From Syntrophales bacterium (GTDB taxonomy: Bacteria; Desulfobacterota; Syntrophia; Syntrophales; UBA4778): a DNA stretch of 41,611 nucleotides. The position numbers and the translations under genes are program-made. This document shows positions 1 to 41,611 of the stretch, in pieces (positions within the stretch are counted from its first letter, which is position 1; each line of letters starts with the position of its first letter). The stretch is taken from positions 1 to 41,611 of the forward strand of contig JAQTPK010000024.1 of the NCBI GenBank assembly GCA_028712885.1, in the 5' to 3' direction. The notes beneath the pieces are model-generated. The model saw only the letters and a list, made by a program, of their open reading frames with translations. It did not search any database and had not been told where the DNA came from.

Positions 1-23
1 TTCAAGTCCCGGCTTCGGCACCA
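1..23 (+). tRNA. tRNA-Leu, 3' end only (cut by window edge)
   Basis: The first 23 bases read as the end of a tRNA: T-loop TTCAAGT, 3' side of the T stem CCCGG, acceptor strand CTTCGGC, discriminator A and an encoded CCA. The acceptor strand predicts a 5' end GCCGAAG, which is typical of tRNA-Leu. The anticodon lies outside the window, so the identity is inferred from the acceptor stem only. A transcription terminator follows directly. Confidence 0.75.
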
Positions 24-24
24 T
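10..24 (+). repeat. Direct repeat, copy 1 (tRNA-Leu 3' end; possible att site)
   Basis: CGGCTTCGGCACCAT, the last bases of the tRNA-Leu gene, recurs exactly at 1240-1254. The two copies bracket the YefM/YoeB toxin-antitoxin cluster and the non-coding stretch before it. This is the layout left by integration into a tRNA 3' end. No integrase is visible between the copies. Confidence 0.55.
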
Positions 25-34
25 CAATAATTGA

Positions 35-65
35 GGGGATGGCGATTTGGCCGTCCCCTTTTTTT
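35..65 (+). terminator. Intrinsic terminator after tRNA-Leu
   Basis: Stem GGGGATGGC (35-43) pairs with GCCGTCCCC (50-58) with one G-U pair and a six-base loop, followed by seven T (59-65). It sits 12 bases after the tRNA CCA end. Confidence 0.85.
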
Positions 66-99
66 AATCTCGCCGCGGGGGGCAGAAGCTAAAGAAGCT

Positions 100-137
100 G
101 AGAAGGTGAGAGGGTGAGAAGGTGAGAGGGTGAGAAA
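100..137. repeat. 8-base tandem repeat tract
   Basis: GAGAAGGT and GAGAGGGT alternate, two copies each, followed by GAGAA. This is one of the short-period tracts found throughout the intergenic DNA of this window. Confidence 0.8.
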
Positions 138-156
138 AAACAAGCTACGAAATTGG

Positions 157-403
157 GCATCCATTGTCGCGTTGCCCTCTCGTACTGGGGATTCGGGATT
201 CTACGCACGCATCAACACACATGTGTGTAGAGGCTAATAAACATGTGTATTGGCTGATCTCGTTTGTAGGCCGCATGGCGCATCCTTGTCTCCATTGGCT
301 GCGCTGAATGGCGTGATGCCATTATTTGCGCCATTTATCGGCTAATAATGGCGCTGGAATGGACATGTGCCATTGCGCATCCATTATAGCGTTGTCCCTC
401 TCG
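157..403 (+). repeat. Imperfect direct repeat pair of about 26 bases
   Basis: The copy at 157-182 begins GCATCCATTGTCGCGTTG and ends CCCTCTCG. The copy at 377-403 begins GCATCCATTATAGCGTTG and ends TCCCTCTCG. They differ at three substitutions and one extra T and lie 220 bases apart in the same orientation, enclosing the palindrome and hairpins. The function is unknown. Confidence 0.6.
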
Positions 404-447
404 CAATGCCACAGGCGCCCCGTTCCCGGCCTGACACTTACAACCCA

Positions 448-657
448 TCAGACCACCTCCCATCGTCCGCCTTTCGCCGGGCCGACACGTCTAAGATGGC
501 CTGCTGCTTTCAAAACGGCGATCTGTTTTTCTACAGCCCGTGGGGACAGGTTGAGAGCTTCGGCAATTTTTCGCGCACTTGCTGTATTATGCTCTTTTAA
601 AAATGCCAATATTTTCTCCGAACTTTTCTCCGAACTTTTTATTCGTAATGTGTCCAC
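448..657 (-). CDS. Small winged-helix protein following the YoeB toxin gene
   Basis: This 69-residue protein consists of one winged-helix domain: a helix-turn-helix around ASARKIAEALNLSPRAVEKQ (about residues 27-46) and a wing ending RRVGPAKGGRWEV. The same C-terminal winged helix is common at the end of AlbA_2/ATP-binding and Fic-type proteins, so it may be a remnant of a larger protein or a free-standing regulator. It starts with GTG at 657 and overlaps the end of the toxin gene by 19 bases, so it is probably the third cistron of the toxin-antitoxin operon. A 12-base tandem duplication (616-639) gives the repeated N-terminal KSSEKSSE. The ribosome site is weak and expression is uncertain. 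Confidence 0.6.
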   Translation of the reverse strand: MDTLRIKSSEKSSEKILAFLKEHNTASARKIAEALNLSPRAVEKQIAVLKAAGHLRRVGPAKGGRWEVV

Positions 658-902
658 ATCCGGATGATTTTGACGGTCTGGATTTCGTTGAGTATCTGAT
701 AGACCAGCCGGTGTTGGATATTGATTCTTCGGGAACAGGCTCCGGAAAGATCTCCTAAAAGCTTCTCGTAAGGCGGGGGATTCCGATAAGGATCTTCCTT
801 GAGGATTTCAAGCAGGCGCTCCACTTGAGGTTTCAAGCCGGACTGGGAGATCTTCTTTGCGTCTTTCACCGCCTGCCTGGTAAACACCAATCGCCAACTC
901 AC
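639..902 (-). CDS. yoeB: Txe/YoeB-family toxin (mRNA endoribonuclease)
   Basis: The 87-residue protein has the YoeB layout: N-terminal SWRLVFTRQAVKDAKK, a central basic region (LLGDLSGACSRRINIQHRLVY) and the C-terminal WTHYE ending with the His-Tyr pair that is catalytic in YoeB. Family members cut mRNA in the ribosomal A site. It starts with GTG at 902, inside the stop codon of the antitoxin gene (GTGA, four-base overlap), so the two genes are translationally coupled. The antitoxin precedes the toxin, as usual for YefM/YoeB. The length is normal and no catalytic residue appears to be missing. Confidence 0.88.
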   Translation of the reverse strand: MSWRLVFTRQAVKDAKKISQSGLKPQVERLLEILKEDPYRNPPPYEKLLGDLSGACSRRINIQHRLVYQILNEIQTVKIIRMWTHYE

Positions 903-1141
903 CAGTCAAAATCCTTATCACATTCTTCTACAGGAGTCGTAAGTCCTTCCCGGATGGACTCGCGCATGCCGGGTATGGATGTGAGATACAGGGTTTCCTG
1001 GATGGCACGCCAATCATCCTCGGAGATGAGGACTGCGGAACTTCTTTTCCCTACGATCTGCACCGGCTCGTGGGACTCTTTTACCTCATCCACAAGACTG
1101 TATAAGCGTTTTCTTGCTTCCGTTGCCGTGAGTGTTGTCAT
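899..1141 (-). CDS. yefM: YefM/Phd-family antitoxin
   Basis: The 80-residue protein starts MTTLTATEARKRLYSLVDEV, the standard Phd/YefM N-terminal DNA-binding fold, and has an acidic C terminus (VEECDKDFDW) of the kind that binds and neutralises the toxin. ATG at 1141 is chosen because AAGGAGG lies about seven bases upstream. An earlier in-frame TTG at 1177 would run through the operator. The gene is first in the operon with yoeB. Repression by the YefM-YoeB complex at the palindrome just upstream is expected from the family and fits the sequence. Confidence 0.88.
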   Translation of the reverse strand: MTTLTATEARKRLYSLVDEVKESHEPVQIVGKRSSAVLISEDDWRAIQETLYLTSIPGMRESIREGLTTPVEECDKDFDW

Positions 1142-1151
1142 TTTGACCTCC

Positions 1152-1177
1152 TTGACGTACGCAATATCGTACGTCAA
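1152..1177 (-). promoter_or_regulatory. Palindromic operator of the yefM-yoeB operon
   Basis: Two perfect 10-base arms, TTGACGTACG (1152-1161) and CGTACGTCAA (1168-1177), are separated by CAATAT. The palindrome ends 11 bases before the antitoxin start codon, next to the ribosome-binding site. Binding by the antitoxin-toxin complex is inferred. Confidence 0.75.
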
Positions 1178-1239
1178 AATAAGTGCAAGGTCAAGTTATT
1201 TTATGCTTAAGAACACTGTGAGGCAATTTCGGGGCCCCA

Positions 1240-1254
1240 CGGCTTCGGCACCAT
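1240..1254 (+). repeat. Direct repeat, copy 2 (tRNA-Leu 3'-end duplicate)
   Basis: CGGCTTCGGCACCAT is identical to 10-24. The bases before it do not form a T-arm (no TTCRA loop), so this is not a working tRNA end. It is followed by its own terminator, as expected if it were the original tRNA end displaced by an insertion. Confidence 0.55.
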
Positions 1255-1263
1255 AAAATAGCA

Positions 1264-1298
1264 GGGGTTAATTCCGAGCAGGAATTAACCCCTTTTTT
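1264..1298 (+). terminator. Strong intrinsic terminator
   Basis: The 12-base perfect stem GGGGTTAATTCC (1264-1275) / GGAATTAACCCC (1281-1292) has loop GAGCA and six T (1293-1298). It is oriented for the plus strand, consistent with being the old terminator of the tRNA gene. Read on the minus strand it lies downstream of vapC but has no T-run. Confidence 0.85.
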
Positions 1299-1320
1299 CA
1301 GTCTCAAGTCTCAGTTACAG

Positions 1321-1710
1321 TTATAGCACTTCCAGCCCCAAAATTTTCGCCATCGGATCGAAATCCCGGTCGTCATGCAGGAGCGGGAATCGATGATGGA
1401 TACAGAACGTTCCGATCATGACATCGATTGTCTTCCGTAGCGTTACGCCCTTCTTCCGCAAAAACCTGTAATTCAGCGCGCTCTCCAGGGCCAGCGCCTG
1501 TCCAACCATCGGCATGAAGGGCAAACGCGAAAGGAGGTCCCCTGCAATCCGGAAATCCCTTTCGCTCTGAAATCCCTGCAGCACTTCGGCCAGGATCAGG
1601 TCGCCCATCAGGATCGGAGTATTACCCAATGCGGAATCGAGCCAGTCCGTCTGCGAAGTTCTCTTGCCGTTGAAGAAGTCGATCCAGACGGACGAGTCAA
1701 CGACGATCAT
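1321..1710 (-). CDS. vapC: VapC-type PIN-domain toxin ribonuclease
   Basis: The 129-residue PIN domain has the expected acidic metal-binding residues: MIVVDSSVWIDFF (D5) at the N terminus, E43 in LILAEVLQGF, D97 in TIDVMIGTFC and D116-D119 in LHDDRDFDPMA. VapC proteins are Mg-dependent RNases that often cut tRNA or rRNA. ATG at 1710 overlaps the antitoxin stop by four bases (ATGA). The stop codon lies immediately after a heptamer tract (1300-1320). All catalytic positions appear present, so the toxin is probably active. Confidence 0.88.
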   Translation of the reverse strand: MIVVDSSVWIDFFNGKRTSQTDWLDSALGNTPILMGDLILAEVLQGFQSERDFRIAGDLLSRLPFMPMVGQALALESALNYRFLRKKGVTLRKTIDVMIGTFCIHHRFPLLHDDRDFDPMAKILGLEVL

Positions 1711-1901
1711 TTGTCCAGTCTCATCTCATCGAGGCTGCCGCTCCATTTGAGTTTTCCCCGAAAGCCCTTGATTTTTTTCTGGCCTTTCACCTGTACCAGC
1801 AGTTTCAATCCCTCTTCGATGGCGTCCTTTTTTGTTTTCAAGCCGGATGCCTTGAGCGCGGATTCCATCAGTTCGTCGTCGATGACGACGTTGGTTCTCA
1901 T
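1707..1901 (-). CDS. vapB: VapB-type antitoxin
   Basis: The 64-residue protein starts MRTNVVIDDELMESALKASG, a ribbon-helix-helix DNA-binding segment of the VapB group (PF09957-like), followed by a toxin-binding tail. ATG at 1901 has GGAGG eight bases upstream. A longer in-frame start at 1940 lies within the promoter/operator and is rejected. It is the first gene of the vapBC operon. Confidence 0.85.
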   Translation of the reverse strand: MRTNVVIDDELMESALKASGLKTKKDAIEEGLKLLVQVKGQKKIKGFRGKLKWSGSLDEMRLDK

Positions 1902-1912
1902 TTCCCGCCTCC

Positions 1913-1943
1913 AATGTGTATTAATGCAATTATTATACACATT
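1913..1943 (-). promoter_or_regulatory. vapBC promoter with overlapping operator
   Basis: Inverted arms AATGTGTAT (1913-1921) and ATACACATT (1935-1943) surround a 13-base spacer. On the minus strand a perfect -10 box TATAAT (1937-1932) lies in the right arm. A weak -35 (TTTCAA, 1960-1955) is 17 bases further upstream. Transcription would start near 1925. The overlap suggests autorepression by VapBC. Confidence 0.6.
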
Positions 1944-2058
1944 ATGGGATTAGTTTGAAAGGACATTATTTTCAGCCTTAAGTCTCAAGTTAAAAGAGCC
2001 CTCGTGGGCTCGGGATGCATTTTCAAGTCCGGCAGTCGGGTCGGATTCCTCCCGGCGC

Positions 2059-2139
2059 ACAGGTCTTTTCTGCCGCTCACCCTGAGCGGGTCGAAGGGTC
2101 TCGCTCCGCTGCGAGAAGAGCGGCGACGAAAAGACCTGT
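2059..2139. repeat. Long imperfect palindrome with REP-like core
   Basis: ACAGGTCTTTTC plus TGCCGCTC (2059-2078) is matched by GAGCGGC (2118-2124), GAC and GAAAAGACCTGT (2128-2139) on the other strand. The centre holds CACCCTGAGCGGGTCGAAGG (2078-2097), a form of a dispersed repeat known from many bacterial genomes, and a small hairpin. It is probably a non-autonomous palindromic element. The rest of 1996-2214 shows no gene. Confidence 0.6.
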
Positions 2140-2214
2140 ACTCCTGATTGTTAAAATTCGAGTTAAGGCCGCGATGTTTACAGCTTATATTCTACTTTAA
2201 AATACAGCCGGTAC

Positions 2215-2997
2215 TTATGAGATGCCGACTTCTTTGCCAATTTCCTTAAACTGCTTCGGGAACTCGGGCTGGAAATTCAGATAAACCGGGATCGGGTACT
2301 GCGCGCCCACTTTCTTGCCGACCTCTGCGAGAGCGGCCGTGAGTTCACCCAGAGATCCGCCGGGAATGGAAAACACGATCTCGTCATCCTGCGTCATGGA
2401 GAACACCCGGTCCCCGGTCCCGGGAATGGAGATCCTGGGCTCGCGGTCCAGAAAAGGCGCGAGCAGGTATTCGGTACATTCAATTTTGCCCCCGAAATGG
2501 CCCGGCACCCTCTTCCCTGCCCGGTAAGCCCAGGCCTGGACGAGTCTCATCAACTGCGCCGGATTCCCGTAAAATGCGATCGTATCGGGCTCGAAAGCGG
2601 CCCGGTGCAGGGGTGCCAGCAGGACGGCTGCATACTCGTCCTTCCCCAGCTTTTTAACGACTGATACTTCATTGGCGGCGGCCTTTTCGTCTTTCGAATA
2701 CGCTCCTTCGCACAGGAGCCTTGTCATTGCGGATGCAGGATCGGCCGCGGTGCTGAAACCGAATGCCAGGGCGGCCGGCACACAGACAATATCGTCCTTC
2801 GTCAGGCCCACGGTCCAGCCGTAGATGCGGGCCATGGTCACGGCCTGGCAGAGGGCCACCTTTTTGCCGAGAGCCGCCGCCGGGCGGCGCGTCTTTTCGG
2901 GAAATTCATTCGGGCTCTTGAGAAACTTGACGGCTACTGGAAATGTCTTGAGCCTCAGATCGTTCCTGATGAATTCTGCCGCTTCCTTTTGATCCAT
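2215..2997 (-). CDS. DUF169 family protein
   Basis: The 260-residue soluble protein matches the DUF169 (COG2043) pattern: N-terminal AAEFIRNDLRLKTFPVAVKF, then ALCQAVTMARIYGWTVGLTKDDIVCVPAALAFGF with conserved cysteines, and a C-terminal IPGGSLGELTAALAEVGKK region. Family members are frequent in strict anaerobes and have no agreed biochemical role. ATG at 2997 has a GGGGG ribosome site about eight bases upstream. It is monocistronic and divergent from the fructose-bisphosphatase gene. Confidence 0.85.
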   Translation of the reverse strand: MDQKEAAEFIRNDLRLKTFPVAVKFLKSPNEFPEKTRRPAAALGKKVALCQAVTMARIYGWTVGLTKDDIVCVPAALAFGFSTAADPASAMTRLLCEGAYSKDEKAAANEVSVVKKLGKDEYAAVLLAPLHRAAFEPDTIAFYGNPAQLMRLVQAWAYRAGKRVPGHFGGKIECTEYLLAPFLDREPRISIPGTGDRVFSMTQDDEIVFSIPGGSLGELTAALAEVGKKVGAQYPIPVYLNFQPEFPKQFKEIGKEVGIS

Positions 2998-3103
2998 TTA
3001 CAACCCCCTTTCTGTTCTCTTCCATCTGTTACATACATTCACATTATCAGAAATCCCCTTGTGGAAAAAAGGAATTATTGCTATAAGATATCGTAATTTG
3101 AAA

Positions 3104-3182
3104 GGTATCAGGCGCCGGGTTTCCGGCATCTGTTCCGTCAGTTTCCTCTGAAACCTGAATCCGGATACCTGAAATCCGGAAA
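3104..3182. repeat. Heptamer inverted-pair tract upstream of fbp
   Basis: Left arm units include GGTATCA, GGCGCCG, GGTTTCC, GGCATCT, GTTCCGT and CAGTTTC (3104-3145). Right arm units are CTGAAAC, CTGAATC, CGGATAC, CTGAAAT and CCGGAAA (3148-3182). The right arm is largely complementary in theme to the left. The tract fills the divergent spacer between DUF169 and fbp. Confidence 0.65.
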
Positions 3183-3184
3183 CG

Positions 3185-3208
3185 AATATGATACCCCGGT
3201 ATCATATT
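3185..3208 (+). promoter_or_regulatory. Palindromic operator-like site before fbp
   Basis: Perfect 11-base arms AATATGATACC (3185-3195) and GGTATCATATT (3198-3208) are separated by only CC. The two-base gap argues against an RNA hairpin and for binding of a dimeric protein to DNA. It lies 26 bases before the fbp start codon. Confidence 0.6.
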
Positions 3209-3234
3209 TCCGGCGTCAAGATAAGGATTTATTC

Positions 3235-4167
3235 ATGTCGATCTCCGATGCAACCCAATGCGCAACAGATCTTAGAAGGCATATGTGGATGGCGGGGGTG
3301 GAAACCGAGCTCCGCCGTCTTATCTGGCAGATCGCCATTACCGGCAAGTACATTTCGGCCAAGATTCACGAAGCCAATCGGAAATTCGCCGGATTCCGGA
3401 ACATCTTCGGGGAAGAGCAGCTCGCCCTGGACCGGACGGCGGACGAGATACTCAAGGCGCAGCTGCAATTTTCCGGCTTTGTCCGGGAATACGCCTCGGA
3501 AGAACAGGATTCCGTCATCGTGATCGGCAAGGGAGACGAACAGTACTTCATCACGGCCGACCCGCTTGACGGCTCTTCGCTCGTGGATACCAACCTTTCC
3601 ATCGGGACGATTATCGGGATCCACAGCAGCCCCGTTCTCAACGAAGGGAGAAAAACGCTGGTCGCGGCCATGTACATCACCTACGGCCCGCTGATCACGA
3701 TGGTCTATTCGGCGGGAAAGGGGAGTCATGAGTTCGTCCTGAACCGGGAAGGAGAATACGTTCTCGCCCAGGAGAATATAGTAATGGACGACCGGGGATC
3801 CATTTACAGCCTGGGCGGGCTCAGAAAAGAATGGCTGCCGGAGCACCTCGCCTACGTGGAATTTCTTGAGAGCAGCGGGTACAAGCTGAGGTACAGCGGC
3901 GGCTTTGTCCCGGACATCAACCAGATTCTGATCAAGAAAGGCGGGATATTTTCCTACCCGGCGCTGAAGAAATCACCCTCGGGAAAGTTGAGGCTGATAT
4001 TCGAGCTGCAGCCGATGGCCTACATTCTCGAGCAGGCCGGGGGAATGGCAACGGACGGCAGCCGGGACATCCTCGACATCAAGGCAACCGACCTCGATCA
4101 TCGCAGCCCCGTTTACATCGGGAGCCGCTTTGAGATCCAGAAAGCGCGCGAATTCCTGAAAGCTTGA
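3235..4167 (+). CDS. fbp: Class I fructose-1,6-bisphosphatase
   Basis: The 310-residue FBPase hydrolyses fructose-1,6-bisphosphate to fructose-6-phosphate, the irreversible step of gluconeogenesis. The metal site is intact: Glu pair in YASEEQ (residues 89-90) and ADPLDGSS (108-115). The C-terminal substrate region has KSPSGKLRLIFELQPMAYIL and EQAGGMATDG. The length fits the family (about 330). ATG at 3235 has AAGGA about eight bases upstream. The aldolase-like gene follows after 27 bases in the same direction, so the two are probably one operon. A palindromic site lies just upstream. Confidence 0.95.
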   Translation: MSISDATQCATDLRRHMWMAGVETELRRLIWQIAITGKYISAKIHEANRKFAGFRNIFGEEQLALDRTADEILKAQLQFSGFVREYASEEQDSVIVIGKGDEQYFITADPLDGSSLVDTNLSIGTIIGIHSSPVLNEGRKTLVAAMYITYGPLITMVYSAGKGSHEFVLNREGEYVLAQENIVMDDRGSIYSLGGLRKEWLPEHLAYVEFLESSGYKLRYSGGFVPDINQILIKKGGIFSYPALKKSPSGKLRLIFELQPMAYILEQAGGMATDGSRDILDIKATDLDHRSPVYIGSRFEIQKAREFLKA

Positions 4168-4194
4168 GCAAAAATTCTGAGCGAGGTATTGCGG

Positions 4195-5637
4195 ATGATT
4201 TTCGAAAATCTCGAGCAGTTGAAGAAAGGCGTCCGCGCCGCGGTCAAAACTGAAGGCGGGCGCGTCGAAGTGGCCGACCCGGGAAAGCTGCGCGGCCGGA
4301 CGATAGACGACCTGATCCATACCGCCGTTTTCAGTCCCGATCCCGCCGCGAAAGAGGTTGCGAGGTGGATCATCCGCCGGGCGGGCGCCGCGCTGGGCAT
4401 TCACTGCGCCTCCATCCAGGGACTATACGAGGCAATGGGGAAGGAGAAGGCGGGAGGCTTTACCGTCCCCGCGGTCAACCTGAGGGGGCTTACTTACCTT
4501 TGCGCCCAGGCCGTTTTCCGGACGGTCCTGAAGGAGAAAATCGGACCGGTGATATTCGAGATCGCCCGCTCCGAAATCGGTTATACCGACCAGCGTCCCG
4601 CGGAATACGGGGCGGCCGTTACGGCGGCGGCCATCAAGACGGGGTACAGCGGCCCGCTCTTCCTGCAGGGAGACCACTTCCAGGTCAGCGGGAAGAAGTA
4701 CGCGGGCGACCCGGAAGGCGAGGTTAACGCCGTCCGCGTTCTTATCCGGGAGGCGGTGGCGGCGGGTTTTTTCAACATCGATATCGACTCATCCACCATC
4801 GTGGACCTCTCAAAACCCACCCTGCGTGAGCAGCAGCTTGCCAATTCCTCCATTGCGGCGGACCTGACGGGGATGATCCGCCGGATCGAGCCGGCGGGCG
4901 TCCGAATATCCGTCGGAGGGGAAATCGGGGAGGTCGGCAAGAAGAACAGCACCGTCGAGGATCTGCGGGCCTTCATGGAAATATATCAGGAGAAGCTCCA
5001 TAAAGAGGGCAAAGGGCTCGCCGGGATCAGCAAGATAAGCGTGCAGACCGGGACGACGCACGGCGGGGTGCCGCTTCCTGACGGACGGATCGCCGATGTG
5101 AAGCTGGATTTCCAGACCCTGGAATTGCTGTCCCGGACCGCCAGGAGCGAGTTCGGTCTGGCCGGGGCCGTCCAGCACGGCGCGTCCACTCTCCCGGATG
5201 AGGCGTTCGACCGCTTCCCGAAAACGGGGACCGCCGAGATCCACCTCGCCACGGGTTTCCAGAACATGATTTACGACAGCTCAAGCTTTCCGCACGCGCT
5301 GCGGGACAGGATCTACGCCCATATCCGCTCTAATCTCGCCGACGAAAGGGGTCCGAAAGACACGGAGGAGCAGTTCATTTACAAGACGCGAAAAAAAGGA
5401 TTCGGACCCTTCAAGAAGGATTTCTGGATGCTCCCTCCCGAATGTCTCGAAGGAATCGGGGCGGAAATGGAGAAGAAATTCCATTTCCTCTTCGGCAGGC
5501 TGAACGTGTTCGGGACGAAGGATGTGACGGACCGGTTCGTCAAGCCGGTAGATGTAGCATCGCCTCTCCCGGCCGCGCTGTCCGGCAAAGCCGGCCAACG
5601 GGAGGACATAGCGGAGGAGTACGGGGAAGGGGAATAA
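4195..5637 (+). CDS. Large class II fructose-bisphosphate aldolase-like protein
   Basis: This protein of about 480 residues has the class II aldolase zinc site: D160-H161 in LQGDHF, E243 in GGEIGE, H289 in TTHGGVP and H328 in QHGASTL. It is well above the usual 285-360 residues of FbaA-type enzymes, with an N-terminal helical extension of about 90 residues and a longer C terminus. Placement right after fbp suggests it condenses triose phosphates for gluconeogenesis, though a related ketose-bisphosphate substrate is possible. ATG 4195 is preferred over the in-frame TTG at 4189 because GCGAGG (4181-4186) is eight bases upstream of ATG but only two from TTG. Confidence 0.85.
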   Translation: MIFENLEQLKKGVRAAVKTEGGRVEVADPGKLRGRTIDDLIHTAVFSPDPAAKEVARWIIRRAGAALGIHCASIQGLYEAMGKEKAGGFTVPAVNLRGLTYLCAQAVFRTVLKEKIGPVIFEIARSEIGYTDQRPAEYGAAVTAAAIKTGYSGPLFLQGDHFQVSGKKYAGDPEGEVNAVRVLIREAVAAGFFNIDIDSSTIVDLSKPTLREQQLANSSIAADLTGMIRRIEPAGVRISVGGEIGEVGKKNSTVEDLRAFMEIYQEKLHKEGKGLAGISKISVQTGTTHGGVPLPDGRIADVKLDFQTLELLSRTARSEFGLAGAVQHGASTLPDEAFDRFPKTGTAEIHLATGFQNMIYDSSSFPHALRDRIYAHIRSNLADERGPKDTEEQFIYKTRKKGFGPFKKDFWMLPPECLEGIGAEMEKKFHFLFGRLNVFGTKDVTDRFVKPVDVASPLPAALSGKAGQREDIAEEYGEGE

Positions 5638-5643
5638 AAACCA

Positions 5644-5767
5644 GTTTCGAGTTTCTAGTCTCGAGTTTCGAGTTCCCGGTTAAGTTCGAACGCATAACAA
5701 AAGAGGACCCTGCGTGTAGGGTCTTCTTCTTTTTTAACCAGAAACTAGAAACCCGAAACTCGAAACT
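5644..5767. repeat. Heptamer inverted pair between fba-like and metG
   Basis: Left arm: GTTTCGA, GTTTCTA, GTCTCGA, GTTTCGA, GTTCCCG in exact 7-base register (5644-5678). Right arm: AGAAACT, AGAAACC, CGAAACT, CGAAACT (5740-5767). The arms are complementary in sequence. The left arm starts six bases after the aldolase stop and the right arm reaches into the metG stop codon (TAG at 5766-5768). A conventional terminator hairpin sits between them. Confidence 0.85.
5703..5735 (+). terminator. Intrinsic terminator after the fbp operon
   Basis: GACCCT (5706-5711) and AGGGTC (5718-5723) form a stem with loop GCGTGT, followed by the T-rich run TTCTTCTTTTTT. It lies inside the heptamer inverted pair. 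Confidence 0.75.
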
Positions 5768-7673
5768 ACTTAATTGATCCCCCCGGTTCCGGCTCCTTGT
5801 CGAACGACAGGAGCGAGAGTTCCCTGCCTGCAGACGCGGCCAGAAGCATCCCCTTCGATTCAACGCCCATGAGCTTGGCCGGCTTGAGATTGGCGACGAC
5901 AACGATCCATTTCCCGACCAGGTCCTCGGGCTTGTAGTCGAGGCCGATTCCCGCCACGATTGTCCTTTCCTCGCCGATGTCGATGCGCAGCTTGACCAGC
6001 TTGCTCGAACCCTGGACCGCTTCGGCGGCGACTATCTTTGCCGCCCTGAGGTCCACTTTCTGGAATTCGTCCAGGGTGATCTCCGGCTTGCTCTTGAAGG
6101 CGGGACGCGCCGGAGCCTCTTCCTCTTTCTTGAACTCCACCCTCGGGAACAGCGCCTCCCCTCTCTTGACGGGCGCGCCGGGCTTGAGACCGCCCCATTT
6201 CCGGATCGAGTCGAGATTCTGCCCCGCTCCTCCCGCGCCGGTCCAGGCAAGAATTTTCCCGGCCGTATCGGGCATGAACGGCTCGATCAGAACCGCGATC
6301 ACGCGCAGCGCTTCAAGAACATTGTAGATGACCGTCCCCAGCCTCTCCCTGCCCTCGGGCTTCTTCGCCAGGACCCACGGCTCCGCCTCGACAATATACT
6401 TGTTCGTAAGATTGATAAATTCCCAGATGGCGATCAGAGCCTTGTGGAATCCCAGCTCCTGAAACGCCGCCTCCACTTCCCGGGGAAGCGCTTCCGCCCT
6501 GCCGATCAGCGCCCGGTCCGATTCCGCCGTTCCGGACGGCCCCGGCGCTTTTTCGCCGAAATACCTGACGGCCATCGACAGCACGCGGCTGACCAGGTTC
6601 CCGAGGTCATTGGCGAGATCCGAATTCAGCCGCTGGACCAGCGCCTCCTCGCTGAAGTTGGAATCAAGCCCGAAGACCATGTCGCGCAGGAGAAAATACC
6701 GGAACGCGTCGAGACCGTACTTGTCCTTCAGGTCGAGCGGCCTTACCACGTTCCCCAGGCTCTTCGACATCTTGCTCTGCTCGATGTTCCAGTACCCGTG
6801 AACGTTAAGATGCCGGTATGTCCCGACTCCCGCGGCCTTCAGCATCGTGGGCCAGAAAATACCGTGGGGCTTGACGATGTCCTTGGCGATCAGGTGATTG
6901 GATTCGGGCCAGAAAACCCGGAACTCTTCCCGGTCCGGGAAACCGATCCCGGTGATGTAATTGATCAGGGCGTCGAACCAGACGTAAGTCACGTAGTTTT
7001 CATCAAACGGGAGCGTGATTCCCCATGTGAGCCTCGATTTGGGCCTCGAGATGCACAGATCTTCAAGGGGCTCGCGGAGGAATGCAAGCACTTCGTTCCG
7101 GTATCTTTCCGGGCGGATGAAATCGGGGTTGTCGCGAATATAGCCGATCAGCCAATCCTGGTAGCGGCTCATCCTGAAAAAATAATTGCTCTCCTCCCGG
7201 TATTCCGGAGCGACCTTGTGGTCCGGACATTTGCCGTCCACCAGCTCCGTCTCGGTATAGAAGCGCTCGCAGCCGACGCAGTAATAGCCCTCGTATTTCC
7301 CGAAATAGATATCACCGGCGTCGTAAACCTTCTGCAGTATATGGCGGACGGTGCGCACGTGGTTTTCGTCCGTCGTGCGGATGAAGTAATCGTTGGTTAT
7401 GTTCAACTGGGGCCAGAGCGCGCGGAATTGCGCGCTGATCCTGTCTGCGTACTCCTTCGGGGTGATGCCGGCCTTTTTCGCCGCTTCCGCGATCTTGTCG
7501 CCGTGCTCGTCCGTTCCCGTCATGAAGAAAGTGCGGTACCCGTTATTCCGGTAAAAGCGGGCCATCACGTCGGCGACGACGGTTGTATAGGCATGCCCGA
7601 TATGGGGAGAGGCGTTCACGTAGTAAATGGGCGTCGTCACGTAAAAGACTTTTTCGGTTCCGCTTTCTTTCAT
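5766..7673 (-). CDS. metG: Methionyl-tRNA synthetase with C-terminal tRNA-binding domain
   Basis: This 635-residue class I synthetase charges tRNA-Met. HIGH is at residues 24-27 (ASPHIGHAY) and KMSKS near residue 303 (QSKMSKSLGN). The zinc knuckle is CVGCERFYTETELVDGKCPD near 130-155. The C-terminal 105 residues (from ITLDEFQKVDLRAAKIV) are an EMAP/Trbp111-like OB-fold that promotes dimerisation and tRNA binding. The ATG at 7673 is preceded by a weak GAGCGG. It is last in the run holB-ricT-metG, 46 bases after ricT. The stop codon lies in a heptamer tract. Confidence 0.96.
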   Translation of the reverse strand: MKESGTEKVFYVTTPIYYVNASPHIGHAYTTVVADVMARFYRNNGYRTFFMTGTDEHGDKIAEAAKKAGITPKEYADRISAQFRALWPQLNITNDYFIRTTDENHVRTVRHILQKVYDAGDIYFGKYEGYYCVGCERFYTETELVDGKCPDHKVAPEYREESNYFFRMSRYQDWLIGYIRDNPDFIRPERYRNEVLAFLREPLEDLCISRPKSRLTWGITLPFDENYVTYVWFDALINYITGIGFPDREEFRVFWPESNHLIAKDIVKPHGIFWPTMLKAAGVGTYRHLNVHGYWNIEQSKMSKSLGNVVRPLDLKDKYGLDAFRYFLLRDMVFGLDSNFSEEALVQRLNSDLANDLGNLVSRVLSMAVRYFGEKAPGPSGTAESDRALIGRAEALPREVEAAFQELGFHKALIAIWEFINLTNKYIVEAEPWVLAKKPEGRERLGTVIYNVLEALRVIAVLIEPFMPDTAGKILAWTGAGGAGQNLDSIRKWGGLKPGAPVKRGEALFPRVEFKKEEEAPARPAFKSKPEITLDEFQKVDLRAAKIVAAEAVQGSSKLVKLRIDIGEERTIVAGIGLDYKPEDLVGKWIVVVANLKPAKLMGVESKGMLLAASAGRELSLLSFDKEPEPGGSIK

Positions 7674-7691
7674 GTTCCGCTCTTTTGGGCT

Positions 7692-7726
7692 GTTTTTTTA
7701 TCCTTTTTACTTTTCACTGTTACTGC
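7692..7726 (-). repeat. Heptamer tract at the ricT stop codon
   Basis: On the minus strand the units CAGTAAC, AGTGAAA, AGTAAAA and AGGATAA run from the ricT stop (7720-7722) into the short ricT-metG spacer. Seventeen bases (7702-7718) are identical to 38668-38684, which sits at the stop codon of another minus-strand gene. Confidence 0.65.
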
Positions 7727-8565
7727 CCGTTGTTCTCCGGTTCCCCTCCGTTCCCGGCAACCTCTATCTCAACCTCGCCCCCGCCGTTTTCCAGCAGAAC
7801 GGAGATGTTGCCCCGGAGTATATTCTGCCTGATGACTTTGCCCCTTCCTTTGGGCGTATCGATCGTTTTTCCCACTTTCGGAAAATTCCTTTTCAGCTCA
7901 CGGTAGGAATCAAACTCGAACGCCAGGCAGCACATCAGCCTCCCGCAGCAGCCCGATATCTTCTCGGGGTTGAGGAGCATGTTCTGCTCCTTCGCCATTT
8001 TGACGGATACCGTATCAAGATTCTGGAGAAACATCGAACAGCAGAGCACCCGGCCGCAGATTCCGACTCCGCCCATGATCCGGGTTTCGTTCCGCACTCC
8101 GATCTGGCGGAGCTCGATTCTGGTCTTGAACTTCTGGACAAGGTCTTTTACCAGATCGCGGAAATCGACCCTGTTCTCCGCGGTGAAATAGAACATGAGC
8201 TTGGTCCTGTCGAAAAGGTACTCGACCTCGACCAGCTTCATGGGAAGATTCCGGTCCTGAATGCGATGCTGGCAGAAGGCGAAGGCGTCCTCTTCCACCC
8301 GCCTGTTGTCCTCCATTGCCCGCAGATCGTCTTCGGACAACTTGCGCACGACCTTTTTCAGGCCTTCCGGCGCATTTTCCGGCGCTATGGACCGTATCGC
8401 CGTTACGACGCAGCCGACGCTCCGGCCGTTTTCCGTCTCAACGATCACTTCGTCATTGATCCTCAACTCCAGATCGCCGGTGTCGAAACTGTAAACCTTG
8501 CCCTGCTTTTTGAACTTTATGCCTACTAAATTCTTCAATCCGCCCGGGACCTTTTTACCTCTCAA
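7720..8565 (-). CDS. ricT: PSP1-domain protein, RicT/YaaT-like
   Basis: The 281-residue PSP1 (COG1774) protein carries the cysteine clusters of RicT: C170, C175-C176 (GICGRVLCCS) and C206-C207, C212-C213 (GCCGRLMCCL). In Bacillus these bind an iron-sulfur cluster in the RicA-RicF-RicT complex, which affects RNA processing. In Gram-negatives the role is unsettled. The order holB-ricT-metG is a long-conserved neighbourhood. The start at 8565 overlaps holB by 11 bases, so translation is coupled. The stop codon is the first element of a heptamer tract. Confidence 0.9.
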   Translation of the reverse strand: MRGKKVPGGLKNLVGIKFKKQGKVYSFDTGDLELRINDEVIVETENGRSVGCVVTAIRSIAPENAPEGLKKVVRKLSEDDLRAMEDNRRVEEDAFAFCQHRIQDRNLPMKLVEVEYLFDRTKLMFYFTAENRVDFRDLVKDLVQKFKTRIELRQIGVRNETRIMGGVGICGRVLCCSMFLQNLDTVSVKMAKEQNMLLNPEKISGCCGRLMCCLAFEFDSYRELKRNFPKVGKTIDTPKGRGKVIRQNILRGNISVLLENGGGEVEIEVAGNGGEPENNGQ

Positions 8566-9535
8566 ATGAAGCGGGAAAGAGTCTAAACATCATTAATTCC
8601 AATGTCAACTGTTTGTTCATGTTCCGCTCGAGCGACTGCCGCGCCTCGCCCATGGCGCGGATGCCGTCCAGCAGTTTTCGGGAGGAGAAGGCGTCCGCCA
8701 GCCGCCTGATCTGCCCGGCGCGGTCCCTGTTTATCATGTCGTCCGCCGACCCTGTTTCCCGGTATACGAGCGCATCCCGGAAAAAAGCGGCCATTATATC
8801 GAGACGGTCCAGGATCGCTTCTTTGTCGCTTCCAAACTCCGCCAGAAAGGTGAAAATATCCGCAGGCCCCCGGATTGCCGCGATCCCGTCCAGGATGCGG
8901 TCCCTCAATTCGATGTACCCCTGGTCCTTCAGAAGAAGGGCCTTCCCGATGCTTCCCCCCGACGAGGCGGCAAGTATGCGCGCCTGCTCCTCCGCAATGG
9001 AAAAGCTTTTGGACAGAAACGATGCTACGGATTCGGCGGGGAGAGGATCGAATCTCATCCGCTGGCAGCGGGACAGGATCGTTGCGGGGAGATGATCGGG
9101 ACGGGAGGTGACCAGAATGAGAATATTTAAAGGAAAGGGCTCCTCCAGGGTCTTCAGCAGAGCGTTTGCGGCGGCGATATTCATCCGGTCCGCGCCGTCC
9201 AGGATAAACACCCGCCGCTTTCCCTCGAAAGGCCGGAATACCATCTGCGCCTGGAGATCGCGGATATCGCCGATCCGGATCGCCTGGCCTCCGGACACGG
9301 CGACGATGTCGGGGTGGACCCCGCGCTCGGCCTTGCGGCAGGAATCGCATTCTCCGCAGGGTGCGGTATCATCCCGCCGGCAATTAATCGCCTTGGCGAA
9401 GGCCAGGGCCGCCGTTCTCTTGCCTATGCCCTCCATGCCGTGGAAGAGATAGGCGTGCGCTATCCGGCCGGTGCGGATCGCGCTCTCGAGGAGCGACGTC
9501 CTGGATTCATGGCCGAATACTTCTTTAAAGGACAT
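8555..9535 (-). CDS. holB: DNA polymerase III subunit delta'
   Basis: This 326-residue AAA+ clamp-loader subunit has a P-loop-like GMEGIGKRT (residues 33-41), four zinc cysteines (C52, C60, C63, C66 around CGECDSC), VFILDGADRM as Walker B-like and the SRC motif (ILSRCQRMRF). It helps load the sliding clamp at the replication fork. It lies 41 bases after tmk, the usual tmk-holB pairing, and overlaps ricT. Length and motifs are normal. Confidence 0.94.
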   Translation of the reverse strand: MSFKEVFGHESRTSLLESAIRTGRIAHAYLFHGMEGIGKRTAALAFAKAINCRRDDTAPCGECDSCRKAERGVHPDIVAVSGGQAIRIGDIRDLQAQMVFRPFEGKRRVFILDGADRMNIAAANALLKTLEEPFPLNILILVTSRPDHLPATILSRCQRMRFDPLPAESVASFLSKSFSIAEEQARILAASSGGSIGKALLLKDQGYIELRDRILDGIAAIRGPADIFTFLAEFGSDKEAILDRLDIMAAFFRDALVYRETGSADDMINRDRAGQIRRLADAFSSRKLLDGIRAMGEARQSLERNMNKQLTLELMMFRLFPASFER

Positions 9536-9576
9536 GGCAGGCAGTAACCGTTTCCGGCCGCGGCGGGGCCGGAAGA

Positions 9577-10227
9577 TTATTTCCGATTTTTTCGCAGCAG
9601 TCCGATCAGCTCGGTTCTGACGCGTCCCTGGACTGCGGCGATTTCGCCGGTACCGTCAACTATGACGAACCGGTCCGGTTCCTTGCGGGCCAGATCGAGA
9701 TATCCTTTGCGGACTCTGCGGTGAAATGCAATCTCTTCTCTTTCGAAGCGGTCTTCCGGAGAAACGCTTTGCCCGGAGCCGATTCTCCTCATGGCCCGCT
9801 CGATACTCGTCTCGACAGGGAGATCGAAAAGGAAGGTCCGATCGGGACGGAGGGTCCCGGCGGCAACCCGGTCCAGCATGCGCACCGTATCGACCTCCAG
9901 TCCCCTGCCGAATCCCTGATAAGCGATCGACGCGTCGGAAAACCGGTCGCAGAGAACCGTTTTTCCTTCCGCCAGCGCAGGGAGAACGACGTCGCGGACG
10001 TGCTGGGCCCTGTCCGCCAGGAACAGAAAAAGCTCCGCTTCCGGGTTCAAAGAAAATGAATTCCGGTTCAGAAGGAGCTTTCTTATATGCGCGCCGAGAG
10101 GCGTGGCGCCCGGCTCTTCCGTGACCAGGTGAGAAATACCCTCGGAATCAAGGAACTCCGCCGCCAGTCCGACCTGGGTCGTTTTGCCGCATCCCTCTAT
10201 CCCTTCAAAGGTGATGAACAAACCCAT
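9577..10227 (-). CDS. tmk: Thymidylate kinase
   Basis: The 216-residue dTMP kinase has the P-loop GIEGCGKTT (residues 9-17), the CDRFSDASIAYQGFGRGL segment with the DR motif for substrate binding and a lid region rich in arginine (RAMRRIGSG). It phosphorylates dTMP to dTDP. It heads the minus-strand run tmk-holB-ricT-metG. The start ATG at 10227 begins MGLFITFEG, matching the family N terminus. Confidence 0.95.
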   Translation of the reverse strand: MGLFITFEGIEGCGKTTQVGLAAEFLDSEGISHLVTEEPGATPLGAHIRKLLLNRNSFSLNPEAELFLFLADRAQHVRDVVLPALAEGKTVLCDRFSDASIAYQGFGRGLEVDTVRMLDRVAAGTLRPDRTFLFDLPVETSIERAMRRIGSGQSVSPEDRFEREEIAFHRRVRKGYLDLARKEPDRFVIVDGTGEIAAVQGRVRTELIGLLRKNRK

Positions 10228-10403
10228 AATTCAAACTCCGAACCGGAAAGAGCGGCCGCAGAGAGCCGATTGTGTATAGCCGGGGCTGGAAAGTATTTCG
10301 AGGGTTCAAGGGGCCCTCACCGGCCCTCTTGTCCCCTCGAGAATTGCATCCCCTGACACTGCAAATGAAACTTACCCGGCTTGGCCGGCGCCCGCATCCC
10401 GAG

Positions 10404-10580
<177 letters not shown>

Positions 10581-10650
10581 TCACATCCTCCTTCAAATAC
10601 TGACTGAAAGCCAAGGCATCAAGAAAGAATTTCGATTTCCTTTTTCCCTT

Positions 10651-10664
10651 CAGCCCTCAGCCCT
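10651..10664. repeat. Short heptamer tract (2 units)
   Basis: CAGCCCT occurs twice in tandem in the nifU-ferredoxin spacer, followed by the related GCGCCTT. Confidence 0.5.
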
Positions 10665-10674
10665 GCGCCTTTGT

Positions 10675-10902
10675 TTATACAGATACTACTTCCTTGACCT
10701 CGGGAACGCTTTTTTTGAGAAATCTTTCTATTCCCATCTTAAGCGTCATCTGCGACATAGGGCAGCCCTTGCAGGCGCCCGTCAATTTGACCTTCACCAC
10801 ACCGTCATCGCTGACGTCCACCAGCTCGACATCTCCTCCATCGGCCTGAAGGTTGGGCCGGATCTCATTGAGAGCTTTCGCGACTTCCTGCTTTATTTCC
10901 AT
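10675..10902 (-). CDS. NifU C-terminal-domain iron-sulfur scaffold protein
   Basis: The 75-residue NifU_C (NfuA-like) domain has LQADGGDVELVDV and the cluster-binding CxxC in GACKGCPMSQMTLKMGIE. Such free-standing domains assemble and hand over [4Fe-4S] clusters. ATG at 10902 has GGGAGG eight bases upstream. The reading frame stays open far upstream, but that part is repeat and intergenic DNA. Together with the following ferredoxin it forms a small iron-sulfur pair. Confidence 0.92.
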   Translation of the reverse strand: MEIKQEVAKALNEIRPNLQADGGDVELVDVSDDGVVKVKLTGACKGCPMSQMTLKMGIERFLKKSVPEVKEVVSV

Positions 10903-10984
10903 GGGGTACCTCCCATAAACTTTCTTTATATAGTACAAACCCGTTGAACCAGCTGTGTTCCTGATCTTTTCACCTGCGAGCCAC

Positions 10985-11012
10985 GAACTATGAACTGTGA
11001 ACTGTGAACTAT
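10985..11012. repeat. Heptamer tract downstream of the lipoprotein gene
   Basis: Four units in exact register: GAACTAT, GAACTGT, GAACTGT, GAACTAT. The tract ends six bases from the stop codon of the minus-strand lipoprotein gene at 11018. Confidence 0.8.
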
Positions 11013-11017
11013 TCTTT

Positions 11018-11602
11018 TCAGTGCGGCATCCGCCGGAGCATACTGCGCGCAAGGCCTTTGCCCATTCGAGAGAGGCTCGGCCGAAAAAACCTGTATTCTT
11101 CTTTTTCGTTGTGGACGGCTTTCCACATGACCGTACCCGTACCGGCATCGATAAGCTTCATGCTCAAGCCGACATGGGCCGATTTATTTACTCCCGTGGT
11201 ATTATAATTCCAGAGGTCGATATCCGAAATCAAGAAGGCGTCGACCTGCAGGGTTTCCCCTATCTTCCTGCTGAGATCGGGATCCGAAAAATTCACCGAT
11301 TTCAGCTTGTCCAGATAATCCGTCAGGACTTTTTTTGTCTCCTCGGAAGAAAGCATGATCTTTTTCACATACTCCGAAGAAACAACCCGCGTGAACCATC
11401 CCCTGCCCGAAACCGCGTCGGCCAGAACCTTTTCCGCCGCCTCCGTCGTCTCGGCCGGAAAAGCGGATCCGACGGGCATAATGGCAATGCGTTGAGGATG
11501 AAAATCCTTCGCCTCGGGAGCCACTTGGGAATACCTGATGCTGCCGCAGCCGACAAATGCTGCAAGAATAAACATCAGAATTGACAGCCGGATTCCCTTC
11601 AT
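11018..11602 (-). CDS. Putative outer-membrane lipoprotein (GNA1162/LpoB-like fold)
   Basis: A 194-residue protein with a lipoprotein signal: MKGIRLSILMFILAAFVGCG, lipobox FVGC with Cys about residue 19. The mature part (RIAIMPVGSAF..., DAFLISDIDLWNYN, GLSMKLIDAGTGTVMWKA) follows the pattern of GNA1162/DUF799 and CsgG/LpoB-type periplasmic lipoproteins, which have a Rossmann-like fold and form ring or accessory complexes at the outer membrane. ATG at 11602 is chosen over 11623 because GGAGGG precedes it and the signal peptide begins there. The function is unknown. Confidence 0.78.
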   Translation of the reverse strand: MKGIRLSILMFILAAFVGCGSIRYSQVAPEAKDFHPQRIAIMPVGSAFPAETTEAAEKVLADAVSGRGWFTRVVSSEYVKKIMLSSEETKKVLTDYLDKLKSVNFSDPDLSRKIGETLQVDAFLISDIDLWNYNTTGVNKSAHVGLSMKLIDAGTGTVMWKAVHNEKEEYRFFRPSLSRMGKGLARSMLRRMPH

Positions 11603-11673
11603 TTGCCCTCCAAAAGTGTTCAAAAGCCCTGAAAAGTGGAATTATTTACCACAGTCCGATAAAAAAAACCATA

Positions 11674-12516
11674 TCAATCCTCACTCCTTACGATCGCCGT
11701 CACGATTTGCCGAATAACCCAATTCGGAGTCGAAGCGCCCGCGGAGATGCCGATTTTTCCGAAACCGCTCACGTCGATTTTCTTCAGGTCATCAACCCTC
11801 TCGATGTGGAAAGTCGGAATCCCGCACGATTCGGAGATCTTGGCCAGGCGCCGCGTATTGGCGCTGTTGCGCCCGCCGATGATGATGACGGCGTCCATCT
11901 CTCCCGCCATTTTCTTTATTTCGGATTGCCTCTTTTCCGTGGAGTCGCAGATCGTATCGAAAATAAGGGCTCCCGGGAACCTCTGCCGGATCCTTTCCGA
12001 AATTTTGGCGTATTCGTCCTTGCTCTGCGTGGTCTGCGCCACGACGCACACCTTTTCCATGTCCGGGAGGCGGTCCACTTCATCAAGGCCCCCGATAATG
12101 ATCCCCTGTCCGAACGTATGCCCCATCAGCCCTTCCACCTCGGGGTGGTCCCGGTCTCCGATAATCAGAATGGAGTAGTTTTCAGTCGCGTGCCGGCGGA
12201 TAATGGATTGGACGTGGACCACCTTCGGGCAGGTCGCGTCGATGATCCGGATACCCTTCTCGCGGAGGCGCTGTGTTTCGCTGGGAGATATCCCATGCGC
12301 CCGGATGATGATCGTGCCCCTTCCGGTAAGCTCGATTTCCTCGACGGGGCGGATCCCCCTTTCCTTCAGGAGTTCGATCGTCTGCGGATTGTGGATCAGC
12401 GGGCCGTAAGTGTAGACCTCTTCGTCTCCCTTGTGCTTGGCGATGTACAAGGCCATGTCCACGGCTCTGCGCACTCCCATGCAGAATCCCGCCATCTTTG
12501 CTAATTTTATCTCCAT
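11674..12516 (-). CDS. ispH: 4-hydroxy-3-methylbut-2-enyl diphosphate reductase
   Basis: The 280-residue IspH (LytB) carries out the last step of the MEP pathway, making IPP and DMAPP. The three cluster cysteines are visible: C12 in AGFCMGVRRAV, one in DATCPKV and one in TICDSTEKRQSE. HxxH-type substrate residues occur in HNPQT and GHTFGQ. ATG at 12516 gives the family start MEIKLAKMAGFCMG. An in-frame TTG at 12534 is possible but lies in the preceding hairpin. It is the last gene of the isoprenoid operon. Confidence 0.95.
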   Translation of the reverse strand: MEIKLAKMAGFCMGVRRAVDMALYIAKHKGDEEVYTYGPLIHNPQTIELLKERGIRPVEEIELTGRGTIIIRAHGISPSETQRLREKGIRIIDATCPKVVHVQSIIRRHATENYSILIIGDRDHPEVEGLMGHTFGQGIIIGGLDEVDRLPDMEKVCVVAQTTQSKDEYAKISERIRQRFPGALIFDTICDSTEKRQSEIKKMAGEMDAVIIIGGRNSANTRRLAKISESCGIPTFHIERVDDLKKIDVSGFGKIGISAGASTPNWVIRQIVTAIVRSED

Positions 12517-12532
12517 AACTGTCGCAAACTCC

Positions 12533-12568
12533 AAATCACAAATCCCAAATCCTTGGGATTTGTGATTT
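12533..12568 (-). repeat. Perfect 14-bp hairpin of heptamer units between tlyA and ispH
   Basis: AAATCACAAATCCC (12533-12546) pairs perfectly with GGGATTTGTGATTT (12555-12568) around an eight-base loop. It consists of heptamers (CAAATCA, CAAATCC, CAAATCC and complements). There is no T-run. On the mRNA it ends 17 bases before the ispH ATG, so it may affect ispH translation or mRNA stability rather than end transcription. Confidence 0.75.
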
Positions 12569-12585
12569 ATTCCTCCTTCAGAGGT

Positions 12586-13347
12586 CTATGCCTGTTTCAC
12601 GGCATAAATGAAGAATTCCTTGTTCCCCGCCGGACCGGTCAGGGGCGATTCGCAGGTTCCGGCGATTTTCATACCGGAAGTCTCAATGAACCCGGAGATC
12701 TCCTTCAATACCTTCCGGTGAATTTCCGGATCGCGGACGACTCCTTTCCTGCCGACTTCTTCCCGCCCGGCTTCAAATTGCGGCTTCACCAGGGCCAGGA
12801 GAATGCCCCCGTCCCTCAGCAATTGCAGAACCGGCGGGACGGCGAGGCGGAGCGAGATGAAAGAAACATCAATCGCCGCAACATCGACCTTTTCGGGGAT
12901 GTCTCTGCCGGTATAGAACCTTATGTTTGTCCTCTCGATGCTCACGACTCTCGGGTCCGTCCTCAGCTTCCAGGCGAGCTGGCCGTACCCGACGTCGATC
13001 GCGTATACCTTGCGGGCACCTTCCTGCAGCAGGCAGTCCGTGAAGCCTCCCGTCGAGGCGCCGACGTCGAGGGCCGTCATCCCTTCAACCCGGATCCCGA
13101 AGAATTCGAGGGCCCCTTTGAGCTTGATCCCGCCCCGGCTGACGTACGGATTGTCTTCCCCGCGGAGCACGATCTCCGCGCCGGGATCGACCAGCGCGCC
13201 CGCCTTGTCCACTTTTTCGCCGAGGACAAATACGTCGCCTGCAAGGATAAGGGCCCTGGCCCGTTCCCGGCTGGGGGCAATGCCCCTCTCCACGAGAAGC
13301 CTGTCCAATCTGATCTTGGGCCTGATTTTCGGATTCTTACCGACCAT
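12586..13347 (-). CDS. tlyA: TlyA-family RNA 2'-O-methyltransferase / hemolysin-like
   Basis: The 253-residue protein has an N-terminal S4 RNA-binding domain (residues about 9-70, RLDRLLVERGIAPSRERARAL) and an FtsJ-like methyltransferase domain with the SAM motif LDVGASTGGFTDCLL (about 94-108). Mycobacterial TlyA methylates 16S and 23S rRNA. Many homologues are annotated as hemolysins without proof. The start overlaps the dxs stop by 11 bases, so the genes are coupled. Confidence 0.93.
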   Translation of the reverse strand: MVGKNPKIRPKIRLDRLLVERGIAPSRERARALILAGDVFVLGEKVDKAGALVDPGAEIVLRGEDNPYVSRGGIKLKGALEFFGIRVEGMTALDVGASTGGFTDCLLQEGARKVYAIDVGYGQLAWKLRTDPRVVSIERTNIRFYTGRDIPEKVDVAAIDVSFISLRLAVPPVLQLLRDGGILLALVKPQFEAGREEVGRKGVVRDPEIHRKVLKEISGFIETSGMKIAGTCESPLTGPAGNKEFFIYAVKQA

Positions 13348-15244
13348 CTGAGTGATGGAGCTCCCGCGCGGCTGCCGCTATGCCTGCGGCATCGATGCAG
13401 TACTTGGATCTCAGCTCCGCCTGCGACGCATGCTCAACGAATTCGTCCGGGATGCCGAGCCTGCTTACGGCGAGCCCCCTGATCCTGCGTTTTTCAAACA
13501 TCTCGAGGATTGCGCTTCCGAACCCGCCCATCAGCACATTTTCCTCGACGGTAAGTATCCTCCTGTATTTGAGGGCTGCCGCGCAGAGAAGCTCCTCGTC
13601 GAGAGGTTTTACGAAACGGCAATTCACCACGGCGGCGAGGATCCCCTCGCCTTCGAGTTCCCGCGCGGCCTCAAGGGCGGGAAGAACGGCGGACCCTACG
13701 GCAAAGACGGCCAGATCTCTCCCCTCGCGCAGGATTTCCGCACGCCCTATTTCCAGTTCCCTGATCTCCTGATCGAGCGGAACGCCGGCCCCCTTTCCCC
13801 GGGGATAGCGGACGGCGGCGGGTCCCCCGCAGTACACGGCCGTCTTGAGCATGCGTCGGAGCTCGTTTTCATCCTTCGGGGCCATGATCACCATATTCGG
13901 AATGTGGCGCAGGTACGCAAAATCGAACAGCCCGTGGTGCGTGGGGCCGTCGTCCCCGACTATCCCGCCCCGGTCCAGTGCGAAGACCACGGGAAGATTC
14001 TGAAGACAGACGTCGTGCAGAACCTGATCGTACGCGCGCTGCAGGAAGGTGGAATAGATGGCCACCACGGGGATAAACCCTTCGACGGCGAGGCCGGCGG
14101 CGAAAGTGACGCCGTGCTGTTCCGCTATCCCCACATCATAAAAGCGATCGGGATACTCGCGCGAAAAGCGCTCAAGCCCCGTGCCCTGACACATGGCTGC
14201 GGTGATCGCAAGTATCCGGGAATCGCGCGCGGCAAGGTCCAGCATGGCCGAGCCGAAAATCTCCGTATAGGAAGGAACGGCCTCATTCGCGGTCGTGACC
14301 CCGGTTTCAATATCGTAGGGCCCGATACCGTGGAAGCGCGAAGGCTCCTCTTCGGCAAACCTGTATCCCTCGCCTTTGCGGGTTATAACGTGGACCAGTA
14401 TCGGCCCCTTGATTTCCTTCAGGTTGCGGAAATTCTTGATCAGGTTGTCCAGCCGATGCCCCTCGAGGGGCCCTACATACTGGAACCCGAGTTCTTCGAA
14501 CAGAATGCCCGGAACGAGCAGGCCTTTAAGGGATTCTTCCGCCTGGCGGGTAAAGCGGACCATCTGCTCGCCCCCCGGCAGGGATTTCAGGAAATTCTTT
14601 ACGTCCCCCCTGAATTTTATCATTTTTTGACCGGTCATGATCCGGTTCAGGTACGACGACAATGCCCCGACATTCGGGGAAATCGACATCTCATTGTCGT
14701 TCAGGACTATGATGACGTCTTTGCCCCGGTCGCCCGTCCAATTCAGCCCCTCAAAGGCCATGCCCGCCGTCATTGAGCCGTCGCCGATCACCGCAATGAC
14801 CTTGAACCCCTCCGCCTTCAGGCAGCGCGCTTCCGCAATCCCCGCGGCGGCGGATACGGACGTGCTGCTGTGCCCCACGTTGAATACATCGTAGATGCTT
14901 TCTTCCCGCCGGGGGAAACCGCAGATACCTCCGCGCTTTCGCAACGTGTGGAACTTGTCGCTTCTGCCCGTTATGATCTTATGGGCATAAGCCTGGTGGC
15001 CGACATCCCAGATGATCCGGTCTTTCGGGGCGTCGAATACGTAATGCAGCGCCAGAGTGAGCTCTACCGCGCCCAGAGACGAGGCGAGGTGGCCTCCCGT
15101 CCGGGCTACGGTTTCAATGATCAGAGACCGGATCTCCGCGGAAAGCCTGCCGAGTTCGGCCAGGTTCAGATTTTTGATATCGGCCGGCGACTTTATGCCG
15201 GGAAGAATCCTCCCACCGTCCACATCTTTATAGTTCAATGCCAT
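13337..15244 (-). CDS. dxs: 1-deoxy-D-xylulose-5-phosphate synthase
   Basis: The 635-residue thiamine-diphosphate enzyme condenses pyruvate and glyceraldehyde-3-phosphate, the first step of the MEP pathway. The ThDP motif GDGSMTAGMAFEGLN starts at residue 154, the catalytic histidine lies in ARTGGHLASSLG (about 52) and the C-terminal transketolase domains are complete. The frame is open up to 15355, but that extension reads through a 9-base repeat tract. ATG at 15244 gives IKSPADIKNLNLAELGRLSAEIR near the N terminus as in relatives, though its ribosome site is weak. Confidence 0.94.
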   Translation of the reverse strand: MALNYKDVDGGRILPGIKSPADIKNLNLAELGRLSAEIRSLIIETVARTGGHLASSLGAVELTLALHYVFDAPKDRIIWDVGHQAYAHKIITGRSDKFHTLRKRGGICGFPRREESIYDVFNVGHSSTSVSAAAGIAEARCLKAEGFKVIAVIGDGSMTAGMAFEGLNWTGDRGKDVIIVLNDNEMSISPNVGALSSYLNRIMTGQKMIKFRGDVKNFLKSLPGGEQMVRFTRQAEESLKGLLVPGILFEELGFQYVGPLEGHRLDNLIKNFRNLKEIKGPILVHVITRKGEGYRFAEEEPSRFHGIGPYDIETGVTTANEAVPSYTEIFGSAMLDLAARDSRILAITAAMCQGTGLERFSREYPDRFYDVGIAEQHGVTFAAGLAVEGFIPVVAIYSTFLQRAYDQVLHDVCLQNLPVVFALDRGGIVGDDGPTHHGLFDFAYLRHIPNMVIMAPKDENELRRMLKTAVYCGGPAAVRYPRGKGAGVPLDQEIRELEIGRAEILREGRDLAVFAVGSAVLPALEAARELEGEGILAAVVNCRFVKPLDEELLCAAALKYRRILTVEENVLMGGFGSAILEMFEKRRIRGLAVSRLGIPDEFVEHASQAELRSKYCIDAAGIAAAARELHHSDGR

Positions 15245-15317
15245 CTTTATCAGTTTCTGGTTTCCGATTTCTTGTCCCGGTTTCAGTGTCATTCCCCATT
15301 GTAATCTACTTTCTCTC

Positions 15318-15353
15318 TTCCCGCCTTTCGCGCCTTTCCCGCTATTCCCGCGC
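15318..15353. repeat. 9-base tandem tract between ispA and dxs
   Basis: Four units in register: TTCCCGCCT, TTCGCGCCT, TTCCCGCTA, TTCCCGCGC. An inverted version of the same theme (GCGGGAAAG) occurs at 34833-34859. Confidence 0.75.
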
Positions 15354-15384
15354 AAAAACCGGACAAGGCCCGTTCATATCCCAT

Positions 15385-16281
15385 TCAGGACCTTCTCTCA
15401 ATAATGAATTTCGCAATGAGGCGCAGCGCCTCCGCGCGCTCATCAAAGGAGTCAATGGCCCGGAGGGCGCCCTCCACCAGCTTCACCGCCGTCCGCCTCG
15501 ATTCATCTATCCCGAACAGAGCGGGGTACGTGGTCTTGCGGCGCTCATTGTCCGATCCCGTCGATTTCCCCATCAGCACCGCCTCCCCCTCGACGTTCAG
15601 GATGTCGTCGGCAATCTGAAAAGCAAGTCCCGCCTTCGCGCCGTATTCCGTAAGGGCGCACATATCGCTCTCGCCGGCCCCGGATATCATGGCCCCCGCC
15701 CTTACCGCGGCCCTGATCATCGCCCCCGTTTTGCAGTTGTGAATGAAGCGGACGATGTCCGCATCGGCAGCTTTCCCTTCATAGAGAATGTCCGCGGCCT
15801 GCCCGCCGACCATCCCGAAAATTCCCGCCGCTTCCGCAATGTCCCTGATCACCGCCAGGCGTATGCCCGGATCCACCTCGGGGGGCTCCTGCGCCATCAG
15901 CCGGAACGCCTCCGTGAGGAGCGCGTCCCCGGCGAGAATGGCCATTGCTTCCCCGAACACCTTGTGGTTCGTAAGCCTGCCCCGGCGGTAATCGTCGTTG
16001 TCCATGGCCGGAAGATCGTCATGGATCAGGGAATAGGAGTGGATCATTTCGATCGCACAGGCCGCAGGCAGCGCATGTTCCGACCGTCCGCAGACTGCTT
16101 CCGCCGCGGCAATGCACATAATGGGGCGGACCCGCTTTCCGCCGGCAAAGACGCTGTAGCGCACGGATTTGAAGATCTGCTCCGGGAACCGGTCCGCTCC
16201 GGGCAGAAACCGCTCCAGCGCCTGGTCCACCGCCTCTTTCCTTTCCCGCAAATAGGCTTCGAGCCGCGTCAGCTTATCCAT
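15385..16281 (-). CDS. ispA: Farnesyl/geranyl diphosphate synthase
   Basis: The 298-residue polyprenyl synthetase has the first aspartate-rich motif DDLPAMDNDD (residues 88-97) and the second FQIADDILN. Both bind Mg-diphosphate during condensation of IPP with allylic diphosphate. The residues just before the first motif (IHSYSLIHDD) fit a short-chain (C15) product. It overlaps xseB by eight bases and lies upstream of dxs, so product and precursor pathways are co-transcribed. Confidence 0.94.
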   Translation of the reverse strand: MDKLTRLEAYLRERKEAVDQALERFLPGADRFPEQIFKSVRYSVFAGGKRVRPIMCIAAAEAVCGRSEHALPAACAIEMIHSYSLIHDDLPAMDNDDYRRGRLTNHKVFGEAMAILAGDALLTEAFRLMAQEPPEVDPGIRLAVIRDIAEAAGIFGMVGGQAADILYEGKAADADIVRFIHNCKTGAMIRAAVRAGAMISGAGESDMCALTEYGAKAGLAFQIADDILNVEGEAVLMGKSTGSDNERRKTTYPALFGIDESRRTAVKLVEGALRAIDSFDERAEALRLIAKFIIERRS

Positions 16282-16510
16282 TTTCCTTTTCTTCCGATTC
16301 GAACGGCCTCGCCGTGAGCCCGCGCCCCTCCTTCAGGAGAATTTCCACTTTCCGTTCGGCTTCTTCGAGCCGCTTCGTGCAGATGCCGGACAGCCGGACC
16401 CCCTCTTCAAAAGCCTTCAGGGATTCCTCGAGAGTAAGGTCTCCCGCCTCCATTTTGCGCACGATCTCTTCCATCTTAGCCAGTGCCTGCTCAAAGGTTT
16501 CCTTCGCCAT
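16274..16510 (-). CDS. xseB: Exodeoxyribonuclease VII small subunit
   Basis: The 78-residue XseB has the family core FEQALAKMEEIVRKMEAGDL and LEESLKAFEEGVRLSGIC, a pair of helices that bind XseA. ATG at 16510 has GGGAGGAG just upstream. The longer open frame to 16588 reads a REP-like repeat and is rejected. It overlaps ispA, and xseA lies upstream. Confidence 0.93.
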   Translation of the reverse strand: MAKETFEQALAKMEEIVRKMEAGDLTLEESLKAFEEGVRLSGICTKRLEEAERKVEILLKEGRGLTARPFESEEKENG

Positions 16511-16568
16511 ACTCCTCCCGGGCAGGCTGCCCAGAATCACCCATCTACTTCGTTTCCCTTGGCCCTCG

Positions 16569-16627
16569 TGGTTCGACAGGCTCACCATGACAATAGGGCC
16601 GGAGCCTGTCCTGAGCTTGTCGAAGGA
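16569..16627. repeat. REP-like dispersed repeat, inverted pair
   Basis: GTTCGACAGGCTCACCATGA (16571-16590) and GAGCCTGTCCTGAGCTTGTC (16602-16621, followed by GAAGGA) are related copies in opposite orientation, in the spacer between xseA and xseB. The same TTCGACAGGCTCA-type repeat is widespread in environmental bacterial genomes. Confidence 0.6.
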
Positions 16628-16694
16628 GGGGCCTCGTATCCGGGCAATTCTGGACAGCCTGCGGATATAATAAAATTATTGAAGCCCCATGCTG

Positions 16695-18023
16695 CTATTC
16701 GGGGCGGGTTTTTGTTACTGATGCCGTGAATGAGCCTTCTGCAACCTTAACGTCCACTTCCCTGCCGGCGTCGACGGATGCAGAGGATCTCACGATCGTT
16801 CCTTCCGGAACCGTCCGGACCAGGCCGTACCCGCGCTTCAGCACAGCCAGAGGGCTCAGGCTGTCCAGCACGGATACGAGCCCCGCCAGGCGATCCCGTA
16901 TGCGCTCCGTTCGCCTGAACAGATGGGACTTGAGATCCCTTCCGAGCGCATCCACCAGGATACGCCGGTCGCGGATGCCTCTGACCGGACTGGATGCATG
17001 CAGCCGCTCCCGCAGAATTCCCGAATTCCTTTCCCCCCGTTCGATTCCGGTCCTCAGGGCGTTTACAAGTCTCCCCGCCGCCGCATCGAAGTGAATCCTC
17101 CGATCCGCAATGCCGCGCGACGGGTCATGCAGCCGCTCCCGCAAGCGCTCCAGCCCTTCCGCCTTATTCTCCACCAGGCGGCGGTGGCGGTTTCCGATCC
17201 GGCCGGCCATCTCCACGGTCGACCGCAGCAGCTCTTTTCGGACAGGCACCGCCATTTCCGCTGCCGCGGACGGCGTCGGGGCCCGAAGATCGGAGACAAA
17301 ATCGGAGATGGTGAAATCGGTTTCATGCCCCACTGCTGAAATGACGGGCAGACGGGACTGAAAAATCGCCCGGGCGACCCGCTCGTCATTGAAAGCCATA
17401 AGGTCTTCGAGAGATCCCCCTCCCCTGGCAACGATGATGACGTCAACTCCCTCCACCGCATTCAGGATTTCAATCGCCTGCACGATCTCAAGCGGGGCCT
17501 CCGGCCCCTGTACCCGGACCGGCGCAAGGAGAATATCCACCGACGGGAAACGCCGCCCGGTGATGTGCAGAATGTCCCGGATAACCGCGCCTGACGGGGA
17601 GGTGACTACTCCTATTCTCTCAGGAATAAACGGGATGGGTTTTTTCCAGGACGGGTCAAAGAGCCCTTCCCTCTCGAGCCTGGCCTTCAACTGCTCGAAC
17701 GCCAACTGGAGGGCTCCCAGCCCCTTCGGCTCAATCATGTCTATGATGAGCTGGTACTCCCCCCTGGGCGAGTAAACGGTCAATCCCGCGCGACAGAGGA
17801 TATGCGTTCCGTCCTCAAGCTCGAACAAGATTCCGCGCAGGGCCTGCCGGAAGATCACCGCCCTTACCTGACTTTTATCGTCTTTGAGCGTAAAGTACAC
17901 GTGCCCGGAATTGGGGCGCCTGAGATTGGAAATCTCGCCTTCCACCCACACAAGATCGAAACTGGATTCGAGAAGGAATTGAATGTTGCGGGTCAGCTCG
18001 GTTACGGTCAGGACCTTTTTCAT
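16695..18023 (-). CDS. xseA: Exodeoxyribonuclease VII large subunit
   Basis: The 442-residue XseA has an N-terminal OB-fold (LVWVEGEISNLRRPNSGHVYFTLKD), the catalytic domain (GVVTSPSGAVIRDI, IIVARGGGSLEDLMAFNDE, SAVGHETDFTISDFVSDLRAPTPSAAAE) and a C-terminal helical part. With XseB it degrades single-stranded DNA in both directions. ATG at 18023 has AAGG upstream and starts MKKVLTVTEL. The earlier in-frame start at 18047 lacks support. It is the first gene of the xseA-ispH operon. Confidence 0.94.
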   Translation of the reverse strand: MKKVLTVTELTRNIQFLLESSFDLVWVEGEISNLRRPNSGHVYFTLKDDKSQVRAVIFRQALRGILFELEDGTHILCRAGLTVYSPRGEYQLIIDMIEPKGLGALQLAFEQLKARLEREGLFDPSWKKPIPFIPERIGVVTSPSGAVIRDILHITGRRFPSVDILLAPVRVQGPEAPLEIVQAIEILNAVEGVDVIIVARGGGSLEDLMAFNDERVARAIFQSRLPVISAVGHETDFTISDFVSDLRAPTPSAAAEMAVPVRKELLRSTVEMAGRIGNRHRRLVENKAEGLERLRERLHDPSRGIADRRIHFDAAAGRLVNALRTGIERGERNSGILRERLHASSPVRGIRDRRILVDALGRDLKSHLFRRTERIRDRLAGLVSVLDSLSPLAVLKRGYGLVRTVPEGTIVRSSASVDAGREVDVKVAEGSFTASVTKTRPE

Positions 18024-18115
18024 GAAACCTTCCGGTTCCGGGGTCAAGAATACCGCGGATTACGGGTGAAAAATATACACATTGACGCGATCTTGCAAGG
18101 GAAATAATAGCATCA

Positions 18116-18267
18116 GGCAATAGGTAATGGGTTATGGGTTATGGACAAAGATCGCGTCGCCGGAAGCCCAAATTCCAACCCTTGTTGCAACGGACCCCAC
18201 AGGAGCTACTGACCCGATATTTCAACCCAATACCCATGGCCTATGACCCATAACCCATGACCTCAAT
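18116..18267. repeat. Heptamer inverted pair in the xseA/DHS-like spacer
   Basis: Left arm: GGCAATA, GGTAATG, GGTTATG, GGTTATG (18116-18143). Right arm: CCCAATA, CCCATGG, CCTATGA, CCCATAA, CCCATGA, CCTCAAT (18226-18267). All units are in exact 7-base register, and the two arms are reverse complements in theme, about 80 bases apart. Confidence 0.85.
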
Positions 18268-18280
18268 ATTACTGTTAGCT

Positions 18281-18309
18281 TTGACTTTTCCCTTTCCCTA
18301 GGTTAAATA
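18281..18309 (+). promoter_or_regulatory. Sigma-70-like promoter of the DHS-like gene
   Basis: TTGACT (18281-18286), a 17-base spacer and TAAATA (18304-18309). It lies 51 bases before the start codon and directly after the heptamer right arm. Confidence 0.5.
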
Positions 18310-18360
18310 AGATTGATTATACAATATTCGCCAGCGCGGCGTCAGGAGACTGTTATCCCA

Positions 18361-19380
18361 ATGAAGAAAAAAGATTACCTGAAGAAACCCGTCCGGCACA
18401 TCGATATTACTTCCATCGACACTTCACAGCTCGTCCGGGCAATGAAGGGGATGTCCTTCTCGGCCCGCGACCTGGCCAACGCGGCCGAAATTTACTGCCG
18501 CATGCTTGCCGACCGGCGAGCGGCGGTCATCCTGACCATCGCAGGAAGCACCAGCGCGGGCGGGTGCATGAAGATTTATTCCGACCTGGTCAGGTACAAC
18601 ATGGTCGACGCTGTCGTAGCCACCGGAGCGGCGATCGTGGATATGGATTTTTTCGAAGCCCTCGGATTCCGCCACTACCAGGGGTCCTCCGCAGCGGACG
18701 ACCGGGAATTGCGCCGTCTGTATATCGACCGGATCTACGACACGTATATCGATGAAGAAGAGCTCCAGGCCTGCGACCGGACGGTAAAGATAATTGCTGA
18801 CAGTCTTCCGCACCGGGCGTATTCTTCCCGGGAGTTCATCAGGGAAATGGGAAGATATCTCCGGAAAAAAGCAAATAAAAAGGACTCCCTCGTAGGGACA
18901 GCCTTCGAGAACGACGTCCCTATCTTCTGCCCGGCCTTCTCCGACTCGAGCGCCGGATTCGGCCTCGTCCTGCACCAGGTCGACAGTCCGGACAGCCATA
19001 TCACCATCGACAGCGTCAAGGATTTCCGGGAACTCACGATGGTCAAGATCAAGGCCAGAACAACGGGCCTCCTGATGATCGGCGGCGGCGTGCCCAAGAA
19101 TTTCGCCCAGGATACGGTCATCTGCGCCGAGCTTCTCGGCAGGACTGTACCCATGCACAAATACGCGGTCCAGATCACGGTAGCGGACGTGCGCGACGGC
19201 GCATGCTCGAGCTCGACCCTGAAAGAGGCGAGCTCATGGGGAAAGGTGGACGTATCGCACGAACAGATGGTTTTCGCGGAAGCGGCCATGGCCCTGCCCA
19301 TCCTGGCCAGTTACGCTTATCATTCCGGGGTCTGGAAGAACCGCCCCCGGCGCGCCTTTGCAAAACTGTTCGATAAGTGA
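18361..19380 (+). CDS. Deoxyhypusine synthase-family protein
   Basis: The 339-residue DHS homologue shows the NAD-binding family features (TIAGSTSAGGCMKIYSDLVRY; VATGAAIVDMDFFEALGFRHYQG; LLMIGGGVPKNF) and the reactive-lysine segment EASSWGKVDVSHEQ, where the Lys aligns with the lysine that forms the spermidine-derived intermediate in eukaryotic DHS. Bacteria lack eIF5A, so protein modification is unlikely. Bacterial homologues have been linked to polyamine conversion such as homospermidine formation. ATG at 18361 begins MKKKDYLKK. AGGAG lies rather far upstream. Confidence 0.85.
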   Translation: MKKKDYLKKPVRHIDITSIDTSQLVRAMKGMSFSARDLANAAEIYCRMLADRRAAVILTIAGSTSAGGCMKIYSDLVRYNMVDAVVATGAAIVDMDFFEALGFRHYQGSSAADDRELRRLYIDRIYDTYIDEEELQACDRTVKIIADSLPHRAYSSREFIREMGRYLRKKANKKDSLVGTAFENDVPIFCPAFSDSSAGFGLVLHQVDSPDSHITIDSVKDFRELTMVKIKARTTGLLMIGGGVPKNFAQDTVICAELLGRTVPMHKYAVQITVADVRDGACSSSTLKEASSWGKVDVSHEQMVFAEAAMALPILASYAYHSGVWKNRPRRAFAKLFDK

Positions 19381-19403
19381 AGAACTCACCGCAGAGGAAA
19401 AAA

Positions 19404-19508
19404 CGAAGCTGAGATGCGAAGATAAGAAGTTAGGCGGCTGTTTATACTTACAGCTCAGGTTCACCTATCCTCGCAACCTCGCAACCTCGCATCTTCAATC
19501 TTCCAGCG
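19404..19508. repeat. 8-base repeat inverted pair between convergent genes
   Basis: Right arm: CCTCGCAA, CCTCGCAA, CCTCGCAT, CTTCAATC, TTCCAGCG (19469-19508). Left arm: CGAAGCTG, AGATGCGA, AGATAAGA (19404-19427), the complementary theme. The left arm follows the DHS-like stop and the right arm precedes the DUF3108 stop. Confidence 0.75.
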
Positions 19509-19526
19509 CCTGCGGTGGTTCTTCTG

Positions 19527-20276
19527 TCAGGTAGTTCGCGATACCAGCTCGAAAACGAAGCTCCCGACCGGGAAACGGCTCTGCAGCTTCACCGGTATCC
19601 GGGATGCGTCGGCGGAATACCACAGCTTCAGCCGCCGTCCCCGTTTCAGAAAACCCGGAGTCGCCATATCCGGCTCCACTACGTACGTTTCATAATCCCG
19701 CCCCTCGATTGAGAGGATTTCCTTTCCCGACACGAATGCCTTCACCTGAGCGCATTTTTTCCCGTCGGTAATCGGGAATTCCAGAGTTTCGCCTACCTTC
19801 AATTTCTTTGCCCGGATGGAAAATATAACGGAGAGGGGGTCGAGAGTGCCCGGCAGCAATTTCACCGGCTTCTGCAGCGCGCCGGAATACATGCTTACGG
19901 CGGCCAGGTTTTCCCAATCGAACCTGACGACTGCCTCCCGCGCGCGGTACCCCGTGCTCTTCTTCTCATAATGCAGGGTGCGGGAAAGATCTGCATCCAT
20001 GAAGGAGTCCTGCCTCTCCCGAATCGGGTAGAGAACATTTATCGGGGGATTGGTCCTTACCGTCATGGCGAAATGAAACGTTTTCTTCCCCTGGATCGTC
20101 TGGCACGGAAGGGTTTCCAGAACGGCCTCGCCTGCGGAAACGGAGCCCCATTTCGCCCGGTAAACAAGTTTTTCTCCTTCCCGGAAAGGGACCGGCTGCC
20201 GGCCTTCCGCGCAGACCGGTCCGCCGATTACAAGGATGATGACAAATAGAATAAACGCGCTATACTTAAGTGACAT
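19527..20276 (-). CDS. DUF3108 domain periplasmic protein
   Basis: The 249-residue protein has a signal peptide (MSLKYSAFILFVIILVIGGPVCAEG, about residues 1-24) followed by a DUF3108 domain: FREGEKLVYRAKWGSVSAGEAVLE, DPLSVIFSIRAKKLKVGETL and LKLWYSADASRIPVKLQSRFPVGSF. Members are periplasmic beta-rich proteins of Gram-negatives with unknown function. ATG at 20276 has GAGG about nine bases upstream. The longer open frame from 20330 is rejected because the signal peptide starts at 20276. It is divergent from the cardiolipin synthase-like gene. Confidence 0.87.
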   Translation of the reverse strand: MSLKYSAFILFVIILVIGGPVCAEGRQPVPFREGEKLVYRAKWGSVSAGEAVLETLPCQTIQGKKTFHFAMTVRTNPPINVLYPIRERQDSFMDADLSRTLHYEKKSTGYRAREAVVRFDWENLAAVSMYSGALQKPVKLLPGTLDPLSVIFSIRAKKLKVGETLEFPITDGKKCAQVKAFVSGKEILSIEGRDYETYVVEPDMATPGFLKRGRRLKLWYSADASRIPVKLQSRFPVGSFVFELVSRTT

Positions 20277-20347
20277 TTTTGCATCCTCTTGATTGACGCG
20301 GATTCTAAACCGGCCGGACGGCGGACGCAAGTCGAATTAAGGCCTTC

Positions 20348-21685
20348 ATGAAAGTCAATTACCTTCTCTTCCTGTTAGCCTCCATTTTATGCCTCTGCCT
20401 GATTCCGGCGGGCTGCCGGATGCCCGGGGCCGGAAAATATATAGTTGATCAACTCGATACGGAAGAGCCCCCGATCTTCCCCGGAGGGGAATCAACTTAC
20501 GGCAAAAAAAGTCCGCCGAGCGCCATGACCTTCACCGAAGACGGAGAGTGGTCGGAAAGAACCGAAAGGCATACCAGACGGATGGAGAAAGTTACCGGAA
20601 AACGCCCGATCGCCGGGAATAAGGCAACACTGCTCATCGACGGACCGGAAACCTTCTCCGCCATGGAAGAGGCCATCGAGGGAGCAAAGGACCATATCAA
20701 CCTCGAAACCTTCATCTTCAGGGAAGACAGCCTCGGGAGGCGATTCTCCCGTCTGCTTCTCAGGAAGAGGGCTGAAGGGGTGGAGGTGAATATCATTTAC
20801 GACAGCTACGGCGCAAAGTATACGCCGCCCCGTTTTTTCGCCCGGCTCAGGGACGGCGGGATCCGGGTCGTCGAATACAACCCCGTCGATCCCATCGACC
20901 TGCTGGGAAAAGAGACGATCAACAACAGGGATCATCGCAAGATCCTCATCGTCGACGGAAAGGTGGCGTTTACCGGAGGGATTAATATCCAGCAGGACCA
21001 CTGGCGCGACACCGACATCAGAATCGAAGGCCCGGCCGTCGCCTCGCTGCAGAAGCTCTTCATCGAGACATGGAAGAGCCGAAACGGTCCCGAATTCGGC
21101 GCCGGGGACTATTTCCCTCAGCTTGAAAAGGAGGGCGAAATCCCGGTCCACGTAATCGAGGGCGCTCCCGGCCAGAAAACGCCCGAAATTTATACCGCCT
21201 ACCTTTCCGCTATTCTTAATGCGGAGAAAACAATCCATATAACGCATGCCTATCTTGTGCCGACCGACGAAATGCTGAACGCGCTTGCTCTCGCTGCGGA
21301 GAAAGGGATTGACGTCAAAATAATCGTTCCGAGCTTCAGCGATTTCTGGCTCCCCTTCTATGCAGGCCGGCATAACTATACGTTCCTGCTGAAGGCCGGA
21401 GTGAAATTGTATGAGCTGCAGGGGGCATTACTCCATTCCAAGACGGCGGTCATCGACGGGGTGTGGTCCACGATCGGATCGAGCAACCTTGACGTGCGCA
21501 GCTTCATTCACGATCTTGAAGTAAACGCCGTCATCATCGACCGGGACTTCGGAATCCGCATGGAAACGGCATTCGCGCGCGACCTGAAGTCGTCCAGGGA
21601 GATTCTCCCTTACGAGTGGGAAACGCGTCCGAGGTCCGACCGGCTGAAAGAATGGTTCGCGAGCTTTTTCAAGTACTGGCTATGA
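20348..21685 (+). CDS. Phospholipase D-family protein, cardiolipin synthase-like
   Basis: The 445-residue protein has two HKD motifs: HRKILIVDG with H196 and K198, and HSKTAVIDG with H363, each followed by the usual GG/GSSN segment. This architecture fits cardiolipin synthase (two phosphatidylglycerols or PG plus PE) or another phosphatidyltransferase. The N terminus (MKVNYLLFLLASILCLCLIPAGC) is a hydrophobic signal that may be lipidated at C23, although Pro at -3 is atypical. The classical two-membrane-segment N terminus of ClsA is absent. The stop overlaps the end of the convergent DUF4184 gene by six bases. Confidence 0.88.
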   Translation: MKVNYLLFLLASILCLCLIPAGCRMPGAGKYIVDQLDTEEPPIFPGGESTYGKKSPPSAMTFTEDGEWSERTERHTRRMEKVTGKRPIAGNKATLLIDGPETFSAMEEAIEGAKDHINLETFIFREDSLGRRFSRLLLRKRAEGVEVNIIYDSYGAKYTPPRFFARLRDGGIRVVEYNPVDPIDLLGKETINNRDHRKILIVDGKVAFTGGINIQQDHWRDTDIRIEGPAVASLQKLFIETWKSRNGPEFGAGDYFPQLEKEGEIPVHVIEGAPGQKTPEIYTAYLSAILNAEKTIHITHAYLVPTDEMLNALALAAEKGIDVKIIVPSFSDFWLPFYAGRHNYTFLLKAGVKLYELQGALLHSKTAVIDGVWSTIGSSNLDVRSFIHDLEVNAVIIDRDFGIRMETAFARDLKSSREILPYEWETRPRSDRLKEWFASFFKYWL

Positions 21686-22555
21686 CGGTTTCCAGGTTTC
21701 AGTTTCCGGTTTCCGGTTTCCGATTTCCGCTCTTCCCGTAAGATCATTTCCTGATTTCTTTACAACCTGAAACCTGGAACTCGAAATCAGGGACTGTTTT
21801 CCATGCCAGTACAGACAGTAGAGAAGAACAAAGCACAGGATGAAGGTTCCCCAGGCGAAAAGGCCCTGCACCATAAAAATGCGCAGTTCATGATACGATT
21901 CTACCAGCCCCGACTGACTCCAGGCAAACATGTATCCGAGGATCGCCGAAAGCGCCAGCGGAATCCTCAGCCAGAGGGAATTCAAATTACCGCGATAAGC
22001 CCAGGCCGCGGTCTGTCCCGTCCGTTCAGCAAAACGCAAACGCCTCCTTGCCCAGAAGAAAATGTACGCACCCCCCAGCAGCGATCCGGAATGATGAAGA
22101 ACGCGCGTGAGAGAGACGCGATCGAACCCCAGGTCGAGAACGGTACCGCCCAGAAACGGAAAATACTGCAGAGCCCAGCCGTCCTCGTGCGTAAATCCGT
22201 CCAATAAGACATGAGTCGCAGCTCCGATAAAGATCGACAGGACCAGTATTCCCAGCGGGCCGGCCGGAAACAAGCTGAATTTCCGGCCGGAACCGTTTAT
22301 CAGCTCTCCATATTCCTGCAATATGGCGGCCAGAGGCGCTCTCAGATACGACTGAAAAAGCCACACGGCCGCCAGTCCCGCCGGGATGCAATAAAGCAGC
22401 AGCCCGGGAATGGAATGGGTAAAATCCCTGAGGGGCATCAGTCCGAGGAAATAGACCAGGTCGGGGATCATGCTCCCGATGACCAGCCCCGAAAGGCGCA
22501 GTTTATAACGGGCCAGAGGGAGTACCGCGGCCGGATGGCTGAAGGTAAAAGGCAT
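21680..22555 (-). CDS. DUF4184 integral membrane protein
   Basis: The 291-residue protein starts MPFTFSHPAAVLPL, the DUF4184 signature, with several membrane segments (LVIGSMIPDLVYFLGLMPL; IPGLLLYCIPAGLAAVWLF; GPLGILVLSIFIGAATHVLL; IPLALSAILGYMFAW; LFAWGTFILCFVLLYCLYW). HP, PD, H and D residues in the first half resemble membrane metal-dependent hydrolases. The last 20 or so residues (RKPETETWKPS end) are encoded by the GGTTTCC heptamer tract and look non-native. Convergent with the cardiolipin synthase-like gene. Confidence 0.85.
   Translation of the reverse strand: MPFTFSHPAAVLPLARYKLRLSGLVIGSMIPDLVYFLGLMPLRDFTHSIPGLLLYCIPAGLAAVWLFQSYLRAPLAAILQEYGELINGSGRKFSLFPAGPLGILVLSIFIGAATHVLLDGFTHEDGWALQYFPFLGGTVLDLGFDRVSLTRVLHHSGSLLGGAYIFFWARRRLRFAERTGQTAAWAYRGNLNSLWLRIPLALSAILGYMFAWSQSGLVESYHELRIFMVQGLFAWGTFILCFVLLYCLYWHGKQSLISSSRFQVVKKSGNDLTGRAEIGNRKPETETWKPS
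21687..21791. repeat. Heptamer inverted pair inside the 3' end of the DUF4184 gene
   Basis: Left arm: GGTTTCCA, GGTTTCA, then GTTTCCG three times and ATTTCCG (21687-21729). Right arm: AACCTGA, AACCTGG, AACTCGA, AATCAGG (21764-21791). Arms are complementary in theme. Here the pair is translated as the C terminus of DUF4184 on the minus strand. Confidence 0.8.
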
Positions 22556-22790
22556 TTTAAAACCGCCATGAATTGAATTTATCAGTAATGATCGGAACCG
22601 AAGAGCAGATTATGAGAGGATATCGGAAGAACTGAGCAAGAGCAACAAAGTCAGGCGAAGTGTACAATATGAAGATAGAAGAGTAAAGAGGGGAAAGACT
22701 TTGTTCTTCGGATGAGATAAATAAATCTCCGTTCCTGTTCCGCATCGGAATTTTGTTTTTTTCTCCATTATGTTCCTCTATCATGGGCGC
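22556..22790. other. Spacer without recognised gene
   Basis: AT-richer DNA between the divergent DUF4184 and ATC-hydrolase-like genes. No heptamer tract is seen. A small TTCCG/CGGAA hairpin followed by TTTTGTTTTTTT (22738-22758) resembles a weak terminator on the plus strand with no gene before it. It presumably holds promoters for both neighbours. Confidence 0.4.
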
Positions 22791-23273
22791 ATGAAAAAAT
22801 TCCTCAGAGCGGCCTTAGGTCACCTCTTCATGACTCCGTTCATGGGCGGCGTGCTCGTTCTCGCCGTGTTCATCGGCAGGCCGAAAGCGGTGAGTTTCAT
22901 CGGCGGGATTCTCACGGCGGCAGCGCACAGGTTCGTCGGACTCGCCATACCCCTAATCAACTCTCCGGAGGAATTCGACTTTTTCCGTAACAGGATAAAG
23001 AGGAACTTCTCCTGCTACGGCTTTCTTTATGATATGCGCATCACTGTAGATAATCAGGATGCCGTTCAATTCAATATCCTGAACTGTCCCTTCTGCTGCA
23101 CCCTGCGGAAATACGGCTTTTCCGACCTGAGCAGATATGCGTGCGCCGGAGACTGGGTAATTGCCAGGGAAAACAGGGACAAGTGGACCTTCTCCCGGGA
23201 GGGGAGCATCGGCACGGGAGGCGACTTCTGCAATCCGAAGTATTCGCGCAAAAAGAACAAGTTGAGAAGCTGA
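22791..23273 (+). CDS. ATC-hydrolase-like protein with N-terminal membrane segment
   Basis: The 160-residue protein has one N-terminal hydrophobic segment (LGHLFMTPFMGGVLVLAVFIG) and a C-terminal half resembling L-2-amino-thiazoline-4-carboxylic acid hydrolase family proteins (PF14196): FNILNCPFCCTLRKYGFSDL, YACAGDW and GSIGTGGDFCNPKY. Cysteines are plentiful (NCPFCC, DFC). Related domains occur in anaerobes with unproven substrates. ATG 22791 is used. ATG 22770 is in frame but neither has a clear ribosome site. A strong terminator follows at 23314. Confidence 0.68.
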   Translation: MKKFLRAALGHLFMTPFMGGVLVLAVFIGRPKAVSFIGGILTAAAHRFVGLAIPLINSPEEFDFFRNRIKRNFSCYGFLYDMRITVDNQDAVQFNILNCPFCCTLRKYGFSDLSRYACAGDWVIARENRDKWTFSREGSIGTGGDFCNPKYSRKKNKLRS

Positions 23274-23313
23274 GAATTCAGGCGGAAAATCCGCTGCAGT
23301 GATTCATTCCCGC

Positions 23314-23342
23314 AAAAAAACCGGCGTAAAGCCGGTTTTTTT
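23314..23342. terminator. Bidirectional intrinsic terminator
   Basis: Seven A, CCGGC, loop GTAAA, GCCGG and seven T form a symmetrical hairpin with A/T tails on both sides. It serves the convergent ATC-hydrolase-like and HesB-like genes. Confidence 0.9.
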
Positions 23343-23357
23343 GTTTGTCTCAAAAAT

Positions 23358-23654
23358 TCAACAGCAAGTCCCGCATGCGGGAAGGCTCGATTGAATGGTG
23401 AAACCCGACCGCCCCTCCGCTTCGACAAAATCGATGCGGATCGGTTTGGTTCTTTCGAGCAGTTCCTTTTCCACGGCGAACGTGATCCCCTGGTCCGTGA
23501 AGATCTGATCGTCTTCCTGTGACTCGTCCAGAGCCATGCCCAGTCTGGGCCCTCCTCAGCCGGGCTGCTCTATGATTCTCACCACGAGCGGCTCCTTGTG
23601 CTTCTCCAGGAATTCCTTGATTATACTGCCTGCTTTCTCCGTTACCTGTACCAT
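23358..23654 (-). CDS. HesB/IscA-like selenoprotein (in-frame UGA = Sec)
   Basis: A 98-residue HesB/IscA-like protein, complete only if the TGA at 23558-23556 is read as selenocysteine. The sequence before it (MVQVTEKAGSIIKEFLEKHK, then VVRIIEQPG) and after it (GGPRLGMALDESQEDD, ITFAVEKELLERTKPIRIDF) forms one continuous HesB domain. Sec33 takes the place of the first conserved cluster cysteine, and the end PACGTCC supplies the others. HesB-like selenoproteins are an established family in Deltaproteobacteria. ATG at 23654 has a perfect GAGGAGGGGG ribosome site. A hairpin follows the UGA. Likely role: iron-sulfur or redox function, unproven. Confidence 0.88.
23538..23550 (-). promoter_or_regulatory. 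Candidate bacterial SECIS stem after the UGA
   Basis: On the mRNA, GCCCA and TGGGC pair around GAC, beginning about six bases after the UGA codon. Bacterial SECIS hairpins lie within about 40 bases after the UGA, so the position fits. The full fold and SelB contacts cannot be judged by eye. Confidence 0.4.
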
Positions 23655-23697
23655 TCCCCCTCCTCACAGGCTTTTAAACGGCCTGTTGTTTTTCTTT

Positions 23698-23725
23698 AAT
23701 TTAAGCCGTCCCGTATAAAAATCAA
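23698..23725 (-). promoter_or_regulatory. Promoter of the HesB-like selenoprotein gene
   Basis: On the minus strand TTGATT (23725-23720), 16 bases, TAAATT (23703-23698). Transcription would start about 35 bases before the start codon. Confidence 0.4.
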
Positions 23726-23803
23726 GCCTGGGCATACTGTCAGGCTTCTGCTATCCATATCACACTTCCCTTATACTGTTGTTGGAAAATTTTTGTACTT
23801 TCA

Positions 23804-23832
23804 TTGACAAATATCTCTATTCCTCATAAATT
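23804..23832 (+). promoter_or_regulatory. Promoter placing the start site at the thioesterase ATG
   Basis: A consensus TTGACA (23804-23809), 17-base spacer and TAAATT (23827-23832). The expected transcription start falls at about 23839-23841, the position of the ATG, and no ribosome site precedes it. Confidence 0.5.
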
Positions 23833-23840
23833 CCCCACCC

Positions 23841-24359
23841 ATGTACCCCTACTTCCGTTTGATCAAAACCGTCCTCCGGTCCTCTTTCGGCGAAAAGATG
23901 GCCATCTCCGACGAGAGTGTCCTGGAGATGCGCGTCATGCCCGGGGACGTGGACTTCTATCCCGAATGCAATAATGGGCGGCATCTTACGCTCATGGACC
24001 TCGGAAGGATCGATCTGGCGATCCGGACGGGCCTCATGAAAACAGTCATGAAAAAAGGCTGGGGCTTGATGGTCGCGGGGGCGAGCGTCAGGTACCGCTA
24101 CCGGCTGCGACTTTTTGATAAATACAAATTGAGGACGCAATTCGCCGGGAGCGATGACAGATGGATGTACTTCCACCAGTGGACGGAGCGGGACGGAACC
24201 GTCTGCTCCTCGGCCCTGATCCGGGGCGCGCTCACGTCCCGCAGCGGCCTTGTGCCCGTGAAGGAAGTCTTCGCCGCAATCGGCATCCCGGCTTGGGATA
24301 AGGAATTGCCCGAATGGGTCAGGGCCTGGGCGGAAGCGGAACAGTTAAGGCCGGGTTAA
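23841..24359 (+). CDS. Hotdog-fold thioesterase (THEM6-like)
   Basis: The 172-residue hotdog protein has the pattern of THEM6/4HBT-like acyl thioesterases: VMPGDVDFYPECNNGRHLTLMDLGR (residues about 34-58, with the catalytic-type Asp), RTGLMKTVMKKGWGLMVAGASVRYRYRLRLFDKYKL and GLVPVKEVFAAIG. Such enzymes hydrolyse acyl-CoA or acyl-carrier thioesters; the substrate is unknown. ATG 23841 lacks a ribosome site, and the promoter suggests a leaderless mRNA. A later ATG at 23898 is possible but would cut the conserved N-terminal YFRLIKTV helix. The DUF2846 lipoprotein gene follows after three bases. Confidence 0.83.
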   Translation: MYPYFRLIKTVLRSSFGEKMAISDESVLEMRVMPGDVDFYPECNNGRHLTLMDLGRIDLAIRTGLMKTVMKKGWGLMVAGASVRYRYRLRLFDKYKLRTQFAGSDDRWMYFHQWTERDGTVCSSALIRGALTSRSGLVPVKEVFAAIGIPAWDKELPEWVRAWAEAEQLRPG

Positions 24360-24362
24360 AAA

Positions 24363-24902
24363 ATGTTTCCTCACACATGTGCAAAAAAGAAGGTGACAGG
24401 TTTATTAATAATCGGAACAGTTTTCGCTCTGGCCGCCTGTGCGGGGTCCGGGCTGTCGTTCAGGGAGTACGAACGGAGCCTGCCGCCTCTGCCGATAAAC
24501 AAGGCGCGGCTGGTGGTTTTCAGGACGGAAGACTACCAGCAGCACCGCAGCACGCCGGCCACAGTGAGTATTGACGGGAAAAGCGCCGGCCGGTGCGCTT
24601 ACGCCGGTTTCGTTGTTTTTGACATTCCCGCCGGCAAACACGTATTGACCGCGGGCATGCCCGGCTCCCGCTTTCATTGCGACTTGGATGCAAACATTGC
24701 CGGGGGCGGTATTTCTTTTTTCGAGATACGGCCCGGAGACCGCAATCCTGTCTCCGAACTCATTGATGCCATCCGGATGCTCTCAGGGAAACAGGCCGCG
24801 GCGTGCCGGGGGGCGTTTTCCATTTCCCCGGTTGAAGAAGAATCGGCGCTCCGGCAGCTTGAAGATCTGGAAATAACCGCCTCCTCTCCTCCGGATCGGT
24901 GA
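24363..24902 (+). CDS. DUF2846-type lipoprotein
   Basis: The 179-residue protein has a lipoprotein signal (VTGLLIIGTVFALAACAG, lipobox LAAC, Cys about residue 26). The mature domain fits DUF2846: KARLVVFRTEDYQQHRSTPATVSIDGKSAGRCAYAGFVVFDIPAGKHVLTA. Members are periplasmic or outer-membrane lipoproteins of unknown role. A GTG at 24393 preceded by AAGAAG is an alternative start that gives a shorter signal peptide. It is co-transcribed with the thioesterase gene. Confidence 0.78.
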   Translation: MFPHTCAKKKVTGLLIIGTVFALAACAGSGLSFREYERSLPPLPINKARLVVFRTEDYQQHRSTPATVSIDGKSAGRCAYAGFVVFDIPAGKHVLTAGMPGSRFHCDLDANIAGGGISFFEIRPGDRNPVSELIDAIRMLSGKQAAACRGAFSISPVEEESALRQLEDLEITASSPPDR

Positions 24903-24912
24903 TCCCTCTTAG

Positions 24913-25278
24913 TCAGTACCCGGCAACCGAATTTATGCAGAAATCGGGCGCGTTGCAGACCGATACGTTTCGAGATTTACAGGCGTCAAGGTCCACATTA
25001 TCAAAACCGGAGGACATGATCGAGATAACCTTCAACCGCGGCAGCTCATGCAGCAATTTGGATGTGATTTTCGGCCGCAGGAACATTGCGATGCCTTCCA
25101 CGTCATCAATAGATCTTGCGGTCCTCAGATCGAGCGGCCGGCGAAAAAAGCGCAAGTCATAATCGTATCCTCGGAACAACTGCACGAATACGGATTCCTT
25201 TTTCTCGTCGGCATCGAATACGGCTATTGCGGGAGGGAGAGGAACGTATCCGTTTGACACTACAGGCGGCTCATGCAA
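24913..25278 (-). pseudogene. Truncated D-2-hydroxyacid dehydrogenase (N-terminal part)
   Basis: The protein (PAIAVFDADEKKESVFVQLF..., GIAMFLRPKITSKLLHELPRLKVISIMSSGFDNVDLDACKSRNVSVCNAP) is the N-terminal half of the substrate domain of a D-lactate dehydrogenase-like enzyme. It ends CINSVAGY-stop, just where the family continues SVAEYA... into the Rossmann NAD-binding domain (which carries GxGxxG, Arg, Glu, His). None of that follows, and the next bases belong to the convergent lipoprotein gene. About two thirds of the enzyme is missing, so it cannot be catalytic. The start is uncertain (TTG at 25278 or GTG). Confidence 0.8.
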
Positions 25279-25280
25279 TT

Positions 25281-25292
25281 ATATGATCATAT
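25281..25292. promoter_or_regulatory. Palindrome in the DUF1428 upstream region
   Basis: ATATGATCATAT is a perfect 12-base palindrome in the divergent spacer, 39 bases before the DUF1428 start. A regulator site is possible. It shares ATATGAT with the fbp palindrome at 3185-3208. Confidence 0.35.
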
Positions 25293-25330
25293 TTATTATT
25301 CTCCCTTAACTCTTTTCAACAGGAGGCCGC

Positions 25331-25699
25331 ATGAAATACGTCGATGGATTTGTGATACCCGTTCCTGTGGACAAAGTACAGGCTTACCGCAGGATGGCGC
25401 AGGCTGCCGGAAAGATCTGGATCGAACACGGTGCGCTGGAGTACATGGAGTGCATCGGCGATGATCTCTATGTAAGGATGGGGAAGCCGTTTCCGCGCGC
25501 GTTCAAGGTCAAACCCGATGAGACGGTAATCTTTTCCTGGGTCGTCTATAAATCGCGGGCGCACCGCGACCGGGTCAATGAAAAAGTCGTCAACGATACG
25601 CGCATGGAGGAGATGGATATGAAGTCCATGCCTTTTGACTTCAAGCGAATGGTCTACGGCGGCTTCAAGACGATAGTTGAATTCGGCAGCGAGCGCTGA
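25331..25699 (+). CDS. DUF1428 family protein
   Basis: The 122-residue protein starts MKYVDGFVIPVPVDKVQAYRRMAQ, the DUF1428 signature of a dimeric alpha-beta-barrel (ferredoxin-like) fold, and contains WIEHGALEYMECIGDDL and IFSWVVYKSRAHRDRVNEKVVND. Function is unknown in the family. ATG 25331 has AGGAGG eight bases upstream. Single gene with a terminator-like hairpin downstream. Confidence 0.9.
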   Translation: MKYVDGFVIPVPVDKVQAYRRMAQAAGKIWIEHGALEYMECIGDDLYVRMGKPFPRAFKVKPDETVIFSWVVYKSRAHRDRVNEKVVNDTRMEEMDMKSMPFDFKRMVYGGFKTIVEFGSER

Positions 25700-25831
25700 A
25701 AGGGCGAATCATATTCAAACTCTGGAAATCTTTCCGCTTGACGGCGCAAGTCTTAGTTTATATGTATTTTCGAAAATTCAGTTCTTTTACCATTTTACCG
25801 ATAATGATTAAAAAGAGTGGGTTTCTTCCGT

Positions 25832-25860
25832 CCGGCTGGCCGGTAAGCCGGCGGCTTTTT
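25832..25860 (+). terminator. Terminator-like hairpin after DUF1428
   Basis: GGCTGGCCGG and CCGGCGGC flank a short TAAG loop (one bulge) and end in five T. It lies just before the histidine kinase start. Confidence 0.5.
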
Positions 25861-25882
25861 GCCCCACTGATAGGAAACTCGC

Positions 25883-28609
25883 TTGACTCCCTCCAAAAAA
25901 CGGGAAATAAGCTGCAGGATTACCAGAACCCTGCTCCTGTATGTCCGGGAGAATAACCGCGGATCTCTCGGCGGCCTTCTCGACGGCCTCGATCTGGACG
26001 AGGCCTATCTTCTTGATCAGAATAACTGGGTCTCTCACGCCCTTCTGCACGTTCTATACGACCGGATGGCGGAAATCCTTAAAGACGATAACGCCGTGTA
26101 CAACATGGCGCTCTCGGCGGACAGGCTGAATTCGGTCGGAATGCTGAACCGCATCGCGCGGCTCCTCGGCAGCCCCCAGACCATCTATTCCCAGGCCCCT
26201 GACTATAACAAGTTCCTCAAAATGAACGGAGACGTTTTCATACGCAAATGGGGCGGCTCCTGGTGCCTCCTGGAGGACCGTTACCATTCGAGTGATCAGA
26301 AGCACCGCCGCGACTGCGATTACACGCGCGGCGTCCTGACGGGCATTCCTACCATGTTCGATATGCCTCCCGCCTTCGTCGAGGAAATAGAGTGCCAGGT
26401 GTCCGCCGAGCGCTACGGGAAAAGGATCTGGAAAGACAACCCGCGCTACGGGGCGCAAGGATGCCTGTACAGGGTGCAATGGGATCCGAAAATGAAGCCG
26501 TCCCTGATGAACCGGATCAGGAGGCGCGCTTCGCACATCAAGGCGATAGAGGATTTGCGCGAAGCCAACCGGAAAATCCAGGACAAGTACGATGAAGTCA
26601 GGAAACTCGCGTCAGACCTGCAGGCCATCAACCGGGAGCTCGAGGAAGCAAAAAACAGAAAGGAAAGCTACCTGAAGGACCTGGAGGCCTCGGAATCGAG
26701 ATACCGCCTGCTCGCGGAGAGCATTTCGGACGTCGTCTGGACGCTCAGCCTGGAAGACCTGCGCCTGACGTACGTCAGCCCCTCGGTGATGAGGAGCAGG
26801 GGTTACACGCCGCAGGAGGCCATAAACATGAGCGTGGAGGAGACGCTGTCGCCCGACTCTTACCGGATGGTCATTGCGGCCCTCGGCGAAGAGCTGAGGA
26901 AAGAGCGGGAGGAGGGGCCCGATCCGAACCGGATCCAGACCGTCAACGTGCGGCAGATCTGCAAAGACGGATCTTACCGATGGGGAGAATTGACCGCTTC
27001 TTTTCTCCGAGACAAGGAGGGAAGGCCGATCAGCGTGCTCGGGGTGACGCGCGACGTGAACGAGCGGCTGAAAGCCGAAGAAAATCTGAAGCAGAATGAA
27101 GAAAGGCTCAGGCTCATTACGGACCATATGGCGGACGTGGTTACCATGACTGACCTGAATTACACGATTCAATACGCCAGTCCGTCATACATGAAGGTCC
27201 TCGGGCTCAGTCCCGAGGAGAGGCTGGGAAAAAATATTCTGGACAGGATGCTTTCCGACGACCTGAAGTCCTTTCGCGCGGCTGCGGAGGACATATTTCT
27301 GACCGGCAGTCCCGGGAAAACCATTCATCGCTACACCGGCGGAGAAGGCCGCCTCCTCTGGATGGAGACGGTCGTGGATGTCGTTTCGGCTGAAAACGGC
27401 GTGCCGAAGGGAATGGTTTTCACTTCCCGCGATATAACAAAGCGCAAGGAGGCGGAAAAGGAGCAGGAGGAGCTCCGCGACCAGCTTCTGCACGCCAAGA
27501 AACTGGAAGCGGTTGGAACGCTGGCGGGAGGCATCGCGCACGACTTCAACAATCTTCTGATGGGGATCCAGGGGCATACCTCGATCATGTTGTCGAAAAT
27601 GGGCGCATCCGAGCCGTTCTTTGAAAGGCTCAGGAGCATCGAGAATCTGGTGATTAACGGGTCGAATCTGACGAAACAGCTTCTTGGCTTCGCCAGAAAA
27701 GGCCGCTACAACGTCCAGCCGACAGATATAAATGAGCTGGTGAGTAAAACGGCCTCTCTCTTCGGCCGCACACGCCGGGAAATCGTGATCCATTCGGACT
27801 TCGACAGCAATCTGCATTTTGTAGAGGCGGACCGGGGGCAGATAGAGCAGGTATTCATGAATCTGTTCGTCAATGCCGCCCAGGCCATGCCTGCGGGGGG
27901 TGAACTCTATCTCAGCACCACAAACGAATCCCTGGACAGGGAGCGTTCCGAATCGCAGGGCGTCTGTCCCGGCATGTTCGTCAAGATTTCCGTCCGGGAT
28001 GCAGGGATCGGAATGGACAAAGAGACCCTGTCCCGGATCTTTGAACCGTTCTTCACGACCAAGGAAATGGGCCGCGGAACGGGCCTCGGGCTTGCTTCCG
28101 TGTACGGGATAATAAGGGCGCATCAGGGTTTCATCCAGGTGAACAGCAGGATGGGAGAAGGAACTACCTTCGACATTTACCTCCCGGCGTCACAGAAGGA
28201 AAATAAAATCGACGAAGATTCCGCTGCCCCTCAAATCTTTTCGGGCGAAGGGTCTGTCCTGATCGTCGACGATGACGAGCGCGTGATCAACGTTACGGGA
28301 GAAATGCTCTCCGTGCTCGGGTACCGCGTCTATGCCGCCAAGAGCGGCGCCGAGTGCATGGATTTGTATAATAAGTTCTGGGATTCCATCCGTTTCATAA
28401 TTCTGGACATGGTCATGCCGGACATAGGAGGGGGGCAGATCTTCGACAGGCTGAAAGCCATCGACCCGAAACTGAAGATAATCCTTTGCAGCGGATACAG
28501 CATAAACGGTCAGGCCAAGCAGATAATGGAGCGGGGCTGCGACGCATTTCTGGAAAAACCTTTCAATATGCAGACCCTCTCCGATACTATCCGTAAGATC
28601 CTTAAATAA
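25883..28609 (+). CDS. Hybrid sensor histidine kinase with receiver domain
   Basis: A 908-residue cytoplasmic hybrid kinase without clear membrane segments. Order: an unrecognised N-terminal sensor domain (about 1-205; NMALSADRLNSVGMLNRIARLLGSP, RDCDYTRGVLTGIPTMFD), coiled coil (215-265), two PAS domains (about 268-395 and 403-525), HisKA with the phosphoacceptor in GGIAHDFNNLL (His about 552), HATPase with GRGTGLGLASVYGI, and a C-terminal receiver (SVLIVDDDE from about 790, phospho-Asp about 840 in IILDMVMPD). The HDFNN box marks NtrB-like kinases. The start is probably TTG at 25883 with AGGAAA upstream. No partner regulator is adjacent. Confidence 0.88.
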   Translation: MTPSKKREISCRITRTLLLYVRENNRGSLGGLLDGLDLDEAYLLDQNNWVSHALLHVLYDRMAEILKDDNAVYNMALSADRLNSVGMLNRIARLLGSPQTIYSQAPDYNKFLKMNGDVFIRKWGGSWCLLEDRYHSSDQKHRRDCDYTRGVLTGIPTMFDMPPAFVEEIECQVSAERYGKRIWKDNPRYGAQGCLYRVQWDPKMKPSLMNRIRRRASHIKAIEDLREANRKIQDKYDEVRKLASDLQAINRELEEAKNRKESYLKDLEASESRYRLLAESISDVVWTLSLEDLRLTYVSPSVMRSRGYTPQEAINMSVEETLSPDSYRMVIAALGEELRKEREEGPDPNRIQTVNVRQICKDGSYRWGELTASFLRDKEGRPISVLGVTRDVNERLKAEENLKQNEERLRLITDHMADVVTMTDLNYTIQYASPSYMKVLGLSPEERLGKNILDRMLSDDLKSFRAAAEDIFLTGSPGKTIHRYTGGEGRLLWMETVVDVVSAENGVPKGMVFTSRDITKRKEAEKEQEELRDQLLHAKKLEAVGTLAGGIAHDFNNLLMGIQGHTSIMLSKMGASEPFFERLRSIENLVINGSNLTKQLLGFARKGRYNVQPTDINELVSKTASLFGRTRREIVIHSDFDSNLHFVEADRGQIEQVFMNLFVNAAQAMPAGGELYLSTTNESLDRERSESQGVCPGMFVKISVRDAGIGMDKETLSRIFEPFFTTKEMGRGTGLGLASVYGIIRAHQGFIQVNSRMGEGTTFDIYLPASQKENKIDEDSAAPQIFSGEGSVLIVDDDERVINVTGEMLSVLGYRVYAAKSGAECMDLYNKFWDSIRFIILDMVMPDIGGGQIFDRLKAIDPKLKIILCSGYSINGQAKQIMERGCDAFLEKPFNMQTLSDTIRKILK

Positions 28610-28650
28610 TCCAATTTCAATTTTCTTTCTTTAAATGCCTTTTTAATGTA

Positions 28651-28668
28651 AGTTAGTAAGTACTCACT
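28651..28668 (+). promoter_or_regulatory. Operator of the TetR-family gene
   Basis: AGTTAGTA (28651-28658), two bases, TACTCACT (28661-28668): an inverted repeat with one mismatch ending 13 bases before the regulator's start codon. This suggests autoregulation. Confidence 0.6.
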
Positions 28669-28681
28669 TGAAGAGAGGGAC

Positions 28682-29284
28682 ATGATTCCGAAAAAAAGGC
28701 TCCCGGCAGAGGAGCGAAAAAAACAGATCCTCCGGTCGGCGGTTGCGGTCTTCGCGCAGTCGAATTACCGCGGGGCGAAGGTCGCCGAGATTGCCGCGGC
28801 GTCCGGCGTTTCGGAAGCGGCGCTGTACAAGTACTTCCCTTCCAAAAAGGCCGTCTTTCTCGATATCCTGATGCACATGTCGAAGCGGATCATACTCATG
28901 TGGCGGAACGAGGCTTCCCGCGAACCCGATGCGCTCAAGCTCCTCCATAAAATGGGCACGCTCTATTTCAAAAGGATGGCGCAGCACCCGCAGGAACTTA
29001 AGGTGCATTTCCAGGCGGTTTCGGAAATCGACGATCCCGACATAGTCGCGCAGCTCCGCCTCGACCACACGAGATACGTCCGGTTCATTTCCGGGGTGAT
29101 CGAAAAAGGGATCCGCCAGGGGACAATCCGGAAGGACGCCGACGTGCAGATGGCGGCATGGATTTACAACGGCATGGGGATCACGATGAACATGGCGAAG
29201 CTGCTGTCCTTCGACCAGGTATTTGACCAGGAGAGAGTCGGCCGGATCGTGGACTTCATTATCGATTCCATAAAGGCCGATTAG
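28682..29284 (+). CDS. TetR-family transcriptional regulator
   Basis: The 200-residue regulator has the N-terminal TetR helix-turn-helix: AEERKKQILRSAVAVFAQSNYRGAKVAEIAAASGVSEAALYKYFPSKKAVFLDI (about residues 9-62). The C-terminal helical ligand domain is not diagnostic. The following acyl-CoA dehydrogenase gene suggests an acyl-CoA or fatty-acid signal, as for FadR/PsrA-type TetR proteins, but this is inference. ATG 28682 has GAGAGGGA just upstream, and an inverted-repeat operator overlaps the promoter region. Confidence 0.9.
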   Translation: MIPKKRLPAEERKKQILRSAVAVFAQSNYRGAKVAEIAAASGVSEAALYKYFPSKKAVFLDILMHMSKRIILMWRNEASREPDALKLLHKMGTLYFKRMAQHPQELKVHFQAVSEIDDPDIVAQLRLDHTRYVRFISGVIEKGIRQGTIRKDADVQMAAWIYNGMGITMNMAKLLSFDQVFDQERVGRIVDFIIDSIKAD

Positions 29285-29306
29285 CGAGGGACTGCCCATC
29301 CTGTAA

Positions 29307-29323
29307 TGGTGAGCTGCTCACCA
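29307..29323. repeat. Palindrome after the TetR gene
   Basis: TGGTGAGC and GCTCACCA around a single T, continuing CATGACAATTTTT. It resembles a fragment of the dispersed GGCTCACCATGAC repeat also present at 16579-16592, and might act as a weak terminator. Confidence 0.45.
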
Positions 29324-29395
29324 TGACAATTTTTCCGGATCAGTTTTTAACCGAAAGAGGAATAAACCAGAACCCGAAACTCAGAGGAGAATGCG

Positions 29396-30664
29396 ATGTT
29401 TGATTACCTGCTCACGAAAGAACAGATCAGGATCAGGGACGAAGCGAGGGACCTCGTAAAGTGGGTGCCCCGGCAGATGATCCTGGACATGGATACGGAC
29501 AAAATAAAATTTCCGAAAGAGTTCCTGAGCGAAGCGGGAAAGCGGAACCTTCTCGGGTGCCGCTACCCGAAAAAATGGGGCGGCAGAGAGATGGACTGGG
29601 TGACGACCTGCATGCTGATGGAGGAGATCGGGACACTCGGATACGAATTCGCCTGCGTCTTCGGAGTGGGAGCGGAGCTTGTCTGCGATGCGATCGTCAA
29701 ACACGGCACCGACGCGCAGAAGGAAAAGTACGTCAAGCCCCTGCTCCGGGGAGAGATGTTCGCCGCGGAATGCCTTACCGAGCCGAGGGGCGGCTCCGAT
29801 TTCTTCGGGGCGACGACGAAGGCCGAGGACAAGGGAGATCATTTCATCCTCAACGGTCAGAAGCGCTTCATCGTCGGCGCCGAAGGAGCGGATTACTTTC
29901 TCGTTTATGCGCGCACGGCGGCGGATGCAAAGCCGCAGGAATCAATCACCTGCTTCATTGTGGACCGGGGACCGGGGGTCGAAACAAAGTACCTGTACGG
30001 TCTTCTCGGGTGCCGCGGCGGAGGGACCGGGCGCCTCGTGTTCCGGAACGTGAAAGTACCGAGGGAGAACATTATCGGAAAACTGAACGGCGCCTACGAC
30101 GTTTTCAATACCATGATGATTCCGGAGCGGCTGGGGACGGCGGCCATGACGATCGGCGCGGCCCGTCCGGCGCTCGAAATCGCCACGAACTACACTTCCC
30201 GGCGCAAGGCTTTCGGACAGGTGATCAACCGCTTCCAGGGCGTCAGCTTCCAGGTGGCCGAGGCAGCCACGCTCCTCGATGCGTCCCGCGCCATGGCATA
30301 CGTCACGGCAAGGGCGGTGGACGAAAATGTCAACATGGACCGCATCCGGCGGATGGTTTCTGAAAGCAAAAAGTTCATCACCGAGTCCTGCCAGAAGGCG
30401 GTGCACAACGCAATGCAGGTAATGGGAGGAATCGGCTATACGAACGTGTTTCCCATCGAGCGCATCTATCGCGACATCCGGCTCGCGTCGATCTGGACGG
30501 GAACAAGCGAGGTCATGTCCATGATCGTCGGCCACGAATGGAGCCGCGAATACTTCAAGGAGAAAGCGGCCCGCCAGGCGCGCGATTTCGAAGCAGACGC
30601 GGAGCAGGCCGACGCGGAAGAAAAGATCTTCGACGACAAGGATATGTGGGAAAAGGGGTGGTAA
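29396..30664 (+). CDS. Acyl-CoA dehydrogenase
   Basis: The 422-residue flavoenzyme has all three ACAD domains: helical N terminus (LLTKEQIRIRDEARDLV), FAD/substrate signature AAECLTEPRGGSDFFG and C-terminal RRKAFGQVINRFQGVSFQVAE, MQVMGGIGYTNVFPIERIYRDIR. At the usual catalytic position (YEGT in medium-chain enzymes) it has WTGT, so Glu is missing there. A Glu at 244 (MMIPERLG) matches the alternative base position of isovaleryl-CoA and long-chain dehydrogenases. ATG 29396 has GGAG upstream. The substrate is unknown. No electron-transfer flavoprotein genes are near. Confidence 0.92.
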   Translation: MFDYLLTKEQIRIRDEARDLVKWVPRQMILDMDTDKIKFPKEFLSEAGKRNLLGCRYPKKWGGREMDWVTTCMLMEEIGTLGYEFACVFGVGAELVCDAIVKHGTDAQKEKYVKPLLRGEMFAAECLTEPRGGSDFFGATTKAEDKGDHFILNGQKRFIVGAEGADYFLVYARTAADAKPQESITCFIVDRGPGVETKYLYGLLGCRGGGTGRLVFRNVKVPRENIIGKLNGAYDVFNTMMIPERLGTAAMTIGAARPALEIATNYTSRRKAFGQVINRFQGVSFQVAEAATLLDASRAMAYVTARAVDENVNMDRIRRMVSESKKFITESCQKAVHNAMQVMGGIGYTNVFPIERIYRDIRLASIWTGTSEVMSMIVGHEWSREYFKEKAARQARDFEADAEQADAEEKIFDDKDMWEKGW

Positions 30665-30672
30665 ACCTTCCT

Positions 30673-30867
30673 AGTCCCGAGTCTCGAGTCTTGCAGGTTG
30701 TTGAAAAACTATTTCGGAGCTTAAAATCGTCATTCCCGCGAAACCTGTCCCCGAAGCATTTAATCGGGAGCGGGAATTCTGATTCTGAAGTCCGGCTTAC
30801 CTCAGCGGTTAAAATCCGGAATCAAATCGGCTCGAATAAAGAAACTCCGGACTCGGGACTCGGAACT
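30673..30867. repeat. Heptamer inverted pair between acyl-CoA dehydrogenase and VWA gene
   Basis: Left arm AGTCCCG, AGTCTCG, AGTCTTG (30673-30693). Right arm ACTCCGG, ACTCGGG, ACTCGGA (30844-30864). The left arm lies eight bases after the dehydrogenase stop and the right arm three bases before the VWA stop. Between them is GTCATTCCCGCGAAAC...GAGCGGGAATTC (30729-30779), a known type of dispersed repeat. Confidence 0.8.
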
Positions 30868-32061
30868 TCAATTTTTTGAGGCCAGCTGCTGCACTGCCTT
30901 TTCCAGGCCGTCGAGGGTCAGCTCGTACATCGGAAAGACCCGGCTGAGAAAGCTGATAGTGCGCGTATAGTTCCACTCTTTCCGGGCGACCGGATTAAGC
31001 CAGACGCTGTGCCGGAAGGCGCCGGCCAGAAATTTCCAGCGCTCGATGCTCGGCCTGGTGCTCCTTTCCCCGTAGTTGATATTCCCCTCCCACCCGATAA
31101 GCTCGTACGGGGCCATGCTCGCATCGCCCACGACGATGAGCCTTGTCTCCGGGTCCTTCAGGGCGAAGTCGCCGATTTCCTCCGGCTGGGTGCGGCGGGG
31201 AGCATCGCGCCACACGCGCTCGTACACGGTATTGTGAAAGTAATAAATTTTCAGGTCCTTGAACTGGTTCCTGGCGTAATTGAAAAGGGTCTGCACGAGG
31301 TTCACGTAAGGATCCATCGACCAGCCGCCGTTGTCGATCATCAGAATGACTTTCAGGCGGTCCTTGAGACGGCGGTCGAAAACGATCTCGATCTCCCCTG
31401 CGTTGCGCATCGTCTCGCGGATGGTCTTGTCCACGTTGACGCAGTCCCTGGGGCCGGCGGGGATCATGCGGCGGAGCCTTTTCAGCGCCTCCTCCATCTG
31501 CGATTCCGTCAAAGGGCCCTCCTGGGAATAATCCCGGTAGCGCCTCGCCATGGCAACTTTGACCGCCGATCTGCCGCGGGATTCTCCGCCGACCCTCATG
31601 CCTCCGGGGTGGCGGCCTGAATGGCCCACAGGAGAGGTTCCCCCGGTCCCGATCCACCTGTTCCCTCCGTGATGCGCCCCGGTCTGTTCCTTAAGGCGGT
31701 CGAGGAAATATTTGATGAGTTCGTCCGGCGTCATCCCCTTCAGTTTCTCTTCATCGATCCCGAACACGCGGGCCACGTCTGCGGGGATCCTCAACCACTC
31801 CTCAAGCAGGGCGCGCGCCAGTTCGGCCAGCTCCCGTTCTTCCGGCTCCCGGAGGGCGACGCCTTCGAAATGATGCGCGAATACCTGGTCGTAGACATCG
31901 AAATACCGCTCGCTTTTCACAAGGATGGAGCGGGCACCGGTATAAAAATCCTCGAGGGTCCGGATAGCGCCCATGTTCAGGGCCTGCTGGAGGCGCAGGA
32001 AAGAGGTGGGGCTTACGGGAACCCCATGGTCGCGCAATATGTAGAAAAAATCGATGAACAT
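30868..32061 (-). CDS. CoxE-like VWA-domain protein
   Basis: The 397-residue protein belongs to the CoxE/VWA group (COG3552-like). Residues 1-130 are helical (MFIDFFYILRDHGVPVSPTSFLRL) and the C-terminal part is a von Willebrand A fold (KVILMIDNGGWSMDPYV, LKIYYFHNTVYERVW, RLIVVGDASMAPYEL). The metal site DxSxS is altered to DNGGWSM, so metal binding may be lost or changed. CoxE partners a MoxR AAA ATPase (CoxD) in maturing metalloenzymes, and that partner is encoded immediately upstream. No CO-dehydrogenase genes are visible. Confidence 0.88.
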   Translation of the reverse strand: MFIDFFYILRDHGVPVSPTSFLRLQQALNMGAIRTLEDFYTGARSILVKSERYFDVYDQVFAHHFEGVALREPEERELAELARALLEEWLRIPADVARVFGIDEEKLKGMTPDELIKYFLDRLKEQTGAHHGGNRWIGTGGTSPVGHSGRHPGGMRVGGESRGRSAVKVAMARRYRDYSQEGPLTESQMEEALKRLRRMIPAGPRDCVNVDKTIRETMRNAGEIEIVFDRRLKDRLKVILMIDNGGWSMDPYVNLVQTLFNYARNQFKDLKIYYFHNTVYERVWRDAPRRTQPEEIGDFALKDPETRLIVVGDASMAPYELIGWEGNINYGERSTRPSIERWKFLAGAFRHSVWLNPVARKEWNYTRTISFLSRVFPMYELTLDGLEKAVQQLASKN

Positions 32062-32074
32062 TTTTCAACTATTC

Positions 32075-32140
32075 GTAAGGAGTGAAGAGCAAGGGGTAAG
32101 GAGTTTTCCTGAGACTGCACCTTACGCTTTAAGCCTTACG
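32075..32140. repeat. Heptamer inverted pair between MoxR and VWA genes
   Basis: Left arm GTAAGGA, GTGAAGA, GCAAGGG, GTAAGGA (32075-32102). Right arm CCTTACG, CTTTAAG, CCTTACG (32120-32140), ending at the moxR stop codon (32143). Arms are complementary and only 17 bases apart, so the mRNA can fold into a hairpin within the operon. Confidence 0.8.
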
Positions 32141-32142
32141 AT

Positions 32143-33006
32143 TTATTTGGTACGCCCGTACTGCCCGGATTGAAGCTGACGTTCCGCGGATTTCAGGTCC
32201 CCGCTTTTTTTAAACAGCACGCCCAGGTAAGGCATTTTCTCTTTCTGCAGATCCGCCAGGTCGAAGTCCCGGTCCGCCATCAGGGCGCGGATCCAGTTGA
32301 TCAGTTCACGGGTGGCGGGTTTCTTCTCGATGCCCCGGAGGTCGCGCAATCTGTAAAAAGCCTCTATGCAGGCTGCGGCCAGTTTGCCGTTCAGGCCCGG
32401 GAAGTGGATATCTACGATGCGGCGCATCATCTCATGATCGGGAAAGGCGATGTGATGGAAGTTGCAGCGCCCCAGAAACGGATCCGAGAGATCTTTCTTG
32501 GCGTTCGAGGTGATGACGATCACCGGCCTGTGCACGGCGCCGACCCTCTTGTCTATCTCGATAATGTCAAACTGCATCTGGTCGAGAACGTCAAGCATGT
32601 CGTCCTGAAAATCGGTATCCGCTTTGTCTATCTCGTCTATCAGGAGGACGGTGCGGACCGGCGAAACGAAGGCCTGGCCGATTTTCCCCATTTTTATGTA
32701 TTCTTCGATATTGCTCACGTCGCGGCGGGAATCCCCGAACCGGCTGTCGTTCAGGCGGGTAAGCGTGTCGTACTGGTAAAGCGCGTCGACGAGCTTCATG
32801 CTCGATTTGACGTTCAGGACAATAAGGGGCATCTTGAGGCTTTCGGCGATGGCGTGGGCCAGCATGGTTTTTCCGGTTCCCGGCTCCCCCTTGAGAAGGA
32901 GCGGCATTTCCAGCGCCATGGTAACGTTCACGATCCGGGCAAGTTCTTCGTCCAGGACGTACCTGGACCCTCCGGAAAACCGGGGGCCTTGGATCTGCTT
33001 TGACAT
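32143..33006 (-). CDS. MoxR-family AAA+ ATPase
   Basis: The 287-residue AAA+ protein has Walker A GEPGTGKT (residues 40-47), Walker B VLLIDEIDKAD (about 119-129), sensor-type ITSNAKKDLSDPFLGRC and the MoxR-like C-terminal helical part. MoxR proteins act as chaperones that insert cofactors or remodel VWA-linked complexes. The VWA gene follows on the same strand. ATG 33006 has AGGAGA about nine bases upstream. Confidence 0.93.
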   Translation of the reverse strand: MSKQIQGPRFSGGSRYVLDEELARIVNVTMALEMPLLLKGEPGTGKTMLAHAIAESLKMPLIVLNVKSSMKLVDALYQYDTLTRLNDSRFGDSRRDVSNIEEYIKMGKIGQAFVSPVRTVLLIDEIDKADTDFQDDMLDVLDQMQFDIIEIDKRVGAVHRPVIVITSNAKKDLSDPFLGRCNFHHIAFPDHEMMRRIVDIHFPGLNGKLAAACIEAFYRLRDLRGIEKKPATRELINWIRALMADRDFDLADLQKEKMPYLGVLFKKSGDLKSAERQLQSGQYGRTK

Positions 33007-33092
33007 GAGAATCTCCTGTTTCTGGATGGTTTTTTAAAGAAATAAAATAGACGATTCATCAGGAAAATGCCACTGAAGAAAATTATTTTTGA

Positions 33093-33452
33093 CACTACCG
33101 ATGTCGGGCGGTCCAGTATTGGAATCAAAACGGAAAAGACGCATCGTTTTCAGAAATAAGCAATCCCAAAGGCAATTTCATAGACAGGGACCTCTATGTA
33201 ATGGTGATGGACTTAAAAGGGAACATGATGGCGCATGGGGCGACGAAACAGCTTATCGGGAAGAATCTTTACGATCTGAAGGATACGGAAGGCAAGTTCA
33301 TGGTCCGGGAATTCATCAGAATCGCGAATACGAAAGGAAGCGGCTGGGTGGATTACAAGTGGACAAATCCCGTCTCCAAAAGAGTGGAACAGAAGTCCTC
33401 TTTTGTCCAAAAGCATGAAACATTCGTACTGGTCTGCGGTTTTTACAAATAG
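33093..33452 (+). pseudogene. Single Cache-domain (sCache_2) remnant
   Basis: The reading frame from 33093 encodes the end of a Cache sensor domain: VQYWNQNGKDASFSEI, NPKGNFIDRDLYVMVMDL, GNMMAHGATKQLIGKNLYDL, GWVDYKWTNPVSKRVEQKSS and VLVCGFYK. Such domains bind small ligands in the periplasm as part of receptors or small secreted proteins. The frame opens straight after a TGA (33090-33092) with no start codon or signal peptide. The first in-frame ATG (33201) would begin inside the domain. It looks 5'-truncated. A terminator follows. Confidence 0.68.
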
Positions 33453-33524
33453 CACATCAAATTTGAAAGATTCCGGCCCGTAAACTGATGGATGCGGTTG
33501 CCGGCTGAAAATACGGAACCCGGG

Positions 33525-33556
33525 GGGAAGCGAGCCGCGACGCTTCCCTCTTTTTT
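33525..33556 (+). terminator. Intrinsic terminator after the Cache remnant
   Basis: GGGAAGCG (33525-33532) and CGCTTCCC (33541-33548) around AGCCGCGA, followed by TCTTTTTT. Confidence 0.85.
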
Positions 33557-33571
33557 CTCCGGTGAGAATAA

Positions 33572-34537
33572 TTAAAAGAGGCGGGAGACGCCGCCCATGA
33601 TAATATCCGTATCCCGGTCGTAATTGGTGATCATTCTATGCCAGACAGCTCTTATTGCCCAGTTCGGGGCAATCCGGTAAGAGGCAGTGACGGAAACAAT
33701 CCGGGAGAACGCGGATTTTTTTTCCTGGTCCGGGTACGGCTCGTTATTTCCGAAATCCGCGTGAAGGCCGGCGCCTGCTCCGAGGGTAAGGCGTTCGTCA
33801 AAAAAGGACCTGACAAGCCAGAGCTGCGTGAGCGGGCCGTCGCGGAATATGCGGGAGTCCTCTCCCTCCTTCAGCCAGCCTACCGTCCAGTCCACATAAG
33901 TTCCGAGGGCGCGGCGATACTCTATGCCGATGGCCCTGTCCGAGCCTGTGCCGTAATCGTTCACGACCGTCCGGCCGTAATACGCGGTAATCTCGTTTTT
34001 AGAGGACCGGAACCCCTGCCGTGGCGCATAAGGCCGGGGTCCCGGTGAAGGAGGGGCATCGAGCTGGTATCCCAGCCCCAGGACGAATGAATATGTATCT
34101 ATTCCCGACGGCGCTTCTATCCAGTTCGACCGGAGCTGTACAAGAAAGCGGCTGTCCGTATACCAGGTTGCGGACACGCTGAGCATGGCCGCTATTCCAT
34201 GGTCGTCCTGGGAGCGGTCTCCCGACGCCGGCATGGTGTCGAAGTACATGTAGGGGCCGATGCCGGCCGCGAGAGCGAGCTTTCCGCCCAAACGGGCAGT
34301 GCGAAGCCAGATCTGGGCGGCATGCCCGTCGCGGTGGTGATGGGTGAGATGTCCTTCATTCTGCCAGGCCAGGCTGAACGCAGCGTGGGGGCCGAGGCCC
34401 TGAAAGTATTCCACTCCCCAGAAATAACTTCGGTTTTCGAACGATGCGTGGCTGTTCAGGCCGCCGTACAAAAATAACTCCTGACCGCAGACGGGCGCGG
34501 CAGTAAGAATCAGCAGAATAATTGCGGCTATTCTCAA
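33572..34537 (-). CDS. Outer-membrane beta-barrel protein with internal duplication
   Basis: A 321-residue protein with a signal peptide (MRIAAIILLILTAAPVCGQ) and alternating beta strands ending in Phe (GGVSRLF), as for outer-membrane barrels. Two halves are similar: WGVEYFQGLGPHAAFSLAW...RDGHAAQIWL...LALAAGIGPYMYFD (about 40-120) and IGIEYRRALGTYVDWTVGW...RDGPLTQLWL...LTLGAGAGLHADFG (about 200-275). Each half resembles a PagL/acyloxyacyl-hydrolase-type small barrel. The start is TTG at 34537 with no good ribosome site; no ATG is nearby. The function is unknown. Confidence 0.72.
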   Translation of the reverse strand: MRIAAIILLILTAAPVCGQELFLYGGLNSHASFENRSYFWGVEYFQGLGPHAAFSLAWQNEGHLTHHHRDGHAAQIWLRTARLGGKLALAAGIGPYMYFDTMPASGDRSQDDHGIAAMLSVSATWYTDSRFLVQLRSNWIEAPSGIDTYSFVLGLGYQLDAPPSPGPRPYAPRQGFRSSKNEITAYYGRTVVNDYGTGSDRAIGIEYRRALGTYVDWTVGWLKEGEDSRIFRDGPLTQLWLVRSFFDERLTLGAGAGLHADFGNNEPYPDQEKKSAFSRIVSVTASYRIAPNWAIRAVWHRMITNYDRDTDIIMGGVSRLF

Positions 34538-34663
34538 GGGCGAATTTCTGAAACAGTGGATTTGCCGGGGAACGGTCTTTAACCAATCCGGCTGGAAAAT
34601 ACCTTCAGGTTAGTGGAAGGATGCAGGCGTTACAATAGGGGAAAGGATGAAAGGGAAAATATA

Positions 34664-34739
34664 TGGTGGAGATGAGGGGGCTCGAACCCCTGACCTCGGC
34701 ATTGCGAACGCCGCGCTCTCCCAGTTGAGCTACATCCCC
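34664..34739 (-). tRNA. tRNA-Ala (anticodon CGC)
   Basis: The minus strand reads GGGGATG acceptor, GCTC...GAGC D-arm, anticodon stem CGGCG/TGCCG with loop TTCGCAA (anticodon CGC), T-arm AGGGG TTCGAGC CCCCT, CATCTCC, A and an encoded CCA. It is 76 bases long and complete. It reads GCG codons. It stands alone between two protein genes. Confidence 0.95.
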
Positions 34740-34810
34740 ACCGAAGAAGAGTTTTATATGATAATGCAATCCTATCTGTCAAGCCTTATGTAACCAGACA
34801 TCGGACTTAT

Positions 34811-34859
34811 GTATTGGGCATTGGGTATAGATGCGGGAAAGGCGCGAAAGGCGGGAAAC
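34811..34859. repeat. Short-period tracts (7 then 9 bases)
   Basis: GTATTGG, GCATTGG (34811-34824) is followed by GCGGGAAAG, GCGCGAAAG, GCGGGAAAC (34833-34859). The 9-base theme is the reverse complement of the tract at 15318-15353. A CCCAATGAATGC at 34973-34984 could pair with the first part. Confidence 0.65.
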
Positions 34860-35052
34860 ATTTCCACTCATTCCCGAATTTTTCCTGTCCATTCGTTTTC
34901 TTCATCGCCTGATGCATTAAACCTGAGAAACCCTGCGCTGACAGACTGAGGAGATGGATAATCTGCGCAGGACCCAATGAATGCAAATGATTTCTGGATT
35001 CAAGACTCCGCATCTGGTAGACACTTCCCATATCATGGGGGAAATTTAAAAT

Positions 35053-35745
35053 TTGCGCAAAGCAGCAGCAGAATTTATCCGATTCGGCTGCCTGCTCGGG
35101 TTGCTTCTGTTCATGACGGGATGCGGGGCCGGGTTGGCTGCCGGGGTGACCACGCGCGCCGCGGCGGCAGCGGTCGCACCCCCGCATGCCACGCTGGAGA
35201 GGGAAAAGGCTGACTCTTCAAGAGAGCCTGGACGCGATTCGCCGCGGATATTTGTTTCCTCCTTTACCGACAAGAGACAATCAAAAAAAATTGTCCGCTC
35301 GGTGAAAGGATACCAGGGACTGCTGTATTCGGTCACGGGCTGGAGAATAGAACTGGACGAGCCCGTCGGGGAAGTCGTGGCCAGGCACGTCCAGTCCCAC
35401 CTGGAGAAGAACGGTTTCAGGGTCTTCCGGATAATCCGGGATGCGAGCCCCCTGCGGATGGACGGCGATATTATCCTGCTGCACCTGAATAAGAACGACA
35501 AATGGATGGGCTTCGAAAGCTACTGGTCTGCCAGGGTTGATCTCGTGGTCCGCGTCAGCACGCGGAGCGGGACGGAACCGCTGAAGAGCTACCGGGTCAC
35601 GGGATCCGCCGAAGAATACAACGTACTCGGAGCGCGATCGGGAATCGAAGCGCTGACCTCCGCCCTCAACCAGGCGGTGGAGCAGATTCCCGCCGGTCCG
35701 CTGTCTCGTCTCGCCGCGGAAAACGAGAAAAAACGAAGCCCCTGA
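35053..35745 (+). CDS. YajG-like lipoprotein
   Basis: The 230-residue protein has a lipoprotein signal (FGCLLGLLLFMTGCGAG, lipobox MTGC, Cys about residue 24), an Ala-rich linker (VTTRAAAAAVAPP) and a mature domain (RIFVSSFTDKRQSKKIVRSVKG, VARHVQSHLEKNGFRV, DGDIILLHLNKNDK) resembling YajG-type lipoproteins. The start is probably TTG at 35053, with GGGGGA about ten bases upstream; no earlier ATG is in frame. The role is unknown. Confidence 0.75.
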   Translation: MRKAAAEFIRFGCLLGLLLFMTGCGAGLAAGVTTRAAAAAVAPPHATLEREKADSSREPGRDSPRIFVSSFTDKRQSKKIVRSVKGYQGLLYSVTGWRIELDEPVGEVVARHVQSHLEKNGFRVFRIIRDASPLRMDGDIILLHLNKNDKWMGFESYWSARVDLVVRVSTRSGTEPLKSYRVTGSAEEYNVLGARSGIEALTSALNQAVEQIPAGPLSRLAAENEKKRSP

Positions 35746-35838
35746 TCCTGTTTTCTTAAAGCGATCAGGTTTTGTGTCGATATGAATAAATAGCATTCGT
35801 AATTCCAACGGGAATTACCCGCATAACCAGGAGGGGAT

Positions 35839-36912
35839 ATGGCGAAAATAGATCAGCTTTTCAAGCTAATGCACAATGAGGGGGCTTCGGACCTCCATCT
35901 TTTTGCGGGTTCCCGACCGGCAATGAGAATCCGCGGCGATATGGAGCGTTTCGGAGAAGAAGTCCTGACGGAAGAAGCCCTCAAAGAGATGCTGCATGAA
36001 ATCGCCCCCCCCGACAAGTTGGCCCTTTTCGAAGCCACCGGGGATCTTGATTTTGGCTACGAGGTTGCCGGGATTGCGAGATACCGGTGCAACTTCATGC
36101 GCCAGAAATTCGGGTCAGGCGCCGTCTTCCGCGAGATCCCGAGCAGAATAATGACCTTCGAGCAGCTCGGCCTGCCTCCGGTGCTCAAGGATCTGGCTTT
36201 GCTCCCCCGCGGGCTTATCCTGGTCACGGGGCCTACCGGAAGCGGAAAGTCGACGACGCTGGCCGCCATTATCGATCAGGCGAACGAAAAACGGAAGGGT
36301 CACATCATCACGATCGAGGACCCGATCGAATTCGTCCACCCGGGAAAAAGTTGCCTGGTAAATCATCGCGAGATAGGCACTCACACCAGATCTTTTGCCG
36401 CCGCCCTGCGCGCCGCCCTGCGCGAGGACCCCGACATAATCCTCGTCGGCGAAATGAGGGACCTCGAAACCACGGCTCTCGCCATAGAGGCGGCGAATAC
36501 GGGCCACCTCGTGTTCGCAACCCTGCACACGATGGGGGCAACCCGCACCGTGGACCGCATCATCGACCAGTTTCCCGCCGAACAGCAGCAGCAGATCCGG
36601 ATGTCCCTGTCGGAGTCCCTGAAGGCGATCATTTCGCAGGCGCTGTTCCGGCGCATCGACAAAAAAGGGAGGGTTGCCGCCCTGGAGATAATGTTCTGCA
36701 ACATTGCGGCCTCGAACCTGATCCGGGAGGAAAAGACTTATCAGCTCTTATCGGTAATTCAGACTTCGCGGAAACTCGGCATGATCTCCCTTGACGATTC
36801 GATCATGGAGCTGCTTCAGCGGAAATGGATCAGCCCGGAAGAGGCTTACGAGAAGTGCGTGGACAAGAAAAAGTTCGCCGCCCTTCTTAAAAATCCGCCC
36901 CCAGAGTGGTAG
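35839..36912 (+). CDS. pilT: Twitching-motility ATPase PilT
   Basis: The 357-residue PilT has the N-terminal ASDLHLFAGSRPAMRIRGDME region, Walker A GPTGSGKST (131-139), the Asp box (IITIEDPIEF), Walker B (DPDIILVGEMRD), His box (HLVFATLHTMGA) and the C-terminal PilT helices. It powers retraction of type IV pili. ATG 35839 has GGAGGGG upstream. No other pil genes are nearby, so it is a lone copy and may be one of several PilT-like paralogues. It overlaps the convergent TPR gene by 26 bases. Confidence 0.94.
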   Translation: MAKIDQLFKLMHNEGASDLHLFAGSRPAMRIRGDMERFGEEVLTEEALKEMLHEIAPPDKLALFEATGDLDFGYEVAGIARYRCNFMRQKFGSGAVFREIPSRIMTFEQLGLPPVLKDLALLPRGLILVTGPTGSGKSTTLAAIIDQANEKRKGHIITIEDPIEFVHPGKSCLVNHREIGTHTRSFAAALRAALREDPDIILVGEMRDLETTALAIEAANTGHLVFATLHTMGATRTVDRIIDQFPAEQQQQIRMSLSESLKAIISQALFRRIDKKGRVAALEIMFCNIAASNLIREEKTYQLLSVIQTSRKLGMISLDDSIMELLQRKWISPEEAYEKCVDKKKFAALLKNPPPEW

Positions 36913-37831
36913 CGGTAAGGTAGGCCTCGCGGGCCTCTTCGTGCAGCCCTTCCGCCAGGCAGGCCTGGGCGAGGAATACATACAGGAAAGGATTATTCGG
37001 GTCTTCCGCAATCGCCTTCCGGAAAATGAGGATGGCGTTGCCGTTCAAGCCCGTCCTGGCCAGGATATTTCCGAAACGGTTATAATAAGCCGCCTTGTGG
37101 CCCGGATCGATGCGGATCGCCTCTTCGTAAGCTTCCTCCGCCTCAGCGACCCGCCCTTCCTTCACGTAAATGTCGGCGAGGTGGCAGAAAACCAGCGGCT
37201 GGTTCCAGTTTCTCTTGATCGACTTCCTGTATGCCGCAACCGCCCGGCCGTATTCTTCAGCTTCGGCCAGGACGTGTCCGAGGCTGTTATAATAAGAAGG
37301 CGCTCCTACCGGATCTATTTCGGCAGCCTTTTCATAGGCCTTTTCCGCGCGCTCGAATTCGCCTGCCGTCGCCAGCACGTTCCCCAGGCGGCTGAAATAT
37401 TCCGGGGCATCAGGCTCCCTCGCCGCGAGCTTTTCGAAAACCCGGGCGGCATCCGAGAAGCGCTCCGCGCCGCGGTAAGCCTCTCCGAGCGTAAACAGCA
37501 GGCTCTTGTCGTGCGGCCAGACGGAAACGGCCTCTTCGCAGACTCCCGTCAACCCGGCAAAATCGGCCTTTTCCCGGAACAACCGCACCAACTCGTCAAA
37601 TGCAAACCCGGTAAAGACATCCCTGGCAAGCTCCTTTTTAAATATCACGAGCAGAAGCTCGATAGCTTCATCCGTCTTCCCGCTGTCCCGGAAGACCCAG
37701 GCCAGGGACATTTTCAGGGAATCTTCTTCCGGATGGCGCTCAATCAGCTCCCGGTAAATCGCTATCGCCTCATCGTAGCACTTCTCGCGCGCAGCCTTTT
37801 CTGCTCGGTCGTAATCGGGATTAGATTTCAT
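36887..37831 (-). CDS. TPR-repeat protein
   Basis: The 314-residue soluble protein is built of about eight to nine 34-residue TPR units, for example DEAIAIYRELIERHPEED, AEKAYEKAAEIDPVGAPSYYNSLG and AEEAYEEAIRIDPGHKAAYYNRFG. No signal peptide. TPR proteins hold other proteins together; no partner can be named. ATG 37831 has GGGAGG upstream and begins MKSNPDYDRAEKAAREKCYDEA. The earlier in-frame start at 37867 is rejected. The 3' end overlaps pilT. Confidence 0.87.
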   Translation of the reverse strand: MKSNPDYDRAEKAAREKCYDEAIAIYRELIERHPEEDSLKMSLAWVFRDSGKTDEAIELLLVIFKKELARDVFTGFAFDELVRLFREKADFAGLTGVCEEAVSVWPHDKSLLFTLGEAYRGAERFSDAARVFEKLAAREPDAPEYFSRLGNVLATAGEFERAEKAYEKAAEIDPVGAPSYYNSLGHVLAEAEEYGRAVAAYRKSIKRNWNQPLVFCHLADIYVKEGRVAEAEEAYEEAIRIDPGHKAAYYNRFGNILARTGLNGNAILIFRKAIAEDPNNPFLYVFLAQACLAEGLHEEAREAYLTATTLGADF

Positions 37832-37883
37832 ATTTCGTCCTCCCGGGTGGCTTGTCGATTGAACCAATCTGAGATATAGATTT

Positions 37884-38014
37884 GGTTTCGGGTTTCGGGT
37901 TTCGAATATATGGTCGATGTTCGGAGTCGGCGTGCTGCCCCGGGTTATAAAGACTATCGGGCCTATGCCTTGTCGAATTAAATGTTATCAACACCTGATA
38001 CCTGATACATGATA
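37884..38014. repeat. Two heptamer tracts between TPR and mutT genes
   Basis: GGTTTCG three times (37884-37904), and CCTGATA, CCTGATA, CATGATA (37994-38014). The two themes differ and are not complementary, an exception to the inverted-pair rule. This divergent spacer should also hold both promoters. Confidence 0.75.
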
Positions 38015-38043
38015 CCCAAGTCCTTATCATTTATTAAGATTTT

Positions 38044-38445
38044 ATGCAAATCGTCACTGCGGCCGTAATTGAGAAAGAAGGGAAAATCCTGATTGCCCGC
38101 CGGAGGAAGGGAGAGGCGATGGAGGGGTTCTGGGAATTCCCGGGCGGGAAACTGGAACACGAGGAAACGCCCGAGGCCTGCCTGGCCCGCGAGCTGCACG
38201 AGGAATTCGGCATCGAGGTCAGCGTAGGGGATTTTTACTGCTCCAGCCGGTTCCTTTACAGGCATGGAGAAATTGATCTGAAAGCATACCGGGCGGAAAT
38301 CGTTTCAGGCGAAATTACTCTTCAGGTCCACGATGAAATACGCTGGGTCAGGCCCGAAGAGCTCCTGAATTTCCGGCTTACTGAAGCTGACATTCCAATA
38401 GCGGAAAACCTGGCGAAAGAAGTGCAGGGTAAAAATCTCAGATAA
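38044..38445 (+). CDS. MutT/Nudix hydrolase (8-oxo-dGTP diphosphatase-like)
   Basis: The 133-residue Nudix protein has a complete Nudix box from G35 to I57 (GKLEHEE, then ACLARELHEEFGI), the pattern Gx5Ex7REUxEExGU. The N-terminal MQIVTAAVIEKEGKILIARRR and WEFPGGK match the MutT/8-oxo-dGTPase group, which removes oxidised nucleotides. The start ATG 38044 has a weak ribosome site. Convergent with the cysteine-dioxygenase-like gene. Confidence 0.9.
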   Translation: MQIVTAAVIEKEGKILIARRRKGEAMEGFWEFPGGKLEHEETPEACLARELHEEFGIEVSVGDFYCSSRFLYRHGEIDLKAYRAEIVSGEITLQVHDEIRWVRPEELLNFRLTEADIPIAENLAKEVQGKNLR

Positions 38446-38447
38446 GG

Positions 38448-38493
38448 TTCAAGTATTCAAGCGAACTGACAAGAACACTCGAATCCTTGAACC
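38448..38493. repeat. 8-base inverted pair after mutT
   Basis: TTCAAGTA, TTCAAGCG (38448-38463) and CTCGAATC, CTTGAACC (38478-38493) are complementary arms beginning three bases after the mutT stop. Fourteen bases separate them, so a hairpin is possible. Confidence 0.65.
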
Positions 38494-38505
38494 CTCTTTA
38501 TACCA

Positions 38506-38686
38506 CAAGTAAAAAGCGTGATGAGCTTGAATTTCTAACGTCATTCCGGCGGAAGCCGGAATCCAGTCCGGCTGGAAACGTTTTTGAATCGTTTCCGGAC
38601 ACCGGCTGCCGCCGGTGTGACACAAGTGTGCCGGTTAATTTAATCCAATTTTGATTTCTTTCTTTTCCCTTTTTACTTTTCACTAT
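38506..38686. repeat. AGTGAAA heptamer tract at the CDO-like stop, with REP-like element
   Basis: On the minus strand AGTGAAA, AGTAAAA, AGGGAAA and AGAAAG (38686-38661) start within the last codons and the TAA stop of the gene at 38673. A related AAGTAAA, AAGCGTG lies at 38507-38520 in opposite orientation. Between them, TCATTCCGGCGGAAGCCGGA (38541-38560) is a dispersed repeat of a type common in bacterial genomes. Seventeen bases match 7702-7718 exactly. Confidence 0.65.
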
Positions 38687-39380
38687 TGAGGACTGATTCA
38701 ATTTCTTTTTTGAGAACGGGGGAGGCGGATTTCTCCAGGGCTTTTTTCAGAACACCGTTCCCCGAGGCGCCGGAAACATCCTGAATGACCCGGATGGCGA
38801 GGACCTGCTTCAGCCGGGACGGCGGGTAGGCTTTCCAGCACGACCTGCTCTCCGGGTCGAAGAATCGGATAAAGCCCCTTTTCAGGCCTTTGCCGTAAGC
38901 GTTCGTGGTAATTCCAATTCCCGTCCCGAGGTTTTCCATCCGGTGAATCCCCTCGTCCAGGGGAAGAACGGACGTGGTCTGTCCCTTCTGGAGGGTAAGG
39001 GCAACCGTTTCTTTCAGCTCTGCATAGCTCTCCCTGCCGCCGTCGTCGAGCCGGTCGTACTTCCGCTCCAGGATCGGTCCTTTCATGGCGCCGATTATCC
39101 CCCAGGAGCCGTGGTCATGGATAATGTCCGCCTGGCGCTCCTGCCAGAGATAAGCGAGGAGAGTGAATTCGGGACACCGGTAAACGGCAATCTCGTTCGG
39201 CCAGATCGATGGTTTCTGATCCGACGCGCCCGGGTCCAGAATGATCCTTTCGAGGACTTCACCGAACCAGCCGCTATCCGCAGCCAGCCGGCCGACAAGA
39301 TCCCTTCCGCGATCCATCCATCCCTGATCGCCGCTCTTTAATATACCTTCAAATTCTTTGCAGAATTCCTGTAATGTCAT
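38673..39380 (-). CDS. Cysteine dioxygenase-like cupin protein
   Basis: The 235-residue protein has a cupin core like cysteine dioxygenase / thiol dioxygenases: H88 and H90 in IIHDHGSWGIIG and H146 in DEGIHRMEN give the three-histidine iron site. The C-terminal 60 residues (KKALEKSASPVLKKEIES) are helical. Thiol dioxygenase activity needs O2, which would be unusual in a strict anaerobe, so another reaction is possible. ATG 39380 has AGAGG upstream. The last residues (NSEK) come from the heptamer tract. Confidence 0.8.
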   Translation of the reverse strand: MTLQEFCKEFEGILKSGDQGWMDRGRDLVGRLAADSGWFGEVLERIILDPGASDQKPSIWPNEIAVYRCPEFTLLAYLWQERQADIIHDHGSWGIIGAMKGPILERKYDRLDDGGRESYAELKETVALTLQKGQTTSVLPLDEGIHRMENLGTGIGITTNAYGKGLKRGFIRFFDPESRSCWKAYPPSRLKQVLAIRVIQDVSGASGNGVLKKALEKSASPVLKKEIESVLNSEK

Positions 39381-39414
39381 ATTCGTACCTCTTTTTGAGA
39401 AATCCGCGGCTAAA

Positions 39415-39562
39415 ATTCTAAATCCTAAATTCTAATTCCTAAAAAATTCTAATATCAAAATACAAATATCAAAACAGGTCTGAGCTTGAAATCGATTTTG
39501 AATTTCGTTTTTTAGAAATTTGGATTTGTTTAGAATTTAGTATTTCGGATTTAGAATTTTTC
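39415..39562. repeat. Heptamer inverted pair between QueG-like and CDO-like genes
   Basis: Left arm ATTCTAA, ATCCTAA, ATTCTAA, TTCCTAA (39415-39442), then looser A-rich units to 39475. Right arm TTTAGAA, ATTTGGA, TTTGTTT, AGAATTT, AGTATTT, CGGATTT, AGAATTT (39511-39559). The right arm ends seven bases before the QueG-like stop codon (39566). Arms are complementary in theme. Confidence 0.8.
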
Positions 39563-39565
39563 CTT

Positions 39566-40420
39566 TTATCCGTGTTTTCGAATATGCTCCCAATCACGAT
39601 ATTCCGGGCTGTCGGGGTCGGCAGCGAGCTTCTTCTTCTCGCTCATGTATTTCCCGGACGATTTTTTTGCGCCGTAAAGAATGCGGTCTTCCCCGATCGG
39701 ACACACTTTTATGCAGACCCCGCATGGATAGCGTCTCCTCTCCGTCAGATCTTCCGCCACTCCCAGGCAGGCCAGTTTGTCGTAATCGCCGGCAATCCGA
39801 TCCTTCCGCATGGAAAGCGCGCTACCCGGACAGCAGCGGACGCACAGGCCGCATTTGATGCACAGGTCCCCCTCCTGCATCGGATCCGGCGGGATTTTAG
39901 CCTCGGTCAGGACGGACACGAGCCGCACGCGCGGACCGAACTCCGGCGTAAGCAGGCAGTGGCTCAGGCCCACCGAACCCAGGCCCGCGTACCGGGCCGC
40001 CATCACGTGGCTGAAAGCCGCGATCGGCTTATCCCGCAACGCCTTCAAAGAACCGTATCCGTCGCGGCTGAAGAAAATGGAGGCATGTCCCCGGCGATTG
40101 AGACAGCGGGTAAGGCCGTACGCCAGCCTGTCCAGCGCCCTGTTGACGGTCCGGTAAAGCTCCATGTGCTGGACCGAGGGGGTGGTCTCCACGATCGGGA
40201 GCGGCATCTGCATTCCGATTACTATCACCGTTTCGACGGGAGGCCAGACGGCGCGGGGGCGGAACTCGGGGGGGACTTCGCCGAAATCGTCCCACCGGTC
40301 GGGGGAAGCGAAGCCGACAAGATCCGCTCCCTGATCCATGCAGAAGCTGACGATATCTTTTTTCAGATCCCCGCCCGGTTTCGGCCTTTTTCCGGTCCTG
40401 GTAAAGCTTTTGGCTCTCAT
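39566..40420 (-). CDS. QueG-related 4Fe-4S protein
   Basis: The 284-residue protein belongs to the epoxyqueuosine reductase / reductive dehalogenase-related group (COG1600-like). It has two [4Fe-4S] sets: CIKCGLCVRCCPGSAL (about 187-202) and the pair in ACLGVAEDL plus CGVCIKVCPIGED (about 231-260), and FGPRVRLVSVLTEAKI before them. Real QueG is longer and has a C-terminal HEAT region, so this is more likely a cobalamin-linked or redox paralogue of unknown role. ATG 40420 overlaps the thiL stop by four bases with GAGAGG upstream. Confidence 0.8.
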   Translation of the reverse strand: MRAKSFTRTGKRPKPGGDLKKDIVSFCMDQGADLVGFASPDRWDDFGEVPPEFRPRAVWPPVETVIVIGMQMPLPIVETTPSVQHMELYRTVNRALDRLAYGLTRCLNRRGHASIFFSRDGYGSLKALRDKPIAAFSHVMAARYAGLGSVGLSHCLLTPEFGPRVRLVSVLTEAKIPPDPMQEGDLCIKCGLCVRCCPGSALSMRKDRIAGDYDKLACLGVAEDLTERRRYPCGVCIKVCPIGEDRILYGAKKSSGKYMSEKKKLAADPDSPEYRDWEHIRKHG

Positions 40421-41340
40421 CTGTTTTTCGGCCTCTCAAAGTGATCGAATCCCGCCCCCTTCATCGGGATCGGGATTCCGTCCGGACCTTGCACTTCGCT
40501 CCTTTCCGCAGCCACGAAAACGCCTATATGGGAAATGGTCGTTTCCCGGAAGGGCCATTCCCGTTCGAGTGCGGCCGCCTTCTCCGCCGGCACGGAGAAC
40601 AGCAGCTCGTAATCTTCACCGTCGGTCAGTGCTTCCCGCAGCTCAGTTTCCCCCGTCCTCCGGGGGACGGCCTCGAAGTCGATCCTCAGCGCCGTTCCGG
40701 AGGAACGGCATATGCGCCAGGCATCCAGCAGGAGGCCGTCGCTGACGTCGATCATGGCGTCCGCAAAGCGCCGCTCCGCAATCCATGCACCCTCGGAGCA
40801 TCGGGGCCGAAAAGTAAGGTGATGGCCCGTCGCCAGAGAGCGCCCGAAAGCACCCGTGGCAAAAAGGAGATCGCCCGGCCTCGCGCCTCCTCTGGTCAGG
40901 ACAATCGATTCCCGCACCTCTCCGAGAATCGTCAGGCTGGACACGGATTCACTCAATGTCGAGCTGAGATCTCCGCCGATCATGGCCACCTTGTACTCCG
41001 CAGCCAATCCGAGAATTCCCTCGAAAAATCTCCGGAGCCACTCTTCGCCGCATTCCGGGGCAAAGCCCGCCGCCACCAGGCAGTAGCGGGCCGTACCTCC
41101 CATAGCCGCAATGTCGCTCAGGTTCCTCGCCAGGAGCTTTCTTCCGACGAGTTCCGGCGCCGGGCCCCCCGGTCCCGTCCCGTAATGGCGCCCGGCGACC
41201 ACCTGATCGACGGCCGCGAGAAGGAGCAGGTCCGGGCCGATGCGGAACCCGGCGCAGTCGTCGCCGGGAGGAACGGCCAACTGCGGAGGCATTCCCGGCA
41301 GCCGGGAAAAGAGTTTTTCCAGGAAATCGTCTTCCGTCAT
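40417..41340 (-). CDS. thiL: Thiamine-monophosphate kinase
   Basis: The 307-residue ThiL has the PurM-like kinase motifs: VPPGDDCAGF (about 24-33), KLLARNLSDIAAMGG, IGGDLSSTLSESVSSLTILGE, MIDVSDGLLLDAWRI and LTDGEDYELLFSV. It phosphorylates TMP to TPP, the cofactor needed by Dxs in this same window. ATG 41340 has GGAGAAG ten bases upstream. It is transcribed ahead of the QueG-like gene. Confidence 0.94.
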   Translation of the reverse strand: MTEDDFLEKLFSRLPGMPPQLAVPPGDDCAGFRIGPDLLLLAAVDQVVAGRHYGTGPGGPAPELVGRKLLARNLSDIAAMGGTARYCLVAAGFAPECGEEWLRRFFEGILGLAAEYKVAMIGGDLSSTLSESVSSLTILGEVRESIVLTRGGARPGDLLFATGAFGRSLATGHHLTFRPRCSEGAWIAERRFADAMIDVSDGLLLDAWRICRSSGTALRIDFEAVPRRTGETELREALTDGEDYELLFSVPAEKAAALEREWPFRETTISHIGVFVAAERSEVQGPDGIPIPMKGAGFDHFERPKNR

Positions 41341-41446
41341 TAGTCAACTTCTCCTGAAATCTTTGTGAATCATATCACTTTCAAAATGCACGGGGCAAGA
41401 TAATGGTTGAAAATAAAGGGAATTTGTGCGAGTTGTCAGCCTCGAT

Positions 41447-41611
41447 AAAAAGGGGCGAAAGGGAAAAGGCCGGAGATAGATAATACAACCAAACAGGAAT
41501 CCACAACTGCGGAAAGACAACCGGCACAGGTAAATCTCCTGTTCTTTGGCCCTTCGCCCTTTGCCCTTAGCCTTTTGCCTTTTGCCTTTTGCCCTTTGCC
41601 TTTTGCCTTTT
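41447..41611. repeat. Long heptamer tract at the window end with inverted partner
   Basis: Nine units in exact register run to the last base: GCCCTTC, GCCCTTT, GCCCTTA, GCCTTTT three times, GCCCTTT, GCCTTTT twice (41549-41611). A complementary purine tract, AAAAAGG, GGCGAAA, GGGAAAA (41447-41467), lies 82 bases upstream. The tract may continue beyond the window. The rest of 41341-41611 shows no gene. Confidence 0.88.

Follow-up and report, generated by a model that had tools for sequence, protein, structure and literature searches.

The window, the whole 41,611-nucleotide stretch of a Syntrophales contig that we analyzed, carries degenerate tandem tracts with a period of seven bases, or sometimes eight or nine, in the spacers between its genes (Table 1). 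The ten heptamer tracts named in the first-pass annotation all lie where it placed them, and Tandem Repeats Finder recovers nine (5643, 10985, 18123, 21686, 30673, 37884, 37993, 39413 and 41544); the tenth, GTAAGGA at 32075, is too imperfect a repeat for that program to list, but it can be seen in the sequence and pairs with a facing arm. The annotation's figure of at least 15 spacers is matched by 12 of 31 spacers with period 7-9 rows, the tracts at 21686 and 15318, which fall inside ORF ends under the ORF rule used, and the tract at 32075. Scoring 32 spacer stretches (5,395 bases) at a tract threshold of at least 10, we found a lag-7 base match of 0.320 versus 0.256 in shuffled sequence (z 9.8), with 11 tracts at lag 7, two at lag 8, one at lag 9, none at lags 4-6 or 10-13, and six at the harmonic lag 14.

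Table 1. Tandem tracts and facing arms in the window.
Feature	Position	Strand	Pairing and remarks
Period-8 tract, AGAAGGTG family	93..136	+	
Left arm, AGTTTCG family, between convergent genes (aldolase-like ORF / metG)	5643..5674	+	26/32 aligned positions pair with 5736..5767
Right arm, reverse complement of AGTTTCG family	5736..5767	-	
GAACTGT tract, single	10985..11010	+	Facing partner sought, none; p 0.97 against 10640-10670
AAATCCC-family palindrome, arms touching	12532..12568	.	15/15 aligned positions pair
Period-9 tract TTCCCGCCT	15318..15351	-	Inside over-called start of dxs ORF; no facing partner (p 0.90)
Left arm, GGGTTAT family, between divergent genes	18115..18144	+	19/21 aligned positions pair
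Right arm ACCCATA, facing 18115-18144	18225..18263	-	
Period-8 tract CCTCGCAA	19469..19491	-	Weak facing arm within 19385-19440, p 0.047
Left arm, CGGTTTC family	21686..21729	+	15/16 aligned positions pair with 21755-21795
Right arm facing 21686-21729	21763..21790	-	Read from sequence and pairing test
Left arm, AGTCTCG family	30668..30691	+	19/22 aligned positions pair
Right arm ACTCGGG	30844..30867	-	
Degenerate GTAAGGA tract, left arm	32069..32105	+	17/22 aligned positions pair, p 0.001
Right arm CCTTACG, facing 32069-32105	32118..32142	-	
Period-9 tract GCGGGAAAG	34833..34858	+	No facing partner (p 0.59)
Three perfect GGTTTCG units, left side of spacer	37884..37904	+	Weak pairing with 37993..38016, 16/23, p 0.006
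ACCTGAT tract, right side of the same spacer	37993..38016	-	
CTTTTCA tract	38662..38684	-	Facing partner sought, none (p 0.74)
Left arm AAATTCT/AAATCCT	39413..39443	+	28/32 aligned positions pair
Right arm facing 39413-39443	39529..39559	-	
Left arm AAGGGGCGAAAGGG	41450..41470	+	18/21 aligned positions pair with 41544 tract, p 0.02
CTTTTGCC tract	41544..41611	-	Contig ends inside

Several of these loci have features of their own. The CGGTTTC left arm starts directly after the stop of plus-strand ORF 20348-21685, and minus-strand ORF 21680-22555, as called, runs across it. Between the AGTCTCG and ACTCGGG arms, the centre contains a dispersed element that this genome also carries at other sites. 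The AAATTCT/AAATCCT family is C-first, yet its direction is constant. By eye, a terminator-like hairpin lies between the two arms of the AGTTTCG family.

We extended the lag analysis to a non-random sample of 39 stretches (666 kb, 23% of this Syntrophales genome) comprising 79 kb of spacers and 570 kb of ORFs. The spacers showed a lag-7 base match of 0.303 versus 0.2555 when shuffled (z 23) and held 58 strong lag-7 tracts versus none in three shuffles, together with 11 tracts at lag 8, eight at lag 9 and none at lags 4-6 or 10-13; the ORF DNA held 12 lag-7 tracts. The lag autocorrelation proposed in the first-pass annotation thus supports its reading that unlike sequences share a preferred period, which across the genome is 7 first, followed by 8 and 9. 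Its concern about assembly artefacts is answered as regards any single assembly, as tracts are present in other genomes, many of them also draft assemblies: samples of G001, G007, G015, G025, G031, G090, G104 and G105 contain lag-7 tracts, as do a Clostridiales MAG (L116) and two further deltaproteobacterial records (L092 and L099). In Clostridia, an unrelated group, lag 7 is again the leading lag, with most of the signal coming from one MAG. A search for the pattern CCCNNNA is biased to one family, its counts giving no general density, and its backward control also catches words such as CCCATTA; control versus pattern matches were 52 versus 54 in G000, 15 versus 49 in G104, 16 versus 0 in G079 and 1 versus 287 in G105.

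The first-pass annotation overlooked that the tracts face each other. An inverted pair, which could fold into a hairpin, is present in 58 of 108 tract-bearing spacers; shuffling the spacer gives 1.2, and taking the partner from another tract spacer gives 15.7. The typical element has arms of ~27 bases, or ~4 units each, around a centre of ~44 bases (17 to 128 from the 10th to the 90th percentile). The arms belong to few families, each with a single orientation relative to the spacer: 54 of 55 lag-7 pairs take part in six groups of related pairs (18, 13, 13, 4, 4 and 2), and related pairs at different loci shared orientation in 152 comparisons, which are not mutually independent, and were opposed in one at score 24 (105 and 0 at score 28). 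This argues against birth from chance local seeds, which would give about half of each. The six divergent lag-7 pairs also agree in orientation with their respective families. By base skew, 42 of the 58 pairs are G-first/C-last, seven reversed and nine neutral, and the left-right skew is +0.32 in 60 tract spacers versus +0.03 in 212 others. Convergent spacers without a called tract are G-first too (+0.40 in genomes of another genus of the order, g8, n=16; +0.21 in G000, n=38), so part of the G-first layout may not stem from tracts.

Repeat units recur as well, 84 spacers using 44 units; identical unit pairs make up 2.6% versus 0.24% for letter-shuffled units, ~10x the expectation in the own-genome sample. 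The first-pass argument that the sequence differs at each locus, and hence is not that of a dispersed element, therefore fails outside the window, given this recurrence, the shared orientation and a dispersed element in genus g8. The centres behave differently from the arms: of 48 own-genome centres tested, 34 occur only once in the sample, and among the 14 with a second match only three or four resemble a shared centre, the rest being tract or short matches. That the centres are mostly unique argues against copied elements, since a copy should bring its centre along.

In g8, a heptamer-armed element with arms of repeated GGGNNNN is dispersed, nine places sharing one centre; two are in G105 and seven in G106, the latter in seven of 12 stretches fetched for that element. 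Its left arms have four units in eight of the nine places and three in the other, a step of seven among dispersed copies; gene-length matches to relatives reach ~91% identity at most. In three convergent spacers compared across up to seven g8 species, all 13 readable cases are G-first/C-last, a count that omits a 14th case reading N and one 34-base case. The word families in these spacers differ between species, and the G-first/C-last layout outlasts any particular family. Arm likeness did not differ clearly, averaging 10.4 within a spacer versus 11.8 for the same side between species, figures that include an all-N spacer scoring 58.

We tentatively favor a reading in which heptamer-armed inverted elements spread or convert between spacers while their arms change unit by unit. 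Elements or arms would spread by copying or gene conversion, which would carry family and orientation jointly, and slippage would lengthen or shorten the arms by whole units, seven bases at a time. A spacer would stay within one family, even as its centre drifts or is replaced, through exchange among arms and among loci, and the step size (7, followed by 8 and 9, but nothing of 6 or below) would be set in some slippage or annealing step. A bolder reading, which we judge decidedly unlikely, is that directional synthesis or copying in seven-base steps starts at each side of a spacer and lays down one and the same word in the outward direction; only period and polarity would then be inherited, the centre being free, and the repeats would form a class of element defined by step and direction instead of sequence and active in several phyla.

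Slippage in place might suffice, with a polymerase that prefers steps of ~7 bases, chance seeds that grow and arms matched through template switching. The sharp limits on the period and the lead of lag 7 in Clostridia are consistent with this, as is one orthologous g8 spacer in which the hairpins, judged by eye, run from almost absent to full-sized, as stages of growth would. The idea of a process acting on period, raised in the first-pass annotation, is already in print as the polymerase-contact hypothesis of Mrazek 2007, as cited in PMC4679880 and PMC4692102. However, chance seeds predict neither recurring units nor the 152:1 orientation, which already strains the account, and if one arm were a fold-back copy of the other, their units should follow the same order, which they do weakly at best (17.6 versus 16.75 permuted; 38 pairs, chosen by alignment). 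We consider slippage alone unlikely. Selection on hairpins, with pairs retained for an RNA or DNA action such as two-way transcription insulation or paired protein binding, is to us likewise a minor possibility. If only shape and polarity matter, family changes would be tolerated; in the g8 convergent spacers polarity is kept while the family changes, and by eye the spacer g8|g9 contains a terminator-like hairpin in five of seven species. Lag-7 tracts are less frequent in divergent spacers (12/79) than in convergent (16/67) or co-directional ones (49/212) and lie closer to 3' gene ends in 65 cases and to 5' ends in 42; moreover, paired sites in Geobacter metallireducens have been interpreted, as a hypothesis, as probable global-regulator sites, possibly for IHF/HU (PMC2700814). 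Against selection, terminator-like hairpins occur in only 5/51 own-genome centres (3/12 in convergent spacers), an excess that is mild at most over the 4.7% of shuffles (p 0.09), and the folding of centres does not surpass that of control spacers (mean z -0.08 versus -0.55), so we rejected terminators or hairpins as the usual centre in this genome. Mismatches in co-directional spacers (28 G-U, 31 A-C) carry no RNA-pairing signature, leading us to reject pair compensation at the RNA level, and the six divergent pairs follow their families.

G-quadruplexes, proposed for the Xanthomonas heptamers, would fit the GGG runs of some families and of the g8 arms. However, the canonical motif occurs on either strand in only 12 of 116 lag-7 tracts, and the 29 tracts without GG or CC in the unit are equally long (median 4.1 versus 3.9 units); as far as the motif tells, this is ruled out as a general cause, and we find it barely plausible. 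Loss of the hairpin nuclease SbcCD, which would let long inverted repeats persist and so explain their patchy distribution, looked suggestive over 17 genomes: SbcD was above cut-off in 4/9 genomes without a sampled lag-7 tract and 0/8 others (the eight include G106, with no tract in a 1.1-kb sample but 149 CCCNNNA matches). Over 155 genomes the association was gone (CCCNNNA present in 7/39 with SbcD versus 28/116 without, p 0.51; at least five matches in 1/39 versus 9/116, p 0.45), which makes this explanation very improbable. One candidate for a tract-rich genome with a complete SbcCD is G043, which has 13 CCCNNNA matches and, where a contig breaks off, a fragment of SbcD.

We also rejected a Y1 transposase or a reverse transcriptase as the engine, each being absent from some tract- or pattern-bearing genomes. 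Y1_Tnp (PF01797, a proxy for RAYT) had no match in G000, G106 or G015, so no transposase is implied; G105 had seven. RVT_1 is missing from G001 and G105, whose samples contain tracts, and from G106; G105 and G106 have many CCCNNNA matches.

The fixed words of cyanobacterial STRR are CCCCART, TTGGTCA and CAACAGT, none of which is the consensus unit of any of the 116 lag-7 tracts, and the arms here differ from STRR in being degenerate and often paired. The likeness to cyanobacterial heptamers drawn in the first-pass annotation does hold at a broader level, as STRR and long simple sequence repeats are also tandem heptamers mostly located in spacers (PMC4679880, PMC4692102). According to Mrazek, cited in PMC4679880 and PMC4692102, no class of simple repeat is commoner than heptamers in most genomes, and the present tracts share with that class tandem units, a lag-7 signal above chance and intergenic position. 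In Xanthomonas and Nostoc, the heptamers GGGAATC and GGGGA(C/T)T described in PMC4692102 are likewise intergenic, form inverted pairs (70 in Xcc, 75 in Xac), are few between divergent genes and occur between the same gene pairs with length and sequence varying between species. Facing pairs with the G strand outward from genes, as in Xanthomonas, are found here (58 pairs, 42 G-first). In that account, however, each genome uses one word and Nostoc tracts are rarely paired, whereas we see several families, mostly without a quadruplex motif, and neither word in any of the 116 tracts.

The first-pass annotation knew of no description for this lineage; we found no literature report for Syntrophales, but several classes of tandem 7-mers and 8-mers, paired across opposite strands with variable spacing, are in print for G. 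metallireducens, also a deltaproteobacterium (PMC2700814), and the same arrangement occurs here. That species also has elements of four heptamers in 49 copies; its consensus words differ from ours (for example MTYCTGA and GTTGCTYN), its classes have eight to 24 pairs, and the published description of these sites does not connect them to a general period-7 process (PMC2700814). The P6b loop of the Nostoc tRNA-Leu intron has hairpin arms of degenerate heptamers, heptamer classes repeatedly swapped at one site and single 7-base units gained or lost (PMC4476775), but it is a single RNA locus within an intron and not a genome-wide set of spacers. REPINs are also short inverted repeats flanking a less conserved centre and dispersed in spacers, but REPs are not tandem heptamers and accompany RAYT transposase (PMC3116915), of which the Y1_Tnp proxy had no match in G000.

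A heptamer excess in bacterial spacers has long been on record, and the cited accounts offer the polymerase-contact hypothesis without a tested cause; paired Xanthomonas GGGAATC tracts, paired G. metallireducens tracts and Nostoc intron heptamer stems are known from them as well. The present analysis adds the fixed polarity of families and their turnover at fixed sites. The spacer repeats look as if they spread and change quickly, and other bacteria have yielded scattered sightings of this kind of repeat. In practice, heptamer tracts can end contigs, as in the window, and hamper alignment of orthologous spacers. More generally, fixed family orientation and turnover at fixed sites are constraints on any mechanism and argue against plain slippage from chance seeds, and they unite three separate descriptions, from Xanthomonas, Geobacter and Nostoc, into one testable pattern.

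Heptamer tracts are real and widespread in this genome as sampled. We analyzed 39 stretches (666 kb, window included; chosen non-randomly, by contig number and earlier matches), calling ORFs with a simple purpose-made rule. Across the resulting 395 spacers (79,185 bases), the lag-7 match rate was 30.3% of positions, that of dinucleotide shuffles 25.6% (z 23; 9.8 for the window's spacers taken alone), bearing out the enrichment over shuffled controls expected in the first-pass annotation. Neighbouring lags were also elevated (z 16 at lag 6, 18 at lag 8), as were lags 14 and 21. Strong tracts numbered 58 at lag 7, 11 at lag 8, 8 at lag 9 and 23 at lag 14, with none at lags 4-6 or 10-13 in these spacers and none in three shuffles of them; 570 kb of ORFs held 12 at lag 7. 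All ten tracts that had been quoted from the window are present where they were placed, nine of them in the repeat listing and the tenth (at 32075) degenerate yet real. The assembly (97 contigs, 2.93 Mb, estimated 99% complete; the window is contig C31) has Syntrophaceae and other Syntrophales MAGs as closest named records by MetG comparison. As the window's contig stops inside a heptamer tract, this assembly may truncate long arrays. Among the window's genes (see table), one probably encodes a HesB-like selenoprotein, judging from its reading frame, and the PF01850 protein and its small neighbour probably form a VapBC-type toxin-antitoxin pair.

Positions of individual features in the window and in other records
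Record	Position	Strand	Feature
Window	1324-1710	-	PIN-domain protein (PF01850)
Window	~1710-1900		Small ORF adjoining the PF01850 gene (by eye)
Window	23352-23654	-	ORF, presumably HesB/IscA-like; one TGA read through in frame at residue 33 (preceding GGPRLGMALDES), another close to the end
Window	30692-30843		Centre of one pair, holding a dispersed GTCATTCCCGCGAAA-bearing element; L043, L018, L017 and L012 have similar stretches
Window	32075		Heptamer tract absent from the repeat listing
Window	41544-41611		Heptamer tract at contig end
L092 (deltaproteobacterial)	near 11918 and 12227		CAGATGACAGAGG-type heptamer pair
L099 (deltaproteobacterial)	near 16217		CAGATGACAGAGG-type heptamer pair, again in the same orientation
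L214 (genome G015)	15374, 17008, 18779		Identical 25-base heptamer tract GAACATAGAACTTAGAACGTAGAAC, within 3.4 kb

The units differ between loci in the window, from which it had been concluded that nothing was dispersed; this fails further afield, because units recur between spacers. The 84 spacers bearing lag-7 tracts use 44 units, and identical units coincide 10.9 times more often than with unit letters shuffled, the most frequent being AATGGGT, AATACCC, AAAGGGC, ACTCGGG, AACTGTG, AAATCCC, AAAAGGC and AAGGCGT. Tracts also face each other as inverted arms around a centre. For 67 of 152 tracts, an inverted partner in the same spacer beat 90% of other tract spacers, whose lengths were not matched (15 expected; 34 for direct partners). 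A fixed-score caller found inverted pairs in 58 of 108 tract-bearing spacers, against 1.2 with the spacer shuffled and 15.7 with the partner taken from another tract spacer, so that perhaps one quarter of pairs could be chance encounters of common words. In the window, arms matched at p 0.05 or below versus shuffled arms in 10 of 14 places chosen by eye.

These pairs are polarized. By base skew, 42 of 58 had a G-rich left and a C-rich right arm, nine were neutral and seven reversed; of these seven, four belong to the AAATCCC family, two have AGT words close to balance, and the one in L018 is a genuine exception. A family-blind test, in which 54 of 55 lag-7 pairs took part and formed six groups, placed related pairs at different loci in the same orientation in 152 comparisons (mutually non-independent) and opposed in one, which involves the L018 pair. 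Orientation is not set by gene direction, because all six lag-7 pairs between divergent genes were oriented like their own groups, although by base skew these six were less clear-cut. Spacers of at least 90 bases had a left-right skew of +0.32 with tracts (n=60) and +0.03 without (n=212), and nine genomes without lag-7 tracts gave -0.02 (64 spacers). However, spacers without a called tract were also mildly skewed in genus g8, another genus of the order (+0.12, n=101; convergent +0.40, n=16), and among convergent spacers of the window's genome (+0.21, n=38).

Spread across the order is highly uneven. A tandem CCCNNNA pattern occurs in 35 of 155 Syntrophales genomes and in none of the other 120, with 287 matches in G105, 149 in G106, 54 in the window's genome and 49 in G104; a backward control was also high in the last two (52 and 15), since some words satisfy both patterns, and G079 had 16 backward matches only. 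In sampled stretches, the number of lag-7 tracts per kb of spacer was 1.38 in G015, where three of the six tracts repeat a single sequence, 1.26 in G105, 1.0 in G104, 0.66 in G001, 0.46 in G007, 0.34 in G031 and 0.20 in G025. G090 had two in 1.2 kb; none were found in 1.1 kb of G106 spacer or in a pool of 18.9 kb drawn from nine more genomes. Pairs in other records were G-first in 35 cases, reversed in one and neutral in seven, with one place entered twice. In a Clostridiales MAG contig (6,063 bases), about 2.1 kb of spacer carried 11 lag-7 tracts; some of them are placed around hairpins, and one pair has reverse polarity.

We matched 15 kb of G105 in six other species of its genus and in one neighbouring genus, and compared the same spacers within the genus. 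In all seven species the convergent spacer g8|g9 was G-first and C-last (skew of the outer 50 bases), with a tract called in six, while its words changed: GGGTATC in G105 and G106, GGGTGTA in G104, CAGGCNN or others elsewhere. By eye, these tracts surround a terminator-like hairpin in five species. Spacer g10|g11 bears period-8 tracts with changed words in three species (caller) and in G105 (by eye), G039 reading N there and the G025 spacer being only 34 bases. Pooling three convergent spacers, polarity was common to all 13 readable cases; in the remaining spacers it was mixed (13 positive, 14 negative), so constancy across species is demonstrated for convergent spacers only. The hairpin of spacer g6|g7, adjoined by what we take to be a sigma-54-like promoter, was by eye almost absent in G103 and full length in G104 and G105.

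Dispersal was seen directly for an element of about 106 bases common to G105 and G106, in which four heptamers are followed by a centre of about 47 bases and then by heptamers facing the first set. Its centre occurs at two places in G105; of 12 G106 stretches retrieved specifically for it, 7 contained it. The left arm has three units in one of these nine copies. A second dispersed palindrome occupies eight places. Tracts were called on both sides in four of them, of which three represent the same orthologous spacer in three species, its words differing between them; by eye, a flank resembles a tract in three more, and one place has none. In the window's genome, 34 of 48 centres lack a second copy in the sample. 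Together, these findings indicate that arms and centres are for the most part independent of each other, something a simple transposon model leaves unaccounted for. Small dispersed repeats reportedly lie within Nostoc heptamers (as Elhai 2008 is said to describe). We infer that heptamer-armed inverted elements would spread between spacers, with arms turning over by whole units; such spread is demonstrated in one genus only.

Functional readings fared less well. Terminator-like hairpins occurred in 5 of 51 centres versus 4.7% in shuffles (p 0.09), centres folded no better than controls and arm mismatches showed no G-U preference, all of which we count against them. A G4 motif was present in just 12 of 116 tracts. 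Tract richness was not predicted by SbcD absence over 155 genomes and did not track PF01797 or PF00078.

The tracts are a variant of a known, unexplained phenomenon. Xanthomonas heptamers are reported to form inverted pairs, obey a strand rule, are scarce between divergent genes and vary at shared gene pairs (PMC4692102); Geobacter metallireducens has paired tandem heptamers and octamers (PMC2700814); Nostoc heptamer stems swapped class repeatedly at one site (PMC4476775); TAACTGA repeats are described alongside a summary of Mrazek 2007 (PMC4679880); and small dispersed repeats are mentioned (PMC3116915). The open-access literature searched yielded no paper on Syntrophales heptamers. What is new here is that each word family is fixed in orientation, and that families change at fixed sites.

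Follow-up and report, generated by a model that had tools for sequence, protein, structure and literature searches.

The window, by which we mean the whole 41,611-nucleotide stretch of DNA analysed here, carries on its minus strand a complete and apparently monocistronic gene for a selenoprotein of the HesB/IscA family, a reading in which we have very high confidence, and the in-frame TGA at 23558-23556 is almost certainly read as selenocysteine (Sec) in the Syntrophales host. The family has already been described, and the protein is a new member of it only. The features concerned are the following.

23358..23654, minus strand: coding sequence of the HesB/IscA-like selenoprotein, ATG at 23654, stop TGA at 23360-23358, 98 amino acids, translated with TGA as U
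23556..23558, minus strand: in-frame UGA assigned to Sec, residue 33, in the motif PG-U-GGP, at a TGA/Cys column among related loci
23520..23536, minus strand: predicted bSECIS hairpin UGGCUC-UGGAC-GAGUCA, apical loop 23530-23526, from comparative pairing and geometry
23659..23664, minus strand: ribosome binding site AGGAGG, read directly, 4 nt before the ATG
23313..23343, no strand assigned: bidirectional terminator-type hairpin, 13 pairs, 5-nt loop, A and T tracts

The minus-strand frame runs for 32 codons from the ATG to the internal TGA and continues for another 65 codons to the stop; with TGA translated as Sec, the product is MVQVTEKAGSIIKEFLEKHKEPLVVRIIEQPG-U-GGPRLGMALDESQEDDQIFTDQGITFAVEKELLERTKPIRIDFVEAEGRSGFTIQSSLPACGTCC. 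A preliminary description of this DNA had proposed that both sides of the TGA form a single HesB domain, and this was borne out: the protein matches NF038090 (IscA_HesB_Se) over residues 1-98 with 101.3 bits, against a curated cut-off of 85, both sides align to relatives, and a search of the organism's own genome with the same profile returned the locus at 94 bits with one TGA inside. TIGR00049 also matches the protein, under its cut-off, and the Pfam Fe-S_biosyn match lies slightly under threshold. U33 falls opposite the GCSG-motif Cys of IscA-type proteins, in agreement with the earlier placement of Sec at the first cluster cysteine of IscA. Among solved structures, the nearest in sequence is 1nwb (hypothetical protein AQ_1857, HesB-type), in which U33 falls opposite its Cys, the match being weaker than that to NF038090. 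An alignment to Escherichia coli IscA, whose first cluster-binding Cys is Cys35, served as a secondary check only. At the C-terminus, C94, C97 and C98 lie at the site of the relatives' Cys cluster, and the three A-type ligand positions are filled by U33, at the GCSG Cys, and by the C-terminal Cys residues.

The same stretch is spanned in another frame by an unrelated GTG-start ORF of 105 codons (23667-23350, minus strand), and it is therefore plausible that ordinary gene calling would miss the gene, as had been suggested. That this ORF, which is open across the whole HesB stretch, could itself be the real gene and the HesB frame incidental has a practically negligible probability and is refuted by conservation, since the ORF has no Pfam or NCBIfam match, whereas the HesB frame fits a curated family and is conserved as a protein in more than 100 genomes.

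The signals around the gene were largely as previously described. The AGGAGG site stands 4 nt upstream of the ATG, and AAGGAG-type sites precede the start in most relatives too. The terminator-type hairpin at 23343-23313, which folds with -18.9 kcal/mol (z -5.0 relative to shuffles), has a convergent gene, 22770-23273 (plus strand), on its far side from the selenoprotein gene; because this hairpin of 13 bp, with its A and T tracts, stands between convergent genes, it can fairly be read as a bidirectional terminator, as had been claimed. The promoter that had also been claimed found no such support, a sigma-70 consensus scan of 23200-23900 returning no minus-strand match. Just upstream of the ribosome site lies an inverted repeat, ACAGGC...GCCTGT (window 23666-23686), which was scored as a plus-strand terminator and could form a hairpin in the 5' UTR of the selenoprotein gene.

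The genome to which the window belongs (2.93 Mb, 99.2% complete) encodes the predicted Sec-decoding set in full: selA (590 bits), selB (371 bits), selD (380 bits) and selC, the last detected as a tRNA-Sec with anticodon TCA (77 bits). The selD gene (L010:1483-2529, plus strand) has an in-frame TGA of its own close to its start, at 1531-1533, in the context GGT-TGA-GCG, reads GAG-U-ACKLGPEDL there and is a second selenoprotein gene of this genome. Within the window, an AIR-synthase-fold protein (40417-41340, minus strand) has a distant likeness to SelD (40 bits, below the cut-off) and is not the SelD of the genome; its gene is adjoined by one for a 4Fe-4S protein (39566-40420). We also observed, at window positions 18313-19380 (plus strand), a member of the deoxyhypusine synthase family (PF01916, E 4.7e-92), in what is a bacterial genome.

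Among related genomes, 142 of 197 contain a HesB homologue, and most homologues among the matches listed have exactly one TGA. We extracted 51 loci, including two with identical gene sequences (L013 and L028) and one that ends at a contig edge (L014). When these were aligned, Cys homologues included, the UGA fell in the Cys column: TGA occupies the same column in 39 of the 51, Cys in 10 and Arg in one, and in the remaining locus (L058) the TGA sits one column off, beside a one-residue length difference. The frame past the UGA is open in all 51 loci, and identity on the two sides of the UGA is similar (59% and 59% with L013, 59% and 68% with L015). Beyond the UGA, third codon positions account for the largest share of the differences among the relatives (1786, compared with 1189 at first and 789 at second positions). 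selA is present in 91 of 92 near-complete genomes, 149 relatives having been searched. No selA was found in G027 (97% complete), the homologue of which (L039) has Cys (TGT) at the Sec site, and none was detected in G118 (74% complete), which has Cys there as well (L034). A search for phage relatives returned none. We had looked for missing Sec machinery in the genome and for decay of the frame beyond the UGA in relatives, and found the full set and intact frames instead.

Downstream of the UGA, the stem claimed in the preliminary description is present. The hairpin at 23536-23520 fits the bSECIS geometry, and its pairs are kept in relatives. The bSECIS model specifies a loop of 3-9 nt, a stem of 4-16 bp, a G among the first two nucleotides of the loop and a spacing of 16-37 nt from UGA to loop (PMC13188914); here the loop is 5 nt, the stem 6 bp, the G second and the spacing 25 nt. 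The energy limit of the model is -7.5 kcal/mol or lower, and the hairpin alone is weaker (-5.8 kcal/mol), a value equalled by 6% of synonymous recodings; folded together, the 42 nt from the UGA reach -14 kcal/mol, yet this is no better than shuffles (z -0.7). Since the single-sequence fold is not significant against shuffles and the lone hairpin is modest, the argument for a SECIS rests on comparison among relatives. Of the cells in the hairpin, 94.1% are paired across 37 distinct Sec genes, compared with 50.5% at most when the partners are slid by 1-3 nt. There are compensatory changes: one position shows the pair types GC, GU, AU and UG, and two others exchange CG and UA. The loop reads UGGAY in 37/37 Sec genes, and synonymous codons are frozen among the genes with the residue (Ala41 GCT 32/32, Leu42 CTG 37/37, Glu44 GAG 36/36), whereas the same codons reach fractions of 0.67, 0.67 and 0.75 in non-Sec homologues, in which pairing falls to 72.7%. 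The hairpin averages -6.64 kcal/mol in Sec genes and -2.8 in non-Sec genes; synonymous recodings average -0.87 (sd 0.37, the lowest of 300 sets being -1.93). Judged by this comparison of sequences, selection acts at the RNA level on the predicted hairpin, which lies 25 nt downstream of the UGA.

An earlier-starting hairpin after the UGA, GCCCA-GAC-UGGGC, was considered as the SECIS and rejected, as it begins too near the UGA for the bSECIS model, and an Rfam search of the region gave sub-threshold chance matches only and no SECIS family. Two Cys homologues (L034:1501-1797 and L037:1501-1791) still have a SECIS-like hairpin, an apparent remnant of a Sec-to-Cys change, as would be expected if that change were recent; a SECIS remnant has been reported for a HesB-like protein of Desulfitobacterium hafniense (PMC1794560).

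The TGA could alternatively mark a pseudogene or a sequencing error, in which the Cys codon (TGC or TGT) of a HesB gene was turned into TGA. TGA is one base away from both Cys codons, and Cys does occur at this site in 10 of the 51 loci. However, a TGA at the Sec position is accompanied by an intact frame in about 40 related loci, a conservation that refutes this explanation, and the third-position bias beyond the UGA, the freezing of synonymous sites in the SECIS of Sec genes and the presence of the Sec machinery all speak against it, so that we regard it as very improbable. With selenocysteine as the preferred reading, SelB on the hairpin at 23520-23536 would deliver Sec-tRNA(Sec) to the UGA; we infer this because readthrough joins one conserved domain, the Sec-decoding set is complete and the hairpin is selected as RNA.

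As for function, Sec33 would stand in for the first cluster-binding Cys of IscA, the C-terminal CGTCC would provide the other ligands, and the protein would bind iron or an Fe-S cluster and then pass it on, which would make it a putative A-type Fe-S carrier or scaffold. It is quite possible, although we lean the other way, that the protein shares only the IscA fold and that Sec serves in redox or metal(loid) binding. The UxGP motif differs from the C-S-G of IscA, and two publications describe the function as unclear (PMC13188914, PMC11097638). Some related genomes have 5 to 7 HesB copies; the single-contig genome G036 has five, one of which (L059:309-593; G036:C1:1415608-1415892) is a paralogue whose Sec/Cys site holds Arg (CGC) and whose C-terminal Cys cluster is reduced. 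On the other side, Cys homologues retain a GCSG-type motif and most relatives a C-terminal CG/C cluster, like A-type carriers, and searches of the organism's own genome turned up no further A-type protein. This last statement leans also on TIGR00049 and NF038090, each of which retrieved the selenoprotein locus only, because PF01521 gave no match in the genome and misses even the selenoprotein gene. The genome also has one NifU/IscU-type scaffold and one SufB/D-type protein. Given these searches, it is conceivable, if somewhat doubtful, that the organism has no A-type Fe-S carrier besides the selenoprotein and that its Fe-S delivery is selenium-dependent. In Methanococcus maripaludis, mutagenesis and 75Se labelling are reported to have established a HesB-like selenoprotein; a disruption mutant was unimpaired in nitrogen fixation, and the function is termed not clear (PMC11097638).

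Reading this locus as a HesB/IscA selenoprotein puts right an annotation likely to be missed by standard gene calling, and it provides a clean example of a SECIS seen through frozen synonymous codons. As no other A-type carrier was detected in the genome by these profiles, the function of HesB-like selenoproteins may be easier to probe in this group.

HesB-like selenoproteins are, as had been stated, an established family (PMC1794560; PMC13188914), with bacterial members listed since at least 2006, including those of Syntrophus and Syntrophobacter (PMC1794560). The family cited for them is TIGR01911 (HesB_rel_seleno), and the motif given is UxGP (PMC13188914). The present protein shares the domain and the UxGP motif with TIGR01911 but scores 36.4 bits, under the cut-off of 66.35, and we therefore place it in the NF038090 branch instead. 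IscA, SufA and ErpA have the same domain, with Sec33 opposite their first cluster Cys, and C-terminal Cys residues; unlike them, the protein has Sec in place of that Cys and scores far below all cut-offs of their equivalog profiles. The closest likeness is to NF038090, with a full-length match over the cut-off, Sec in UxGP and a C-terminal Cys cluster; compared with most relatives, the C-terminus is shorter here (CGTCC, where relatives have CGxxCxC), and nothing essential differs.
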